Position numbers and translations under genes: made by a program | Notes under the pieces: generated by a model | Databases searched by the model: none | Seen by the model: only the letters and a program-made list of their open reading frames with translations | What the model was told of the DNA's origin: nothing | Source of the DNA: a virus | DNA: 46,260 bases | IMG/VR virus record: IMGVR_UViG_3300030104_004177 | Location: 1-46,260 of that record | Direction: 5' to 3' (one strand) | Part shown: one piece after another, positions 1 through 46,260 of the stretch | How the letters are laid out: each line of letters begins with the position of its first letter | Position numbering within the stretch: position 1 is the first letter of the stretch

Positions 1-93
1 GGCAAGAAAACAGTCGCATCAATCTTCAAGTCTGCGAAAGCAGGATTAAGACGAGCACATGGCAGTAAGAAAAAGAAAAAGAAAAGGGGCTAA
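1..93 (+). CDS. C-terminal end of a basic small protein (5' truncated by window)
   Basis: An open frame enters from the left edge and stops at TAA 91-93, giving 30 residues that end in an almost pure Lys/Arg tail (GSKKKKKKRG). The start lies outside the window. The last 35 bases overlap the next gene, which begins at 59 in another frame, and the purine-rich tract 67-88 encodes Lys/Arg in both frames. The composition matches the neighbouring small basic proteins, so it is probably another member of that cluster. Function is not recognised; nucleic-acid binding is only a guess from charge. Confidence 0.55.
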   Translation, partial: GKKTVASIFKSAKAGLRRAHGSKKKKKKRG

Positions 94-244
94 AAAGAAA
101 CGCAATATTCCTACTAACTCTGCACTATACGCAAGAGTAAAAGCTGCAGCAAGACGAAAGTTTGCAGTTTATCCTAGTGCCTATGCAAACGCATGGCTTG
201 TACGAGAGTACAAAAAGCGAGGAGGTAGGTATCGTCGTGGTTAA
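59..244 (+). CDS. Small basic conserved phage protein, 61 aa
   Basis: This is a 61-residue protein with a Lys/Arg-rich head (residues 4-15) followed by a conserved-looking block (SALYARVKAAARRKF, then YPSAYANAWLVREYKKRGG). I remember that second block from small proteins of marine phages and some algal viruses, but no function is known to me. Its start lies inside the preceding frame and its stop (242-244) overlaps the next gene by 8 bases, so expression is probably translationally coupled. The conserved central block argues that it is a real gene rather than a purine-rich artefact. A role in DNA binding or packaging is inference from charge and from the nearby terminase. Confidence 0.75.
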   Translation: MAVRKRKRKGAKKKRNIPTNSALYARVKAAARRKFAVYPSAYANAWLVREYKKRGGRYRRG

Positions 245-431
245 TAAACGAAAACATAAAACCTATCTTAAAAGAGGAAACGTTTATAAATCACCTGGAC
301 CAGCAAGAAAAGCCGCAAAAAGATTGGGGTTAAAAGGAATCCATTCACATGGCAGGGGAAAGAATAAAAGATTTATGCCAGGTAGTTCCCACGGTGCTTA
401 TTTAAGAGCAGTGCGTAGGAAGAAAAAATAA
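237..431 (+). CDS. Small basic protein, 64 aa, GTG start
   Basis: The open frame extends upstream to an ATG at 162, but a strong ribosome binding site GGAGGT (221-226) sits about 10 bases before a GTG at 237, so I place the start there. The 64-residue product is very basic, with a central block PARKAAKRLGLKGIHSHGRG and an RFMPGSSHGAYLRAV segment ending in RRKKK. The preceding gene stops at 244, giving an 8-base overlap, and the next gene starts at 431 on the last base of this stop (TAATG). It looks like a conserved small phage protein of unknown function. The longer 89-residue version would overlap the previous gene almost completely and is unlikely. Confidence 0.7.
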   Translation: MVNKRKHKTYLKRGNVYKSPGPARKAAKRLGLKGIHSHGRGKNKRFMPGSSHGAYLRAVRRKKK

Positions 432-724
432 TGGCAAGAACAGGTGGATTAACTAAATGGTTTAAAGAAAAGTGGGTAGATATTGGAAGACCAAAGAAAA
501 ATGGCAAATATCAACCTTGTGGTAGACGAAAAGCTAAAAAAGGCGGTAAAGGTTACCCTAAATGTGTTCCTCTAGCTAGAGCAAGAACTATGAGTAAGGC
601 TCAAAAAAGATCTGCTGTTCGTAGAAAAAGATCAGTAAAGCAAGGAGTCGGAGGAAAACCAACAAATGTTCGAACAATCGCAAGAAGGAAAAAGACTAAA
701 AGACGTTCGAGAAGCAGAGGCTAA
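431..724 (+). CDS. Basic conserved protein (DUF5872-like), 97 aa
   Basis: This 97-residue protein begins GGLTKWFKEKWVDIGRPKK, followed by a CGR...GYPKCVP segment with two cysteines, then MSKAQKRSAVRRKRS and a GGKPTNV segment, with a Lys/Arg-rich tail. The order (W-x-KEKWVDIG, CGR, YPKC, basic helix, KPTNV) matches a small family seen in marine phages and large algal viruses that I believe is catalogued as DUF5872; the number is from memory. The two cysteines could help bind a metal. It overlaps the previous stop by one base and is overlapped at its 3' end by a small ORF starting at 666. Function is unknown. Confidence 0.78.
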   Translation: MARTGGLTKWFKEKWVDIGRPKKNGKYQPCGRRKAKKGGKGYPKCVPLARARTMSKAQKRSAVRRKRSVKQGVGGKPTNVRTIARRKKTKRRSRSRG

Positions 725-833
725 GTTTGCTACTTGGGCACTAAAAAGAGTTCCTCAAGGCGAGTTTCGAGAAAATTATTACAAACTATTAAAACAATAC
801 GAGGAAGAAAATGGTAGAATGGTTAAAAACTAA
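666..833 (+). CDS. Small hypothetical protein, 55 aa
   Basis: An ATG at 666 inside the 3' end of the preceding basic gene opens a 55-residue frame that stops at 831-833. The product is mixed-charge and probably helical, starting MFEQSQEGKRLKDVREAEAK and continuing FATWALKRVP, then FRENYYKLLKQYEEENG. It has no Lys/Arg tail, unlike the overlapped gene, and reads as a normal amphipathic protein. It fills what would otherwise be a gap after 724, and the next small gene starts within it at 811. No family is recognised. The chained-overlap arrangement supports it being real. Confidence 0.55.
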   Translation: MFEQSQEGKRLKDVREAEAKFATWALKRVPQGEFRENYYKLLKQYEEENGRMVKN

Positions 834-939
834 ATGGTTACAATTTTGTAACATTGTTTCAGGTAAAGATAAAAACTGGGACGGCCAAGTGGATATCAAA
901 GATAAACTGATTGAAGCAGAGCAGAAAGCTAAAAGCTAA
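811..939 (+). CDS. Small hypothetical protein, 42 aa
   Basis: An ATG at 811 has a purine-rich ribosome binding site directly upstream (GAGGAAGAAA, 801-810). It opens a 42-residue frame to TAA 937-939, starting MVEWLKTKWLQFCNIVSG and continuing with a charged segment that includes DGQVDIKDKLIEAEQKAK. The composition, one hydrophobic start and then a charged helix, is protein-like. It overlaps the preceding small gene by 23 bases in a different frame. No family is recognised; the short length keeps confidence moderate. Confidence 0.5.
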   Translation: MVEWLKTKWLQFCNIVSGKDKNWDGQVDIKDKLIEAEQKAKS

Positions 940-970
940 AATTCATTAGCTAAGTCAAAAAAGGACTAGC

Positions 971-1150
971 ATGAACAGAAAAGAAATTATAAGCGAAATA
1001 TTGGGAGTAGTACAACTATCTCAACGCTTTTCCGTAGCTCTGGAAAATAAATTAATGTGGAGTCAAGAGCTAAGAGAAATATTAAATTCTCCACATACTG
1101 ATAAAGAATTATTAAAAACTCATTTTAAAAATGGGACGGAACAGGGGTAA
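971..1150 (+). CDS. Small hypothetical protein, 59 aa
   Basis: A 59-residue frame runs from ATG 971 to TAA 1148-1150, with a purine-rich AAAAAAGGA tract 957-965 as a possible ribosome binding site. The product is MNRKEIISEILGVVQLSQRF, then a helical segment with SQELREILNS and KELLKT. It looks like a short helical protein with alternating hydrophobic and charged residues and no Lys/Arg tail, unlike the flanking basic proteins. It fills the interval between the genes ending at 939 and starting at 1170. Function is unknown. Confidence 0.5.
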   Translation: MNRKEIISEILGVVQLSQRFSVALENKLMWSQELREILNSPHTDKELLKTHFKNGTEQG

Positions 1151-1169
1151 CTCTGTTTAGGAAAAGAAA

Positions 1170-1433
1170 ATGGCAAGACAAGGCGGATTTCTAAGTGGAC
1201 CAAGTGTTCACGGTACATCTAAATTAAGAAAGCATGTACTAAAAAGAGGACTTACTAGAGACCTCAACGCAGCTGCAGGAACCTTTGTAAATACAAAGAC
1301 TCCTATGTCCACTCCTGGTGGATTCTACGGAGCTGCCCCGAAAGCAATCGGACCAAGATTTGGTAAAACTACTAACCCAAAAAGAGCAAGGTTTGGTAGA
1401 ACAGGTGCAGGCCGAATACTACGTAGAAGATAA
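1170..1433 (+). CDS. Small basic Gly-rich protein, 87 aa
   Basis: This 87-residue protein is rich in Gly, Arg and Lys. It begins MARQGGFLSGPSVHGTSKL, has a KHVLKRGLTRDLNAAAG segment and ends GRTGAGRILRRR. Its first residues (MARxGG) resemble those of the basic protein at 431-724. No catalytic or membrane feature is seen. It is followed by a 72-base gap (1434-1505) that holds a 6-bp inverted repeat but no convincing gene. No family is recognised; it belongs by composition to the basic cluster upstream of the terminase. Confidence 0.65.
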   Translation: MARQGGFLSGPSVHGTSKLRKHVLKRGLTRDLNAAAGTFVNTKTPMSTPGGFYGAAPKAIGPRFGKTTNPKRARFGRTGAGRILRRR

Positions 1434-1505
1434 ATATTATTCACAAAGACTTTCATAACTTAATGAAAGCAGGACGACTTAACAAAGTCGTGAACATGAT
1501 TCATA

Positions 1506-1850
1506 ATGGCACTAACGACAGCAGAAAAAGCAAGACTGAAAAAAGCAGGACTCTCAAGACTAAACAGTCCAAAGAGAACTCCTAAGCACCGCACTAAGAA
1601 AGCAGTTGTTGCTGTACGAGTTGGTGGCAAAGTGAAAATCATTCGCTTTGGAGCGCAAGGCATGGGACATAATTATAGTCCAGAAGCACGACGCAGTTTC
1701 AAAGCGAGACATGCTAAGAATATCGCAAAAGGTAAATCTTCAGCAGCCTATTGGGCAAACAAAGTATTTTGGGCAGGTAAAGGTGGTTCTACAAAAAGAC
1801 CACCTCGATCCCAAAAAAGAACATTTGGAAGTAAAAGAAGAAAAAGATGA
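1506..1850 (+). CDS. Basic conserved phage protein, 114 aa
   Basis: The 114-residue product has a basic N-terminus, a short hydrophobic strand (AVVAVRVGGKVKIIRFGAQG), then a block ARRSFKARHAKNIAKGKSS followed by AAYWANKVFW, and a very basic tail ending KRRKR. The RFGxQG ... RRSFKARHxKN ... AAYWxxKVxW pattern is a small family I have seen in marine phages; I think it is one of the DUF families (possibly DUF6321) but am not certain of the number. Its stop overlaps the next start by four bases (ATGA, 1847-1850), so the two are translationally coupled. A virion or DNA-associated role is inferred only from position and charge. Confidence 0.75.
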   Translation: MALTTAEKARLKKAGLSRLNSPKRTPKHRTKKAVVAVRVGGKVKIIRFGAQGMGHNYSPEARRSFKARHAKNIAKGKSSAAYWANKVFWAGKGGSTKRPPRSQKRTFGSKRRKR

Positions 1851-2089
1851 CAATACCAAAAGTAATAGATCGACGAGCAGTATGGCTAGAAGGATTATCC
1901 CTGCATGCCGCAGAAGTGCTCAAAAAACTTCAGACACGTCAAGTGAATGGAATAACTCCAACTGAAGCTGAGAGTGATATTATTGATTTATGTGGTGGTT
2001 ATCTATATCTTTTAACGCTTGCAAAAGAACACGGACTCTTTGATTCCGACGATCCCTTTAACTTATTTGAAAAAGAGACTCTCCATTGA
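1847..2089 (+). CDS. Possible terminase small subunit or small acidic protein, 80 aa
   Basis: The 80-residue protein is not basic, unlike its upstream neighbours. It is leucine-rich and probably helical (AVWLEGLSLHAAEVLKKLQT, then DIIDLCGGYLYLLTLAKEHG), with an acidic C-terminal end. It sits directly before the large terminase, with ATGA overlap upstream and TTGA overlap downstream. Small terminase subunits usually occupy this slot but are normally longer and carry an HTH, which I cannot see clearly here. The assignment is therefore by position only. A regulatory or accessory packaging protein is an equal possibility. Confidence 0.6.
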   Translation: MTIPKVIDRRAVWLEGLSLHAAEVLKKLQTRQVNGITPTEAESDIIDLCGGYLYLLTLAKEHGLFDSDDPFNLFEKETLH

Positions 2090-3387
2090 TAGAAGTAAGC
2101 CGTTCCGACGTAGTGCAAGACTACTTAATGGAACTAAACCCCGAGACAAGATTTATTAAGTTACCCATAGACGGGTATCTTGATCTATTGAATGTAACAC
2201 CAAATAGCTCTCAAACTGCACTTATTAATGCAATCAACAATCCCAAATATCGTTTCGTCTGTGCGGCAGTATCACGACGACAAGGAAAAACATATATTAG
2301 TAATATTATAGGACAACTAACTTGTTTAGTACCAGGTTCACATGTATTACTTATGTCACCTAATTATTCACTATCTCAAATATCATTTGACTTACAGAGA
2401 AATCTCATCAAGCACTTTGATTTAGAGGTAACACGAGATAATGCAAAAGATAAAGTTATTGAACTATCAAACGGTTCTACTATACGAATGGGTTCTATCA
2501 ATCAGGTAGACTCAGTAGTTGGTAGAAGTTATGATCTAATTATATTCGATGAAGCAGCGCTAACAGATGGTAGAGATGCTTTCAATGTTGCACTGAGACC
2601 TACACTAGACAAAGAAAACTCTAAAGCAATTTTTATATCAACTCCTCGTGGTAGAAATAATTATTTTGCAGAATTTTACTACAGAGGCTGGTCAGAAGAA
2701 TTTCCAGAGTGGTGTAGTATAAAAGCAACATATCACGAGAATCCAAGAGTTTCAGAAGCGGATATTATCGAAGCCAGAAAAACAATGTCCCAAGCAGAAT
2801 TTAATCAAGAGTATATGGCAGACTTCAATGTATTTGAAGGGCAGGTATGGGCATTTAATCACGAAGAATGTACAGCAGATTTAACAGAACTTGATATTAG
2901 TCAAATGGATGTCTTTGGAGGACTAGACGTAGGGTATAAAGATCCTACTGCATTTTGTGTTATTGCATACGACTGGGATCAACAAAAGTATTACTTAGTT
3001 GATGAATATATGGATGCAGAACGTACTACAGAACAGCATGCCGTACAGATACGAAAATTAATTGATAAATGGGACATTGACTGGATTTATATTGATTCTG
3101 CAGCACAACAAACAAGATACGACTTTGCACAAAATTATGATATTAGTACTATTAATGCAAAGAAATCAGTACTAGATGGAATAGGTCATGTCGCAGGAAT
3201 AGTAGACAATGATGCACTTATTGTAGACCAAAAATGTAAACAAGCCCAGATGTCACTAGATCAATACCAATGGGATCCGAATCCTAATTTAATGAAAGAA
3301 AAACCGAAACACAATATGTCATCCCACATGGCTGATGCATTACGATATGCACTGTATACATTTGAAACTACAGCCACTACGTTTTAA
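2086..3387 (+). CDS. terL: Terminase large subunit (TerL)
   Basis: The 433-residue product is the motor and nuclease that packages DNA into the prohead. The ATPase half has a Walker A-type motif (SRRQGKT, about residues 63-69), a Walker B motif (LIIFDEAAL, about 152-160) and a coupling motif (IFISTPRGRNN, about 181-192). The nuclease half shows GLDVGYKDPTAF (about 279-290), WIYIDSAAQQ and C-terminal SSHMADALRYAL, giving the expected acidic metal ligands of an RNase H-like fold. I accept a TTG start at 2086, overlapping the previous stop (TTGA) with a weak AGAG site upstream; an ATG at 2128 is the alternative but has no visible ribosome binding site. Length is normal for the family. Confidence 0.95.
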   Translation: MIEVSRSDVVQDYLMELNPETRFIKLPIDGYLDLLNVTPNSSQTALINAINNPKYRFVCAAVSRRQGKTYISNIIGQLTCLVPGSHVLLMSPNYSLSQISFDLQRNLIKHFDLEVTRDNAKDKVIELSNGSTIRMGSINQVDSVVGRSYDLIIFDEAALTDGRDAFNVALRPTLDKENSKAIFISTPRGRNNYFAEFYYRGWSEEFPEWCSIKATYHENPRVSEADIIEARKTMSQAEFNQEYMADFNVFEGQVWAFNHEECTADLTELDISQMDVFGGLDVGYKDPTAFCVIAYDWDQQKYYLVDEYMDAERTTEQHAVQIRKLIDKWDIDWIYIDSAAQQTRYDFAQNYDISTINAKKSVLDGIGHVAGIVDNDALIVDQKCKQAQMSLDQYQWDPNPNLMKEKPKHNMSSHMADALRYALYTFETTATTF

Positions 3388-3398
3388 TAAGACCTGTA

Positions 3399-3440
3399 AA
3401 AAACAGTTCTTGACATATGATGTGACTTTTTGGTATAATT
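3399..3440 (+). promoter_or_regulatory. Consensus sigma70-type promoter, copy 1
   Basis: The TerL-HNH gap contains TTGACA (3410-3415) and TATAAT (3434-3439) separated by 18 bases, with an extended -10 TG (3431-3432) and an A-tract upstream of -35. Transcription should start near 3446, about 13 bases before the next ATG. The whole 42-base element recurs at 26822-26863, with identical flanks AAAAACAGTTCTTGACAT and TTTTTGGTATAATT and a diverged 10-base middle. It probably drives the head and tail genes. Confidence 0.85.
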
Positions 3441-3458
3441 CTAATTAAGAGTAGAAAT

Positions 3459-3833
3459 ATGAAATTAAAAAGAGATTTAGTTAAATATGTACGAGATAAA
3501 GCTAAATCTAAATATAAGAAACAAAGTAGTTGTTATATTTGCGAAAGCAATATAGACTTAGATTTTCATCATTACTACGGACTGACCGAACTACTAGAAA
3601 CTTGGTTGAAAAAACAAAATTATATTATAGAGAATGAGCAAGACATACTAGCACTTCGAAAGTCCTTTATTGATGATAATTGGGAAAAGGTGTACGAATA
3701 TACTGTAACCCTCTGCCATAAGCATCATTTACGATTACACTCAATTTATGGAAAACGACCCAAATTGATTACAGCAGAGAAACAAAAACGTTGGGTCGAG
3801 AAGCAGAGAGACAAATATGGCATGGTACGATAG
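3459..3833 (+). CDS. HNH-type endonuclease-like protein
   Basis: This 124-residue protein has a zinc-binding HNH layout: CYICES (two Cys, about residues 25-28), FHHYYGL (about 36-42) and, after a helical insertion, VTLCHKHHLRLHSIYGKRP (about 85-103). HNH proteins beside terminase and portal genes are common in phages with HK97-type heads and can assist terminase cleavage; a homing nuclease is the alternative. It is the first gene after the promoter at 3399-3440. Its 3' end overlaps the portal start by 17 bases, which suggests an integrated rather than a recently inserted gene. Catalytic activity is inferred from motifs only. Confidence 0.8.
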   Translation: MKLKRDLVKYVRDKAKSKYKKQSSCYICESNIDLDFHHYYGLTELLETWLKKQNYIIENEQDILALRKSFIDDNWEKVYEYTVTLCHKHHLRLHSIYGKRPKLITAEKQKRWVEKQRDKYGMVR

Positions 3834-5022
3834 ATTTTTAGGAAGAAGCGATGAAAAGCTGAATCCTTCACAATATGTTATTTCGAGAAACGAAGGGTTA
3901 ACTGTAGACTCACGCGAAATAGTTACAAATTATCGTAATGCGTACGAACAACTAGAAATTGTCAATAGAGCAGTTAATATGATCGTTGATGATGTTTCCG
4001 AAATACCTTTTTCAGTTGGGGAAAAAATAACTGGAACAAATACTATACTAAAACAAATCCGCAGATCAAAAGTTAACTTACTTTTAAATGTAGAACCAAA
4101 TCCTTTTCAGGATGTCAGTACTTTTAAAAGAAACTTAATTATTGATTTAATGATTGATGGTAACATATTTATATACTTTGATGGTACTCATATGTACCAC
4201 TTACCAGCAAATAAAGTTACTATTTATACTGATGATGTTAACTATGTAGAAAAATATACATATGATAACAGCATAGACTATTCAGTTAACGAAATAATAC
4301 ACATAAAAGAGAATAGTTTTAACTCCATTTACAGAGGAACACCAAGACTAAAACCTGCATTTAGAACTATGCAGTTACTTAGCAACATGAGAAGTTTTCA
4401 AGATACCTTCTTTAAAAATGGCGCAGTTCCAGGTTTAGTACTTAAATCGCCAAACACTCTTTCTGAAAAAATTAAAGAAAGAATGTTACAAGCATGGAGC
4501 ATGAGATACAATCCGACAACAGGAGGTAGAAGACCTCTTATACTTGACGGAGGATTAGAAGTAGATAATCTAACAAATGTTAATTTTAAAGAACTTGATT
4601 TTCAAAGTTCAATTACAGCAAACGAAAAAATTATACTAGAAGCCATGGGAATACCACCTATCTTAATGGATGGTGGAAACAACGCAAACATAAGACCCAA
4701 TCACAGACTGTACTATCTTGAAACTGTCTTACCAATCGTAAGAAAGATGGGATATGCATTAGAACGATACTTTGGGTTCTCACTATCTGAGGATGTAACA
4801 GGAATACCTGCTTTACAACCAGAACTGAGAGACCAAGCAGCTTATTATGCAACACTTGTTAATACTGGAATTATAAGTCCAAATGAAGCAAGAGAAGCAA
4901 TAGGCAAAGAACCTGTAGAAGGATTCGACGATCCTAGAGTACCGCAAAATATTGCGGGCTCAGCCGTTAATCCCGAAGAGGGAGGTAGACCCCAACAGGC
5001 TGCCCCAAGCGAAGAGGAATAA
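3817..5022 (+). CDS. Portal protein (HK97-type family)
   Basis: The 401-residue product forms the dodecameric ring at the head vertex through which DNA enters and leaves. It shows the order typical of the family: an N-terminal segment with NRAVNMIVDDVSEIPFSVG (about residues 51-69), FKRNLIIDLMIDGNIFIYFD (about 104-123), YRGTPRLKPAFRTMQ, a FKNGAVPGLVLKSP segment, ILEAMGIPPILM (about 273-284), NHRLYYLETVLPI and a Pro/Glu-rich C-terminus after NPNEAR-like ISPNEAREAIG. The start at 3817 has a GAGAG site just upstream inside the HNH gene. Length fits the family. Confidence 0.93.
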   Translation: MAWYDRFLGRSDEKLNPSQYVISRNEGLTVDSREIVTNYRNAYEQLEIVNRAVNMIVDDVSEIPFSVGEKITGTNTILKQIRRSKVNLLLNVEPNPFQDVSTFKRNLIIDLMIDGNIFIYFDGTHMYHLPANKVTIYTDDVNYVEKYTYDNSIDYSVNEIIHIKENSFNSIYRGTPRLKPAFRTMQLLSNMRSFQDTFFKNGAVPGLVLKSPNTLSEKIKERMLQAWSMRYNPTTGGRRPLILDGGLEVDNLTNVNFKELDFQSSITANEKIILEAMGIPPILMDGGNNANIRPNHRLYYLETVLPIVRKMGYALERYFGFSLSEDVTGIPALQPELRDQAAYYATLVNTGIISPNEAREAIGKEPVEGFDDPRVPQNIAGSAVNPEEGGRPQQAAPSEEE

Positions 5023-5026
5023 ATAA

Positions 5027-5293
5027 ATGACAAAAAATATGATGGCAAAAGCATTATCCGACTGGTTTGTAGAACAAGGAGTCGAATCAATGGATTTACC
5101 TACTTACAAAAGTTATGGTTCTGAAGTTCCTGTTAAAGACTATATGCTCAGACGAGCATTTGGGTCTTGGAAACGAGTACTCTCAGCCATGAAGAAAAGG
5201 CATCCAGTTGCTGTAGTTGAAGAAGCTCCAGCACCTACTCCCGCACCAAAGGCTCCCAAAGCCAAGAAAGCGGAGAAGAAAGATGTCAAATAA
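5027..5293 (+). CDS. Small protein between portal and protease, 88 aa
   Basis: The 88-residue protein has a compact N-terminal part (LSDWFVEQGVESMDLPTYKS, then VKDYMLRRAFGSWKRVLSAM) and a low-complexity Ala/Pro/Lys tail. The RRxFGSWKRxLxxM segment resembles short helix-turn-helix-like repeats seen near homing endonucleases, and I have seen similar small proteins at this place in marine phages. A GAGGAA site precedes ATG 5027; an in-frame ATG three codons on is an alternative. The gene overlaps the protease-capsid gene by 11 bases. Function is not known; DNA binding or a head-assembly role are guesses. Confidence 0.72.
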   Translation: MTKNMMAKALSDWFVEQGVESMDLPTYKSYGSEVPVKDYMLRRAFGSWKRVLSAMKKRHPVAVVEEAPAPTPAPKAPKAKKAEKKDVK

Positions 5294-7340
5294 AATTTAT
5301 CATTGGACTAGCACTTTTAAATCACTAGGCGAAAACGAAGATGGTGGTGTAGATATTAAAGGATCTGCTAGTACTAATGCTCTTGATAGAGCAGGCGACA
5401 TAATCGAAGCTGATGCTTGGGCAAAAGGTGGATTGGAAAACTATAAAGGTAATCCAATTATTTTGTTCAATCATAATTATGACAAACCGATTGGTCGAGC
5501 AAAAGATTTAAAAGTTACAGACAACGGCTTAGAAATATCTGCAAAGATTTCTAAAGCTGCTGGTGATGTAACACAACTAATTAAAGACGGTGTCCTTGGA
5601 GCTTTTTCTGTCGGTTTCAAAGTCAAGGACGCTGATTACATGACTGAAACTGATGGATATAAAATAAAGGACGCGGAGCTTTTTGAAGTTTCTGTTGTAT
5701 CAATACCTTGCAACCAAGGGGCAACTTTTGGACTAAGCAAGTCATTTGATTCTATGGAAGAATACAACAAGTACAAGCATACTTTTTATACGGCTAACTT
5801 AAACGATTCAGCAGATGCTGTTGAAGTTGAGCAGCCAAGTACGGCGAAAGCCAAAGAAATGGAGACAAATATGTCAAAAGAAAAACAATCTCCTGAGAGC
5901 AACCCAGAGTTTAATCTTGAGTCATTTGCTGCAGAAGCTGCTGAAAAAGCAGTTGCTCAGTATGCAATGAAACAAGCAGAACTTAAAGCTGCTGAACAGA
6001 AGGCTGCAGAAGAAGCTGCTCAAAAAGCAACTGAAGAAGCTGAAGTTCAAAAAGCCTCCGAGGAAGCAAAACAGGAAGAGCAAAAAACTGTAATCCAAGC
6101 TGGATTAACAGGTGCTGAAAAATTAATGTCTGACGTTGAGTCCAGAGTGAAAGAAGACTACACTAACTTAGAGAGTGTTGTTAAATCACTTGAAGCACAA
6201 CTTGCTGAGAAGTCTGAAGAAATCATGAATATTCGTGAGTCTAAAAGACAGTTCTCTGACAGACAAGGTAACAACGGCGATTGGAAGAAATCCTTCGAGC
6301 AAGACATTGCAGATGCTAAATTTGCTGGTCTAGCTACTGGAAAAGGATGGGAAACTCCAATGGCAAAATCTTTGATGGAAAAAGTTAATCAACATTCAGG
6401 TGTTGAAGTTTCCTCTGCTGATTTTGAACAAGTTGTTTCAACAAATATCGAAAGAGATATCGAAAACGAATTAGTATTGGCTCCTCTATTTAGAGAAATC
6501 CCAATGACTTCTGCGAATATGATTATCCCAATCTTACCAGATGCAGGTTATGCAGAATTTACTTCTAGCCAAGCTGCTTCAGGTTCATCTCCTTATGGTA
6601 ACTTAGAAACCAGAGGCGATACTTATGGTTCACCTTATGCTGGTGTTACTATGACTGAAAGAACTCTTTCAACTAAGAAACTTATTTCTCAATCATTCTT
6701 AGGAAATGAAACAGAAGAAGATGCAATTTTACCAATTCTTCCTTTAATTAGAGAGTCTATGGTAAGATCACACGCTAGAGGTATCGAGAATGCTCTACTA
6801 GCTGGTGACGATGCTGATGGTGTATACGGAACAAGTGGAGCTGCTTTTGAAGGGCTTCTACACTTAGCAAGAAATGACAGTGATTTTACACAGTCATCTA
6901 CTGCTTTCGCTTCTGACACTGTTACAGCTGCAGAACTTCTTTCAATGAGAAAAAATATGGGTAAATATGGTGTTAACCCAGCAGACGTAGTTTACATTGT
7001 TTCACAAAGAACATACTTCGAACTACTAGAAGATGCTGAATTCCAAGATGCTAATTTAGTAGGCGACATGGCTACTAAACTAAGTGGTGAAATCGGACAA
7101 GTATTCGGATCAAGAGTACTATTATGTGATGAGTTCGCTACTCCAGCAGTATCTAAATTCGCAGCTATTGCTGTTAACCCTAGAAACTATGTATTACCTC
7201 GACTCAGAGGTGTTACTGTAGAATCTGATTATCAGGTTGCAGAGCAAAGAAGAGTACTAGTTGCTTCACAAAGAATTGGCTTCAGCGATTTAATCGATGG
7301 TGTTACTTCTAAATGGGGACACATGTACAAAGCTAGCTAA
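5283..7340 (+). CDS. Prohead protease fused to major capsid protein
   Basis: A single 685-residue frame joins two normally separate proteins. Residues about 1-165 match the HK97-type prohead protease, with catalytic candidates His64 (in FNHNYDKPIG) and Ser109 (GAFSVGFKV), and an ELFEVSVVSIP block at 132-142. Residues about 210-330 are Ala/Glu/Lys-rich coiled coil resembling a scaffolding (delta) domain. The rest has the HK97-type capsid pattern (LAPLFREIPMTSANMIIPIL, later GVTVESDYQVAEQRRVL). I start at ATG 5283, preceded by GGAGAAGAA; the frame is open further upstream to 5217 but that part overlaps the previous gene and has no capsid-like content. An in-frame ATG at 5871 has its own ribosome binding site and could give a separate 489-residue capsid precursor. 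A hairpin terminator follows. Confidence 0.93.
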   Translation: MSNKIYHWTSTFKSLGENEDGGVDIKGSASTNALDRAGDIIEADAWAKGGLENYKGNPIILFNHNYDKPIGRAKDLKVTDNGLEISAKISKAAGDVTQLIKDGVLGAFSVGFKVKDADYMTETDGYKIKDAELFEVSVVSIPCNQGATFGLSKSFDSMEEYNKYKHTFYTANLNDSADAVEVEQPSTAKAKEMETNMSKEKQSPESNPEFNLESFAAEAAEKAVAQYAMKQAELKAAEQKAAEEAAQKATEEAEVQKASEEAKQEEQKTVIQAGLTGAEKLMSDVESRVKEDYTNLESVVKSLEAQLAEKSEEIMNIRESKRQFSDRQGNNGDWKKSFEQDIADAKFAGLATGKGWETPMAKSLMEKVNQHSGVEVSSADFEQVVSTNIERDIENELVLAPLFREIPMTSANMIIPILPDAGYAEFTSSQAASGSSPYGNLETRGDTYGSPYAGVTMTERTLSTKKLISQSFLGNETEEDAILPILPLIRESMVRSHARGIENALLAGDDADGVYGTSGAAFEGLLHLARNDSDFTQSSTAFASDTVTAAELLSMRKNMGKYGVNPADVVYIVSQRTYFELLEDAEFQDANLVGDMATKLSGEIGQVFGSRVLLCDEFATPAVSKFAAIAVNPRNYVLPRLRGVTVESDYQVAEQRRVLVASQRIGFSDLIDGVTSKWGHMYKAS
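5861..5873 (+). promoter_or_regulatory. Internal ribosome binding site and start for capsid-only product
   Basis: GGAGA (5861-5865) lies five bases before an in-frame ATG (5871) inside the protease-capsid gene, exactly at the junction between the protease domain and the coiled-coil part (residue 197, MSKEKQSPESN). Another in-frame ATG lies at 5859. Initiation here would make a 489-residue capsid precursor without protease, which would explain how far more capsid than protease could be produced from one frame. Use of this start is inferred from the sequence. Confidence 0.65.
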
Positions 7341-7360
7341 TATACGCTTAGACAGGATTC

Positions 7361-7390
7361 GTGGGGCGGCCTTAATCGCCCCACACTTTT
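7361..7390 (+). terminator. Terminator-like hairpin after capsid gene
   Basis: A perfect 8-bp GC-rich stem, GTGGGGCG (7361-7368) with CGCCCCAC (7377-7384), encloses an 8-base loop and is followed by ACTTTT. The T-run is short, so termination may be partial, which would lower expression of downstream genes relative to capsid or protect the capsid mRNA end. It lies between the capsid stop (7340) and the next ATG (7395). Confidence 0.75.
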
Positions 7391-7394
7391 AATT

Positions 7395-8006
7395 ATGGCA
7401 AATTTAATAACATTACAACAGTATAAGGACTTCGCAGGAATCACAGGGGTGACTGAAGATGCCAAAATTAATGTTATAGTGCCAGCCATAAGTCAAGCAG
7501 TAAAAACTTACTGCGGCACGTCATTTGTTGATTTTTTCTCAACAGATAAAACAGAGTTTTTTGATATTCATGACGATTTTACAAATGCTATTTTAGTGGA
7601 TGAAAGCCCACTTGTCAGCGTCTCTCTGGTAGCAGAAAGAACAGGACAAGATGATTCATATACAACTTTAATAACTGGTAACTCAGATTCTAGCGGTAAG
7701 TACGAATACGTAGTAGACCTAGAACGAGATACTATTTTTAGAACTACTGCAACTGCAGATAAAGCTTTTCCAAAAGGTAGAGCAGCAGTGAAAGTAGTAT
7801 ATAGATCAGGTTATTCTTCAACACCCGAAGATTTAAAACTGGCATGTTTTGATTTAGTAAAATATTATTTGAAAGATGAAAGAAAAGAAAGACTTGCAAT
7901 AGCAGGAGCGTCGATACAAAATAATATATCGACAAGCCTCAAGGAAAACATAGGATTCCCAGACCATATTAAAAGGATACTAGATTTCTATAAAGTGCAC
8001 AAATAA
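7395..8006 (+). CDS. Head-tail connector (gp6-like adaptor)
   Basis: The 203-residue product begins LITLQQYKDFAGITG and has AISQAVKTYCGTSF (about residues 32-45), a central beta region, VKVVYRSGYSSTPEDLKLAC (about 133-152) and a helical LVKYYLKDERKER end. This layout is typical of the head-tail connector (HK97 gp6-like) proteins that dock on the portal. It follows the capsid gene, where such a gene is expected. No ribosome binding site is visible between the hairpin terminator and ATG 7395, which is odd. It is followed directly by the next gene with no spacer. Confidence 0.85.
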   Translation: MANLITLQQYKDFAGITGVTEDAKINVIVPAISQAVKTYCGTSFVDFFSTDKTEFFDIHDDFTNAILVDESPLVSVSLVAERTGQDDSYTTLITGNSDSSGKYEYVVDLERDTIFRTTATADKAFPKGRAAVKVVYRSGYSSTPEDLKLACFDLVKYYLKDERKERLAIAGASIQNNISTSLKENIGFPDHIKRILDFYKVHK

Positions 8007-9608
8007 ATGGCACTACAAAATTTAAATAGAGATTTACAAACAATTTTTGATCAAATTGTAGGTAAGAAAGGTAAAGGCAAGTATCGTGCTTTCATGAACT
8101 TTTATAGTCATGAATTTAAAGTTACAAAAAAAGATGCTATTGAGCAATTAAAAGCAATTACAGCTAGACCAGAGTCTGCTCAAGGAGTTGGCCCTACAGG
8201 CAGTGAGTGGCAAGTTGGTCAAAAAGTTTTTGATACTAATGATGCAGAGATACAAAAAGCAATAGAAGATACCGCAAAAGTTTTAATAGCGGAATATAAA
8301 AACAGTATAACTTCAAAAAATAGAGATATCAAAAATAAAAGTCAAGTAAAAGTCGGAGATTTTTATTTAAAAAGTTCTTCGGCTGATGAAGTAGTACTAG
8401 CAGTTGACTTAGACTCACCTGGAGAAGGTAATGCTTATAACGCTATTAAAAGCGTAAAAACAAAAGTTTCTAAAAAAGTTTTTGAAACTCCTGAGACACC
8501 AGGTAATAAATTATTTAAACTATTATTATCTGCGGGTAGAGTAAGAAGTTATAATTCAGGAAAAACATATGAAGCTTCTGCTTTATATGATATTGGGCAT
8601 AGAGAAGCTATTGGGCAATACAAGGCAGGAGCATTACAAGCAGGTATAAAATCTGTAACAGATAGAGGCGGATATTACGACAATAATGGAACTGAAGAAG
8701 CTGTCGATATTGGTGATGTAACTAGCGCAGTTGGAGCAAAGTTTGAAGAACTAGCAACAGTTGCAAATGGAATTACAATTATTGGAGTTGATGAATTTAT
8801 AGTTTTTCAAGGTACTAAAATGGTACAAAATCCAGAAAGTACTTTTAAAGTTTTAACTGATTTAGAAACTCAATATCAAAATCAGGTTCAAGATATTCAA
8901 GCAAAAGGAGTAGGAACAGGGGGTGGAGCCCAAGAACAGTCTAAAAAGTTATTAGAGATAACAGAAGAAATTCAAAACATTGTTCAAGAAGCTATAGCAA
9001 AAACTCCAAAAGAAAATGTTTCAAGACTGGGTTCAGATTCATTTCTTGATGCATTAGCAAAAGGAATAGTACTTAGCCCGGAAATGAAAAGACTGTATAA
9101 AAAAGGGGCAGCTCATAATTTAACTAAGTGGAAAGGAGCATTAAGAAATAGAAAAAATAGATCGAAACCCTTAAAAGATACAAAATCAAAAAGTGGCGTA
9201 GTAAGACATAATGTACTTGCTGGAGGGTTAGCAGCTTCTTCCAAAAGAATAAAAGCAGACAAACCAGTAGAAAAAGGAGCAGGAACAGAAAACAAAGACT
9301 ACAGAGACGCTTTAGTAGCTAGAGCTTTCGTAAACAGCAGATTAACCAAACAAGTACAAAGAAACATGGGTAGGCCTGCGTTAGAAAATGTAAGTGGAAG
9401 ATTTGCAAGTTCAGCAACTGTTGTTAATGCAAATATAGTAGGAGATGGGTTGCATATGGACTATACATACCAACAAGATCCTTATAGAGTTTTTGAACGT
9501 GGAGGACAGTATTCTACAGGGTATGACCCAAGACCTCTTATAGAAAGAAGTATAAGAGAACTAGCAGCAGCTAAACTAGAGACAAAATTTACACTTAGGA
9601 GAGTATAA
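8007..9608 (+). CDS. Putative neck or tail-completion protein, 533 aa
   Basis: This 533-residue protein lies between the connector and tail terminator, where neck proteins are encoded. Features are a charged helical N-terminal region, an ALYDIGHREAIGQYKAG segment (about residues 192-208), a Lys/Ser-rich linker near residues 370-400, and a C-terminal domain with NVSGRFASSATVVN, LHMDYTYQQDPYRVFERGG and DPRPLIERSIRELAAAKLE. I recall similar C-termini in marine siphovirus neck or tail-completion proteins. It is long for that role and the N-terminal part is not recognised. The start directly follows the previous stop and lacks an obvious ribosome binding site. Confidence 0.7.
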   Translation: MALQNLNRDLQTIFDQIVGKKGKGKYRAFMNFYSHEFKVTKKDAIEQLKAITARPESAQGVGPTGSEWQVGQKVFDTNDAEIQKAIEDTAKVLIAEYKNSITSKNRDIKNKSQVKVGDFYLKSSSADEVVLAVDLDSPGEGNAYNAIKSVKTKVSKKVFETPETPGNKLFKLLLSAGRVRSYNSGKTYEASALYDIGHREAIGQYKAGALQAGIKSVTDRGGYYDNNGTEEAVDIGDVTSAVGAKFEELATVANGITIIGVDEFIVFQGTKMVQNPESTFKVLTDLETQYQNQVQDIQAKGVGTGGGAQEQSKKLLEITEEIQNIVQEAIAKTPKENVSRLGSDSFLDALAKGIVLSPEMKRLYKKGAAHNLTKWKGALRNRKNRSKPLKDTKSKSGVVRHNVLAGGLAASSKRIKADKPVEKGAGTENKDYRDALVARAFVNSRLTKQVQRNMGRPALENVSGRFASSATVVNANIVGDGLHMDYTYQQDPYRVFERGGQYSTGYDPRPLIERSIRELAAAKLETKFTLRRV

Positions 9609-10054
9609 TGACAAGCAGAACTAAAAGGAAAAAAGTAGTAGATGCTCTCGTTGATAAGTTAAAATTAATTAATGGGCAGCATCCCTTTAATTCAAATGTA
9701 TCCAGTAATGTAACTGGAAGATTAAAATTTTTAGATGAAATAGAACAATATCCAGCAGTTTGCGTAGTAGCAGGCGATGAATTTAGAGAATACCAACCAG
9801 GTGGCTTTAAATGGAGATTGTTAGATTTAACAGTAAGAGCATATATTAATGATAATAACGATGCTCAAGAAACATTAGCATTATTAATGGAAGATATCGA
9901 AAGAGTCATCGATGATAATGATAATTTAGTGTACGACGACACAGTCGATCCAAGTGAAAAGTCAACTTCTTTAACAATAGGAAGTATAAGTACTGATGAG
10001 GGAGTTATTGCTCCTTTAGGAATTGGAGAAATGACAGTCAGAGTACGATATTAG
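9608..10054 (+). CDS. Tail terminator-like protein
   Basis: The 148-residue protein has an N-terminal helix (RKKVVDALVDKLKLI), a strand region FLDEIEQYPAVCVVAGDEFR (about residues 43-62), RLLDLTVRAYINDN, a helix ETLALLMEDIERVIDD and a C-terminal strand IGEMTVRVRY. That alpha/beta layout, with YPAVCVxxG and a closing MTVxVRY strand, is typical of the tail terminator family that caps the tail tube and joins head to tail. It starts on the last base of the previous stop (TAATG). Position just before the tail tube genes agrees. Confidence 0.8.
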   Translation: MTSRTKRKKVVDALVDKLKLINGQHPFNSNVSSNVTGRLKFLDEIEQYPAVCVVAGDEFREYQPGGFKWRLLDLTVRAYINDNNDAQETLALLMEDIERVIDDNDNLVYDDTVDPSEKSTSLTIGSISTDEGVIAPLGIGEMTVRVRY

Positions 10055-10119
10055 GAAACAGGTAAGGCACATAAAAATGTAGCCGCACCCCTTTCCATTA
10101 TAAAAACGGAGAAAGCAAA

Positions 10120-11700
10120 ATGGCTTTAAATTTATCGAGAAATACGAAAGTATTTGTCAGCTCTGTAAATGGAGTACACGCAAGTGGTGGGTCAGTTAAA
10201 ACTGTCGATGCAATCGCAGGAACAAACTCTGGTCATGCCGTAGGCGATGTAATCACTTTTGGAACAACAAATGGGTCTGGAACAGGCTTCAAATGTATAG
10301 TAGCTGCTGTTAGTAGCGGTGCTGTTACTGAAGTCTATATTCCTAACAACTTTCGAGGTACTGGGTATGCAGATAACAACACTGTTACTTCAACAGCATC
10401 TACTGGAAGTGGGGCTACTGGACTTATTTTAACCATAAATGGTGTTACAAGTACAACAACAACTGACAACTCAAGAACAGCAACAGGATTATTTAAGGGT
10501 AATGGTACTCATGACGGAAATGCTGCTGCTAAGAAAATCAACACTTTTAGAATCGGTGTTTTAGATGGATATAGTTTTTCACAAGGAAGTGAGAGCACAG
10601 ACGTTACAATTAACGAAGCTGGTGCTACACCCAACCGTGGTTCAAAACGATTCAATGACTCTTTACCACCTGCAGAATGGTCTTTCGGAACATATGTAAG
10701 ACCTTTCAAGCATGGTTCACAGAGTTGGAGAGAAAGTGGCGATATGGATATGGTAGAAAATATTCTTTGGGCTTCTTTAGCAGGTAAAGATATCTGTGAC
10801 GGCTCCGAAACAGGTGATTCTAATTCAGCAGTTACTTTAACTAGCTCATCAGGAATCGTAGATTTCGCAGGATCAGAACATCACGAATTATTGAAACTTT
10901 CAATATATTTCGCTCTTGAAAATACAACTTATCGTTTGAATGAAGCACAGGTAAATCAGTGTGAGATTGACTTCTCAATTGATGGTATTGCTCAGTTAAC
11001 ATGGTCTGGAAATGCAACAACAATTGACCAAGTTTCAACAGCAATTGAAGATCCTTCAAAAACACTTCATGCAAAACCAAGTGGAACAGACACTTCAGTT
11101 ACAACTGCTACCTATGTAGAAGGTTATAATTATGCTGATTCAACTGGACCAGATGATGCTGATTATTTAAGAAATAAATTGTCAACATTAACACTTGCTG
11201 CAGCCGCTCAAGGTGGTGGTGCAACTTCTGGTGGGTTAGATGCAAGAACATATGACATTAATATTACTGGTGGTTCTATTACTATCGCTAATAATGTCAC
11301 ATATGTAACACCTGAAACATTAGGTATTATTGACAAACCGATTGGATCTTTTACAGGATCTAGACAGATTACTGGTAACTTAACATGTTACTTGGATACA
11401 AAATCAAATGGTTCTAACCAATTACTTACAGACTTAGCTGGAGCAACCGACTTAGTTACTAACGTATTTGATATGAGCTTATTCATGGGAGGCGCTTCAA
11501 CCGCTACACCTGTAGTTGAATTTGATATTCCAAAAGCACATATGACTGTACCAACGCTCGAAACCGCTGATCTGATCTCTACTTCAATAGAGTTTGCAGC
11601 TCATGGATCAGACCTATTAACAGGCGACGAAATGACTGTAGTCTATAAAGGTTTAACAACCCATTCAGACGCTCAGTACGGCACAGACTATACTGTATAA
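10120..11700 (+). CDS. Major tail tube protein (large, 526 aa)
   Basis: This 526-residue protein probably builds the tail tube. Residues about 20-115 form a Gly/Thr/Ser-rich insert with GSGTGFKCIV and FRGTGYADNNTVT segments, a beta-type module often added to phage surface proteins. The core contains NEAGATPNRGSKRF, PPAEWSFGTYVRP, and near the end IIDKPIGSFTGSRQITGNL and VFDMSLFMGG, a beta pattern typical of tube proteins. A 65-base leader (10055-10119) separates it from the previous gene; it has a GGAG site but no clear promoter. The next gene encodes a smaller relative. The length is about twice that of common tube proteins. Confidence 0.8.
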   Translation: MALNLSRNTKVFVSSVNGVHASGGSVKTVDAIAGTNSGHAVGDVITFGTTNGSGTGFKCIVAAVSSGAVTEVYIPNNFRGTGYADNNTVTSTASTGSGATGLILTINGVTSTTTTDNSRTATGLFKGNGTHDGNAAAKKINTFRIGVLDGYSFSQGSESTDVTINEAGATPNRGSKRFNDSLPPAEWSFGTYVRPFKHGSQSWRESGDMDMVENILWASLAGKDICDGSETGDSNSAVTLTSSSGIVDFAGSEHHELLKLSIYFALENTTYRLNEAQVNQCEIDFSIDGIAQLTWSGNATTIDQVSTAIEDPSKTLHAKPSGTDTSVTTATYVEGYNYADSTGPDDADYLRNKLSTLTLAAAAQGGGATSGGLDARTYDINITGGSITIANNVTYVTPETLGIIDKPIGSFTGSRQITGNLTCYLDTKSNGSNQLLTDLAGATDLVTNVFDMSLFMGGASTATPVVEFDIPKAHMTVPTLETADLISTSIEFAAHGSDLLTGDEMTVVYKGLTTHSDAQYGTDYTV

Positions 11701-11702
11701 CA

Positions 11703-12614
11703 ATGACAATTAAGTACAACTTTCTTCGAGAAAGTAATGTACACCTTGTTCATGGAGGGAGTCGTTACTTATTAAAAACGGCTCCTGACGTGACGTTCTC
11801 ACAGACATTTGCGGAAGATGCATACGAAGTAAAGACTTTGCACGATCAAACAAAAATGTTTCAGGGAACAAGCATAACAAAAGCAAATCCTGCGAACTTT
11901 AGTTTCTCAGTTTCTTTAACAACAGAAAAAGATGAAACGATCGTGAAAGCACTTTTAACTGATTATGATGCAACAGAAGGGCAAACAAGAGTTAATACTT
12001 TTGACCTTTTTATTGTGACTGGAGAGAGTACTTTCAAACTAAATGAATGTGTCATTACAAATGGCGATTTTAATTTATCAAAAGGTTCACCTCTAACTTT
12101 AAATGTCTCAGGACAAGCACAAAAGTTAGAAAGAGTAGGAGATGAAAATTTCTCACTTCCAGAATCTCTGGCAAGTGCTAGTTCGACAAGAACTCCCACC
12201 ACAAACATTATTGATGTATCAGTTGGGGGAACTAGTGTATCTAACATTATTTCCGCAACATTAAGTGTTCAAAATGATATTCAATGGACACCTTATGAAA
12301 CATTGCATAATGCTCTTTCAGTTACAAATGCTTCAAACGCAATGTACCCTTCTGGATTTACACTCGGAAGAAGAGTTGTTTCTGGCAATATAACTCAATA
12401 TATTACAGAAAATAATTCTAGTACAGTGCAAAGCTTTAATACAGACACAGCTGTTCGTATTAAAACCCTCGTTAATGGAAGCACATTCTTGGATGCAAAC
12501 TTAGCAAATTGTATGTTTACTAAGAGAATGGCCCAAAACGAAGTATTTACGCAGACTTTTGACTATCGTTTGATAGGCAATCCTGCAAATTTATCAACCG
12601 TTATAACATATTAG
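11703..12614 (+). CDS. Second tail tube-like protein, 303 aa
   Basis: The 303-residue product starts two bases after the larger tube gene and shares features with it: N-terminal NFLRESNVHLVHGG, PANFSFSVSLTTEKDE, a LNECVITNGDFNLSKGSPLT strand pair, and GRRVVSGNITQYI near the C-terminus, comparable with SRQITGNLTCYL in the neighbour. I read it as a paralogue that lost or never had the Gly-rich insert. It could be a second tube subunit, a tube tip or an initiator ring protein. Which of the two makes the bulk of the tube cannot be decided from sequence alone. Confidence 0.72.
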   Translation: MTIKYNFLRESNVHLVHGGSRYLLKTAPDVTFSQTFAEDAYEVKTLHDQTKMFQGTSITKANPANFSFSVSLTTEKDETIVKALLTDYDATEGQTRVNTFDLFIVTGESTFKLNECVITNGDFNLSKGSPLTLNVSGQAQKLERVGDENFSLPESLASASSTRTPTTNIIDVSVGGTSVSNIISATLSVQNDIQWTPYETLHNALSVTNASNAMYPSGFTLGRRVVSGNITQYITENNSSTVQSFNTDTAVRIKTLVNGSTFLDANLANCMFTKRMAQNEVFTQTFDYRLIGNPANLSTVITY

Positions 12615-12628
12615 GAGAATATAACAAC

Positions 12629-13078
12629 ATGGATTTAAAATCATTACTAGTAGATAGTAAAACTACTTGGGTAGAATTCCCAGGATTACTTGGATTTGAA
12701 GTAGAACTTGCAAATCTATCAAGAAAAGAATTAGTAAACTTAAGAAAAAAGTGTACTATAAATAAATTTAACAGAAAAACTCGTCAATTTGAAGATGAAC
12801 TCAATGACGAAAAATTTGTAGTTGAGTTTACAAAAGCAACAGTAAAAGGTTGGAAAGGATTAAAATTAGGATATCTAGAAGATTTACTACTAGTTGACTT
12901 AAAAGGACAAGATTCTGAAGCTGAAATGGACTTTACTGAAGAAAATGCTCAACAATTAGTTGAAAACTCATCTGAATTTGATAACTGGCTCAATGAGGTA
13001 GTCTTCGATTTAGAAAATTTTCGTAGCAGAGAACAAAGCAAAGATATTGGAAAAACTGAAACTAAATCTGGAGAATAA
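12629..13078 (+). CDS. Tail assembly chaperone (gpG-like)
   Basis: A 149-residue acidic, helical protein lies between the tube genes and the tape measure, where lambda gpG-type chaperones are found. It begins MDLKSLLVDSKTTWVEFPG, has ELANLSRKELVNLRKKC (about residues 27-43) and ends in an acidic EEN...FDNWLNEVVFDLENF helix. A GGAG site overlaps the previous stop region. The next frame begins in its 3' end in a different phase, as in G-T pairs, so this product may be made both alone and as a frameshifted fusion. Assignment rests on position, size, composition and the overlapping partner. Confidence 0.8.
   Translation: MDLKSLLVDSKTTWVEFPGLLGFEVELANLSRKELVNLRKKCTINKFNRKTRQFEDELNDEKFVVEFTKATVKGWKGLKLGYLEDLLLVDLKGQDSEAEMDFTEENAQQLVENSSEFDNWLNEVVFDLENFRSREQSKDIGKTETKSGE
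13014..13078 (+). other. Possible programmed frameshift window (G to T)
   Basis: The second chaperone frame is open only after a TAG at 13011-13013, and the first frame ends at TAA 13076-13078. Any shift must therefore occur in this 65-base overlap and must be +1 or -2. The best candidate I see is the A-run at 13051-13055, read GGA AAA ACT in the first frame; slipping +1 on AAA restores AAA and continues CTG AAA CTA. No classical -1 heptamer would give the right phase. Confidence 0.4.
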
Positions 13079-13088
13079 TGACATCGGA

Positions 13089-13415
13089 ATGACCAAGGAT
13101 CAATACTTGGAAATGATGGAACAAATGGGTGAAGAACCCGACTGGGACAAATGTCCTTCAGACTGGGAAGACTTTCCCGATTCAGTAGTAACAGCGCTAA
13201 ACATACATAACTCTTTAGGAGATAGAGTTTTTGCTGACGTAGGCTATACAGGAAAAGATTATACAAACTATGATTTTTTACTCAAATTATATGAAGTAGA
13301 AGATCACCAAAAACAATGGATTCACGAAATAATATTATTTTTAGAATCAAGAGGTATCGAAGAATCTCAGAAAAGATTAAAATCTGAGCACGATAGATTA
13401 AAAAGAAAAAGGTAA
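13089..13415 (+). CDS. Tail assembly chaperone (gpT-like)
   Basis: The product from ATG 13089 is 108 residues: TKDQYLEMMEQMGEEPDWDK, then PSDWEDFPDSVVTALNIHN, DRVFADVGYTGKDYTNYDFL and a long C-terminal helix. The DxxKxPxDWxDFPxxV ... GYxGKDYxNxDFL pattern is one I know from small tail assembly proteins next to the tape measure in marine phages. ATG 13089 has GGAG at 13070-13073, rather too far away; a TTG at 13047 would extend the frame. It may be made mainly by frameshift from the upstream gene. It ends exactly where the tape measure begins. Confidence 0.78.
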   Translation: MTKDQYLEMMEQMGEEPDWDKCPSDWEDFPDSVVTALNIHNSLGDRVFADVGYTGKDYTNYDFLLKLYEVEDHQKQWIHEIILFLESRGIEESQKRLKSEHDRLKRKR

Positions 13416-16400
13416 ATGGCAGACAACAAGGTAATATTTGAAGTAGTCGCAACTGCAAAAGGTTTTAATATTGTTGATAAACAACAAAAAAATCTTCGAA
13501 CCGAAATTGACAAAACGACTAACGCAGAAAAGAATTTACATAAGCAAAGAGATAAAGGTTATGGCAGACAACAACAGGCTGTAATTCAAACTGCTAATAG
13601 TACAAAAAACTTTTCAAAATTAAACCAGACTATTGGAGGATCCTCTGGGTCTGGTGCTTTAGTATCTACATACGCTTTATTAGCTGCTAACGTCTTTGCG
13701 GCAACAGCAGCATTTAGCGCACTAAGAAATGCAGCCGCAGTGGAAAAACTAGGAGAAGGTTTAACAGCTTTTAGTAATCAAACAGGTCAATCTCTTGATC
13801 TTGTATCCGCAAAATTAAAAGAAGTAACAGGCAACGCAGTGTCTCTAGAACAGGCAATGCGTACAGCTGCGCTTTCAACAAGTGCTGGTTTCGGTGTTGC
13901 AGAAATGGAAGGATTAACTCGAGTTGCAAAAGGAGCTTCTCTTGCTCTTGGTAGAGATATGGGAGATGCACTTGACAGGTTAACACGAGGTGCTATTAAA
14001 CTAGAGCCTGAAATTTTGGATGAATTGGGTATTATGGTTCGTCTTGATGATGCAGTAGAAACATATGCTGCTCAACTTGGTAAAGCTGCAAGTGGTTTGA
14101 CAAGATTTGAAAGACAACAAGCCTTTATGAACGCAATTATTACAGAAGGCACAGATAAATTCGGACAGATAGCAGAAGAAATCAATCCAAACGCATATGA
14201 TAAGCTATCAGCAGCTCTTGCAGATTTATCTAAAAATATGCTTACTCTTTTAAACAGAGCACTTATTCCTATCATTAATTTCTTTATGTCATCTCCCGCA
14301 CTATTCTTAGGAGGCATACTTGCTATGTCTGGTGGTATAACACGACGACTTATTCCTGCTATTGGAGATTTAACAGCTAAATCAAAAGCTTCAGCAGAGC
14401 AAGCCAAGGCTTCAGCAGCTACTTTTCTAGAACAAGGAGGTGTGCAAGCACAAGCAGCTAGAGAAGCAATAAAACCTGTCAATGCAAATGCAAAGGCATA
14501 TAATAGTCTTGTAGATAGCTATAAAAATGGAAGTGCATCAGCGGCTGACTTAACATCAGGAAAGAAAAGTTTAACTCGAGCAATTAATCTAGAATTAGAT
14601 TCTACTAAAACACTTAGACAAAACTTAAAAGCAATGTCTCCAGAAAGAAGAGCAGAGTTTTTAGATATGCTGAGATCAAGAAAAGCATTAGATGGTTTAT
14701 CTGCGGCAACAAAAAATGTCGCTGCTACAAGAAAACTTGCTTTTGCTAGTGCAGATATTGCATTTTTCCAAGCTGAAGAAGAAGTACTTACTGAAGCATC
14801 ACGAGCTACTCTTGGATTTGGAGATTCTTTAACAAAACTAAAAAATGTAACTAAAGGGGTAATGAAAGCAACCAAAGAATACATAGTATCTGTTTTTAAC
14901 GCTGTAACTGCACAAAATAATGGAATTAGATCATCAAAACTTTTTGCAGCAGCACAAGCAGTATTAAGAGGAAGCATTAAACTGACAACTTTAAGTTTCA
15001 AAGCGTTTGGTACAGCTTTATTAGGTGCAATTCCTTTTATAGGAATAGCTCTTGTTGCTTTTAGTTTTTTAAAAGACGCAGTAATGTTTGTAGCTAAAGG
15101 CATGGGGTTTTTCTCAGAAGAAAGTGCCAAAGCAAAAGAGGCTACAAAAGACTTAAATACAGTACTAGATGGAATACCAGATAAATTTGAAAGCTTAAGA
15201 AAAGCAGAAGACAGAGCGTCAGAAACAACAAGAATACTAACTCAAGAATTCAGAGTACTCGGAGGAGTTGCAAAATCAGCATTTGATGAAGCTTTAAAAG
15301 CTCAGAAAGCGTTTGATGAAGCTGGAGGAATGACTCTTACACAAAGTGGTTTTGGAGCAGACAGTCGACAAGCAGGAAGAGCAGTAGCAGCAGCACGAAA
15401 TTTAAGCAGTGGGCCAGGGAGCATAAGTCCATTCCTATCTAGAGAAGGATTTGTAGAAAAAGAACTTGAAGGAGTAGATGCTTTCGCTGTATCTTTGGCT
15501 AGAATGGAAAAAGAGTCAGAGAGAGCTGCAAATATTATAAAGAACAAACTTGGCACAAATTTAGATGACTTTGCCATCAAAATATTAGATACACTGGGCG
15601 ATGAAGGAATCGGACAACTACAAGAAATAACAAAAAAACTTTTACAAGATATAGAAAAAGAAACAAATGGTATTTCACAGGCAGCAGATGGATTACAGAC
15701 GGCTTTTAAAGAGGCAGAAAAAGAAGCAGGAAAATTCTTAAGAACTTTTGCAGTAAAAAGCTCCTATGACGGAGTTATAACAGCAATGCAAGCTATAAAT
15801 ACAGAAATGAAAGGCCTTGAAGAGCAATTAGCAGAGGCATCAACAGCAGATAGACCAGCTATATTAGCGGAACAAATGAATGCAATAGGCTCAAATATAG
15901 CATTACTAGGCGGAGTAGAACTAGGAAAAGAATTAGATATATTACAAGACAAACAATCAAAATTACAAGAAGCACGAAGAAAACTAAATTTAACAATTAA
16001 TAAAGAAGAAAGAGAACAAATCAAAGCAAACATTGAACTCTTAATAGAACAACAAAAAGCTCAACAAGTAATCATAGGACAAACAGCAAAAGAACAAATA
16101 TCAAATAGATTAGATCAATTAAGACTTGCAAGAGAAAATGATGTATTAATAAAAAGAGAAGTAAAAGTTTTAAAATCTATTCAAAAAGGAGTACAGGCAG
16201 TAACAAAAGATGGACTAGTAAAAATAGCTCAAAGTCAATTAAGTATAGATATTCTTGACAAAGAAGTTTCACAGTTAAAAAGTATACTAACGTTTAATGA
16301 AGAAACTCTAAGACAAGCACAGTTAAAACTTGAAAGTGGAGTAGCAAGAAATCAACTTACAGAAATAGAACAAGATGCACTTTTACAGCTAGAAGGCACA

Positions 16401-18320
16401 AATATACGATTAAAAGAAATAGAACAAGAAAGAAAAAGAATAGGAGCCGAAACTTTAGGAATAAGACTAGAAGAAATTAAAACAGCACAAGCTTTATTTA
16501 ATCAACAAAAAGAACTTAATAACTTAGCAATCGAAGGAGCAAAGAAAAGGAGAGAAATAAGCAAATTTAGACTAGGAGAAAATCTAGAGGCAACCGCAAA
16601 AGATGCAGAAGAAACTTTTAAATTAGAGCTTCAAAAAATAAAATTTGCAAGAATGGAAGCAGAACTAAAATTCGCAGTTATTGATGCAGAATTTAAACTA
16701 TTAGCAGCTAGAGCACAAATAGAAGGCACTATTCTTAAAGAAAGAAGAGATCAAATTATTGCAGAAAAAATAGAAGAAACTAGGGGCACTAGAGATGTAC
16801 AAGGACAAGCAGGTTTTCAACTCGCAGGAACTCTTGAAGATCAAAAAGAAACTGCCAGTAGCTTAATCGCAGACTCTGTAAAATTAGGTTTAAGTGATCC
16901 TTTTGTGGATGGCTTAAAGGCAGCATTAGCAGATATTGAAACAGAACTTGCAACTGTAAAAACCGAAGGACAAGCAGGTCGACTAAAGAATTTAGGAGAT
17001 GCTCTTGTTGCTTCAGTAGAGTCAGGAGAAAGAGGAGTAGGAATTGCAAACCAGATATTAGATCAAACTTTAGAGAATCTAGACTCTGATGTTGTTATTG
17101 CTGCTCAGAACTTCTCAAAAAACTTAGGAAAGAATATATTAACACAGGTAGGAGGAGGAAGTGCTGTTGCAAAAGCTTTAAGTAATTCTACTACATCAAT
17201 GATTACTGAGGCAATAGCTGATGCCAATGCAAAACAACAAGCGTTACGAGACGATAATGAAGGTGGTAAAAACGACGACGCTATAAATGCTCTCGATATT
17301 ACTATTGATAAACTACAAAATGCAATGCCTTCTGCAATCGGACAAGCTGCAGAGTCTATGCAAGTACTTGCAAATATATCAAGATCAATCTTTGGAGAGG
17401 ACGGAATACTTATAAGCGGAATTGCTCAGTTTAGTGCAAATATGGTTGGTGCTTTTGATTCTTTTGCAAAATCTATGAAAGAAGCAGGTGGAGATAAAAG
17501 TGACCAATTAGTAGCAAAAATGGAACTAATTGGAAATATGACAGCAGGCCTTTCAGCTTTATCACAAGCAGCAGGACAAGCAAAAGTTAAAGAAGTAGAC
17601 CAAGCTATTGAAGCAGAGAAAAAACGAGACGGCAATTCAAAAGAATCTTTAGCAAAAATAGCCGCACTTGAAAAGAAAAAAGAAGCTATAGCGAAAAAAG
17701 CATTTGAAAGAAATAAGAAAATACAAATGGCTTCTACCATTATTAATACAGCAACAGCTGTTATGAAAACCATGGGAGATGGAGGTTTCTTAGCATCTCC
17801 ACTTGCAATGGCTGTAGCAGCAATGGGTGCAATGCAACTTGCAATGATAGCAAAAACTCAATTTCAGTCAACAGGTGGAGGAGACGTTGCAGCACCACAA
17901 ACAGCACTTACTATTGGCGGAAGAAGTAATTCAGTTGATGTATCAGAAAGAGCTTCGGCAGGAGAACTAGCATTTTTACGAAATCAAAAAGGAGTTGGAA
18001 CAAGTGCAAATAACTTTACACCTGGCGGAGCAATGGGAAGAAGAAGTTATGCAAATGGAGCAGAAGGAATAACAGTTGGAGAAAGAGGTCCAGAGATCAT
18101 AACTCCTGCAGCACCAGTCGATATAACACCAAACTTTGCAATGGGTGGTGGAGAAACAAATGTTAACTTTAATATTAACGCAGTAGACGGAGCAAGCGTA
18201 CAAAATATGCTCAACGAACAACAAGGAAATATTATATCAATGATCAGACAAGCAGCAAACGACAATGGAGAGGGTTTCTTAGAATCAGTTGATCCTACAG
18301 TTTATGGAGGTGGAGGCTAA
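13416..18320 (+). CDS. Tail tape measure protein, 1634 aa
   Basis: At 1634 residues this is the long ruler protein that sets tail length and occupies the tube lumen. It is mostly helical and coiled-coil (especially residues 580-1240), with hydrophobic segments near residues 80-100 (ALVSTYALLAANVFAATAAF), 280-308 (LIPIINFFMSSPALFLGG), 530-566 (ALLGAIPFIGIALVAFSFL) and 1438-1483 (ATAVMKTMGDGGFLASPLAM), as usual for tape measures. Residues 100-270 carry an ALRNAAAVEKLGEGL ... TRVAKGASLALGRDMGDAL region typical of phage tape measures. No lysozyme or peptidase motif is seen. By the usual 0.15 nm per residue rule the tail would be about 245 nm. It lies directly after the chaperone pair. Confidence 0.95.
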   Translation: MADNKVIFEVVATAKGFNIVDKQQKNLRTEIDKTTNAEKNLHKQRDKGYGRQQQAVIQTANSTKNFSKLNQTIGGSSGSGALVSTYALLAANVFAATAAFSALRNAAAVEKLGEGLTAFSNQTGQSLDLVSAKLKEVTGNAVSLEQAMRTAALSTSAGFGVAEMEGLTRVAKGASLALGRDMGDALDRLTRGAIKLEPEILDELGIMVRLDDAVETYAAQLGKAASGLTRFERQQAFMNAIITEGTDKFGQIAEEINPNAYDKLSAALADLSKNMLTLLNRALIPIINFFMSSPALFLGGILAMSGGITRRLIPAIGDLTAKSKASAEQAKASAATFLEQGGVQAQAAREAIKPVNANAKAYNSLVDSYKNGSASAADLTSGKKSLTRAINLELDSTKTLRQNLKAMSPERRAEFLDMLRSRKALDGLSAATKNVAATRKLAFASADIAFFQAEEEVLTEASRATLGFGDSLTKLKNVTKGVMKATKEYIVSVFNAVTAQNNGIRSSKLFAAAQAVLRGSIKLTTLSFKAFGTALLGAIPFIGIALVAFSFLKDAVMFVAKGMGFFSEESAKAKEATKDLNTVLDGIPDKFESLRKAEDRASETTRILTQEFRVLGGVAKSAFDEALKAQKAFDEAGGMTLTQSGFGADSRQAGRAVAAARNLSSGPGSISPFLSREGFVEKELEGVDAFAVSLARMEKESERAANIIKNKLGTNLDDFAIKILDTLGDEGIGQLQEITKKLLQDIEKETNGISQAADGLQTAFKEAEKEAGKFLRTFAVKSSYDGVITAMQAINTEMKGLEEQLAEASTADRPAILAEQMNAIGSNIALLGGVELGKELDILQDKQSKLQEARRKLNLTINKEEREQIKANIELLIEQQKAQQVIIGQTAKEQISNRLDQLRLARENDVLIKREVKVLKSIQKGVQAVTKDGLVKIAQSQLSIDILDKEVSQLKSILTFNEETLRQAQLKLESGVARNQLTEIEQDALLQLEGTNIRLKEIEQERKRIGAETLGIRLEEIKTAQALFNQQKELNNLAIEGAKKRREISKFRLGENLEATAKDAEETFKLELQKIKFARMEAELKFAVIDAEFKLLAARAQIEGTILKERRDQIIAEKIEETRGTRDVQGQAGFQLAGTLEDQKETASSLIADSVKLGLSDPFVDGLKAALADIETELATVKTEGQAGRLKNLGDALVASVESGERGVGIANQILDQTLENLDSDVVIAAQNFSKNLGKNILTQVGGGSAVAKALSNSTTSMITEAIADANAKQQALRDDNEGGKNDDAINALDITIDKLQNAMPSAIGQAAESMQVLANISRSIFGEDGILISGIAQFSANMVGAFDSFAKSMKEAGGDKSDQLVAKMELIGNMTAGLSALSQAAGQAKVKEVDQAIEAEKKRDGNSKESLAKIAALEKKKEAIAKKAFERNKKIQMASTIINTATAVMKTMGDGGFLASPLAMAVAAMGAMQLAMIAKTQFQSTGGGDVAAPQTALTIGGRSNSVDVSERASAGELAFLRNQKGVGTSANNFTPGGAMGRRSYANGAEGITVGERGPEIITPAAPVDITPNFAMGGGETNVNFNINAVDGASVQNMLNEQQGNIISMIRQAANDNGEGFLESVDPTVYGGGG

Positions 18321-19033
18321 TGGCTTTTAGTGCATTTGCAAATAGATTACCAGATCCTAATTTTAAAATAACAGAAGCGGGAGAAAATAGTAATAGTGGA
18401 ACAGCTGGGCCAGGCTTTGCTTCGGTTAAATTTACTGCAAATCAACCTGTTTCATTTTCAAGAACAAATAGTGGTCGTGTAACTACAAGAGCAATAGTTG
18501 GTCATCACTGGAGTATAGGTATTACATATAACCCTATGACTCGGGATGAGTTTGAACCAATTTACAATTTTTTACTTGAAAGAAGAGGCCGACTTAAACC
18601 ATTTTTTGTTGCCTTACCACAACATGTCACAACTAGAACTACAACAAGTGGAACAATTTCAGTTCAGGGAAGTATAACTGCAGGAGACTCAAATTTTTTA
18701 ATAGATGGAATGGGAAGTGTCACTGGTGGATTACGTCCTGGGGATATGTTTAATTTCTCAGATTCTGGAAATTCCAATCATCATAAAATTTATAAAGTAG
18801 TAAGAGTCGCAGACTCAACGAATAAACTATCTTCTGATTCTGCATTAAATACTACTGATGAAAGAAGATTATATGTTGTTCCACCAGTGGAAAAAGATGT
18901 AACAGACAATTCAACAATTACATATGCAAGTCCACTTTTTCGAGTAGTACAAAAATCAGATGTTCAAGAATATTCACTTGGAACAAATAATTTGTATCAA
19001 TTTAGCCTCAACTTAGAGGAGGCGCAAGTCTAA
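18320..19033 (+). CDS. Distal or minor tail protein, 237 aa
   Basis: This 237-residue beta-rich protein sits between tape measure and tip protein, the position of distal or minor tail proteins. It has GHHWSIGITYNPMTRDEFEP (about residues 56-75), IYNFLLERRGRLKPFFVALP (about 76-95), and a C-terminal FRVVQKSDVQEYSLG and LYQFSLNLEEAQ. The pattern of a beta strand, a helix RxEFEPIYNFLxxRRG, and a FxVxLP strand is common to minor tail proteins that form the ring under the tube. Start overlaps the previous stop by one base, and its stop overlaps the next start by one base. Confidence 0.75.
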   Translation: MAFSAFANRLPDPNFKITEAGENSNSGTAGPGFASVKFTANQPVSFSRTNSGRVTTRAIVGHHWSIGITYNPMTRDEFEPIYNFLLERRGRLKPFFVALPQHVTTRTTTSGTISVQGSITAGDSNFLIDGMGSVTGGLRPGDMFNFSDSGNSNHHKIYKVVRVADSTNKLSSDSALNTTDERRLYVVPPVEKDVTDNSTITYASPLFRVVQKSDVQEYSLGTNNLYQFSLNLEEAQV

Positions 19034-22000
19034 TGACCAAACGTAGTGTAAATACTTCTATAGAAGAAGTTCTTGTTAGTAATGAGTCATTTGAATATGC
19101 TCACCTTATAAAATTTGAACGCCCTTTCAAAAAAGATCCAGGCAGCCCAGATTTTCGTACTAATGCGAATCGTTATGCTTATTTTACGGATGCAAGTCGT
19201 GATATAAGTTTCAATGATGGAAGTACAGATCATGACGATCAAGCAAACGGCTCACAAATATATAGAGCAAACAGAATAAAATCGGTTGGTACTTACTCAG
19301 AAACAACATCACCAAGAGCAACAAATATGGCTCTTACCCTTTCAGGAGATCATCTTGGAACTTCTATATCAATATCAGGAGATTTTGGAAGTTCTGCATT
19401 TACAGTTGACACTACATTCCATGACGATAGAGACGAAACAGATTTAGTAGATTTTGGTTTTCGTGAAGGCGATAAAATAAAAATTACTAAAAATAGTGGT
19501 ACTTTTTCTACAGGAGTAACTAATGTTACCTATATTATTACAGGTTTTTCAAACTCAAATAAAACTATGGCACTTGCCGTTACAGGAAACGATTCAGATG
19601 ATACAACAACCTTTCCTACAGACACAAGCGTAAGCGTAACAATCTCTTTAGAGTCAGAAGAAATCAAAGGAGTGCTTGCAGATAAAGCAACTCTAGACTT
19701 AGCTAATCCAGCTTTTCTCAATCGAGAAGTATTCATTCATAAAGTATTTATAGATCCAGAAACTGGAGATATCCATGGTAACTCTAGTGTTATCATATTC
19801 AAAGGAATTGTTGCAGGATGTTCTATAGATGAAGGACCTACTAAAAGCAATGTAAAATGGAATCTTTCAAGTCATTGGGGAGATTGGGCTCAAGTCGGAG
19901 GGCGATTAACAACAGACGATACTCATAGAGCATTAGACGGAAACGGAGCACCACAAGAAGATTTAACTATAAAACCAGAGTATTCAACTGATTTAGGATT
20001 TATACATTCAGAAACTACATTAAGTGCAATCGCAAACTACAAAACTTATGAAACGGAAATAGTTACCAAATTTAAAAAACGAGGAGGTATTGCGGGACTG
20101 CTTGGTCAACAAAAAGCAACTCAAACAGAAGTTCAAAAAGAAATTGATAATGAAGTAGACTTAACTATAGGACTGCAAGGAAAGTATTTACCTGTAGTTT
20201 ATGGAGTTCAAAGAATTCCTGGTATACCTGTGTTTGCTGATACAGATGCTAGTGATTCAAAAATAGTCTATGTTGCAGATGCACTTTGTGAAGGTGAAAT
20301 ACATGGACTCTATAATTTATATATTGATGGAGTTCCTTTAATATGCACAGATGCAAACGATGCAGATGTACGAGGAGCATCAAGTACTAGTACAGATGCG
20401 GATGGAAACTTAAAGAAAGATAGTGCTCAGTTGCAATGTTATGGTAGAGCAGATAAAGGAAATACTATAGGAGGAGCAGCAGATACTGCAATTGCTAGTG
20501 CATTAAGTAATTTTGTAGCTAATTCTCCACTTACTCAATTATTACTAGAAGCAGTAGAAGAAGGAAGTGATCCGAACGAAATAAAAGCATTATTTAGAGC
20601 GCAACAACAACAGGCAGCTTTTTTCTTTGCAAATGTATCGCAAAATAATATTCCTAGTATAACTGCAACTACAAATGATGCAAAAGGATTACAACACTCA
20701 GAACATGGAAGCATATCACACCCCCATAATATGTCCTTTACATTTTATAAAGGTTCAAATTCACAATTAGCTTCAAATATGCTTGTAACTCAGGCACAAG
20801 GAACAGGATTTAAAAGACAAAATGACTACTATGACTCTAGTGTGCCATATTGGAGCCCCGATCACAGACTATTAGATACTGCTTATATGGTAAATGCTTT
20901 TGTTATTTCTGCAGATTCAACAGAAATACCAGAATTAGAATATGTTGTTCGAGGGAGAGTAATAGAATGTTTCAATTTTGATAATTCTTATGTTCCAGAT
21001 ACAGTAATCGGTAGTAGCGATGCACACACAAATTTTAAAGAAGGAGATACAGTTACTGTTGAAAGAAGTACAGATGGAACTTCCTACTCTACTACTAATG
21101 TAGAAGGCAACTCCTCTGATACAAGTTTCAGAATATTACATAAATATTTACTAGCAGATAATGAGGGAAACAGTCATTACAGATTTATATTAGATCAAAC
21201 TCCAGACTTAGATGCAGTTAATGGATTACCTACAAAAACTTATTTACGATTAAAGCAAACAGGTCAAAATAACTATTGGCATATGAGAACTTTTAATCAT
21301 AGAAATATTACAAATCAGAGTTTTGTTTTACATGCAAAATCTCCTACAGCAGTTAGCGTAAATGGAAGTAATGAGATACAGTTTACTTTTGATGGGAATA
21401 GTGGAGCAGATGCTGCAAACTTAAAAGCAGGATATGATACAGAACTAGCTACAAATGGACCAGCAGGAAAAGCATTATATAGTTTTTTAACAAATGACTG
21501 CACAGCTCTTAGTAATTTAACAGATGCTCAAGTTGTTGGAACTTGGAGTGGAAATGTTCTTACTCTTAAAAATATAAAATACGATTCTGCTAAAAATAAT
21601 AATGTAGCAATAGGAAGTGTTCCAAATGTTCTCAATATAGATGTATATAAGACTAGAAACTTCTTTATGGGAGGAGGCGGACCTTTTACTAGTTTCACTA
21701 ATGACGCAGACCTTGCAGGAGCTACAATTACTCTAAATCATACTGGAGAAAGTAGAAAAATTGCGAGTTATTCAGGAAGTGAAAGAAGAATAGAAATAGA
21801 AAGTCCTTTCAAAACTTTGCGAGAAGCAGACTATGATGCAGGAATCATAAAGTTTGATATTTCTGGTACGCAAGGAGATAGAAGACCAGTAACAAATACA
21901 GCATTACAATTATTAGACTACATGAGAGATCCTCGATATGGAAAAAATCTTGATGTAAATAATGATATAGATTTAGCTTCTTTTATATCTTCTGCAAAAC

Positions 22001-24735
22001 TATGCGAAGTCAGAGGCACACTTACTCTTGGCACTAGAACATCAGGACTAACAGTAGGAGATTACTATAAATTAGCAGATGGAAGTGGCAACCATTTAGG
22101 TTCAGCTCGAGTAAAAAGCACTTCTACAAATCAAGTAACTTTTGATAATTTATCTGGTAAATTTTTGCGACTATATGGTACTCATATAGCATATGCTGAT
22201 GATGAATATATTATAACAGATGAGGGAAATCTTTATCAAAAATCAGGTGCAGGTTATTTATCTTCCAAACCCACTCATACTAGTGGAACAAGCGGTGGAG
22301 TAACTTATATTAGTCCTACAGACGTAACTATAAGTTCAGTAGTTAACAAAATATCTACATTTAATCTTACAAAAGAATCAGGATCAGGGCCTAGTACTCT
22401 TACTATTGATGCCTCAGGAGGTCCTGCAGCTATTGCTCCTACTTATTCTTTGTATGATTCTGACTTCATAAAGTATTGGAGATATATGGGATGGGAACAT
22501 CATAAACAATGTTTTGTAACTCGACATCAAACAAACTTTATTATAGATACTTCTAAATCAATATTTGAAAACATGAATGTATTCTTATCTCACATGAATG
22601 GAATACTATCATATGAAGGAGGCAAATATGTGCTAGATATAGAAACTCAAGCAACTGCACCAACATCAAGTACTACTTTTAATTCAGTAAATTATGATTG
22701 GAATGTAAATCCAGAATATATTGATAATACAGATATCATAGGCAGTATTTCCTTAACAGATAACTCGGCTCGTAATGCAAAGAATACAATAAAAGCAAGT
22801 ATTACAGACCCTGCAAATAATTGGGCATCTCGAAGTGTATCATTCTTTAATAGTAACTTTTTAGAGGCAGATAGAAAAGTTGTAAAAACAGGAAACTTTA
22901 ATTACACAGGAATAACAAACTACTACAATGCTAGAATCGGGACAGAAAAAGAATTAATTAGTTCAAGATTTAGCAGAGAAATAAGTTTTAAGGTAGGACC
23001 AAAAGGATTATTACTAAAAGCAGGACAAGTTATTTCTCTTACTTACGAACCCTTTGGATTTTCTAGTAAATTATTTAGAATAAGCAATTTAAATTTTAAT
23101 GCTGATTGCTCAGTTAACATAAAAGCAGTAGAGTATGATGATAGTCAGTATGTAATTAGTGCAGTAAGAGCAAATGAATTAAGACAAGAAGCAGCAACAC
23201 AACAACAAAGTTTAGCCGCCCCTGGTGCACCAAGCTCTTTAGCGGCTACAACAACCAAGCCTGGAAGTGTAATACTAACATGGAACAATCCTACAGACTT
23301 TATTGATGAAAGTGATGATATTGAGGTATGGGCTTCAGACGATAACAATAGATCAAATGCATCACTATTAACAGTATTAGACAATGAAACAAACTTTACT
23401 TATACAACAGCAGGAGCAGGAACAAAGTTTTATTGGATTAGAACACGACGAATAACAAATCAATTAAAAGGCAAAAAACTATTAACATCAGCATATCATC
23501 CAAGTAGTGCAACAGGCGGAGTAACAGGTACATCAAAAATACTTTCACCAAATCTTAGTTTTGATATTACAAACATAATTTTAAATTTTGACAGTGGAGG
23601 TACTCTTGATCCTTCAGGCTCAGGACAAGATACAACTTTAAATATTATAAAACAAAATCTAACAGGAACTCCAACAATTCAAATTTTAGATGCAAGTGAC
23701 CAAGGAACACAGAGTGATGTTTTATTCACAAATGGGTCTGCAAGTATTACAGCAAATGCAGCAACTATTGATGCTTCTAGCGCTAGTTCAAGTTCTACTG
23801 CAAAAATTATAAAAGCAAGTTTAACAGAATCAGGAGAAACTTTTAATGCGTTTGCTACTTTAAGTATTATTCAACAAGGAGCAGCTGGAGCTGGTAAACA
23901 AAAGATTGTTTCTTTTGTATATCATCAAGCAAGTTCTGCAAATCAACCAGCTACTCCATCAGCAACAAGTTATAGTATTGCTAATAATAGCTTTACTGGA
24001 CTAACAAGTGGTTGGGCAACAACTCCACCAACTTTTGCAGCTGGAAATACAAATAAGTATTGGTATTCATATTTTACAGCAGAAGAAGATACAGCAGGTG
24101 GAGGATCAGCTTCAGGTAGTAATCTTGTATTCCAAGCTTCACAACAAGGTATAGGATTTAGTGGGCTTGTAACATTTACAAGTAGCAATGTAATTGATGA
24201 TGGTGGCGGCAATACTTTATCATTTGGCTCAGGCGGAACAACAACGATTGACGGAGGTAATATTACAACTGGAACTGTAGCGGCTGCTCGTGTAAGTATT
24301 ACAGGTAAAAATATATCCCTATTAAATAATAATAGTGGTTTTACAACTTTTGGAGCATCAGATGTTCAAAATGCAATAGCAAATAATGTAACAACCATTG
24401 ATGGTGGAAAAATAACAACAGGAACTATAGCAGCTGCAAGAATAGACGTAGGTAATATTACAATAGGCAATCTTGGTGGGGCAAGTAGTTTTAAAGGAGC
24501 ATTATCTAATTTAAATAATCCAGGTTCTGCTATAACTCCTACTGATGATACAGCAGCAAATGCTGCTCAATCTACTGCAGATAGCAAAACAACAGCAAGT
24601 GCAGCAGCTTCTGCGGCAAATTCAGCAGCAAAAACAGCAGGGTCTATTGGTGGTTGGTCATTAAGTAGCACTCAAATAACTTCAGGAAATATTACATTAG
24701 ATAATTCAACCTCACAAATTATAATATCGGATTAA
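19033..24735 (+). CDS. Tail tip host-specificity protein (J-like), 1900 aa
   Basis: The 1900-residue protein is probably the central tail tip. The N-terminal 450 residues contain IKGVLADKATLDLANPAF, a KYLPVVYGVQRIPGIPVFAD block (about 381-400) and DALCEGEIHGLYNLYIDGVP, as in J-type tip proteins. Residues about 1200-1380 include a region with SSRFSREISFKVGPKGLLLK. A fibronectin type III-like domain lies at about 1396-1475 (PGAPSSLAATTT, then GSVILTWNNPTDF, KFYWIRTRRI). The C-terminal part is fibre-like with two related copies of DGGxITTGTxAAARx (near nucleotides 24250 and 24406) and ends in GGWSLSSTQITSGNITLDN. It is followed by three small paralogous proteins and probably anchors them. Confidence 0.88.
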   Translation: MTKRSVNTSIEEVLVSNESFEYAHLIKFERPFKKDPGSPDFRTNANRYAYFTDASRDISFNDGSTDHDDQANGSQIYRANRIKSVGTYSETTSPRATNMALTLSGDHLGTSISISGDFGSSAFTVDTTFHDDRDETDLVDFGFREGDKIKITKNSGTFSTGVTNVTYIITGFSNSNKTMALAVTGNDSDDTTTFPTDTSVSVTISLESEEIKGVLADKATLDLANPAFLNREVFIHKVFIDPETGDIHGNSSVIIFKGIVAGCSIDEGPTKSNVKWNLSSHWGDWAQVGGRLTTDDTHRALDGNGAPQEDLTIKPEYSTDLGFIHSETTLSAIANYKTYETEIVTKFKKRGGIAGLLGQQKATQTEVQKEIDNEVDLTIGLQGKYLPVVYGVQRIPGIPVFADTDASDSKIVYVADALCEGEIHGLYNLYIDGVPLICTDANDADVRGASSTSTDADGNLKKDSAQLQCYGRADKGNTIGGAADTAIASALSNFVANSPLTQLLLEAVEEGSDPNEIKALFRAQQQQAAFFFANVSQNNIPSITATTNDAKGLQHSEHGSISHPHNMSFTFYKGSNSQLASNMLVTQAQGTGFKRQNDYYDSSVPYWSPDHRLLDTAYMVNAFVISADSTEIPELEYVVRGRVIECFNFDNSYVPDTVIGSSDAHTNFKEGDTVTVERSTDGTSYSTTNVEGNSSDTSFRILHKYLLADNEGNSHYRFILDQTPDLDAVNGLPTKTYLRLKQTGQNNYWHMRTFNHRNITNQSFVLHAKSPTAVSVNGSNEIQFTFDGNSGADAANLKAGYDTELATNGPAGKALYSFLTNDCTALSNLTDAQVVGTWSGNVLTLKNIKYDSAKNNNVAIGSVPNVLNIDVYKTRNFFMGGGGPFTSFTNDADLAGATITLNHTGESRKIASYSGSERRIEIESPFKTLREADYDAGIIKFDISGTQGDRRPVTNTALQLLDYMRDPRYGKNLDVNNDIDLASFISSAKLCEVRGTLTLGTRTSGLTVGDYYKLADGSGNHLGSARVKSTSTNQVTFDNLSGKFLRLYGTHIAYADDEYIITDEGNLYQKSGAGYLSSKPTHTSGTSGGVTYISPTDVTISSVVNKISTFNLTKESGSGPSTLTIDASGGPAAIAPTYSLYDSDFIKYWRYMGWEHHKQCFVTRHQTNFIIDTSKSIFENMNVFLSHMNGILSYEGGKYVLDIETQATAPTSSTTFNSVNYDWNVNPEYIDNTDIIGSISLTDNSARNAKNTIKASITDPANNWASRSVSFFNSNFLEADRKVVKTGNFNYTGITNYYNARIGTEKELISSRFSREISFKVGPKGLLLKAGQVISLTYEPFGFSSKLFRISNLNFNADCSVNIKAVEYDDSQYVISAVRANELRQEAATQQQSLAAPGAPSSLAATTTKPGSVILTWNNPTDFIDESDDIEVWASDDNNRSNASLLTVLDNETNFTYTTAGAGTKFYWIRTRRITNQLKGKKLLTSAYHPSSATGGVTGTSKILSPNLSFDITNIILNFDSGGTLDPSGSGQDTTLNIIKQNLTGTPTIQILDASDQGTQSDVLFTNGSASITANAATIDASSASSSSTAKIIKASLTESGETFNAFATLSIIQQGAAGAGKQKIVSFVYHQASSANQPATPSATSYSIANNSFTGLTSGWATTPPTFAAGNTNKYWYSYFTAEEDTAGGGSASGSNLVFQASQQGIGFSGLVTFTSSNVIDDGGGNTLSFGSGGTTTIDGGNITTGTVAAARVSITGKNISLLNNNSGFTTFGASDVQNAIANNVTTIDGGKITTGTIAAARIDVGNITIGNLGGASSFKGALSNLNNPGSAITPTDDTAANAAQSTADSKTTASAAASAANSAAKTAGSIGGWSLSSTQITSGNITLDNSTSQIIISD

Positions 24736-24737
24736 TC

Positions 24738-25265
24738 ATGGCAAATAGAGTATTAATAGGAAATAGAACAAGTGGAGGATACGGATTATATGTTTCAAAA
24801 GCAAATAGTAATGTATTAACTTGCGACGACAAAGATTTATTATTTAGCAGTAACCAAAAAGTAAGTGGAGCTATGCCTGTATATGCAGGTGGATCACAGT
24901 CTTCTCTTTCAGGTGGATTAAACTTTTTAACTACAGGAAGCAAAGATGATCTAGGATATATTCCTTTAGTGATTGCAACTGAAAATGAAAACAGAGTATG
25001 GAACTGGGGAGCAAAGACATCAGGAGCAGCTGACATTCAATTAAATCAAAATAATGTATCAATGTTTACTTATACAAGCAGTACAATAACTCCTGCATTA
25101 TTAAGACCTTTTCCTGCAAATAATATTACAGGGATGGTAGAAACAAGAAGAACTTCAATATCCGACTATGGATCAAATACAGGGGGAACTCAGGCTTGTA
25201 CTGGACTAGAGTTTGTGGTATTAAAAATGCCATGTGCATTTGGGCATATGAGTGGATTTTATTAA
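24738..25265 (+). CDS. Tail-tip adhesin paralogue 1
   Basis: The 175-residue product starts MANRVLIGNRTSGGYGLYVS, a module shared with the two following genes. After it comes a divergent beta-rich body with LGYIPLVIATENENR, and an end FVVLKMPCAFGH that resembles the ends of the two relatives (VVFKKL, IIFKEP). Size and composition suggest a small fibre or tip protein; the conserved N-terminus probably docks onto a shared partner such as the tip protein encoded just upstream. It starts three bases after that gene. Function is inferred, and no known family is recognised. Confidence 0.75.
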   Translation: MANRVLIGNRTSGGYGLYVSKANSNVLTCDDKDLLFSSNQKVSGAMPVYAGGSQSSLSGGLNFLTTGSKDDLGYIPLVIATENENRVWNWGAKTSGAADIQLNQNNVSMFTYTSSTITPALLRPFPANNITGMVETRRTSISDYGSNTGGTQACTGLEFVVLKMPCAFGHMSGFY

Positions 25266-25711
25266 TGGCAAACAGAGTATTATTAGGAAATAGATCAACA
25301 GGAGGTTACGGACTATATGTGTCTGAATCTGGACAAAATGTGTTAAATTGCAGTAAAGATAAGTTATTATTTTATACAGATTCAGGAGAGACAGGAACTT
25401 CCTTTGTAACAAAAGGTATGCATCAAGCTGTACCTTTCTCAGGAGGAACAGGAAGCACTGCTCCAGTTACAAAAAATACAGTAAACTTAAGTAGCGCAAC
25501 TAGTGCAAGTTTAACATACCAAAACTTAGGAAATCAAAATTTTCTTTACACTGCAAAAAATTATCAACAAAATGCAAATTCAAGTAGTTTTGAGCAGGGC
25601 GCAAATTTTTCTTCAGTAGGAGCAACAGGAGCCACAATCAATAGACTAGGAACAGGTCAGTCTTATGATGTGGTAGTATTTAAAAAACTAAGCGGAAACG
25701 CATTATATTAA
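25265..25711 (+). CDS. Tail-tip adhesin paralogue 2
   Basis: I start this gene at ATG 25265, on the last base of the previous stop, because the product then begins MANRVLLGNRSTGGYGLYVS, matching its two neighbours; a longer frame from 25196 overlaps the previous gene with unrelated sequence. The 148-residue protein has a Gly/Ser/Thr-rich body (FSGGTGSTAPVTKNTVNLSS, then NYQQNANSSSFEQGANFSS) and ends SYDVVVFKKLSGNALY. It is the most divergent of the three in its body. It is probably a small adhesin or tip decoration with a conserved docking module; receptor and partner are unknown. Confidence 0.75.
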   Translation: MANRVLLGNRSTGGYGLYVSESGQNVLNCSKDKLLFYTDSGETGTSFVTKGMHQAVPFSGGTGSTAPVTKNTVNLSSATSASLTYQNLGNQNFLYTAKNYQQNANSSSFEQGANFSSVGATGATINRLGTGQSYDVVVFKKLSGNALY

Positions 25712-25713
25712 TT

Positions 25714-26196
25714 ATGGCAAATAGAATATTAGCAGGAAACAGATCAACAGGCGGATACGGACTCTATGTTTCAAGAACAGGAGAGGATGTTACGTCAACT
25801 ACAAACCCCATGGCTTTTGATTCAAGAGCAGCAAGTTCACCTGTAGTACATAGTGCAGGAGATGGTACAATAGCAGGTAGTACTAATTTGGGAAGTGCTA
25901 CAATTAATCATAACTTAGGGTATACACCTCTTTTTGCAGTAAGGTGGTGTACTCAAGATGAGCTAGACAGTAATAACAAAGCAACAAAAGTTTTTGATCC
26001 TCGATACAGTCATATGATTAGTATTACTGAACCTGAAGGAATTGAGACACTTGAACTTGTACCTTATGGAATTTTTGTAACTATGGATACAACTAAGTTA
26101 GTTATAAGAAAATTCATGAAAGCAGGTAGTGATGATGTAAATTACGCATACATAATTTTTAAAGAGCCCGATTTCACAGGAGGACTGGGACTATGA
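25714..26196 (+). CDS. Tail-tip adhesin paralogue 3
   Basis: The 160-residue product begins MANRILAGNRSTGGYGLYVS, the third copy of the module. The body carries TINHNLGYTPLFAVRW (compare DLGYIPLVIATE in the first copy), SHMISITEPEGIETLELVPY and ends NYAYIIFKEPDFTGGLGL. It therefore keeps more of the first copy's fold than the second does. Stop overlaps the next gene by four bases (ATGA). It is probably a small tail-tip or receptor-contact protein. Confidence 0.75.
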   Translation: MANRILAGNRSTGGYGLYVSRTGEDVTSTTNPMAFDSRAASSPVVHSAGDGTIAGSTNLGSATINHNLGYTPLFAVRWCTQDELDSNNKATKVFDPRYSHMISITEPEGIETLELVPYGIFVTMDTTKLVIRKFMKAGSDDVNYAYIIFKEPDFTGGLGL

Positions 26197-26615
26197 TATA
26201 TCATATATTTTTTGACAGTAATAAAGACATAGCGTGGTCATGCACTGCGCCAGTTACTGATGCAATAAAAACAGAGCAAAAATCAACACACAATTATGAC
26301 TATTTACAGTATGATTGTGATCATGTGCCTAATGGAGAAGACTGGTACATTAATTCAGACGGAGACGCAGTTGTAGAAAAAACAGTATTTAACCCCACAT
26401 TTAGTACATCTACAGCAAGTCTGGATAGTGTTATAAATGTAACAGGGTTACCTGCAGGAACAGAAGTATTTTTAGATGGCACATCAGCAGGAACAATGTC
26501 AGATACAACTTTAACATTAACAGCACAAGAAGCAGGTAGTTTTGAGGTAGAGTTTAAAAAAGATAAATATAAAGACTACTATAAATTAATAACAATATCG
26601 AGGTACTCATCATGA
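26193..26615 (+). CDS. Tail accessory protein with PEGA/Ig-like C-terminus, 140 aa
   Basis: The 140-residue product has an N-terminal part with MIYHIFFDSNKDIAWSC and an aromatic-rich YDYLQYDCDHVPNGEDWYIN segment, then a short beta domain (about residues 80-140) with INVTGLPAGTEVFLDG and SFEVEFKKDKYKDYYKLITI that resembles a PEGA or Ig-like module. It overlaps the previous gene by four bases and the next by four bases, so the three are coupled. Small tail-associated proteins of this type usually precede the 60-residue gene that follows. The exact role is unknown. Confidence 0.7.
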   Translation: MIYHIFFDSNKDIAWSCTAPVTDAIKTEQKSTHNYDYLQYDCDHVPNGEDWYINSDGDAVVEKTVFNPTFSTSTASLDSVINVTGLPAGTEVFLDGTSAGTMSDTTLTLTAQEAGSFEVEFKKDKYKDYYKLITISRYSS

Positions 26616-26800
26616 ATGTAAATTTAGCAAAAAGCGGAGCAACCACACAAACAAAAAGAGCGTCTTACTATGAAACTTTGACAGACCAGTTAGATAAGCT
26701 ATATCACGATATAGATAATGGCAAACTAGGAGAGGACGCAAAAACGTCTACTTTTTATCTAGGTAGGAAAGCAGTAAAGGATAAATATCCCAAAGGATAA
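26612..26800 (+). CDS. Small conserved tail-associated protein, 62 aa
   Basis: The 62-residue protein has the recurring phage pattern of an aromatic start (RASYYETLTDQLDKLYHDI), a short acidic linker DNGKLGEDAKTS, and a C-terminal YLGRKAVKDKYPKG. The xxYxxxxDQLDxLYHDIxxGKL ... AVKDKYPK pattern is common in small proteins of phage tail-fibre operons, whose exact function I do not know. It overlaps the previous gene by four bases (ATGA). An 86-base gap with the second promoter copy follows, so this is the last gene of the assembly unit. Confidence 0.78.
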   Translation: MNVNLAKSGATTQTKRASYYETLTDQLDKLYHDIDNGKLGEDAKTSTFYLGRKAVKDKYPKG

Positions 26801-26821
26801 AGGGTAGCGACTTCACATTCC

Positions 26822-26863
26822 AAAAACAGTTCTTGACATCACTGGTAAATTTTTGGTATAATT
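26822..26863 (+). promoter_or_regulatory. Consensus sigma70-type promoter, copy 2
   Basis: TTGACA (26833-26838) and TATAAT (26857-26862) are 18 bases apart with TG just before the -10. Flanks AAAAACAGTTCTTGACAT and TTTTTGGTATAATT are identical to those of the promoter at 3399-3440; the 10 middle bases differ at seven positions. Transcription should begin near 26869, just before the GGAGG site of the gene at 26887. It probably drives the adhesin unit. Confidence 0.85.
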
Positions 26864-26886
26864 AACAGATTGGAGGTAATAGAAAA

Positions 26887-27222
26887 ATGTCAGCAGGAAC
26901 ATATAATTTTACATTAGAGCAGGGGACAACTTTTAGCCGAGTCTTGACTTTGCAGGAAAACGGCTCAGCAATGAATTTGACTGGGTATTCTGTCGCCTCT
27001 CAGATGCGATCGACACACGATTCATCGAGTATTGTCGCTACCTTCACAGGAACAGTAAGTAATGCCAGTTCTGGGCAAATAACTCTCTCATTATCTAATT
27101 CTACAACTTCAGGTATTGATGAAGCAATATATGTTTATGATGTGGAGATTACCTCAGGAGCAGGAGTAGTAACTAGAATCCTTGAAGGAACCATAACAGT
27201 TACACCGGAAGTAACAAGATAA
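26887..27222 (+). CDS. Baseplate-upper-like (BppU-type) beta protein, 111 aa
   Basis: The 111-residue protein starts with a short N-terminus (TYNFTLEQGTTFSRVLTLQ), then MNLTGYSVASQMRSTHDSSS, ATFTGTVSNASSGQITLSLS and ends GVVTRILEGTITVTPEVTR. The EQGTTFxRxLTL ... LTGYxxxxQMR ... YDVEIT ... GTITVTPEVTR pattern is typical of small baseplate-type beta-sandwich proteins, similar to the N-terminal domain of BppU, that anchor fibres. A strong GGAGG site (26872-26876 region) lies upstream of ATG 26887. It is the first gene after the second promoter copy, which makes an attachment role likely. Confidence 0.78.
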   Translation: MSAGTYNFTLEQGTTFSRVLTLQENGSAMNLTGYSVASQMRSTHDSSSIVATFTGTVSNASSGQITLSLSNSTTSGIDEAIYVYDVEITSGAGVVTRILEGTITVTPEVTR

Positions 27223-27623
27223 TGGCAATTACAGTAACAGTAACAGAGACTCCAACTTATGTAACAGTAAATGAAACAAATAATACTGTCACATTAAATC
27301 AAAGTGATAATCCAATACAAATTACAACAAGCACTGATTTAGCTTTCCCAGTCTCTGTAGCAGAATCAGTAACATATACCCAAACAGGAACACTTCCTGG
27401 AGGTAACTTACAAGAAGCATTAGGCGACTTGGCAGATCAATTTTTTAGACAATCTTCTACCCCAACAGGAGATAATTTAGCAGAAGGAGATTTATGGTAT
27501 AATACAGCAACAGATGAACTATTAGTATACAGACAAGTTTCTGGTGGTTTTGAGTTTCATGTAATCGCTTCAGCAGGGGGAGCTTCTCCCACAGCATTCA
27601 CCTTAGATGGTGGCTCGTTTTAG
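27222..27623 (+). CDS. Tail fibre-associated protein, 133 aa
   Basis: This 133-residue Thr/Val-rich protein begins MAITVTVTETPTYVTVNETN, has a middle segment NLQEALGDLADQFFRQSST and a short motif LAEGDLWYNTATDELLVYR (about residues 86-104) that recurs in many phage fibre and baseplate proteins. It overlaps the previous gene by one base (TAATG). It looks like a small fibre-connecting protein, but no specific role can be given. Confidence 0.68.
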   Translation: MAITVTVTETPTYVTVNETNNTVTLNQSDNPIQITTSTDLAFPVSVAESVTYTQTGTLPGGNLQEALGDLADQFFRQSSTPTGDNLAEGDLWYNTATDELLVYRQVSGGFEFHVIASAGGASPTAFTLDGGSF

Positions 27624-27632
27624 GAAAATAAA

Positions 27633-28820
27633 ATGGCAACAAACATAATCAAAATTAAAAGAACTACTGGTAGTACCGCACCCAGTTCTTTAAACGCAGG
27701 TGAGTTAGCTTTCTCAGGGGGAAGTGGCACACAGAGCAATATGGGTCAAAGACTATTTATTGGCGACCCAGCAAATTCAAACGCAGTAACAGTAATTGGC
27801 GGTAATTACTTTGCTAATCTTATGGATCATGCACATGGTACAACTACAGCAAGTTCTGTACTAATTGTAGATGCAAATAAGTCTGTCTCAGAGATAAGAA
27901 CAGCAGCATTACACTTAGGTACTTCTGGTTCAGATACTTTAGTCACAGCAACAGCAACAGAAATAAATTCAGCACTTGATGGTATTACATCTACAGCAGC
28001 AGAACTTAACTTATTAGATGGATCAGTTGCAAATACAGTTGTAAACGGTAAAGCAGTAATTTATGGTGGCTCAGGTCAACTAGCAGGTACTTTATCTACA
28101 GCTGCTCAAACAAATATTACAAGTGTAGGCACTCTTTCTGCCTTAACAGTAAGTGGAGCTATAGACTTAAATGCTACTACTCTTGATATTGATGCAACAG
28201 ATGATATTGATATTGATACTAGTGATACTACTGGTGGAATTGCTATTGGTACAGCAAACTCTGGTGTTCCAATATCTATTGGACACACAACATCCGAAGT
28301 TACAGTAAATGATAATTTAACAGTAACAGGTGACTTAGTTGTAAGTGGTACAACTACTACAGTAAATTCAACAGTTGTTTCAATTGCTGATCCAGTAATG
28401 GAAATAGGATCAAGTGCTTCAGATGATAACTTAGATAGAGGTATTAAATTTAAGTGGAGCGATGGTGGACCAAAAACTGGTTTCTTTGGATTCGATGATA
28501 GCTCAGGTAAATTTACTTTTATCCCAGACGCAACAGATACTAGTAGCGTATTTAGCGGTACTGCAGGAACAATCGTTGCAAACTTAGAAGGAACAGCAAC
28601 TCAAGCAACTACTGTTATGGGAGCTGGACAATCAAATATTACTTCTATACCAAACTTAGCAACAATCGGAACAATTACAACAGGTATTTGGAATGGCACA
28701 TCAATAGCAGTAGGACACGGAGGAACAGGACTTAGTTCAGTTGGCTCTTCAGGACAAATTTTAGTATCTAATGGATCAAGTCTCGGATATCAAAATATAG
28801 ACGGTGGAACATATAGCTAA
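27633..28820 (+). CDS. Tail fibre with Mtd-like N-terminus, 395 aa
   Basis: The 395-residue product begins with NIIKIKRTTGSTAPSSLNAG, followed by GELAFSGG and QRLFIGDP, the pattern of the Mtd-type or hyaluronidase-type N-terminal anchor module. Next come ATATEINSALDGITST and AAELNLLDG segments, common in marine phage fibres, then repeated fibre modules ISIGHTTSEVTVNDNLTVTG and SGTAGTIVANLEG that recur in the 1437-residue fibre and in the gene at 43336. The end is a trimer-type segment (GHGGTGLSSVGSSGQILVSN). It is probably a trimeric fibre with a conserved attachment end. Receptor binding is inferred. Confidence 0.82.
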   Translation: MATNIIKIKRTTGSTAPSSLNAGELAFSGGSGTQSNMGQRLFIGDPANSNAVTVIGGNYFANLMDHAHGTTTASSVLIVDANKSVSEIRTAALHLGTSGSDTLVTATATEINSALDGITSTAAELNLLDGSVANTVVNGKAVIYGGSGQLAGTLSTAAQTNITSVGTLSALTVSGAIDLNATTLDIDATDDIDIDTSDTTGGIAIGTANSGVPISIGHTTSEVTVNDNLTVTGDLVVSGTTTTVNSTVVSIADPVMEIGSSASDDNLDRGIKFKWSDGGPKTGFFGFDDSSGKFTFIPDATDTSSVFSGTAGTIVANLEGTATQATTVMGAGQSNITSIPNLATIGTITTGIWNGTSIAVGHGGTGLSSVGSSGQILVSNGSSLGYQNIDGGTYS

Positions 28821-29008
28821 TGACTCAACAAATTAAATTAAAAAGAAACATAAATAATACAACAGCACCAACAACTAGTGATATAGATGTTGGAGAACTT
28901 GCAATAAGCGCAGTAGATGGAAAGATATATCTTCGTAAAACAGATGATGCGATAGTTGCACAAGCTGTAGAAGATGATGTTATCGCACTCGCAATAGCAC
29001 TAGGATAA
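28820..29008 (+). CDS. Stand-alone fibre anchor module, 62 aa
   Basis: The 62-residue protein is almost only the anchor pattern seen at the N-terminus of the previous gene (QIKLKRNINNTTAP, then IDVGELAISAVDGKIYLRK), followed by a short alternating Ala/Val tail. It lacks the shaft and tip of a fibre. It overlaps the previous gene by one base. It may be an adaptor, a fibre relic, or a cap that competes for the docking site. Nothing in the sequence decides among these. Confidence 0.65.
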   Translation: MTQQIKLKRNINNTTAPTTSDIDVGELAISAVDGKIYLRKTDDAIVAQAVEDDVIALAIALG

Positions 29009-29012
29009 TAAT

Positions 29013-29348
29013 ATGGCAAATACATTCAAAAACGCTGCCGCAGCAGCTACAGGTACATCTGAAGTTTCAGTTTATACTGTACCAAGCTCAACAACAACAA
29101 CTGTAATCGGACTTACTTGTGCAAATGTAACAAGTACTAGCCCTGTAAAAGTTAGTATTCGAGTGCTTGATAGTTCAGCTTCTGCACATTTCTTTATTGT
29201 AAAGAATGCAGAGGTCTTTGAAGGTGGCTCACTTGTAGCAGTGGGTGGAGACCAAAAACTAGTACTAGAAACAGGCGACATTATAAAAGTACAATCTGAC
29301 ACAGCCAGTTCAATAGATACAATCGTATCAGTCATGGAGCAATCATAA
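29013..29348 (+). CDS. Small virion beta-sandwich protein, 111 aa
   Basis: A 111-residue beta-rich product with VSVYTVPSSTTTTVIGLTC, a strand pair SIRVLDSSASAHFFIVKNAE, and SLVAVGGDQKLVLETGDIIK. The layout (strand, PSS or PAG turn, DIIKVQS, then a final strand) also occurs in the protein at 37294-37653, so the two are probably related small virion proteins placed just before fibre genes. No catalytic residues are apparent. It overlaps the large fibre start by one base. Confidence 0.68.
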   Translation: MANTFKNAAAAATGTSEVSVYTVPSSTTTTVIGLTCANVTSTSPVKVSIRVLDSSASAHFFIVKNAEVFEGGSLVAVGGDQKLVLETGDIIKVQSDTASSIDTIVSVMEQS

Positions 29349-32300
29349 TGGCATATATAGGTAAAAGACCTCAAGATACATTCCCAGCAACTAATGCTGT
29401 AACTTCTACTGTCATTGCAGAAAATGCTGTAGGCAGTTCTGAGATAGCAACTAATGCTGTAACAACTTTACAAATTGCAGATAATGCAGTAACAGCAGTA
29501 AAGATCGCTGAAAACGTAATATCTAGCAGAGAACTAGCAGCAAATACTATTGCAACAGGAAACATAGCAGACAATGCCGTAGACGGAACTAAAATAGCGC
29601 AGAACTCAATACTTACCCGACACATTGATGATGGACAAGTAACAACAGATCAACTTGGAGCAGACGCAGTTACAGCTGCTAAACTAGCTGATGATGCCGT
29701 TGTTACAGCTAATATAGTAGATAATGCGGTTACAGCTGCTAAACTAAATATATCAGGTAACGGAACAGCAGGTCAAGCAGTATTGTCTGACGGAGACGGT
29801 TCTTTTTCATATGGTGCTGGGGGCAAAACTGATGAAGAAGTTCAAGATCTTGTTGGAGCAATGTTCAGTTCAAATACTGAAACAGGTATAACTGCAACTT
29901 ATGAAGATAGTGATGGTACTATTGACTTAGTAGTTGGTACACTTAACCAAGATACGACAGGTTCAGCAGCTACACTAACAACAGCAAGAGCAATAGCAGT
30001 TACTGGAGCAGTAACAGGTACAGCTAACTTTGATGGTTCAGCTGATATATCAATTTCGGCTACTTTAGCAAATAATGCAGTTCTTACACAGCACATAGAC
30101 GATAATCAAGTCACAGCAGACCAAATAGCTGCAGCAACAATTACAACAACACAAATAGCCGCTAATACAATCGCTACTGGTAATGTGGCAGATAATGCAA
30201 TAGACGGCACAAAAATAGCTTCTAACAGCATACTTACAAGACATATAGATGATGACCAAATAACTGGAGATCAACTAGCAGATGCGCTTGAAGTAGTAAC
30301 TTCACTTGGAGTCGGTGGCGGCTCTACAAACGGTGTAGTTATTCAGCAAGGTGGTATTAAAATTAAAAATGGTGGTACACAATCTTATGTAGATCTGTAC
30401 TGCGAATCAAATAATGCACATTATTTAAGACTACAAGCCCCTGCTCACGCAGCATTTAGTGGTAATCCCACAGTAACTTTACCTGCTACAACAGATACAC
30501 TAGTGGGTAGAACAACAACAGATACTTTAACAAACAAAACATTAACAAGTCCAACAATTACAAATGCTAGTAATCCAAGTTTTACAGGAACAGCAACTTT
30601 TGGTGGTTCAGACGGAGTTAGTATTGCACAAGGTTTTGTTAAAATTAAAAATGGTGGCACACAGTCTTATGTAGATTTTTACTGTGAAGCTTCAAATGCT
30701 CACTACCTAAGATTACAAGCGCCAGCTCACTCTTCTTTTAGTGGTAATCCAACAGTAACATTACCGAATACTGCAGGTACTATAGCTTTAACATCAAGTA
30801 ATATTACAGGCTCAGCAGCAACTGTAACAACAGCAGCACAACCAAACATTACCAGTGTTGGAACTTTAACAAGTTTAACAGTATCTGGAAATACAACCGT
30901 TGGTGGAAACTTAACAGTAAATGGTACAACTACTACTTTAAATACTACAAACTCAGTAATATCAGACAGATTAATAGAATTAGGCAATGGAACTTCTGGA
31001 TCTCCAGCAAACGATATGGGTATTGTTATGGAAAGAGGAGACTCTGCAAATGCCTTTATGGGATTTGATGAAAGTGCAGATAAGTTTATAGTAGGAACAG
31101 GAACATTCACAGGAGCTTCAACAGGTGACTTAACAATCACAACTGGAACTCTTGTAGCAAACTTAGAGGGTAATGTAACAGGTAATGTAACAGGTAATTT
31201 AACAGGTACAGCTTCTGCAATCGCAGATAACTCTGTTACTTCAGCTAAGATAGTAAATGGTACTATCGTAGCAGCTGATATTGCAAACGCAACAATTACT
31301 ACTACTCAGATAGCTGCAAACACTATTGCAACAGGTAATGTAGCAGATAATGCTATTGACGGTACAAAGATTGCTCAAAATAGTATTCTTACTAGACATA
31401 TTGACGATGCTCAGGTTACAACTGACCAACTAGGAGCAGATGCTGTTACAGCAGCTAAACTAGCTGATGATGCAGTAGTTACTGCAAATATTGTAGATGC
31501 AAATGTTACTACAGCTAAAATAGCTGATGATGCTGTTACAGCCGCTAAAATTACAGACAACGCAGTAGGAGCAGCAGCACTAAATATATCAGGTAATGGA
31601 ACATCAGGACAAGCAATACTATCTGATGGCGATGGTTCTTTCTCATACGGATCTAGTGGTAAGACAACAGAAGAAATTCAAGACATTGTTGGAGCCATGT
31701 TCTCTAGCAATACTGAAACAAATATAACAGTAACTTATGAAGACTCTGACGGAACTATCGACTTAGTTGTTCCAAATGAACTATCAAGTGTTACAGAACT
31801 TGGTACACTAACTGAACTTCGAGTTGATGATATAAAAATTAATGGAACACAAATAGGACATATATCAGATTTAGATGCAATGTCAATCGCAGCAAATGGT
31901 GTAGTAACATTTACTCAAATACCAGTTTTACCAAACGATTCAATTACACAAGCATTTATAGCAGATGATGCTGTTGGAGCAGATCAACTTGCCGCAAACT
32001 CAGTAGTTTCTGCAAGTATTGTAAATGGAAGTATTGTATCAGCTGATATTGCTGCCAATACTATTGCTACTAGCAACATAGCAGATAACGCTGTAGATGG
32101 AAGTAAAATTGCTTCAAACTCTATTTTAACAAGACATATTGACGATAACCAAGTAACAGGTGATCAAATAGGAGATGATGTTGTACTAAGTGGTACAGGA
32201 GCTGTAACGGTTCCAAAAGGAACAACAGGACAGAGACCAAGTGGTACAGCAGGAGAGTTCAGATTTAATACTACAACTTCTAAATTTGAAGGACATAATG

Positions 32301-33661
32301 GAACTGAGTATGGAGAAATTGGCGGTGGTGGATCAAATGGATTCTTAACCGATATATTTGATGGAACAACAACTCCTGCTACAGACGGTAGCCGAGTTGC
32401 ATTTACTTTATCACAAGCTGTTTCTGATGAAAAGTTCTTAATGGTATTCATAGATGGTGTATATCAAGCCCATGATGCATACAGCGTAAGTGGTACAACA
32501 CTAACAATGGCAGATGCACCAGTTTCTGGTCGTGTACTTACTGTACATTCTGTATCAGCCGCAGTACAAGGTGATGGACTCAATGTTGATAACTTTAGTG
32601 GAGACGGATCAGATACAACATTTACACTTAGTCTGAATCCAACACATGAAAATAATACACAAGTTTACATAGACGGTGTATACCAGTTTAAAAATACATA
32701 CTCTGTATCAGGAACAACACTAACCTTCTCTACTGCGCCACCAAATGGTTCAGCTATTGAGGTAATGACACATAGTCAAACAACAGTAAATAATGCGGCA
32801 AGTTTAGCTGCAACAGCAATTTCTGGATTAAGTGAAGTAACAATCGCAGGTGCAGATCATGTAATGATATTTGATGCTACAGATAACGCACTAAAGAAAG
32901 GTTTAGCATCAGACTTAATTGAACAACTAACAACAGAGCAAGTACAAGATGTAGTTGGAGGAATGGTTTCAAGTAATACTGAAACAGGTATTTCAGTAAC
33001 TTATGAAGATGGCGATGGTACACTTGACTTTGTAATTGGAAGTGAAGCTATTGCAAGTTCTATGATTGCAAATAATGCAATTTTAACACAGCATATAGAT
33101 GATAACCAAGTAACAGCAGATCAAATAGCTGCAGCTACTATTACTACAACTCAGATCGCTGCAAATACAATAGCAACAGGAAACATTGCTGATAATGCGA
33201 TAGATAGCACTAAGATAGCTTCTAATAGTATTCTTACTCGACATATAGACGATGATCAAGTAACAGGCGATCAATTAGCTGACGCACTTTCAGTTGTAAC
33301 TTCTGTAACCACTCCATTGGTAGTAGCTTCTACTTCTGCGAGAATAACACAAGTAGCAATCACTTCTTCTAGTAATGCAGTAGCATGGGATGCCGCCGCA
33401 GCAGCAAACGCTTATCATGTTACAACAGAAAACACAACATTCTCTGCACCAAGTAATGCAGTTGAAGGAGCAATCATACAAGTAGAATTAGCGCAGGGCG
33501 GAACTCCAAGAACAATAGCGTGGAATACAGTCTTTGAATTTGCGGCAAGTACAGCACCAACTGTAACTGCAACAGCAAACAAAACAGATATTTTTACATT
33601 TAGATATAATGGTAGCGTCTGGCAAGAGATCGGACGTGTACAAAACTTAGCGCAGACATAA
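29348..33661 (+). CDS. Large modular tail fibre, 1437 aa
   Basis: The 1437-residue protein begins MAYIGKRPQDTFPAT and is built from repeated modules. Five blocks of a decapeptide repeat ([ND]-A-[VI]-T-x-x-x-[IL]-A-[DA]) contribute 12, 7, 12, 8 and 7 units by hand count. Between them lie three copies of a VGAMFSSNTETGI or similar ... YEDSDGTIDLVV module, two copies of KIKNGGTQSYVDxYCE ... LRLQAPAH, an NLTVNGTTTT fibre module shared with the gene at 27633, and two FIDGVYQ or YIDGVYQ ... YSVSGTTLT modules. The end (residues about 1329-1437) is a separate domain (SSSNAVAWDAAAAANAYHV ...) that is repeated at the end of the gene at 43336. A long trimeric shaft is the natural reading. Confidence 0.88.
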   Translation: MAYIGKRPQDTFPATNAVTSTVIAENAVGSSEIATNAVTTLQIADNAVTAVKIAENVISSRELAANTIATGNIADNAVDGTKIAQNSILTRHIDDGQVTTDQLGADAVTAAKLADDAVVTANIVDNAVTAAKLNISGNGTAGQAVLSDGDGSFSYGAGGKTDEEVQDLVGAMFSSNTETGITATYEDSDGTIDLVVGTLNQDTTGSAATLTTARAIAVTGAVTGTANFDGSADISISATLANNAVLTQHIDDNQVTADQIAAATITTTQIAANTIATGNVADNAIDGTKIASNSILTRHIDDDQITGDQLADALEVVTSLGVGGGSTNGVVIQQGGIKIKNGGTQSYVDLYCESNNAHYLRLQAPAHAAFSGNPTVTLPATTDTLVGRTTTDTLTNKTLTSPTITNASNPSFTGTATFGGSDGVSIAQGFVKIKNGGTQSYVDFYCEASNAHYLRLQAPAHSSFSGNPTVTLPNTAGTIALTSSNITGSAATVTTAAQPNITSVGTLTSLTVSGNTTVGGNLTVNGTTTTLNTTNSVISDRLIELGNGTSGSPANDMGIVMERGDSANAFMGFDESADKFIVGTGTFTGASTGDLTITTGTLVANLEGNVTGNVTGNLTGTASAIADNSVTSAKIVNGTIVAADIANATITTTQIAANTIATGNVADNAIDGTKIAQNSILTRHIDDAQVTTDQLGADAVTAAKLADDAVVTANIVDANVTTAKIADDAVTAAKITDNAVGAAALNISGNGTSGQAILSDGDGSFSYGSSGKTTEEIQDIVGAMFSSNTETNITVTYEDSDGTIDLVVPNELSSVTELGTLTELRVDDIKINGTQIGHISDLDAMSIAANGVVTFTQIPVLPNDSITQAFIADDAVGADQLAANSVVSASIVNGSIVSADIAANTIATSNIADNAVDGSKIASNSILTRHIDDNQVTGDQIGDDVVLSGTGAVTVPKGTTGQRPSGTAGEFRFNTTTSKFEGHNGTEYGEIGGGGSNGFLTDIFDGTTTPATDGSRVAFTLSQAVSDEKFLMVFIDGVYQAHDAYSVSGTTLTMADAPVSGRVLTVHSVSAAVQGDGLNVDNFSGDGSDTTFTLSLNPTHENNTQVYIDGVYQFKNTYSVSGTTLTFSTAPPNGSAIEVMTHSQTTVNNAASLAATAISGLSEVTIAGADHVMIFDATDNALKKGLASDLIEQLTTEQVQDVVGGMVSSNTETGISVTYEDGDGTLDFVIGSEAIASSMIANNAILTQHIDDNQVTADQIAAATITTTQIAANTIATGNIADNAIDSTKIASNSILTRHIDDDQVTGDQLADALSVVTSVTTPLVVASTSARITQVAITSSSNAVAWDAAAAANAYHVTTENTTFSAPSNAVEGAIIQVELAQGGTPRTIAWNTVFEFAASTAPTVTATANKTDIFTFRYNGSVWQEIGRVQNLAQT
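29393..29752 (+). repeat. Decapeptide repeat block 1, 12 units of 30 bp
   Basis: Twelve consecutive 30-bp units starting at residue 16 (NAVTSTVIAE, NAVGSSEIAT, NAVTTLQIAD ...) encode the [ND]-x-[VI]-x-x-x-x-[IL]-x-x pattern without gaps, ending at NAVTAAKLNI. Codons vary between units, so the repeat is clear in protein but weak in DNA. Confidence 0.85.
30074..30283 (+). repeat. Decapeptide repeat block 2, 7 units
   Basis: Seven units, from NAVLTQHIDD to DQITGDQLAD. It matches block 5 (33074-33283) at 66 of 70 residues, while 36 of the 70 codons differ synonymously. Confidence 0.85.
31169..31210 (+). repeat. 12-bp tandem repeat within fibre gene
   Basis: GGTAATGTAACA occurs twice in direct succession (31169-31192), followed by GGTAATTTAACA and the half unit GGTACA, encoding GNVTGNVTGNLTGT. 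This is the only short perfect tandem DNA repeat I noticed in this gene and may mark a recent slippage. Confidence 0.8.
31229..31588 (+). repeat. Decapeptide repeat block 3, 12 units
   Basis: Twelve units from NSVTSAKIVN to NAVGAAALNI. Units 4-9 match block 1 units 6-11 at 57 of 60 residues, with 31 synonymous codon differences by hand count. Confidence 0.85.
31937..32176 (+). repeat. Decapeptide repeat block 4, 8 units
   Basis: Eight units from DSITQAFIAD through NSILTRHIDD to NQVTGDQIGD, keeping the 30-bp phase. The unit NSILTRHIDD is also present in blocks 1, 2, 3 and 5. Confidence 0.85.
33074..33283 (+). repeat. Decapeptide repeat block 5, 7 units
   Basis: Seven units, NAILTQHIDD to DQVTGDQLAD. 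The same seven-unit series as block 2, exactly 3000 bases further on, with extensive synonymous change. Confidence 0.85.
33335..33661 (+). repeat. Duplicated fibre C-terminal domain, copy A
   Basis: The last 108 codons of the 1437-residue fibre (SARITQVAITSSSNAVAWDA ... WQEIGRVQNLAQT) match the last 108 codons of the gene at 43336-44001 almost residue for residue and at equal length (327 bases with stop). Both copies end immediately before a LamG/SPRY-like gene. Confidence 0.9.
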
Positions 33662-33662
33662 A

Positions 33663-35048
33663 ATGGCATTTTTAACAGAGGCAGCAAATAGAGGATCAAT
33701 ATCTACTGGGTATGATGTTGATAACTCTTTGAAGTTAGAGCAAGATAATACTGAGTATTTACATAAAACTCCAGGCTCTTCAGGAAATAGAAGAACTTTT
33801 ACTTTAAGTGCATGGATAAAAAGAACCGAGATAACTAGAGGTTCAGGTGGTGGTGATTATATCTTTCAAGCAGGAGATGGAGATTACAACCAAAACGATA
33901 GAACTCTGATTAAATTTAATCATGATGATACACTTTATTTTGGCGGTGGTAGTGCATATTTAATAAAAACAAATAGAGTTTTTAGAGATACTTCAGCATG
34001 GTATCATATAGCAATGATTGTTGATACTACAGATGGAACAGCAGGAGATAGATTAAAACTTTATATAAATGGAGTTAGAGAAACTGATTTAGCAACAAAC
34101 ACTAATCCAGATCAAAATTTTCAGTTTGCTTTTATGAAAGATGACAAGCATGTTATAGGATATAATCATACTGATTCATCAAATCCTGCTAGTATGTATA
34201 TTACAGAAGTAGTTTGGTTAGATGGCACAGCTGCAAGTATTACTGATTTAGGAAAGTTTGATAGTAATGGTATTTGGGTACCTATAGATGTATCAAGTTT
34301 ATCAGTAGGAACTAACGGATGTTATTTGGATTTTGAAGATTCTTCTAACTTAGGCAACGATGCTAGTGGTGGTACAGACTTTACCTTAAACAACATCACA
34401 GCAGCAGACCAGTCAACAGATACTTGCACTAATAATTTTTGTACTTGGAGTCCTTTGTGGACTTTTCCTATTGCAAGAACTCTTACTGAAGGGTTGACCA
34501 AAGTTACAGGTTCCTCAGCTTGGGGTGGAGTGAAAGGTAGTATAGGAGTTACTAATGGAAAATGGTATTGGGAAAATAAAACATCAGGAAACGACACTAT
34601 TATAGGTTGGCAGACTGATAATGTTACACCTCCATCAGGTACTAATGCTCATAATATAATAGATACAGTTGCACTTTACCAAGACGGAAATTATATATGG
34701 ATTAAAGATAGTACAAGCGGAAGAAATGATACAAGTGCATCAGGTACTAATGCTAGTGGTCAAATTATAGGATTTGCTTTAGATTTAGATAGCAGTCCAC
34801 AAACAGCAACTTTTTATAGAAATGGAAGTGCAATAGCTAGTGATGTAAACATAGATGGAGCTACAGGAAAAACATTGTTTCCAATGATGGCACAATATAA
34901 TCAAAATGCAGAAACTAATTTTGGTGGCTTTACAACTTTTTCAATTTCAAGTGCAGAAACAGATGACAACGGCTACGGAACATTCGAGTATGCACCCCCA
35001 TCAGGCTACTATGCTTTATGTAGTAAAAATTTAGCGGAGTTTGGATAA
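33663..35048 (+). CDS. LamG/SPRY-like adhesin, copy A, 461 aa
   Basis: The 461-residue product begins MAFLTEAANRGSISTGYDVD. Its first half has a concanavalin/LamG-like pattern (RRTFTLSAWIKRTEI, then TSAWYHIAMIVDTT and LKLYINGVRETDL), and its second half has a SPRY-like pattern (GKWYWENKTSG, then IIGFALDLDSSPQTATFYRNG). It ends NGYGTFEYAPPSGYYALCSK. A homologue with the same start and end is encoded at 44001-45428. The fold suggests carbohydrate binding. It follows the large fibre gene directly and probably works with it as a tip or receptor-contact protein. Confidence 0.85.
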   Translation: MAFLTEAANRGSISTGYDVDNSLKLEQDNTEYLHKTPGSSGNRRTFTLSAWIKRTEITRGSGGGDYIFQAGDGDYNQNDRTLIKFNHDDTLYFGGGSAYLIKTNRVFRDTSAWYHIAMIVDTTDGTAGDRLKLYINGVRETDLATNTNPDQNFQFAFMKDDKHVIGYNHTDSSNPASMYITEVVWLDGTAASITDLGKFDSNGIWVPIDVSSLSVGTNGCYLDFEDSSNLGNDASGGTDFTLNNITAADQSTDTCTNNFCTWSPLWTFPIARTLTEGLTKVTGSSAWGGVKGSIGVTNGKWYWENKTSGNDTIIGWQTDNVTPPSGTNAHNIIDTVALYQDGNYIWIKDSTSGRNDTSASGTNASGQIIGFALDLDSSPQTATFYRNGSAIASDVNIDGATGKTLFPMMAQYNQNAETNFGGFTTFSISSAETDDNGYGTFEYAPPSGYYALCSKNLAEFG

Positions 35049-36151
35049 TGGCTTATACAAATATAGATGATCCTTCAAAACATTTTCAAACTGTTCTTTG
35101 GACTGGTAATACCTCTGCACCAAGAAGTATAACTAATGATGGCAATAGTGATCTACAGCCCGATATTGTTTGGGCAAAAAACAGAACCACCAATGGCACA
35201 GACCATGAATTGTATAACTCAACTATGGGAACTGGAACAGAACAAAATTTACAACCTAATAATACAAATGGAAAAGGAACAGCCACTACTTATGGTCAAT
35301 TAACATCTTTTGACACAGATGGTTTTACAGTTAATGCTGGCGGAACGAATGATGATAAATTTAATGAAAATAATTCAGAGTTTGTTGCTTGGCAATGGAA
35401 AGTAAACGGTGGAACTACTAGCACAAATAGTGATGGAAATGTATCAGCAACAGTTCAAGCTAATACAACAGCAGGAGTATCTCTTGTTTTTTACACTGGT
35501 AATGGTACACAAACAGGGAAAACAGTAGGGCATGGTTTAGGTGCTGTTCCTAAAATGATAATATCTAAAGATAGAGATGGTACTTCTAATGTAGCAGCAT
35601 GGAGAATTTATCATGAAGCTATAGGAGCTACAAAATATATTAACCTAGATACAAGTAATGCAGGAACTTTTAACGATTGGGATAATACAACACCAACATC
35701 TTCAGTTTACTCAATAGGTGGGGATGGTGGTTATACTCCAACAAATACAAATAATACAGAATATATAGCTATGGTTATGACAGATGTACAAGGATTTTCA
35801 AAGATGGGAAGTTATGTTGGCAACGGCAATGCAAATGGTCCATTTGTTTATACAGGCTTCAAACCTGCTTTTGTACTGGCAAAAAATATAACCAATTCAG
35901 GTTATGATTGGACTATTGTAGATAATAAAAGAAGCCCCGCTAATGTAGTACAGAAATGGATTTGGGCAAATGCAAGTGGACCTGAATATGATGGGGCAGG
36001 TATAAGTTTACATGTGGATCTTTTGTCTAGTGGTTTTAAAATAAGATCAAGTAGAGCAGAAATAAATTTAAACGGAGCAACCTTTATATTTATGGCATTT
36101 GCAGAAAATCCATTTGTAACATCAACAGGAGCGCCGGCAACGGCAAGATAA
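35048..36151 (+). CDS. Marine phage fibre family protein (DUF7483-like), copy A
   Basis: The 367-residue protein begins MAYTNIDDPSKHFQTVLW, has SITNDGNSDLQPDIVWAKNR, QSFDTDGF-like TSFDTDGFTVNAGG, WQWKVNGGTTSTNSDGNVSA, GHGLGAVPKMIISKDRDGTS (about 164-183), YVGNGNANGPFVYTGFKPAF (about 257-276) and NGATFIFMAFAENPF near the end. I know this pattern from fibre proteins in many marine phages; I believe it is called DUF7483. It is preceded by the LamG-like gene with one-base overlap and followed by a fibre chaperone. A homologue starts at 45428. Confidence 0.87.
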   Translation: MAYTNIDDPSKHFQTVLWTGNTSAPRSITNDGNSDLQPDIVWAKNRTTNGTDHELYNSTMGTGTEQNLQPNNTNGKGTATTYGQLTSFDTDGFTVNAGGTNDDKFNENNSEFVAWQWKVNGGTTSTNSDGNVSATVQANTTAGVSLVFYTGNGTQTGKTVGHGLGAVPKMIISKDRDGTSNVAAWRIYHEAIGATKYINLDTSNAGTFNDWDNTTPTSSVYSIGGDGGYTPTNTNNTEYIAMVMTDVQGFSKMGSYVGNGNANGPFVYTGFKPAFVLAKNITNSGYDWTIVDNKRSPANVVQKWIWANASGPEYDGAGISLHVDLLSSGFKIRSSRAEINLNGATFIFMAFAENPFVTSTGAPATAR

Positions 36152-36164
36152 TAGGAGAAATAAA

Positions 36165-36731
36165 ATGTGGGCTAGATTAGAAAGCAACACAATAGTAGAG
36201 ATACTAACAAGGCCAAAAGCCTTAAACATCGGAGGTACACAGTATCCTTCAAATATATTTAGTATGTGGAGTAATTCAGAACTTGCCGCAATTGGTATAG
36301 TTCCTGTAACTATCGACAGTACTAATTTGAAAGATAAAGGGTATTATATCAATACTGATATAACTTATGCATATGATACTGAAACTGGAAAAGCAACAGG
36401 AACATATGGTACAGCTACAGCAAAAGCTATCGCAGATAGTGGTTCTGGAGAAAATTTAGTAAAAGGATTAAAAAGTTTGCATAAAGAAATTATTAATTCA
36501 CAAGCTGGAGGTATACTACAATCTACAGATTGGATGGTTGTAAGAGCAGCAGAGGGTGGTACAGCAGTACCAAGTTCTATTACTACAAAGAGAGCCGCTG
36601 TAAGAACAAAAGCAAATGCAATGTGTGTGCAAATAGATGCCGCATCAGATGTAGATGCTTTGGCAGCACTTTATGTATATAATTCAGACAACCCACCAGT
36701 AAGACCATTAGGCGAATTACCAACAGTATAA
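36165..36731 (+). CDS. Tail fibre assembly chaperone (DUF4376-like)
   Basis: The 188-residue protein has an N-terminal part MWARLESNTIVEILTRPKAL and a C-terminal region with ILQSTDWMVVRAAEGGTAVP (about residues 120-139), SSITTKRAAVRTKANAM and AASDVDALAALYVY. The DWxxxRxxExGxxxP ... YRxxxR-like pattern is that of DUF4376-type fibre-assembly proteins, which usually lie after a fibre gene. A TAGGAGAAATAAA sequence precedes the start. It probably helps fold or attach one of the upstream adhesins. Confidence 0.78.
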   Translation: MWARLESNTIVEILTRPKALNIGGTQYPSNIFSMWSNSELAAIGIVPVTIDSTNLKDKGYYINTDITYAYDTETGKATGTYGTATAKAIADSGSGENLVKGLKSLHKEIINSQAGGILQSTDWMVVRAAEGGTAVPSSITTKRAAVRTKANAMCVQIDAASDVDALAALYVYNSDNPPVRPLGELPTV

Positions 36732-36732
36732 C

Positions 36733-37284
36733 ATGGCATTAACAACAGTTACAGGAAGTTTAGTTTCGGTTAATGCCATACAAGGCACACTTATCGCTGA
36801 CAACGCAATTACTGCGGTACATATTGCGACGAATGCTGTGTCTGGCACTTTAATAGCAGATAATGCTGTAACTGCCGTGCATATTGCACAAAATACAATC
36901 ACTGTAACACAACTTGCAGATGACTGTGTAGAATCTGACAAAATAGCTGATGGCATAATTACGACCAATCACTTAAATAAAGCAATGATATCTTCACAGA
37001 CAGAAGTTACTGCGGCGACAGGAGACTTTGTCCTGCTTGGCGACACTAGTGATTCAAACAATTTAAAGAAAGCACCAGTAAGTTCTTTACTACCGACAGG
37101 GAATTTAACTCTTACAGGGTTAACAGTAAATGGAACAGCAGATGTAGATAATATAACAATTAATGGAGCCCAAGGCTCTGACGGACAAGTACTTACTTCA
37201 ACAGGAAGTGGAGTAGCTTTCGAAGATGCAGCAGCCAGTGGACCTTCAAAAGGACTAGCCATTGTACTGTCAATGATATTTTAG
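36733..37284 (+). CDS. Short repeat-type fibre, 183 aa
   Basis: This 183-residue protein starts with a 13-residue cap (MALTTVTGSLVSV) followed by seven decapeptide units (36772-36981, NAIQGTLIAD ...). Then come GDFVLLGDTSDSNNLKKAPV, LTLTGLTVNGTADVDNITIN and a Gly-rich trimer-type linker, ending with a hydrophobic GLAIVLSMIF. The cap and first repeats match those of the S74 fibre at 39313 closely. The hydrophobic end suggests interaction with another fibre component. It lies two bases after the chaperone gene. Confidence 0.78.
   Translation: MALTTVTGSLVSVNAIQGTLIADNAITAVHIATNAVSGTLIADNAVTAVHIAQNTITVTQLADDCVESDKIADGIITTNHLNKAMISSQTEVTAATGDFVLLGDTSDSNNLKKAPVSSLLPTGNLTLTGLTVNGTADVDNITINGAQGSDGQVLTSTGSGVAFEDAAASGPSKGLAIVLSMIF
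36772..36981 (+). repeat. Decapeptide repeat block, 7 units
   Basis: Seven 30-bp units from NAIQGTLIAD to GIITTNHLNK following a 13-residue cap. Units 1-3 nearly equal those of the block at 39352. Confidence 0.8.
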
Positions 37285-37293
37285 GAGAAATAA

Positions 37294-37653
37294 ATGGCAA
37301 CACCAAATTTAGCAAATGTAGCAACAATCAAACCTTTTATGAAAGCAGGAGCATTAACAACCTCTTATGCAACTTTAGTAGATACTCCTTCAGAGTCTTG
37401 TTTTAAAGTTGATAGTTTTTATGTAAGTAATGTAGATGGTACAAATAGTGCTACCTGTCAAATAGAGGTTGGTTTAAATGCAGGTAGTGGAGGAAACTAT
37501 GCACTTACAAAAGGATTAGTTGTTCCACCAGGAGCAACAATTGCAATACTAACAACACCTTTATATTTAGACGAAACAGACTACATAAGAGGGTTAGCAA
37601 GTGCTAGCTCTGATATACAATGGTTTGCTTCAGGCACAGAACTTATAGACTAA
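37294..37653 (+). CDS. Small virion beta-sandwich protein, 119 aa
   Basis: The 119-residue protein has FMKAGALTTSYATLVDTPSE, FKVDSFYVSNVDGTNSATCQ (about 39-58), GNYALTKGLVVPPGATIAIL (about 69-88), PLYLDETDYIRGLASASSDI and a final strand. The pattern V-PPG-A-x-I-x-L ... YLxExDxIRxxAS is common in small virion proteins of marine phages, and resembles the product of 29013-29348. A TAGGAGAAATAA site precedes it. Its role is unknown; tail decoration or fibre connection is likely from context. Confidence 0.75.
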   Translation: MATPNLANVATIKPFMKAGALTTSYATLVDTPSESCFKVDSFYVSNVDGTNSATCQIEVGLNAGSGGNYALTKGLVVPPGATIAILTTPLYLDETDYIRGLASASSDIQWFASGTELID

Positions 37654-37654
37654 A

Positions 37655-38971
37655 ATGATAGTACAAGATGTATTTGAACCAACTCTAAAAGAAGCAATGC
37701 AAACTCTCGGCAAGGGAGCTGCTGTGACTCAAAATACTGGAGTATACTCAATTAATGATGTAAGTAAGCAAATAAGCCAAGGACAATGGGGAGTAAGCTA
37801 TCCTGTTAATGATATGACCACATCAAAAACATTAGCAAATGGTTTTGTAAAAACAGGAAGATTAAATCTAAATGGAAATTTTGCTGGATACTATGATTTA
37901 GCATATTGGAATGGTAATTTAACTATTGATGATGATAACGAACTCGGAGCATTTTTAGATAATTTCTTTTTTACAGGAAATACAGATACGCACTCAGCAT
38001 TAGTTTATATAAATGGAAACTTAAATATACATTATCCTTGTATTATAAAACCAAGAGTAAGAAAACTTTTTACTTGTTTTTATATTGCAGGATCTTTTAC
38101 ACACGATGGACTAATTAGTATGACTGATAGAGGAGCAAACCATAGTGGCACAGGTAATTCACATGGATATACAGCTCCTATTGCTATACCTATAAATGGT
38201 ACTGTTACAATACCCGCAGCTGGTGGAGCAGGCGGAGCAAGAGCAAACAGAACAACTAGTGGCTCTTCTTATAATGCTGGAGGTACAGCAACTTACGGCA
38301 CTGGCGGTGGCGGAAGCGGACACAATCACATATCATCAAGTGGTAATACAACAGCTGGAGCAGGTGGAGCAGGAACTTGTTTTAGTGGCGGAACATCAGG
38401 AACAGGAACCATGACTTATACTAGTAGTAATACTATTGAGGCAGAACATGATGGACAACCAAATGGTGGTGCTGGAGGTAAACCTCATACAACTGTAAAT
38501 TTATATGGAACGTCTGGAGGTACAGGAAATCCTGGTGGAATGATAAGAGGCGGTGCTGGTTCAGGTTTTGGAAATAATACAGCAGGAGTAAGACAACCTT
38601 CAAATGGAGCATTTTGTGAACGAAATGACTTAGATCCTTATAAAGGAGTAGGAACAGAAAGAGCTCCTGGCCGTTATGTAGAAGGTGGAAATGGAACAGC
38701 AGGAGTTTTTATAGCAATGTGTGAAGGAGACTATACAGGAACATACGGAAGAATAGAATCAAGAGGAAAAGAACACGGAAACTACCATGAAATTGGTGGT
38801 AATGGAGCAGGTGGAGGACGACCTGGAGCAGGTGGCGGTGGTATTGGAATGGTCTTTGGAGGAACAGGAACAAGAACAGGACCCACTCCAGTAGTAACTG
38901 GCGGCTACTCAGGAAATAACTATGGTGGCGGAGCAGGGGGAGCTGGAACAGGAGCTAAGTACGCGCTATGA
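37655..38971 (+). CDS. Glycine-rich adhesin A, 438 aa
   Basis: The N-terminal 170 residues form a compact part (MIVQDVFEPTLKEAMQTLGK, then YYDLAYWNGNLTIDDDNELG, ALVYINGNLNIHYPCIIKPR). The rest is highly Gly-rich with many GGAGG-type runs, broken by Asn-, Thr- and Ser-rich loops (HNHISSSGNTTAGAGGAGT, GGNGAGGGRPGAGGGG). This resembles receptor-binding proteins in which polyglycine-II sandwiches present variable loops, as in T-even gp38 adhesins; here that comparison is by composition only. It ends GAGTGAKYAL, overlapping the next gene by four bases. A second, different Gly-rich adhesin lies at 41288. Confidence 0.83.
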   Translation: MIVQDVFEPTLKEAMQTLGKGAAVTQNTGVYSINDVSKQISQGQWGVSYPVNDMTTSKTLANGFVKTGRLNLNGNFAGYYDLAYWNGNLTIDDDNELGAFLDNFFFTGNTDTHSALVYINGNLNIHYPCIIKPRVRKLFTCFYIAGSFTHDGLISMTDRGANHSGTGNSHGYTAPIAIPINGTVTIPAAGGAGGARANRTTSGSSYNAGGTATYGTGGGGSGHNHISSSGNTTAGAGGAGTCFSGGTSGTGTMTYTSSNTIEAEHDGQPNGGAGGKPHTTVNLYGTSGGTGNPGGMIRGGAGSGFGNNTAGVRQPSNGAFCERNDLDPYKGVGTERAPGRYVEGGNGTAGVFIAMCEGDYTGTYGRIESRGKEHGNYHEIGGNGAGGGRPGAGGGGIGMVFGGTGTRTGPTPVVTGGYSGNNYGGGAGGAGTGAKYAL

Positions 38972-39303
38972 AGTATCTTATTCACGATCATTATGGAGGA
39001 CAACAAAGTCTAATAGATACGCTTCCTTCTGGGTATACAGCTTTGGATTACGAACATCCAGATACTCCAGGAATAATTGTAAGATTAGGAGATGGAGTAA
39101 ATATAAATGCAATTCCAAGTGTAGTTGCACAACTAAGTATGCAATATTTAGAAGTTCCTACCACACAATGGCTTTGCGTAAATATTGAAGACTGCGAAAA
39201 CTGGACTGAAGTACAAGCAGCACTTACACTAGTGGAAACGGAACAGGCAGAGGCTTGGCAAAGACACAAACAATTTTTAATAGACAACGGGTACGAGATA
39301 TAA
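38968..39303 (+). CDS. Small adhesin-associated protein, 111 aa
   Basis: The 111-residue protein starts on the ATGA overlap with Gly-rich adhesin A. It begins MKYLIHDHYGGQQSLIDTLP, contains GIIVRLGDGVNINAIPSVVA and ends with an acidic helical stretch EVQAALTLVETEQAEAWQRH. Coupled translation and position suggest an assembly chaperone or partner of adhesin A, like small proteins that follow fibre genes in other phages. No family is recognised. Confidence 0.7.
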   Translation: MKYLIHDHYGGQQSLIDTLPSGYTALDYEHPDTPGIIVRLGDGVNINAIPSVVAQLSMQYLEVPTTQWLCVNIEDCENWTEVQAALTLVETEQAEAWQRHKQFLIDNGYEI

Positions 39304-39312
39304 GGAAGTAAT

Positions 39313-41286
39313 ATGGCAAGAACAACAATACCAGCAGAACTTGTAGCAATAAACGCAATTCAAGGCACACTTATAGCCGATAATGCGATTACTGCTGTTC
39401 ACATAGCAACAAATGCTGTGTCGGGTACTCTTGTGGCTGATAATGCTATAACATCTACTCATATTGCACAGAACAATGTAACAGCTACACAGATCGCACA
39501 AAATACAATTACTGTTACACAAATGGCGGATTCAGCAATAGAAACAGCAAAAATTAATAATGATGCAGTAACACAGGCAAAGATAGCAGACGATGCTGTC
39601 GGCCCAGACCAGTTAGCAGCAAACGCAGTAGTATCAGCAAGCATCGCAAACGGAACAATCGTTGAAGCAGATATGGCTGATAACGCAGTAACACTTGCAA
39701 AAATGGCAGGTCTTGCTCGAGGAAGTATAATCGTCGGAGACTCTGCAGGAGACCCATCAGCACTAGCAATTGGTTCAAACACTTATATATTGACTTCAGA
39801 CGGTACAGATATATCGTGGGCTGCAGCAGCAGGTGGCGGACCAACCTCTAAAGAAGGAGGCACAAACTTTACTAATTCACTAATGCTTGGTGATGATAGC
39901 ACAGGAACTTTAAATTCAGCAGAACGAAATACAGGAGTAGGAAAAGATATTTTTGCAGCACTTACAGAGGGAGATGGCAATAATGCATTTGGTTATCAAA
40001 CACTAGATGCTGTTACTTCAGGTAATAATAATGTTGGAATTGGTGAAGCTGCAGGTTCTGCTCTTACTACTGGTTCAAACAATGTTGCAGTTGGACATGA
40101 AGCTCTTAATGCAGCTACCACTGAAAGTGGTCAAACAGCTATTGGATATAAGGCATTAGCAGATGTTCATACAAATGGAAGTAATACAGCTATTGGTTAT
40201 AAAGCAGGGAAAGGAATTACTTCAGGCGCATCTAATATTTGTATTGGTTATGAAGCATTAGATAAAGGAACTACTGGTTACGATACTATTTGTATTGGAA
40301 ATAGTGCAATGGATACTGGTTCTGCTTATACAGGATACTATAATACTATAGTTGGAAACTCTTCAGGCAGGGCATTAACTTCAGCTATATGTAATACAAC
40401 TCTTGGTAATAGCGCACTTAGAAATGAGGATACAGGTTCTACAAATACTGCAATAGGTTATAACGCTCTAAAAGAGCAAGACGGTGGAGAAGCAAATACA
40501 GCAGTTGGTTCAGGTGCAGGAACTAATATGACAACTGGAGATGAAAACGCATTTTTAGGAGCTCAAGCAGGTCTAAATTGCACAACTGGGTCAAGAAACG
40601 TTGCCATTGGTTATCGTGGGCATAGAGGAAATACAACAGGTAGTGACTGCATTATTATTGGTTCAGATGCTTCTTATACAAACTGTACTGGGAGCAAAAA
40701 TATAGCGATTGGAAACAACGCAGGTTATAACTGGACTACTGCTTACAACAATACTGTTATGGGTTACAACGCTAGGACAGATGAGTATAACTCATATGGT
40801 GCTGTAGTTGTTGGATATAATGGATTGGGATATGCAAGTGAGCATGTTACTTTTGTTAATGGCTCTAATAAAACTTATGTAGCTATTGGAAGTACAAACT
40901 GGAGTGGGACATCAGACCAAAGACTTAAAGAAAATATACAAACATCTACAGCAGGTCTTTCTTTTATAAATGACCTAAGACCAGTTACTTTTGATTGGAA
41001 AAAGAGAAAAGACATAGACAATTCGTTAGAAGGTTATGAAAATAGTGATGAAAGATACATTAAAAATAATCCAACAAATAGACACGGTTTTGTAGCACAA
41101 GAAGTAAAAACAGTTTTAGATAATCATTCAGAAGTTTTATCAGGTAGTGAAATATGGAGTGAAGCTAAAGATGGAACCCAAGGAGTATCAGAAGTGGCTT
41201 TAGTACCGATGCTAGTAAAAGCACTCCAAGAAGCAGACGACAAAATAGATGCCCTAACGGCTCGAGTGGCAACCTTAGAAGGATAA
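39313..41286 (+). CDS. Tail fibre with S74 self-cleaving chaperone domain, 657 aa
   Basis: The protein has a 13-residue cap, 12 decapeptide units (39352-39711), a linker, then YadA-like head repeats at about residues 210-500 (GNNNVGIGEAAG, NNVAVGHEAL, GQTAIGYKAL ...), typical of trimeric beta-roll shafts. The C-terminus is an intramolecular chaperone of the S74 type: SDQRLKENI with Ser534 and Lys539, FINDLRPVTFDWK, HGFVAQEV, a VPMLVKALQEADDKI coiled coil. Family knowledge predicts autocleavage at Ser534, removing about 124 residues after trimer folding. The gene starts eight bases after the previous one, with AAGGAAG upstream. Confidence 0.9.
   Translation: MARTTIPAELVAINAIQGTLIADNAITAVHIATNAVSGTLVADNAITSTHIAQNNVTATQIAQNTITVTQMADSAIETAKINNDAVTQAKIADDAVGPDQLAANAVVSASIANGTIVEADMADNAVTLAKMAGLARGSIIVGDSAGDPSALAIGSNTYILTSDGTDISWAAAAGGGPTSKEGGTNFTNSLMLGDDSTGTLNSAERNTGVGKDIFAALTEGDGNNAFGYQTLDAVTSGNNNVGIGEAAGSALTTGSNNVAVGHEALNAATTESGQTAIGYKALADVHTNGSNTAIGYKAGKGITSGASNICIGYEALDKGTTGYDTICIGNSAMDTGSAYTGYYNTIVGNSSGRALTSAICNTTLGNSALRNEDTGSTNTAIGYNALKEQDGGEANTAVGSGAGTNMTTGDENAFLGAQAGLNCTTGSRNVAIGYRGHRGNTTGSDCIIIGSDASYTNCTGSKNIAIGNNAGYNWTTAYNNTVMGYNARTDEYNSYGAVVVGYNGLGYASEHVTFVNGSNKTYVAIGSTNWSGTSDQRLKENIQTSTAGLSFINDLRPVTFDWKKRKDIDNSLEGYENSDERYIKNNPTNRHGFVAQEVKTVLDNHSEVLSGSEIWSEAKDGTQGVSEVALVPMLVKALQEADDKIDALTARVATLEG
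39352..39711 (+). repeat. Decapeptide repeat block, 12 units
   Basis: Twelve 30-bp units from NAIQGTLIAD to NAVTLAKMAG follow the N-terminal cap of the S74 fibre; units such as NAITAVHIAT and NTITVTQMAD are near-copies of those at 36772-36981. Confidence 0.82.
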
Positions 41287-41287
41287 C

Positions 41288-42685
41288 ATGGCAACAACAA
41301 AAGTAAATTCAGAATTTATAGCAGTAAATGCAATCTCAGGCACTATCATAGCTGACGGAGCAATCACGTCTACACACTTAGCAGCAAACTGCGTCGATTC
41401 ATCAGAGCTTGTAACTGGATCAATCGACACCATACACATAGCCGCAAACCAAGTAACTGCAACAAAGATAGTAACAAATGGAGTACTTACAAGACATATA
41501 TCAGACGATCAAGTAACAGGGGATAAAATTGCTGCCGCTACAATTGTGAGTGGGAACATAGCAAATAATGCCATTCTAACTCAACATATAGATGATAACC
41601 AAATCAACATAGATCAATTAAATGTATCAGACGGCTCTAGCGGTCAATTCTTAAAAACAGATGGTAGTGGTACTTTATCATTTGCTACAGCAGCAAGTGC
41701 TTTTAGTGATCTTACAGATGTAACAGTAGCAACTTCTGATCCTGCATACAACACTAATCCCTCAACTGGCGTAGGAACACTATGGTTAAATAAATCATCA
41801 GGTGAACTATATGTTTTAACTACTGCTACAACCAACGGTAATGTGTGGACAAATGTAGGAGAGGGATCAGGTAATATTACAGCATCAGCTTCAGGTGGCA
41901 CAGAATCTACATCTGGCGGATATAAATACCACTCTTTTACATCTTCAGGAACACTTTCAGTGACAGGAAGTTTATCATTAGATATTTTAATCGTTGCAGG
42001 CGGAGGCGGCGGCGGTGGTAGATATAATGCAGGTGGTGGAGGTGCAGGCGGTATGCTTGAATATACCTCTCAAACCGCAGCAACAGGTAATTATTCAATA
42101 ACAGTTGGTGCAGGTGGTGCAGGGGGTGCACAAGACAATGAGGGTACGAATGGTGGTAACTCATCAATGTCAGGCTTATCTCTTACAACTGCAGTTGGCG
42201 GTGGAGGCGGTGGTTCATGGTCTCATGTAAATAACGGTTATGTAGGAGTTGGTAATGACGGTGGCTCAGGGGGTGGTTCATCAGGTTATCAAACCTCTAA
42301 TTCAACAAGAGCAACAGGTACTTCAGGACAGGGAAATGATGGAGGTACTGGAGATACTTATGGTGCAGGCGGAGGCGGTGGTAAATCAGCCGTTGGTGCT
42401 ACTGCTAATAACGCTTATGGTGGAAATGGTGGTGCAGGAAAACAATGGTTGAATGGATCAACTTACGCAGGCGGCGGAGGTGGTTCTTCTTATGACAATG
42501 GTGGCGCAGCAGCTACAGGTGGTGCAGGCGGCGGTGGAAACGGTGGCTCATATAGTGACGGAACTGAACCAACAAACGGCACAGCAAATACTGGAGGTGG
42601 CGGTGGAGGTGTTCATGGTTATACATCTCAAACCACAGGAGGCAACGGTGGTTCAGGAATTGTTATAGTGAGGTATGCAGTATGA
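41288..42685 (+). CDS. Repeat fibre with glycine-rich tip (adhesin B), 465 aa
   Basis: A 13-residue cap and ten decapeptide units (41327-41626) are followed by ASAFSDLTDVTVATSDPAYN, a WLNKSSGELYVLT segment and a Gly-rich receptor domain from about residue 205: KYHSFTSSGTLSVTGSLSLD, ILIVAGGGGGGGRYN, YSITVGAGGAGG, then many Gly-rich runs, ending NGGSGIVIVRYAV. The HSFTSSGT ... ILIVAGGGGGG ... GGSGIVIVRY pattern is the common phage Gly-rich fibre tip family. Unlike adhesin A, this protein is fused to the repeat shaft. It overlaps the next gene by four bases. Confidence 0.88.
   Translation: MATTKVNSEFIAVNAISGTIIADGAITSTHLAANCVDSSELVTGSIDTIHIAANQVTATKIVTNGVLTRHISDDQVTGDKIAAATIVSGNIANNAILTQHIDDNQINIDQLNVSDGSSGQFLKTDGSGTLSFATAASAFSDLTDVTVATSDPAYNTNPSTGVGTLWLNKSSGELYVLTTATTNGNVWTNVGEGSGNITASASGGTESTSGGYKYHSFTSSGTLSVTGSLSLDILIVAGGGGGGGRYNAGGGGAGGMLEYTSQTAATGNYSITVGAGGAGGAQDNEGTNGGNSSMSGLSLTTAVGGGGGGSWSHVNNGYVGVGNDGGSGGGSSGYQTSNSTRATGTSGQGNDGGTGDTYGAGGGGGKSAVGATANNAYGGNGGAGKQWLNGSTYAGGGGGSSYDNGGAAATGGAGGGGNGGSYSDGTEPTNGTANTGGGGGGVHGYTSQTTGGNGGSGIVIVRYAV
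41327..41626 (+). repeat. Decapeptide repeat block, 10 units
   Basis: Ten 30-bp units from NAISGTIIAD to NQINIDQLNV. The last two match block ends in the 1437-residue fibre and in the gene at 42993. Confidence 0.8.
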
Positions 42686-42993
42686 TTTGGGCAAAAGTAA
42701 AAAATCAAATAGTCGTTGATGTAATAATTGCAGATCAAGAATTTATGGATAATTTTATTGATAATTCTGCAGGTAAATGGATAGAAACAAAAGAAAATGG
42801 CTCTATAAGAAAAAATTATGCAGGTATTGGATATACCTATGATGCAATAAGAGATGCATTTATTCCACCACAACCATACCCATCTTGGACATTAAACGAA
42901 GATACTTGTAGGTGGGAGTGCCCAGTTACATACCCTAATGACGGCAAGCTATATAATTGGAACGAAACAAGTAAAGCATGGGATAAAATATAA
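42682..42993 (+). CDS. Small cyanophage-like adhesin-associated protein, 103 aa
   Basis: The 103-residue product begins MIWAKVKNQIVVDVIIADQE, has GSIRKNYAGIGYTYDAIRDA (about residues 40-59) and FIPPQPYPSWTLNEDTCRWE, and ends KLYNWNETSKAWDKI. The IRKNYAGIGYTYD ... PxPYPSWTLNEDTCxWExPVxYP pattern is a family I know from many cyanophages and other marine phages, usually near fibre genes, without established function. It overlaps adhesin B by four bases and the next gene by one, so it may be a chaperone or partner of adhesin B. Confidence 0.82.
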   Translation: MIWAKVKNQIVVDVIIADQEFMDNFIDNSAGKWIETKENGSIRKNYAGIGYTYDAIRDAFIPPQPYPSWTLNEDTCRWECPVTYPNDGKLYNWNETSKAWDKI

Positions 42994-43334
42994 TGGCATT
43001 AACAAAAATAAAATCACATTCAGTAGCAGTAAACTCACTGACAGTAGCAAATATAGCAGACAATGCGATTGATGCGACGAAGATCGCCTCCAATAGCATA
43101 CTTACTCGTCATATAGACGATAATCAAATTAACATAGATCAGCTTAACGTTTCAGACGGATCAAGTGGTCAAGCATTAACAACAAATGGCTCAGGAACAT
43201 TAGCTTTTTCAACTATAAGTGGAGCAGATAATTTGCTCGTAGTTGGAAGAAGTGCAAATGTATCTTGCCCATTAACAGCAGGCAGCTTAGTAGTTGTCGG
43301 AAGAAGCGCAAACGTTTCAGTAGGAGTATCATAA
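42993..43334 (+). CDS. Short repeat-type fibre protein, 113 aa
   Basis: The 113-residue protein has the cap (MALTKIKSHSVAV), four decapeptide units (43032-43151) ending NQINIDQLNV, then SDGSSGQALTTNGSGTLAFS and two copies of a VVGRSANVS motif (near nucleotides 43241 and 43292). It may be a truncated fibre or a short adaptor. Its repeats match the last units of the gene at 41288. The next gene starts two bases after its stop. Confidence 0.72.
   Translation: MALTKIKSHSVAVNSLTVANIADNAIDATKIASNSILTRHIDDNQINIDQLNVSDGSSGQALTTNGSGTLAFSTISGADNLLVVGRSANVSCPLTAGSLVVVGRSANVSVGVS
43032..43151 (+). repeat. Decapeptide repeat block, 4 units
   Basis: Four units, NSLTVANIAD, NAIDATKIAS, NSILTRHIDD, NQINIDQLNV, directly after the 13-residue cap; the shortest block in the family. 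Confidence 0.78.
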
Positions 43335-43335
43335 C

Positions 43336-44001
43336 ATGGCAAATAGATTTCCTCTAATAGTAGATTCATCAAATCAGAACATCAAGGAACTACCTGATGG
43401 AGATAGCCTACTACTCGGAGATAGCGAAAAATTATTATTGGGTGATGGCACAGATTTACAACTGTACCATGATGGATCAAATTCATACTTAGCAAATAGT
43501 ACAGGAGCATTAAAACTAGCAACAGAAACAAGTGGTATTGCAATAACGATTGGACATACTACATCTGAAACTACAGTTGCAGATAATCTGACAGTAACAG
43601 GAAATGGCACTATATCAGGTAATGGAGTTATAACAGGCACAAGCACATTTACAGGAGTTGCAACAGCGTCAACTTCAGCAAAGATAACACAAGTAGCACT
43701 TACTTCTAGCAGTAATGCTGTTGCATGGGATGCTGCAGCAGCCGCAAACGCATATCATCTTACTACTGAGAATACAACTTTCTCAGCTCCAAGTAACGCA
43801 GTAGAAGGCGCAATTATTAGTGTAGAACTAGCTCAGGGTGGCACTGCTAGGACAGTTGCTTGGAATACAGTATTCGAGTTTGCAGCAAGTACAGCTCCTA
43901 CTGTCACCGCCACAGCAAACAAAACAGATATATTTGCTTTTCGATATAATGGCTCAGTCTGGCAAGAAATTGGCAGAGTACAAAATATGGCACAAACATA
44001 A
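43336..44001 (+). CDS. Short fibre sharing C-terminal domain with the large fibre, 221 aa
   Basis: The product begins MANRFPLIVDSSNQNIKELP, a start I know from marine phage fibres, then DGDSLLLGDSEKLLLGDGTD, LQLYHDGSNSYL, an ITIGHTTSETTVADNLTVTG module also found in the gene at 27633, and a 108-residue C-terminal domain almost identical to that of the 1437-residue fibre. It is followed, with one-base overlap, by a LamG/SPRY-like gene, as the large fibre also is. It is thus the short version of the first gene in a duplicated cassette. It lacks the decapeptide repeats. Confidence 0.82.
   Translation: MANRFPLIVDSSNQNIKELPDGDSLLLGDSEKLLLGDGTDLQLYHDGSNSYLANSTGALKLATETSGIAITIGHTTSETTVADNLTVTGNGTISGNGVITGTSTFTGVATASTSAKITQVALTSSSNAVAWDAAAAANAYHLTTENTTFSAPSNAVEGAIISVELAQGGTARTVAWNTVFEFAASTAPTVTATANKTDIFAFRYNGSVWQEIGRVQNMAQT
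43675..44001 (+). repeat. Duplicated fibre C-terminal domain, copy B
   Basis: Second copy of the 108-codon domain at 33335-33661, with equal length and only a few residue changes but many third-base differences (for example GATGCCGCCGCAGCAGCA against GATGCTGCAGCAGCCGCA for DAAAAA). Confidence 0.9.
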
Positions 44002-45428
44002 TGGAAGCATTACAACGGCTACATAACCGTGGAAGTGTATCTACGGGATATGATATTGATAACTCGTATAAAAATGAAGCAGACAATACTGAAAGAATGT
44101 ATCGTGCTTGGGGTGGAATTACTGCAAACACTCAAACATGGACAGTTAGCCTTTGGGTAAAAAGAACTGAACTTGGAACTTTACAACATATTTGGGGTGC
44201 TGGAGTAAGTGGTAATGATGTGTTATTACTTAGTTTTCAAACTGACAATACCCTCAAGTTTAGGTCAACAAAAAGTGGTGCTAATGATTGTGTTTATGTA
44301 ACCAACAGAGTTTTTAGAGATACATCAGCTTGGTATCATATTGTAACAGCTGTAGATACGACAAGCGGAACAGCAGGAAATAGATTAAGAATTTATATAA
44401 ATGGTGTTGAAGAAACTTCTTTTTCAACAGAAACAAATTTTGATCAAAATGATTTAACACTACATAATGCTAATAGTAGCTACATGGAAATTGGTACTGC
44501 TCTTGGTGAAGCAGATAGGTTTTGTGGATACATAGCAGAAGTTAATTCTATAACTGGAACACAATATGCGCCTACTGCTTTTGGTAAGTTTGATAGTGAT
44601 ACAGGTATTTGGATTCCTATAAAATTTGCAGGAAGTTATGCAGAAAATTCTATATTTTTAGAGTTTAAAGATTCTTCAAATTTAGGCTTAGATACTGCTG
44701 GCGGAGGTCAAAATTTTACACTTCAAAATATAACAGCAGCAGATCAAGCGACTGACACACCTACTAACAATTTTGCAACATTTAATGCACTTCAGCCTTT
44801 ACAAGCGAGTGGAGTTATAAGTGAGGGTGCTACAAAATTTTATACTGGTTCTAATTGGCAAACAGCAGTTTCATCTATAGCAGTATCAAGTGGTAAATGG
44901 TATGCAGAATTTTATCCTAATTCAAGCACAACTATTGTAGGATTTGTTGATGTTGAAGATGCTTATATACCACAAAACCATAGTGGTTATTATTTAGGCT
45001 ATGCAGGTGGCAATCAAAATAGGTCTGTAGGTATGCAAGGTAGTAATGGTGTAATTATGAACGATAATAATTCAGCGACTGGTGCTGGATTTGTAGGTGG
45101 CAATATTGTTTCTCTTGCTTTAGATATGGACAATAGGAAAGCATATTGGGCGGTAAATGGCACTTATGTTAATTCAGGCAATCCTGCTAATGGAACTAAT
45201 GGTGTTACTTGGGCAACATCTTCAACTCTTGGTGATCCTTGGACTGATGTTATAACTATGGGTGTAACTGGCCATACAAATATTATTTGGTTAGGTAACT
45301 TTGGTGGCTTTACCACAATGCCTATATCAAGTGGTAATGCGGATGCTAATGGCTATGGAACATTCGAGTATGCTCCACCAAGCGGGTACTATGCTTTATG
45401 TACCAAGAATTTAGAGGAGTACGGCTAA
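44001..45428 (+). CDS. LamG/SPRY-like adhesin, copy B, 475 aa
   Basis: This 475-residue homologue of the product at 33663-35048 begins MEALQRLHNRGSVSTGYDID, has a LamG-like half (TQTWTVSLWVKRTELGTLQH, then TSAWYHIVTAVDTTSG, LRIYINGVEETSF) and a SPRY-like half (SGKWYAEFYPNSS, then VSLALDMDNRKAYWAVNGTY), and ends NGYGTFEYAPPSGYYALCTK. The middle parts differ more than the ends, as expected if the receptor-contact surfaces diversify. It overlaps both neighbours by one base. Carbohydrate binding is inferred from the fold pattern. Confidence 0.85.
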   Translation: MEALQRLHNRGSVSTGYDIDNSYKNEADNTERMYRAWGGITANTQTWTVSLWVKRTELGTLQHIWGAGVSGNDVLLLSFQTDNTLKFRSTKSGANDCVYVTNRVFRDTSAWYHIVTAVDTTSGTAGNRLRIYINGVEETSFSTETNFDQNDLTLHNANSSYMEIGTALGEADRFCGYIAEVNSITGTQYAPTAFGKFDSDTGIWIPIKFAGSYAENSIFLEFKDSSNLGLDTAGGGQNFTLQNITAADQATDTPTNNFATFNALQPLQASGVISEGATKFYTGSNWQTAVSSIAVSSGKWYAEFYPNSSTTIVGFVDVEDAYIPQNHSGYYLGYAGGNQNRSVGMQGSNGVIMNDNNSATGAGFVGGNIVSLALDMDNRKAYWAVNGTYVNSGNPANGTNGVTWATSSTLGDPWTDVITMGVTGHTNIIWLGNFGGFTTMPISSGNADANGYGTFEYAPPSGYYALCTKNLEEYG

Positions 45429-46260
45429 TGGCTTATTCAGATATAAAAGACCCTTCAGCACATTTTCAAACTAAACTTTATACTGGAAATAATGCAGATA
45501 CTCATGCTATTACAAATGATGGTAATAGTGATTTACAGCCAGATTTAGTTTGGATAAAAAGACGAGACTATGATAATCAACCTGTTTTACACGATAGTAA
45601 TAGAGGAGTTACTAAATTTTTATCTACTGACAGAACTGATGTAGAAGGAACAATATCACCCACAACTAAATTTCAGTCTTTTGATACTGATGGGTTCACA
45701 ACAGGTAGCACTTCAGGAGCTTATAACGCCAGTGGAGAGCCTTTTGTAGCTTGGCAATGGAAAGCAAATGGTGGTACGACAAGCACAAATAACGATGGTG
45801 CAGTTACATCAACAGTCCAAGTAAATAGCGATGCAGGGTTTTCAATCCTAACTTACACTATGAATAGTGGCTCAAATGAAACAGTTGGTCATGGTTTAGG
45901 AGTAGCACCCAAAGTTATAATTTATAAAGCAAGAGAAAGAGGGGATTCTAATGGTTTTTGGCATTTTTATACAACTGTTTTAGATGGTTCTTTGGATTAT
46001 TTTAAACTTAACGAAGATGGATATAAATTTAATAGTTCTCTTTCTTCACCAACATCAACTACTTTTGTTGGAGGAGGTAGCAGTACAGCTTCTTATAGAA
46101 TTTTTGTAGCTTATTGTTTTGCAGAGGTGCAAGGCTACAGCAAGTTCGGCAAGTACACCGGCAATGGAAATGCAGATGGTCCGTTTGTCCATACAGGATT
46201 TAAACCTGCTTTTGTTTTAATTAAAGCTGATTCTAATTATAAGTATTGGTATATGTTTGA
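45428..46260 (+). CDS. Marine phage fibre family protein, copy B (3' truncated by window)
   Basis: The frame starts at ATG 45428 on the last base of the previous stop and is open to the window end, giving 277 codons. It begins MAYSDIKDPSAHFQTKLYTG, then AITNDGNSDLQPDLVWIKRR, FQSFDTDGFTTGSTSG, WQWKANGGTTSTNNDGAV, GHGLGVAPKVIIYKARERG and YTGNGNADGPFVHTGFKPAF, in the same order as the product at 35048-36151. The C-terminus lies outside the window. A receptor-binding or fibre role is inferred from family membership and the repeated gene order. Confidence 0.85.
   Translation, partial: MAYSDIKDPSAHFQTKLYTGNNADTHAITNDGNSDLQPDLVWIKRRDYDNQPVLHDSNRGVTKFLSTDRTDVEGTISPTTKFQSFDTDGFTTGSTSGAYNASGEPFVAWQWKANGGTTSTNNDGAVTSTVQVNSDAGFSILTYTMNSGSNETVGHGLGVAPKVIIYKARERGDSNGFWHFYTTVLDGSLDYFKLNEDGYKFNSSLSSPTSTTFVGGGSSTASYRIFVAYCFAEVQGYSKFGKYTGNGNADGPFVHTGFKPAFVLIKADSNYKYWYMF

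Follow-up and report, generated by a model that had tools for sequence, protein, structure and literature searches.

The window, a stretch of 46,260 nucleotides of viral DNA, covers the structural region only of its phage and carries two long blocks of genes on the plus strand, each preceded by a promoter-like element. The first element (site 1, positions 3399–3440) opens the ORFs from 3459 to 26800. The first gene of this unit (3459–3833, plus strand) is a homologue of T5.153 with 39% identity and matches phrog_3497, a family of unknown function, and the portal protein follows (3817–5022, plus strand), matching phrog_12 and being about 40% identical to the portals of cultured T5-like phages. 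The rest of the unit, within 5217–26800 on the same strand, contains the genes for capsid/protease, adaptor, tail terminator, major tail protein, chaperone, tape measure, distal tail and central tail fibre, as well as small genes. A preliminary description of this DNA had called the block HNH-portal-capsid-tail; the portal, capsid and tail genes are present, but the gene at 3459–3833 has no Pfam match, and its HNH label is less secure than that description had it. The second element (site 2, positions 26822–26863) opens the ORFs from 26887 to 45428. Its first gene (26887–27222, plus strand) matches phrog_1084 and resembles an L-shaped tail-fibre assembly gene, and it is followed by tail-fibre, spike and adhesin-like genes (27222–45428, plus strand). 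The earlier placement of one copy before the structural block and the other before the adhesin block is thus confirmed.

Based on its genes, the window comes from an uncultured T5-like (Demerecviridae-type) phage. Its TerL matches phrog_2, and homologues of D3, D5, D10, D11 and D15 are found in relatives. The divergent relative G001 has PHROG matches to ligase, DnaB, polymerase and SbcCD. With tblastn at 1e-3, the T5 pre-early genes A1, A2 and dmp had no match among the records searched, all of them fragments, and for this reason we use the name T5-like and do not place the phage in the genus itself. When large identical terminal repeats were looked for in G001, the ends of the record were found to have 857 bases in common, at just 78% identity. 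The matches listed in a pattern scan of GTDB were scattered single ones, mostly clostridial, along with a few contigs carrying two or more sites, and therefore no host was inferred.

Site 1 reads AAAAACAGTTCTTGACAT / ATGATGTGAC / TTTTTGGTATAATT, and site 2 reads AAAAACAGTTCTTGACAT / CACTGGTAAA / TTTTTGGTATAATT. Recomputation gave exactly the values described before: the outer blocks of 18 and 14 bases are identical, the 10-base centre matches at 3 of 10 positions, and perfect −35 and −10 hexamers are spaced by 18 bases at both sites. Beyond these 42 bases the surrounding DNA of the two sites is not alike. Promoter 1 consists of an upstream box AAAAACAGTTC (3399–3409), the −35 hexamer TTGACA (3410–3415), a variable part of the spacer (3416–3426), the spacer end TTTTTGG (3427–3433) with an extended −10 TGG at 3431–3433, the −10 hexamer TATAAT (3434–3439), and a T directly after it (3440), all on the plus strand. 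In promoter 2, on the same strand, the box lies at 26822–26832, TTGACA at 26833–26838, TTTTTGG at 26850–26856 with TGG at 26854–26856, TATAAT at 26857–26862, and the T at 26863. The exact sequence TTGACA-N18-TATAAT occurs in the window at these two sites only, and with up to one mismatch there are 3 matches versus 0.86 expected per dinucleotide shuffle; a third copy of the spacer-plus-core pattern was not found in the 46,260-base record. The AAAAA of the box is at the right distance for a proximal UP-element subsite, which alpha would contact. The perfect hexamers, their spacing and the extended −10 support the assignment of both elements as putative full-consensus sigma70 promoters. A hairpin CTGT-AAAAA-ACAG, seen by eye at site 1 in the window, is not conserved in relatives and was discarded.

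A search of viral contigs with an exact 41-base pattern containing 30 fixed bases gave matches in at least 119 other contig stretches. Because the 30 fixed bases recur so often, they are not a chance match. Judged by the downstream sequence, 117 of the 119 matches listed correspond to site 1 at the terL/portal junction and 2 (L022 and L062) to site 2, so that the copies listed lie in orthologous places. To avoid selecting by the motif, loci were also picked by their portal protein; 78 of 80 portal loci were examined (the other two start within the portal gene), and 4 had too little upstream DNA. Of the remaining loci, 74 of 74 carry a promoter 405–410 bases before the portal start that departs from the 12 consensus bases at no more than 2 positions. 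In an alignment of 73 rows at site 1, conservation is 100% for AAAAA, 95% for the −35 hexamer, 99% for the −10 hexamer and 99% for the next base. It is lower in the centre (71%), where the spacer is lineage-dependent with a mean major-allele frequency of 0.71, and at third codon positions of the portal gene (68%).

A gene-based rather than motif-based search placed the pair in a wider set, and the two elements are members of a genome-wide class of predicted consensus sigma70 promoters, AAAAAYAnTTC-TTGACW-N17/18-TATAAT. Replication genes (ligase, primase and polymerase) are preceded by the same upstream box. At polymerase loci, 1,027,305 bases gave 182 core matches, each with a spacer of 17 bases, compared with 2 in the reversed control, and the AAAAAYAnTTC box is near-invariant in 128 unique sites from 80 polymerase loci. 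An ORF starts within 250 bases of 228 of the 231 unique core matches. A −10 of the form TAAAAT, considered as a third promoter type, gave 13 matches in 3,312,858 bases, where the control had 8, and is only noted here. Searches of the open-licence literature found no report of the motif in uncultured T5-like phages.

The promoters differ in the base directly after the −10 hexamer. With "early" and "late" assigned by gene content or genome region, this base is T in 70 and C in 1 of 71 late-family promoters, including all 13 promoters of the site-2 family, and A in 128 and G in 11 of 139 early-region promoters, none of which has T; at replication operons the discriminator is mostly ATA. The T mark was picked after the first data set had been seen, and held-out loci were tested afterwards: polymerase loci had A in 43 and G in 2 of 45 cases, and boxed sites at terL loci had T in 38 and A in 1 of 39. 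Many of the sites are orthologues, so the site counts are not independent events; at the family level the split, 4 late versus 12 early-region, has a probability of 1 in 1,820 under random labels. At the homologues of promoters 1 and 2, three long records from divergent relatives have C and T (G001), T and T (G020), and T and T (G021), and the replication-gene promoters of all three carry A. Exceptions are the terminase-small-subunit promoter of G020 and the one boxed held-out site in L548, both with A, and an A-type promoter of G021 at 12125, directly upstream of a tape-measure match. In the portal loci and the window together, 5 of 53 unique core matches lack the T, and these mostly also lack the box.

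Two other marks were rejected. The extended −10 is found in 66 of 71 late promoters but also in 52 of 139 early-region promoters (one family of these has it in 30 of 30) and cannot be the sole late mark; TTTTTGG, previously noted as part of the shared flanks, simply ends in this ordinary TGn. An 18-base spacer is a partial mark only, with 39 late promoters having 18 bases and 32 having 17, versus 1 and 138 in the early region; close relatives of the window have 18 instead of 17 at their late sites. The late and early classes thus appear to be set apart by the base after the −10 and not by the shared box.

We consider it likely that the pair belongs to a group of about four late-operon sigma70 promoters written in one shared grammar, in which the classes are split at the discriminator. 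The unaltered sigma70-type RNA polymerase of the host would read both promoters, each of which would be maximal, with an A-tract at the proximal UP position, a consensus −35, an extended −10 and a consensus −10. Their likeness would come from a single grammar to which every strong promoter of this phage group, whether early or late, is held. The class difference would lie downstream of the −10, with T at late structural operons and A or G, mostly as ATA, at replication operons. The description of the pair as matched late promoters for the host polymerase holds for the full sigma70 consensus and the conserved positions, and their lateness is a reading based on gene content and on the comparison with T5. 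As has been proposed for T5, the discriminator is probably what sets the timing. We infer that the classes would be told apart there by a factor of the phage, with either RNA polymerase or the start region as its target; early promoters would be shut and late ones spared, as in the T5 proposal. A candidate for this factor is the homologue of D5 from T5; its gene lies in the early region, and the protein has helix-turn-helix units in tandem. More tentatively, roughly one base of the discriminator, T versus purine, may serve as the temporal address, with a phage-modified polymerase or a start-site repressor silencing the replication operons and keeping the structural ones running.

A DNA-binding protein of the phage, such as the D5 homologue, could instead occupy the AAAAAYAnTTC box, adjacent to the −35, at all phage promoters and steer polymerase from host to phage promoters, leaving the discriminator secondary. 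A UP element would not need a box as uniform as this one, with its invariant final C and the preceding TA, and D5 homologues, found in 54 of the records searched, are highly conserved (mean column identity of 84% in 37 aligned) and give several helix-turn-helix matches, including Sigma70_r4_2 above the cut-off; a predicted model shows successive helical modules. However, a fold search with this model gave no PDB match with E ≤ 0.001, and a box-binding phage protein would be absent when early promoters must first fire. Box and core also occur together upstream of genes in unrelated bacteria (at least 120 matches in at least 118 loci; among the matches listed, an ORF begins within 200 bases in 90 of the 105 with enough downstream DNA), and therefore ordinary polymerase seems sufficient. 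We regard a box-binding steering protein as unlikely. For the RNA polymerase-binding protein T5.026, no tblastn match was obtained in the records searched; a diverged homologue may be present.

The preliminary description had suggested that a late-specific regulator bound at the shared flanks makes both structural units run on one schedule. Neither flank differs between the two sites of the window, and both are kept in relatives, but the upstream box shows the same degree of conservation at the promoters of replication genes, and therefore it is not a late-specific operator; with TGn also present in early-region promoters, this regulator is very unlikely. It is extremely unlikely that one promoter arose recently from the other, by duplication or gene conversion, so that identity reflects common origin and not selection: although 32 of 42 bases fall in two identical blocks, the centres and all outside DNA differ, both positions are occupied with site-specific leaders in G001, G020 and G021, and the box differs between the two promoters of G007. 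A mobile promoter element scattered across phage genomes, to which the number of exact matches might point, can practically be dismissed, since the matches listed lie in just two orthologous places and core matches are nearly all directly before genes.

The shared grammar with a split at the discriminator can be compared with known promoters. UP elements are A-tracts upstream of the −35, and an extended −10 is TGn before the −10, as given in PMC4390567. The window sites have an A-tract and a TGn at these places, but they carry several further fixed bases, YA.TTC, between the A-tract and the −35. The cultured T5-like Vibrio phage VspSw_1 (Pogseptimavirus), with a portal about 40% identical, has 8 T5-type promoter-like sites (control, 1) with a −35 of TTGCTT/A, TTGCAT or TTGACG, and no TTGACA/T-N16-19-TATAAT site was found in it. 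T5 early promoters resemble those of the window group in their A-tract, N17, TATAAT and AT-rich ATA-type discriminator, whereas their −35 is mostly TTGCTT or TTGCTA instead of TTGACA or TTGACT.

PMC7472727 describes T5 PG25 and PJ5 as validated late promoters, late by primer extension. Like the putative promoters of the window, they are strong host-sigma70 promoters opening or within the structural region, with an A-tract upstream and a TTGA-type −35, and among 46 annotated T5 promoters they are the best matches to the upstream box of the window (PJ5 9 of 11, PG25 8 of 11). They differ in having 17-base spacers and no TGn in the sequences compared, and the terL/portal junction of T5 has no annotated promoter. 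The −10 is followed by A in PG25 and by G in PJ5, where the window sites have T, so the T rule fails in T5 itself. According to PMC7472727, the discriminator is the main difference between the early and the late promoters of T5, and the early-to-late switch, with strong sigma70 promoters in both classes, is stated to be unexplained. The early/late discriminator difference, a feature of T5-type temporal control, is present in the window group, with exceptions. The motif can be used for operon annotation in an abundant, uncultured phage group. The many natural promoters of this group, split by gene class, differ nearly only in the discriminator and so reduce the T5 switch question to a test of a few bases. 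If the one-base address is true, it would provide a comparative answer to how an early-late switch can operate with only strong sigma70 promoters.

The two elements of the window, promoter 1 before the portal gene (3399–3440) and promoter 2 before the tail-fibre genes (26822–26863), are as first described: both have the same 18 bases upstream and the same 14 bases downstream of a 10-base centre, in which they agree at 3 positions. The DNA around them is dissimilar in a window comparison, and they are the only exact matches to TTGACA-N18-TATAAT in the window. A pattern search of the whole 46,260-base record and of relatives, as proposed in the preliminary description, revealed no third copy in the record and exact matches in at least 119 other viral stretches. 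Among the 119 matches listed, 117 are at the terL/portal junction and 2 at the tail-fibre junction. To avoid selection by motif, loci were fetched by portal protein, and the best 80 of 516 were kept. Of 78 portal loci examined, 4 had too little upstream DNA; in all 74 usable loci the promoter is situated 405–410 bases upstream of portal. Conservation of promoter 1 is highest in the A-tract, the −35, TTTTTG, the −10, and the base after it, and falls in the centre to about that of third codon positions. Conserved predicted σ70 promoters of consensus form open the two structural blocks.

The record is viral, classed linear, and contains only the structural region, where the genes for TerL, portal, capsid, tail, and tape measure match phage families. 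For the portal, identity to cultured T5-like phages, e.g. VspSw_1 and My1, is about 40%. The gene behind promoter 1 is a homologue (39%) of the T5 protein T5.153; no Pfam family backs the name "HNH" previously given to it. Directly 3' of the capsid gene and 5' of the head-tail adaptor, a strong terminator-like hairpin of 9 pairs (7 G-C) is present on the plus strand (7361–7384). T5 likewise has an annotated putative terminator directly behind its major head gene, a hint of a conserved attenuator within the first unit.

In the 104-kb relative G001, such promoters occur genome-wide; the structural region has few of them, and several precede replication genes. In 80 polymerase loci chosen by polymerase sequence, the core TTGACW-N17/18-TATAAT matches 182 times, compared with 2 in reversed sequence, always with a 17-base spacer, and across 128 unique sites the 11 bases 5' of the core, AAAAATAnTTC, hardly vary. 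Because this box is also near-fixed at polymerase-locus promoters and precedes replication genes, the shared upstream flank pointed out in the preliminary description is not late-specific. Judged from sequence, early and late promoters share one grammar.

AAAAAYARTTCTTGACW-N17/18-TATAAT also precedes genes of many bacterial genomes, mainly Clostridia (at least 118 loci, L246–L363), which suggests a general strong promoter form; given its presence before genes of unrelated bacteria, the box probably suits ordinary polymerase. Two bacterial genome-bin contigs carry two boxed sites each, L253 (titled Halieaceae MED611) at 4154 and 7496 and L279 (titled Proteobacteria CPC29) at 2808 and 3167; these are possibly phage DNA binned with the host.

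Grouped by downstream protein, the unique core matches comprise 231 sites in 34 families, 18 of them single-member. Four families are late: the portal junction (37 sites), a family 5' of terL that resembles small membrane proteins (17), the tail-fibre-assembly-like phrog_1084 family (13), and the terminase small subunit (4). Among the early-region families, twelve have two or more members. Function names six of these (ligase A, ligase B, primase, two DNA-binding families, and polymerase, the last by its sequence), and the other six are placed by genome region. Directly after the −10, 70 of the 71 late sites have T and the remaining one C; all 139 early-region sites have A or G there. Many of the sites are orthologues and not independent. 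This split was first noticed in the initial data and then checked on new loci, leaving out L451, which is record G004, as well as L494 and L495, two loci with 26% identity. The 45 new unique polymerase sites (46 divergent loci) carry A 43 times and G twice; of 42 new unique sites in 80 terL loci, 39 are boxed, with T at 38 and A at 1. Taken as whole records, G001, G020, and G021 divide in the same way between portal and tail-fibre promoters and replication-gene promoters. Exceptions are C at the G001 portal junction, A at the G020 terminase-small-subunit promoter, and, in G021, A ahead of the tape-measure match. Across these putative promoters, the discriminator depends on gene class. G020 (L576–L580) and G021 (L581–L583) contain both replication and structural regions, on opposite strands, and would suit as reference genomes of the group.

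A few promoter-like sites have TAAAAT as the −10 (L232, G018:1–20000, at 1588–3748; L228, G001:80001–100000, at 6016–8337). They are followed by palindromes such as AAAATTTGTTTATAAACAAAGTTT and often preceded by GTCACAAAAC. Their numbers barely exceed the control; such sites may form a third, pre-early class. At the two ends of G001, the first 857 bases are 78% identical to the last 863, and at each end the same promoter is followed by a related ORF (L224 141–734; L229 3426–4025), of a family matching phrog_624, DNA binding protein. The ends may be either diverged end repeats or contig-end paralogues.

We infer that host polymerase would read these promoters unaided, with the A-tract working as an UP element and the discriminator setting the timing. 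For T5, one study (PMC7472727) states that all promoter classes use host σ70 polymerase, that primer extension shows PG25 and PJ5 to be late, and that it is mainly the discriminator that sets early promoters apart from late ones. The T rule is not valid in T5, and no homologue of T5.026, the RNA-polymerase-binding protein that acts in T5, was found in the searched records, which are fragments. D5, described in the T5 record as needed for late transcription, has homologues in the group (42–50% identity). These contain several helix-turn-helix matches, and their predicted structure has multiple modules; D5 is a candidate factor only.

Strong host-type promoters of T5-like phages are already known. 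As far as searches of the open-licence literature show, the fixed box with its TTGACW grammar in this uncultured T5-like group is new, as is the T/purine split between late and early-region promoters. Unlike this group, VspSw_1 is without such a TTGACW core, and T5 early promoters mostly have TTGCTW at the −35, in contrast to the TTGACW found here.

Follow-up and report, generated by a model that had tools for sequence, protein, structure and literature searches.

Repeated segments of a marine phage tail fibre keep their protein sequence while their codons agree at the random level

Results

The tail-fibre gene and its repeats

The stretch of DNA analysed here (the window, 46,260 nucleotides) is, judging from its terminase and tail tube protein, most probably a fragment of a T5-like marine siphophage. 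The terminase is homologous to those of T5-like siphophages at up to 49% identity across 97% of its length, and the tail tube protein at 38–40% identity across 70%; although alike in these two proteins, the phage, which we call W together with its fibre, is distant from the named T5-like (Demerecviridae-type) members. Unlike these core genes, the W fibre matches the fibres of T7-like cyanophages, pelagiphages and a Gordonia phage at 30–42%. It also matches PHROG tail-fibre families across 4–7 stretches (phrog_892, E 2.8e-53, 6 stretches; phrog_28766, 4.1e-41; and others), where the likeness lies in the profile matches, whereas the repeat itself is without characterised function. L-numbers denote related contigs, L001 and L002 being from IMG/VR. 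A core of 40 residues is present five times in the fibre gene, in copies 1 to 5 of the main repeat, alongside a second and a third repeat type:

29348..33661, + strand: tail-fibre open reading frame, 1437 aa, which holds the repeats (PHROG tail-fibre families; Pfam DUF4183)
29537..29722, + strand: repeat copy 1, aa 64-125, 40-aa module at 29537-29656; pairs with copy 3 (95% aa identity, 27/62 codons identical)
29669..29935, + strand: second repeat type, copy one, aa 108-196; 81% aa identity to 31505-31771, codon z +1.2
30068..30304, + strand: repeat copy 2, aa 241-319, module at 30158-30277; pairs with copy 5
30332..30484, + strand: third repeat type, copy one, aa 329-379; 82% aa identity to 30614-30766, codon z +1.9
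30614..30766, + strand: third repeat type, copy two, aa 423-473; pairs with 30332-30484
31313..31498, + strand: repeat copy 3, aa 656-717, module at 31313-31432; of the L001 copy 3 DNA lineage
31505..31771, + strand: second repeat type, copy two, aa 720-808; pairs with 29669-29935
32051..32170, + strand: repeat copy 4, the 40-aa module, aa 902-941; shares 34/40 aa with copy 1
33068..33304, + strand: repeat copy 5, aa 1241-1319, module at 33158-33277; not at that position in L001 or L002

A sequence search of the PDB returned a single short match (34 residues, 6e3c, E 2e-4), and an AlphaFold2 model of the module as a monomer was of low confidence (pLDDT 69, pTM 0.33). The module presumably plays a structural role in the fibre shaft.

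The C-terminal domain of the fibre, about 112 residues in length (33325-33661), recurs at 43665-44001, the end of gene 43336-44001, with 92% amino-acid and 79% DNA identity. It is also found in L002, L015, L076 and the Pelagibacter phage HTVC202P (67.6%), and is shared by different tail proteins. The genes that follow each occurrence (33663 and 44001, then 35048 and 45398) match the same relatives in the same order; the neighbourhoods 33663-36151 and 44001-46258 suggest a putative duplicated three-gene fibre block.

Codon identity between copies

An earlier note on this DNA had reported that the blocks 30074-30283 and 33074-33283 share 66 of 70 residues with 36 synonymous differences, and that 29543-29722 and 31319-31498 share 57 of 60 with 31, and a codon-by-codon recount reproduced these figures exactly. 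The first pair has 30 identical codons and 80.0% DNA identity, the second 26 and 78.9%. Both extend further: the first covers aa 241-319/1241-1319, with 74/79 residues identical, and the second aa 64-132/656-724, with 63/69. This protein similarity far exceeds chance. High protein identity combined with many silent differences mimics recoding against recombination, and saturation supplies the correct null for codon identity. We modelled it as random synonymous choice for the same proteins, simulated at the codon usage of this genome.

The simulations yielded 33.0±4.0 identical codons for the first pair and 28.0±3.7 for the second, with DNA identities of 79.6% and 80.1%, close to the values observed. 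The longest exact DNA run was 14 bp in the first pair, against a simulated mean of 16.9 (p_short 0.41), and 20 bp in the second, against 15.6 (p_short 0.89). Permutation of codons within copies likewise placed the W repeats at random expectation. Over its full extent the copy 2/copy 5 pair has 35 identical codons where 36.4 are expected, copy 4 has 17 in common with copy 1 where 15.2 are expected, and all module pairs in W lie at random codon identity (z -1.3 to +0.9); the combined z for W is +1.0. Since this is the level of random synonymous choice, the silent sites are saturated and not diversified past chance, which rules out a recent duplication of the W copies.

Age relative to close relatives and protein constraint

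The fibres of L001 and L002 are 77–87% identical to W and to one another. On a scale of silent similarity with 0 set at random and 1 at identity, W scores 0.47 with L001 and 0.39 with L002, against -0.05 (CI -0.22 to 0.12) for the 2/5 and 1/3 copy pairs. As the W pairs keep no silent similarity while L001 and L002 keep 39–47% of theirs, the duplications predate the splits between W, L001 and L002, and the great age that the earlier note had offered as one of two explanations therefore holds as a relative age. If silent similarity is lost exponentially, the separation of the repeats would lie at least two to three times as far back as these splits. Copies 1 to 4 lie at corresponding positions in L001 and L002 with their codon similarity mostly kept, and copies 1 to 3 are each matched closely in codons by the copy at that position in one or the other, copy 3 sharing 47/62 codons with copy 3 of L001.

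Rates were estimated by NG86, together with scaled codon identity, as dS from YN00 mostly breaks down numerically at saturation. For the two repeat pairs dN was 0.043 and 0.041 and dS 1.99 and 2.3 (about 2 or more, hence saturated), compared with dN of 0.069 and 0.046 and dS of 0.51 and 0.31 for orthologues over aa 1-100. This comparison, which the earlier note had proposed, thus places the synonymous divergence of the repeats well above that of the orthologues, and its claim of strong protein conservation is borne out: with dN of 0.04 at a dS of about 2 in the repeats and 0.05–0.07 at 0.3–0.5 in the orthologues, replacements have ceased to accumulate while silent sites have been randomised. 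When 39 copies drawn from many phages are aligned as protein, 15 columns are invariant, around the core AANTIATGNIADNAVDGTKIAQNSILTRHIDD, and the halt in replacement is accordingly put down to protein constraint.

The gene at 27633-28820 keeps 0.27–0.60 of its silent similarity, and neighbouring genes at 85–90% amino-acid identity are unsaturated. The repeats would therefore require unusually strong constraint, a point that counts against the explanation favoured below. The C-terminal domain of gene 43336-44001, at 88–90% amino-acid identity to L002, L015 and L076, has saturated codons, like the repeats.

Module sharing and exchange between positions and phages

We counted 62 occurrences of the 40-aa module across 24 contigs. 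Where residues are shared, copies in one gene agree in 0.503 of codons and copies on different contigs in 0.502, with 0.446 expected, so that a copy within the same gene is neither closer nor further than the copy of an unrelated phage. The best DNA match of every W copy is a copy in another phage, that of copy 5 being in L004 by codon match (27/34, z 4.2) and no paralogue within the W gene, and by best matches the gene as a whole is a mosaic. Nucleotides 188-374 are 94% identical to L015, where the matching tract sits in a position-3 context: position 3 of L015 has 50/62 codons in common with W copy 1 and 28/62 with W copy 3. In trees built on 186-base tracts, several nodes of which are weak, this L015 tract groups with copy 1 of W, L002 and L154, all of one DNA lineage. 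In L001, a stretch of some 60 bp lying upstream of copy 3 is almost identical to copy 4, unlike W copy 3. From the L015 position-3 lineage and the copy 4 to copy 3 tract of L001 it follows that repeats recombine in this family despite their divergence, and we infer that recombination is the route by which tracts have moved. Between W copies the median module identity is 0.86, a little above the 0.80 measured against other contigs, which leaves room for weak homogenisation at the protein level.

Repeat pairs with below-random codon identity in other phages

The most negative among 835 pairs surveyed in related loci were found in L011 and L186, outside the window. The L011 pair is a tandem with a period of 86 aa (aa 887-959 and aa 973-1045 of ORF L011:2797; 91–96% aa identity), in which 16/68 codons are identical against 28.4 on permutation (28–32 expected; p 1.4e-4) and the threonine codons ACA and ACT are exchanged nearly throughout. 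The L186 pair, aa 72-150 against aa 686-764 (+614) of the +2 ORF, belongs to a different repeat family, with 17/67 codons identical against 28.7 permuted (p 1.35e-4). Two such p-values out of 835 tested pairs are weak evidence. The orthologues of the L011 tandem in L021, L022, L030 and L038 are alike, and because orthologous copies retain strong codon similarity the four cases of L011, L021, L022 and L030 are not independent. Hand-summed codon matches in the L011 family are about as frequent within genomes (84/284) as across genomes (268/852), so the anti-similarity is inherited and not maintained in each genome. L010 and L014 have a single copy of the L011-type unit, of the copy-2 lineage, and searches among named phages found no match to the tandem.

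Codon avoidance throughout the clade of long-fibre phages, at which L011, L030, L021, L022 and L186 had hinted, was not supported when 30 further ORFs from newly fetched relatives were tested (mean z +0.46, nine negative). Isolated cases are possible, and it is improbable that either the L011-family tandem or the L186 pair has been actively recoded against repeat recombination. The L011-type tandem copies of L175, L177, L180, L182 and L190, with codon z from +2 to +6, are either recent or homogenised, so that this fibre type has both young and old repeat pairs.

Discussion

We consider it highly probable that the W repeats are old modules under strong protein constraint, with saturated silent sites, that are shared and swapped among marine phages. 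The repeats would be copies of a structural fibre module on which purifying selection at the protein level is very strong, and the copies, or the lineages from which they came, may have parted so anciently that their synonymous sites became fully saturated. With the module common to marine phages, homologous recombination would now and then shift tracts between positions and phages.

A somewhat unlikely alternative is recent acquisition, in which copies from divergent phages were united only lately in one gene, and the silent divergence would then be that of the donors and not the age of a duplication within the gene. The absence of copy 5 from its W position in L001 and L002 and its closest match in L004 speak for it, as do the mosaic of best matches along the W gene and the exchange between repeat positions in L015; however, copies 1 to 4 occupy the same positions in L001 and L002 with most of their codon similarity, and must predate those splits.

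The other explanation raised in the earlier note was selection against repeat loss, whereby repeats that differ in DNA escape recombination and codons are driven apart between copies. DNA identity near 80%, exact runs no longer than 14–20 bp, and the two below-random pairs in L011 and L186 are what might be expected from it. Nevertheless, we regard it as very improbable, and for W the proposal does not hold. Codon identity and exact runs in W sit at the random level and not under it, the most closely spaced pair in the gene (aa 329-379/423-473) is also its most codon-similar, and copies within the gene are no more different in codons than copies in different phages, which rules out active codon avoidance in W. 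Recombination between repeats does occur, as seen in L001 and L015, the anti-similarity of the L011 family is inherited and not upheld in each genome, and the mean z of the new clade members is positive. A search of the literature returned nothing that bears directly on whether codon divergence among repeats of one gene is under selection.

That independent low-complexity repeats converged on the same sequence would leave synonymous sites without a signal of common origin, as in the W copies, but it can be dismissed, since stretches of 60–79 residues at 94–95% identity, with extended flanks and the same residues in many phages, are too long and too specific, and close relatives retain codon similarity copy by copy.

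Under the favoured explanation of old, constrained and exchanged modules, a fibre module has been kept almost invariant while its silent sites were fully randomised and it was shuffled among marine phages. Fewer shared codons than chance in W would have provided a counterpart in nature to the codon scrambling by which engineers stabilise repeats; one family elsewhere, that of L011, hints at such scrambling, without replication in new relatives.

Perhaps the closest parallel is with the long tail fibres of T-even phages, for which modular exchange by recombination between conserved motifs has been described (Tetart et al. 1998, as cited in PMC3797505). In that account, as in W, conserved segments act as crossover points and segments are exchanged between phages and positions, although the T-even case concerns the distal adhesin locus of T4-like phages, whereas in W the repeated segments lie along the fibre of what is probably a T5-like marine phage. 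A second parallel is the fibritin of T4-like phages, in which ancient module swapping was followed by slow vertical divergence (PMC3797505); W resembles it in that modules were rearranged long ago and then diverged vertically under constraint. While swapping in fibritin has ceased (PMC3797505), exchange between repeat positions of the W type is still visible in L001 and L015. The W fibre is thus in keeping with what is known of how tail fibres evolve by modules (PMC3797505 and references therein).
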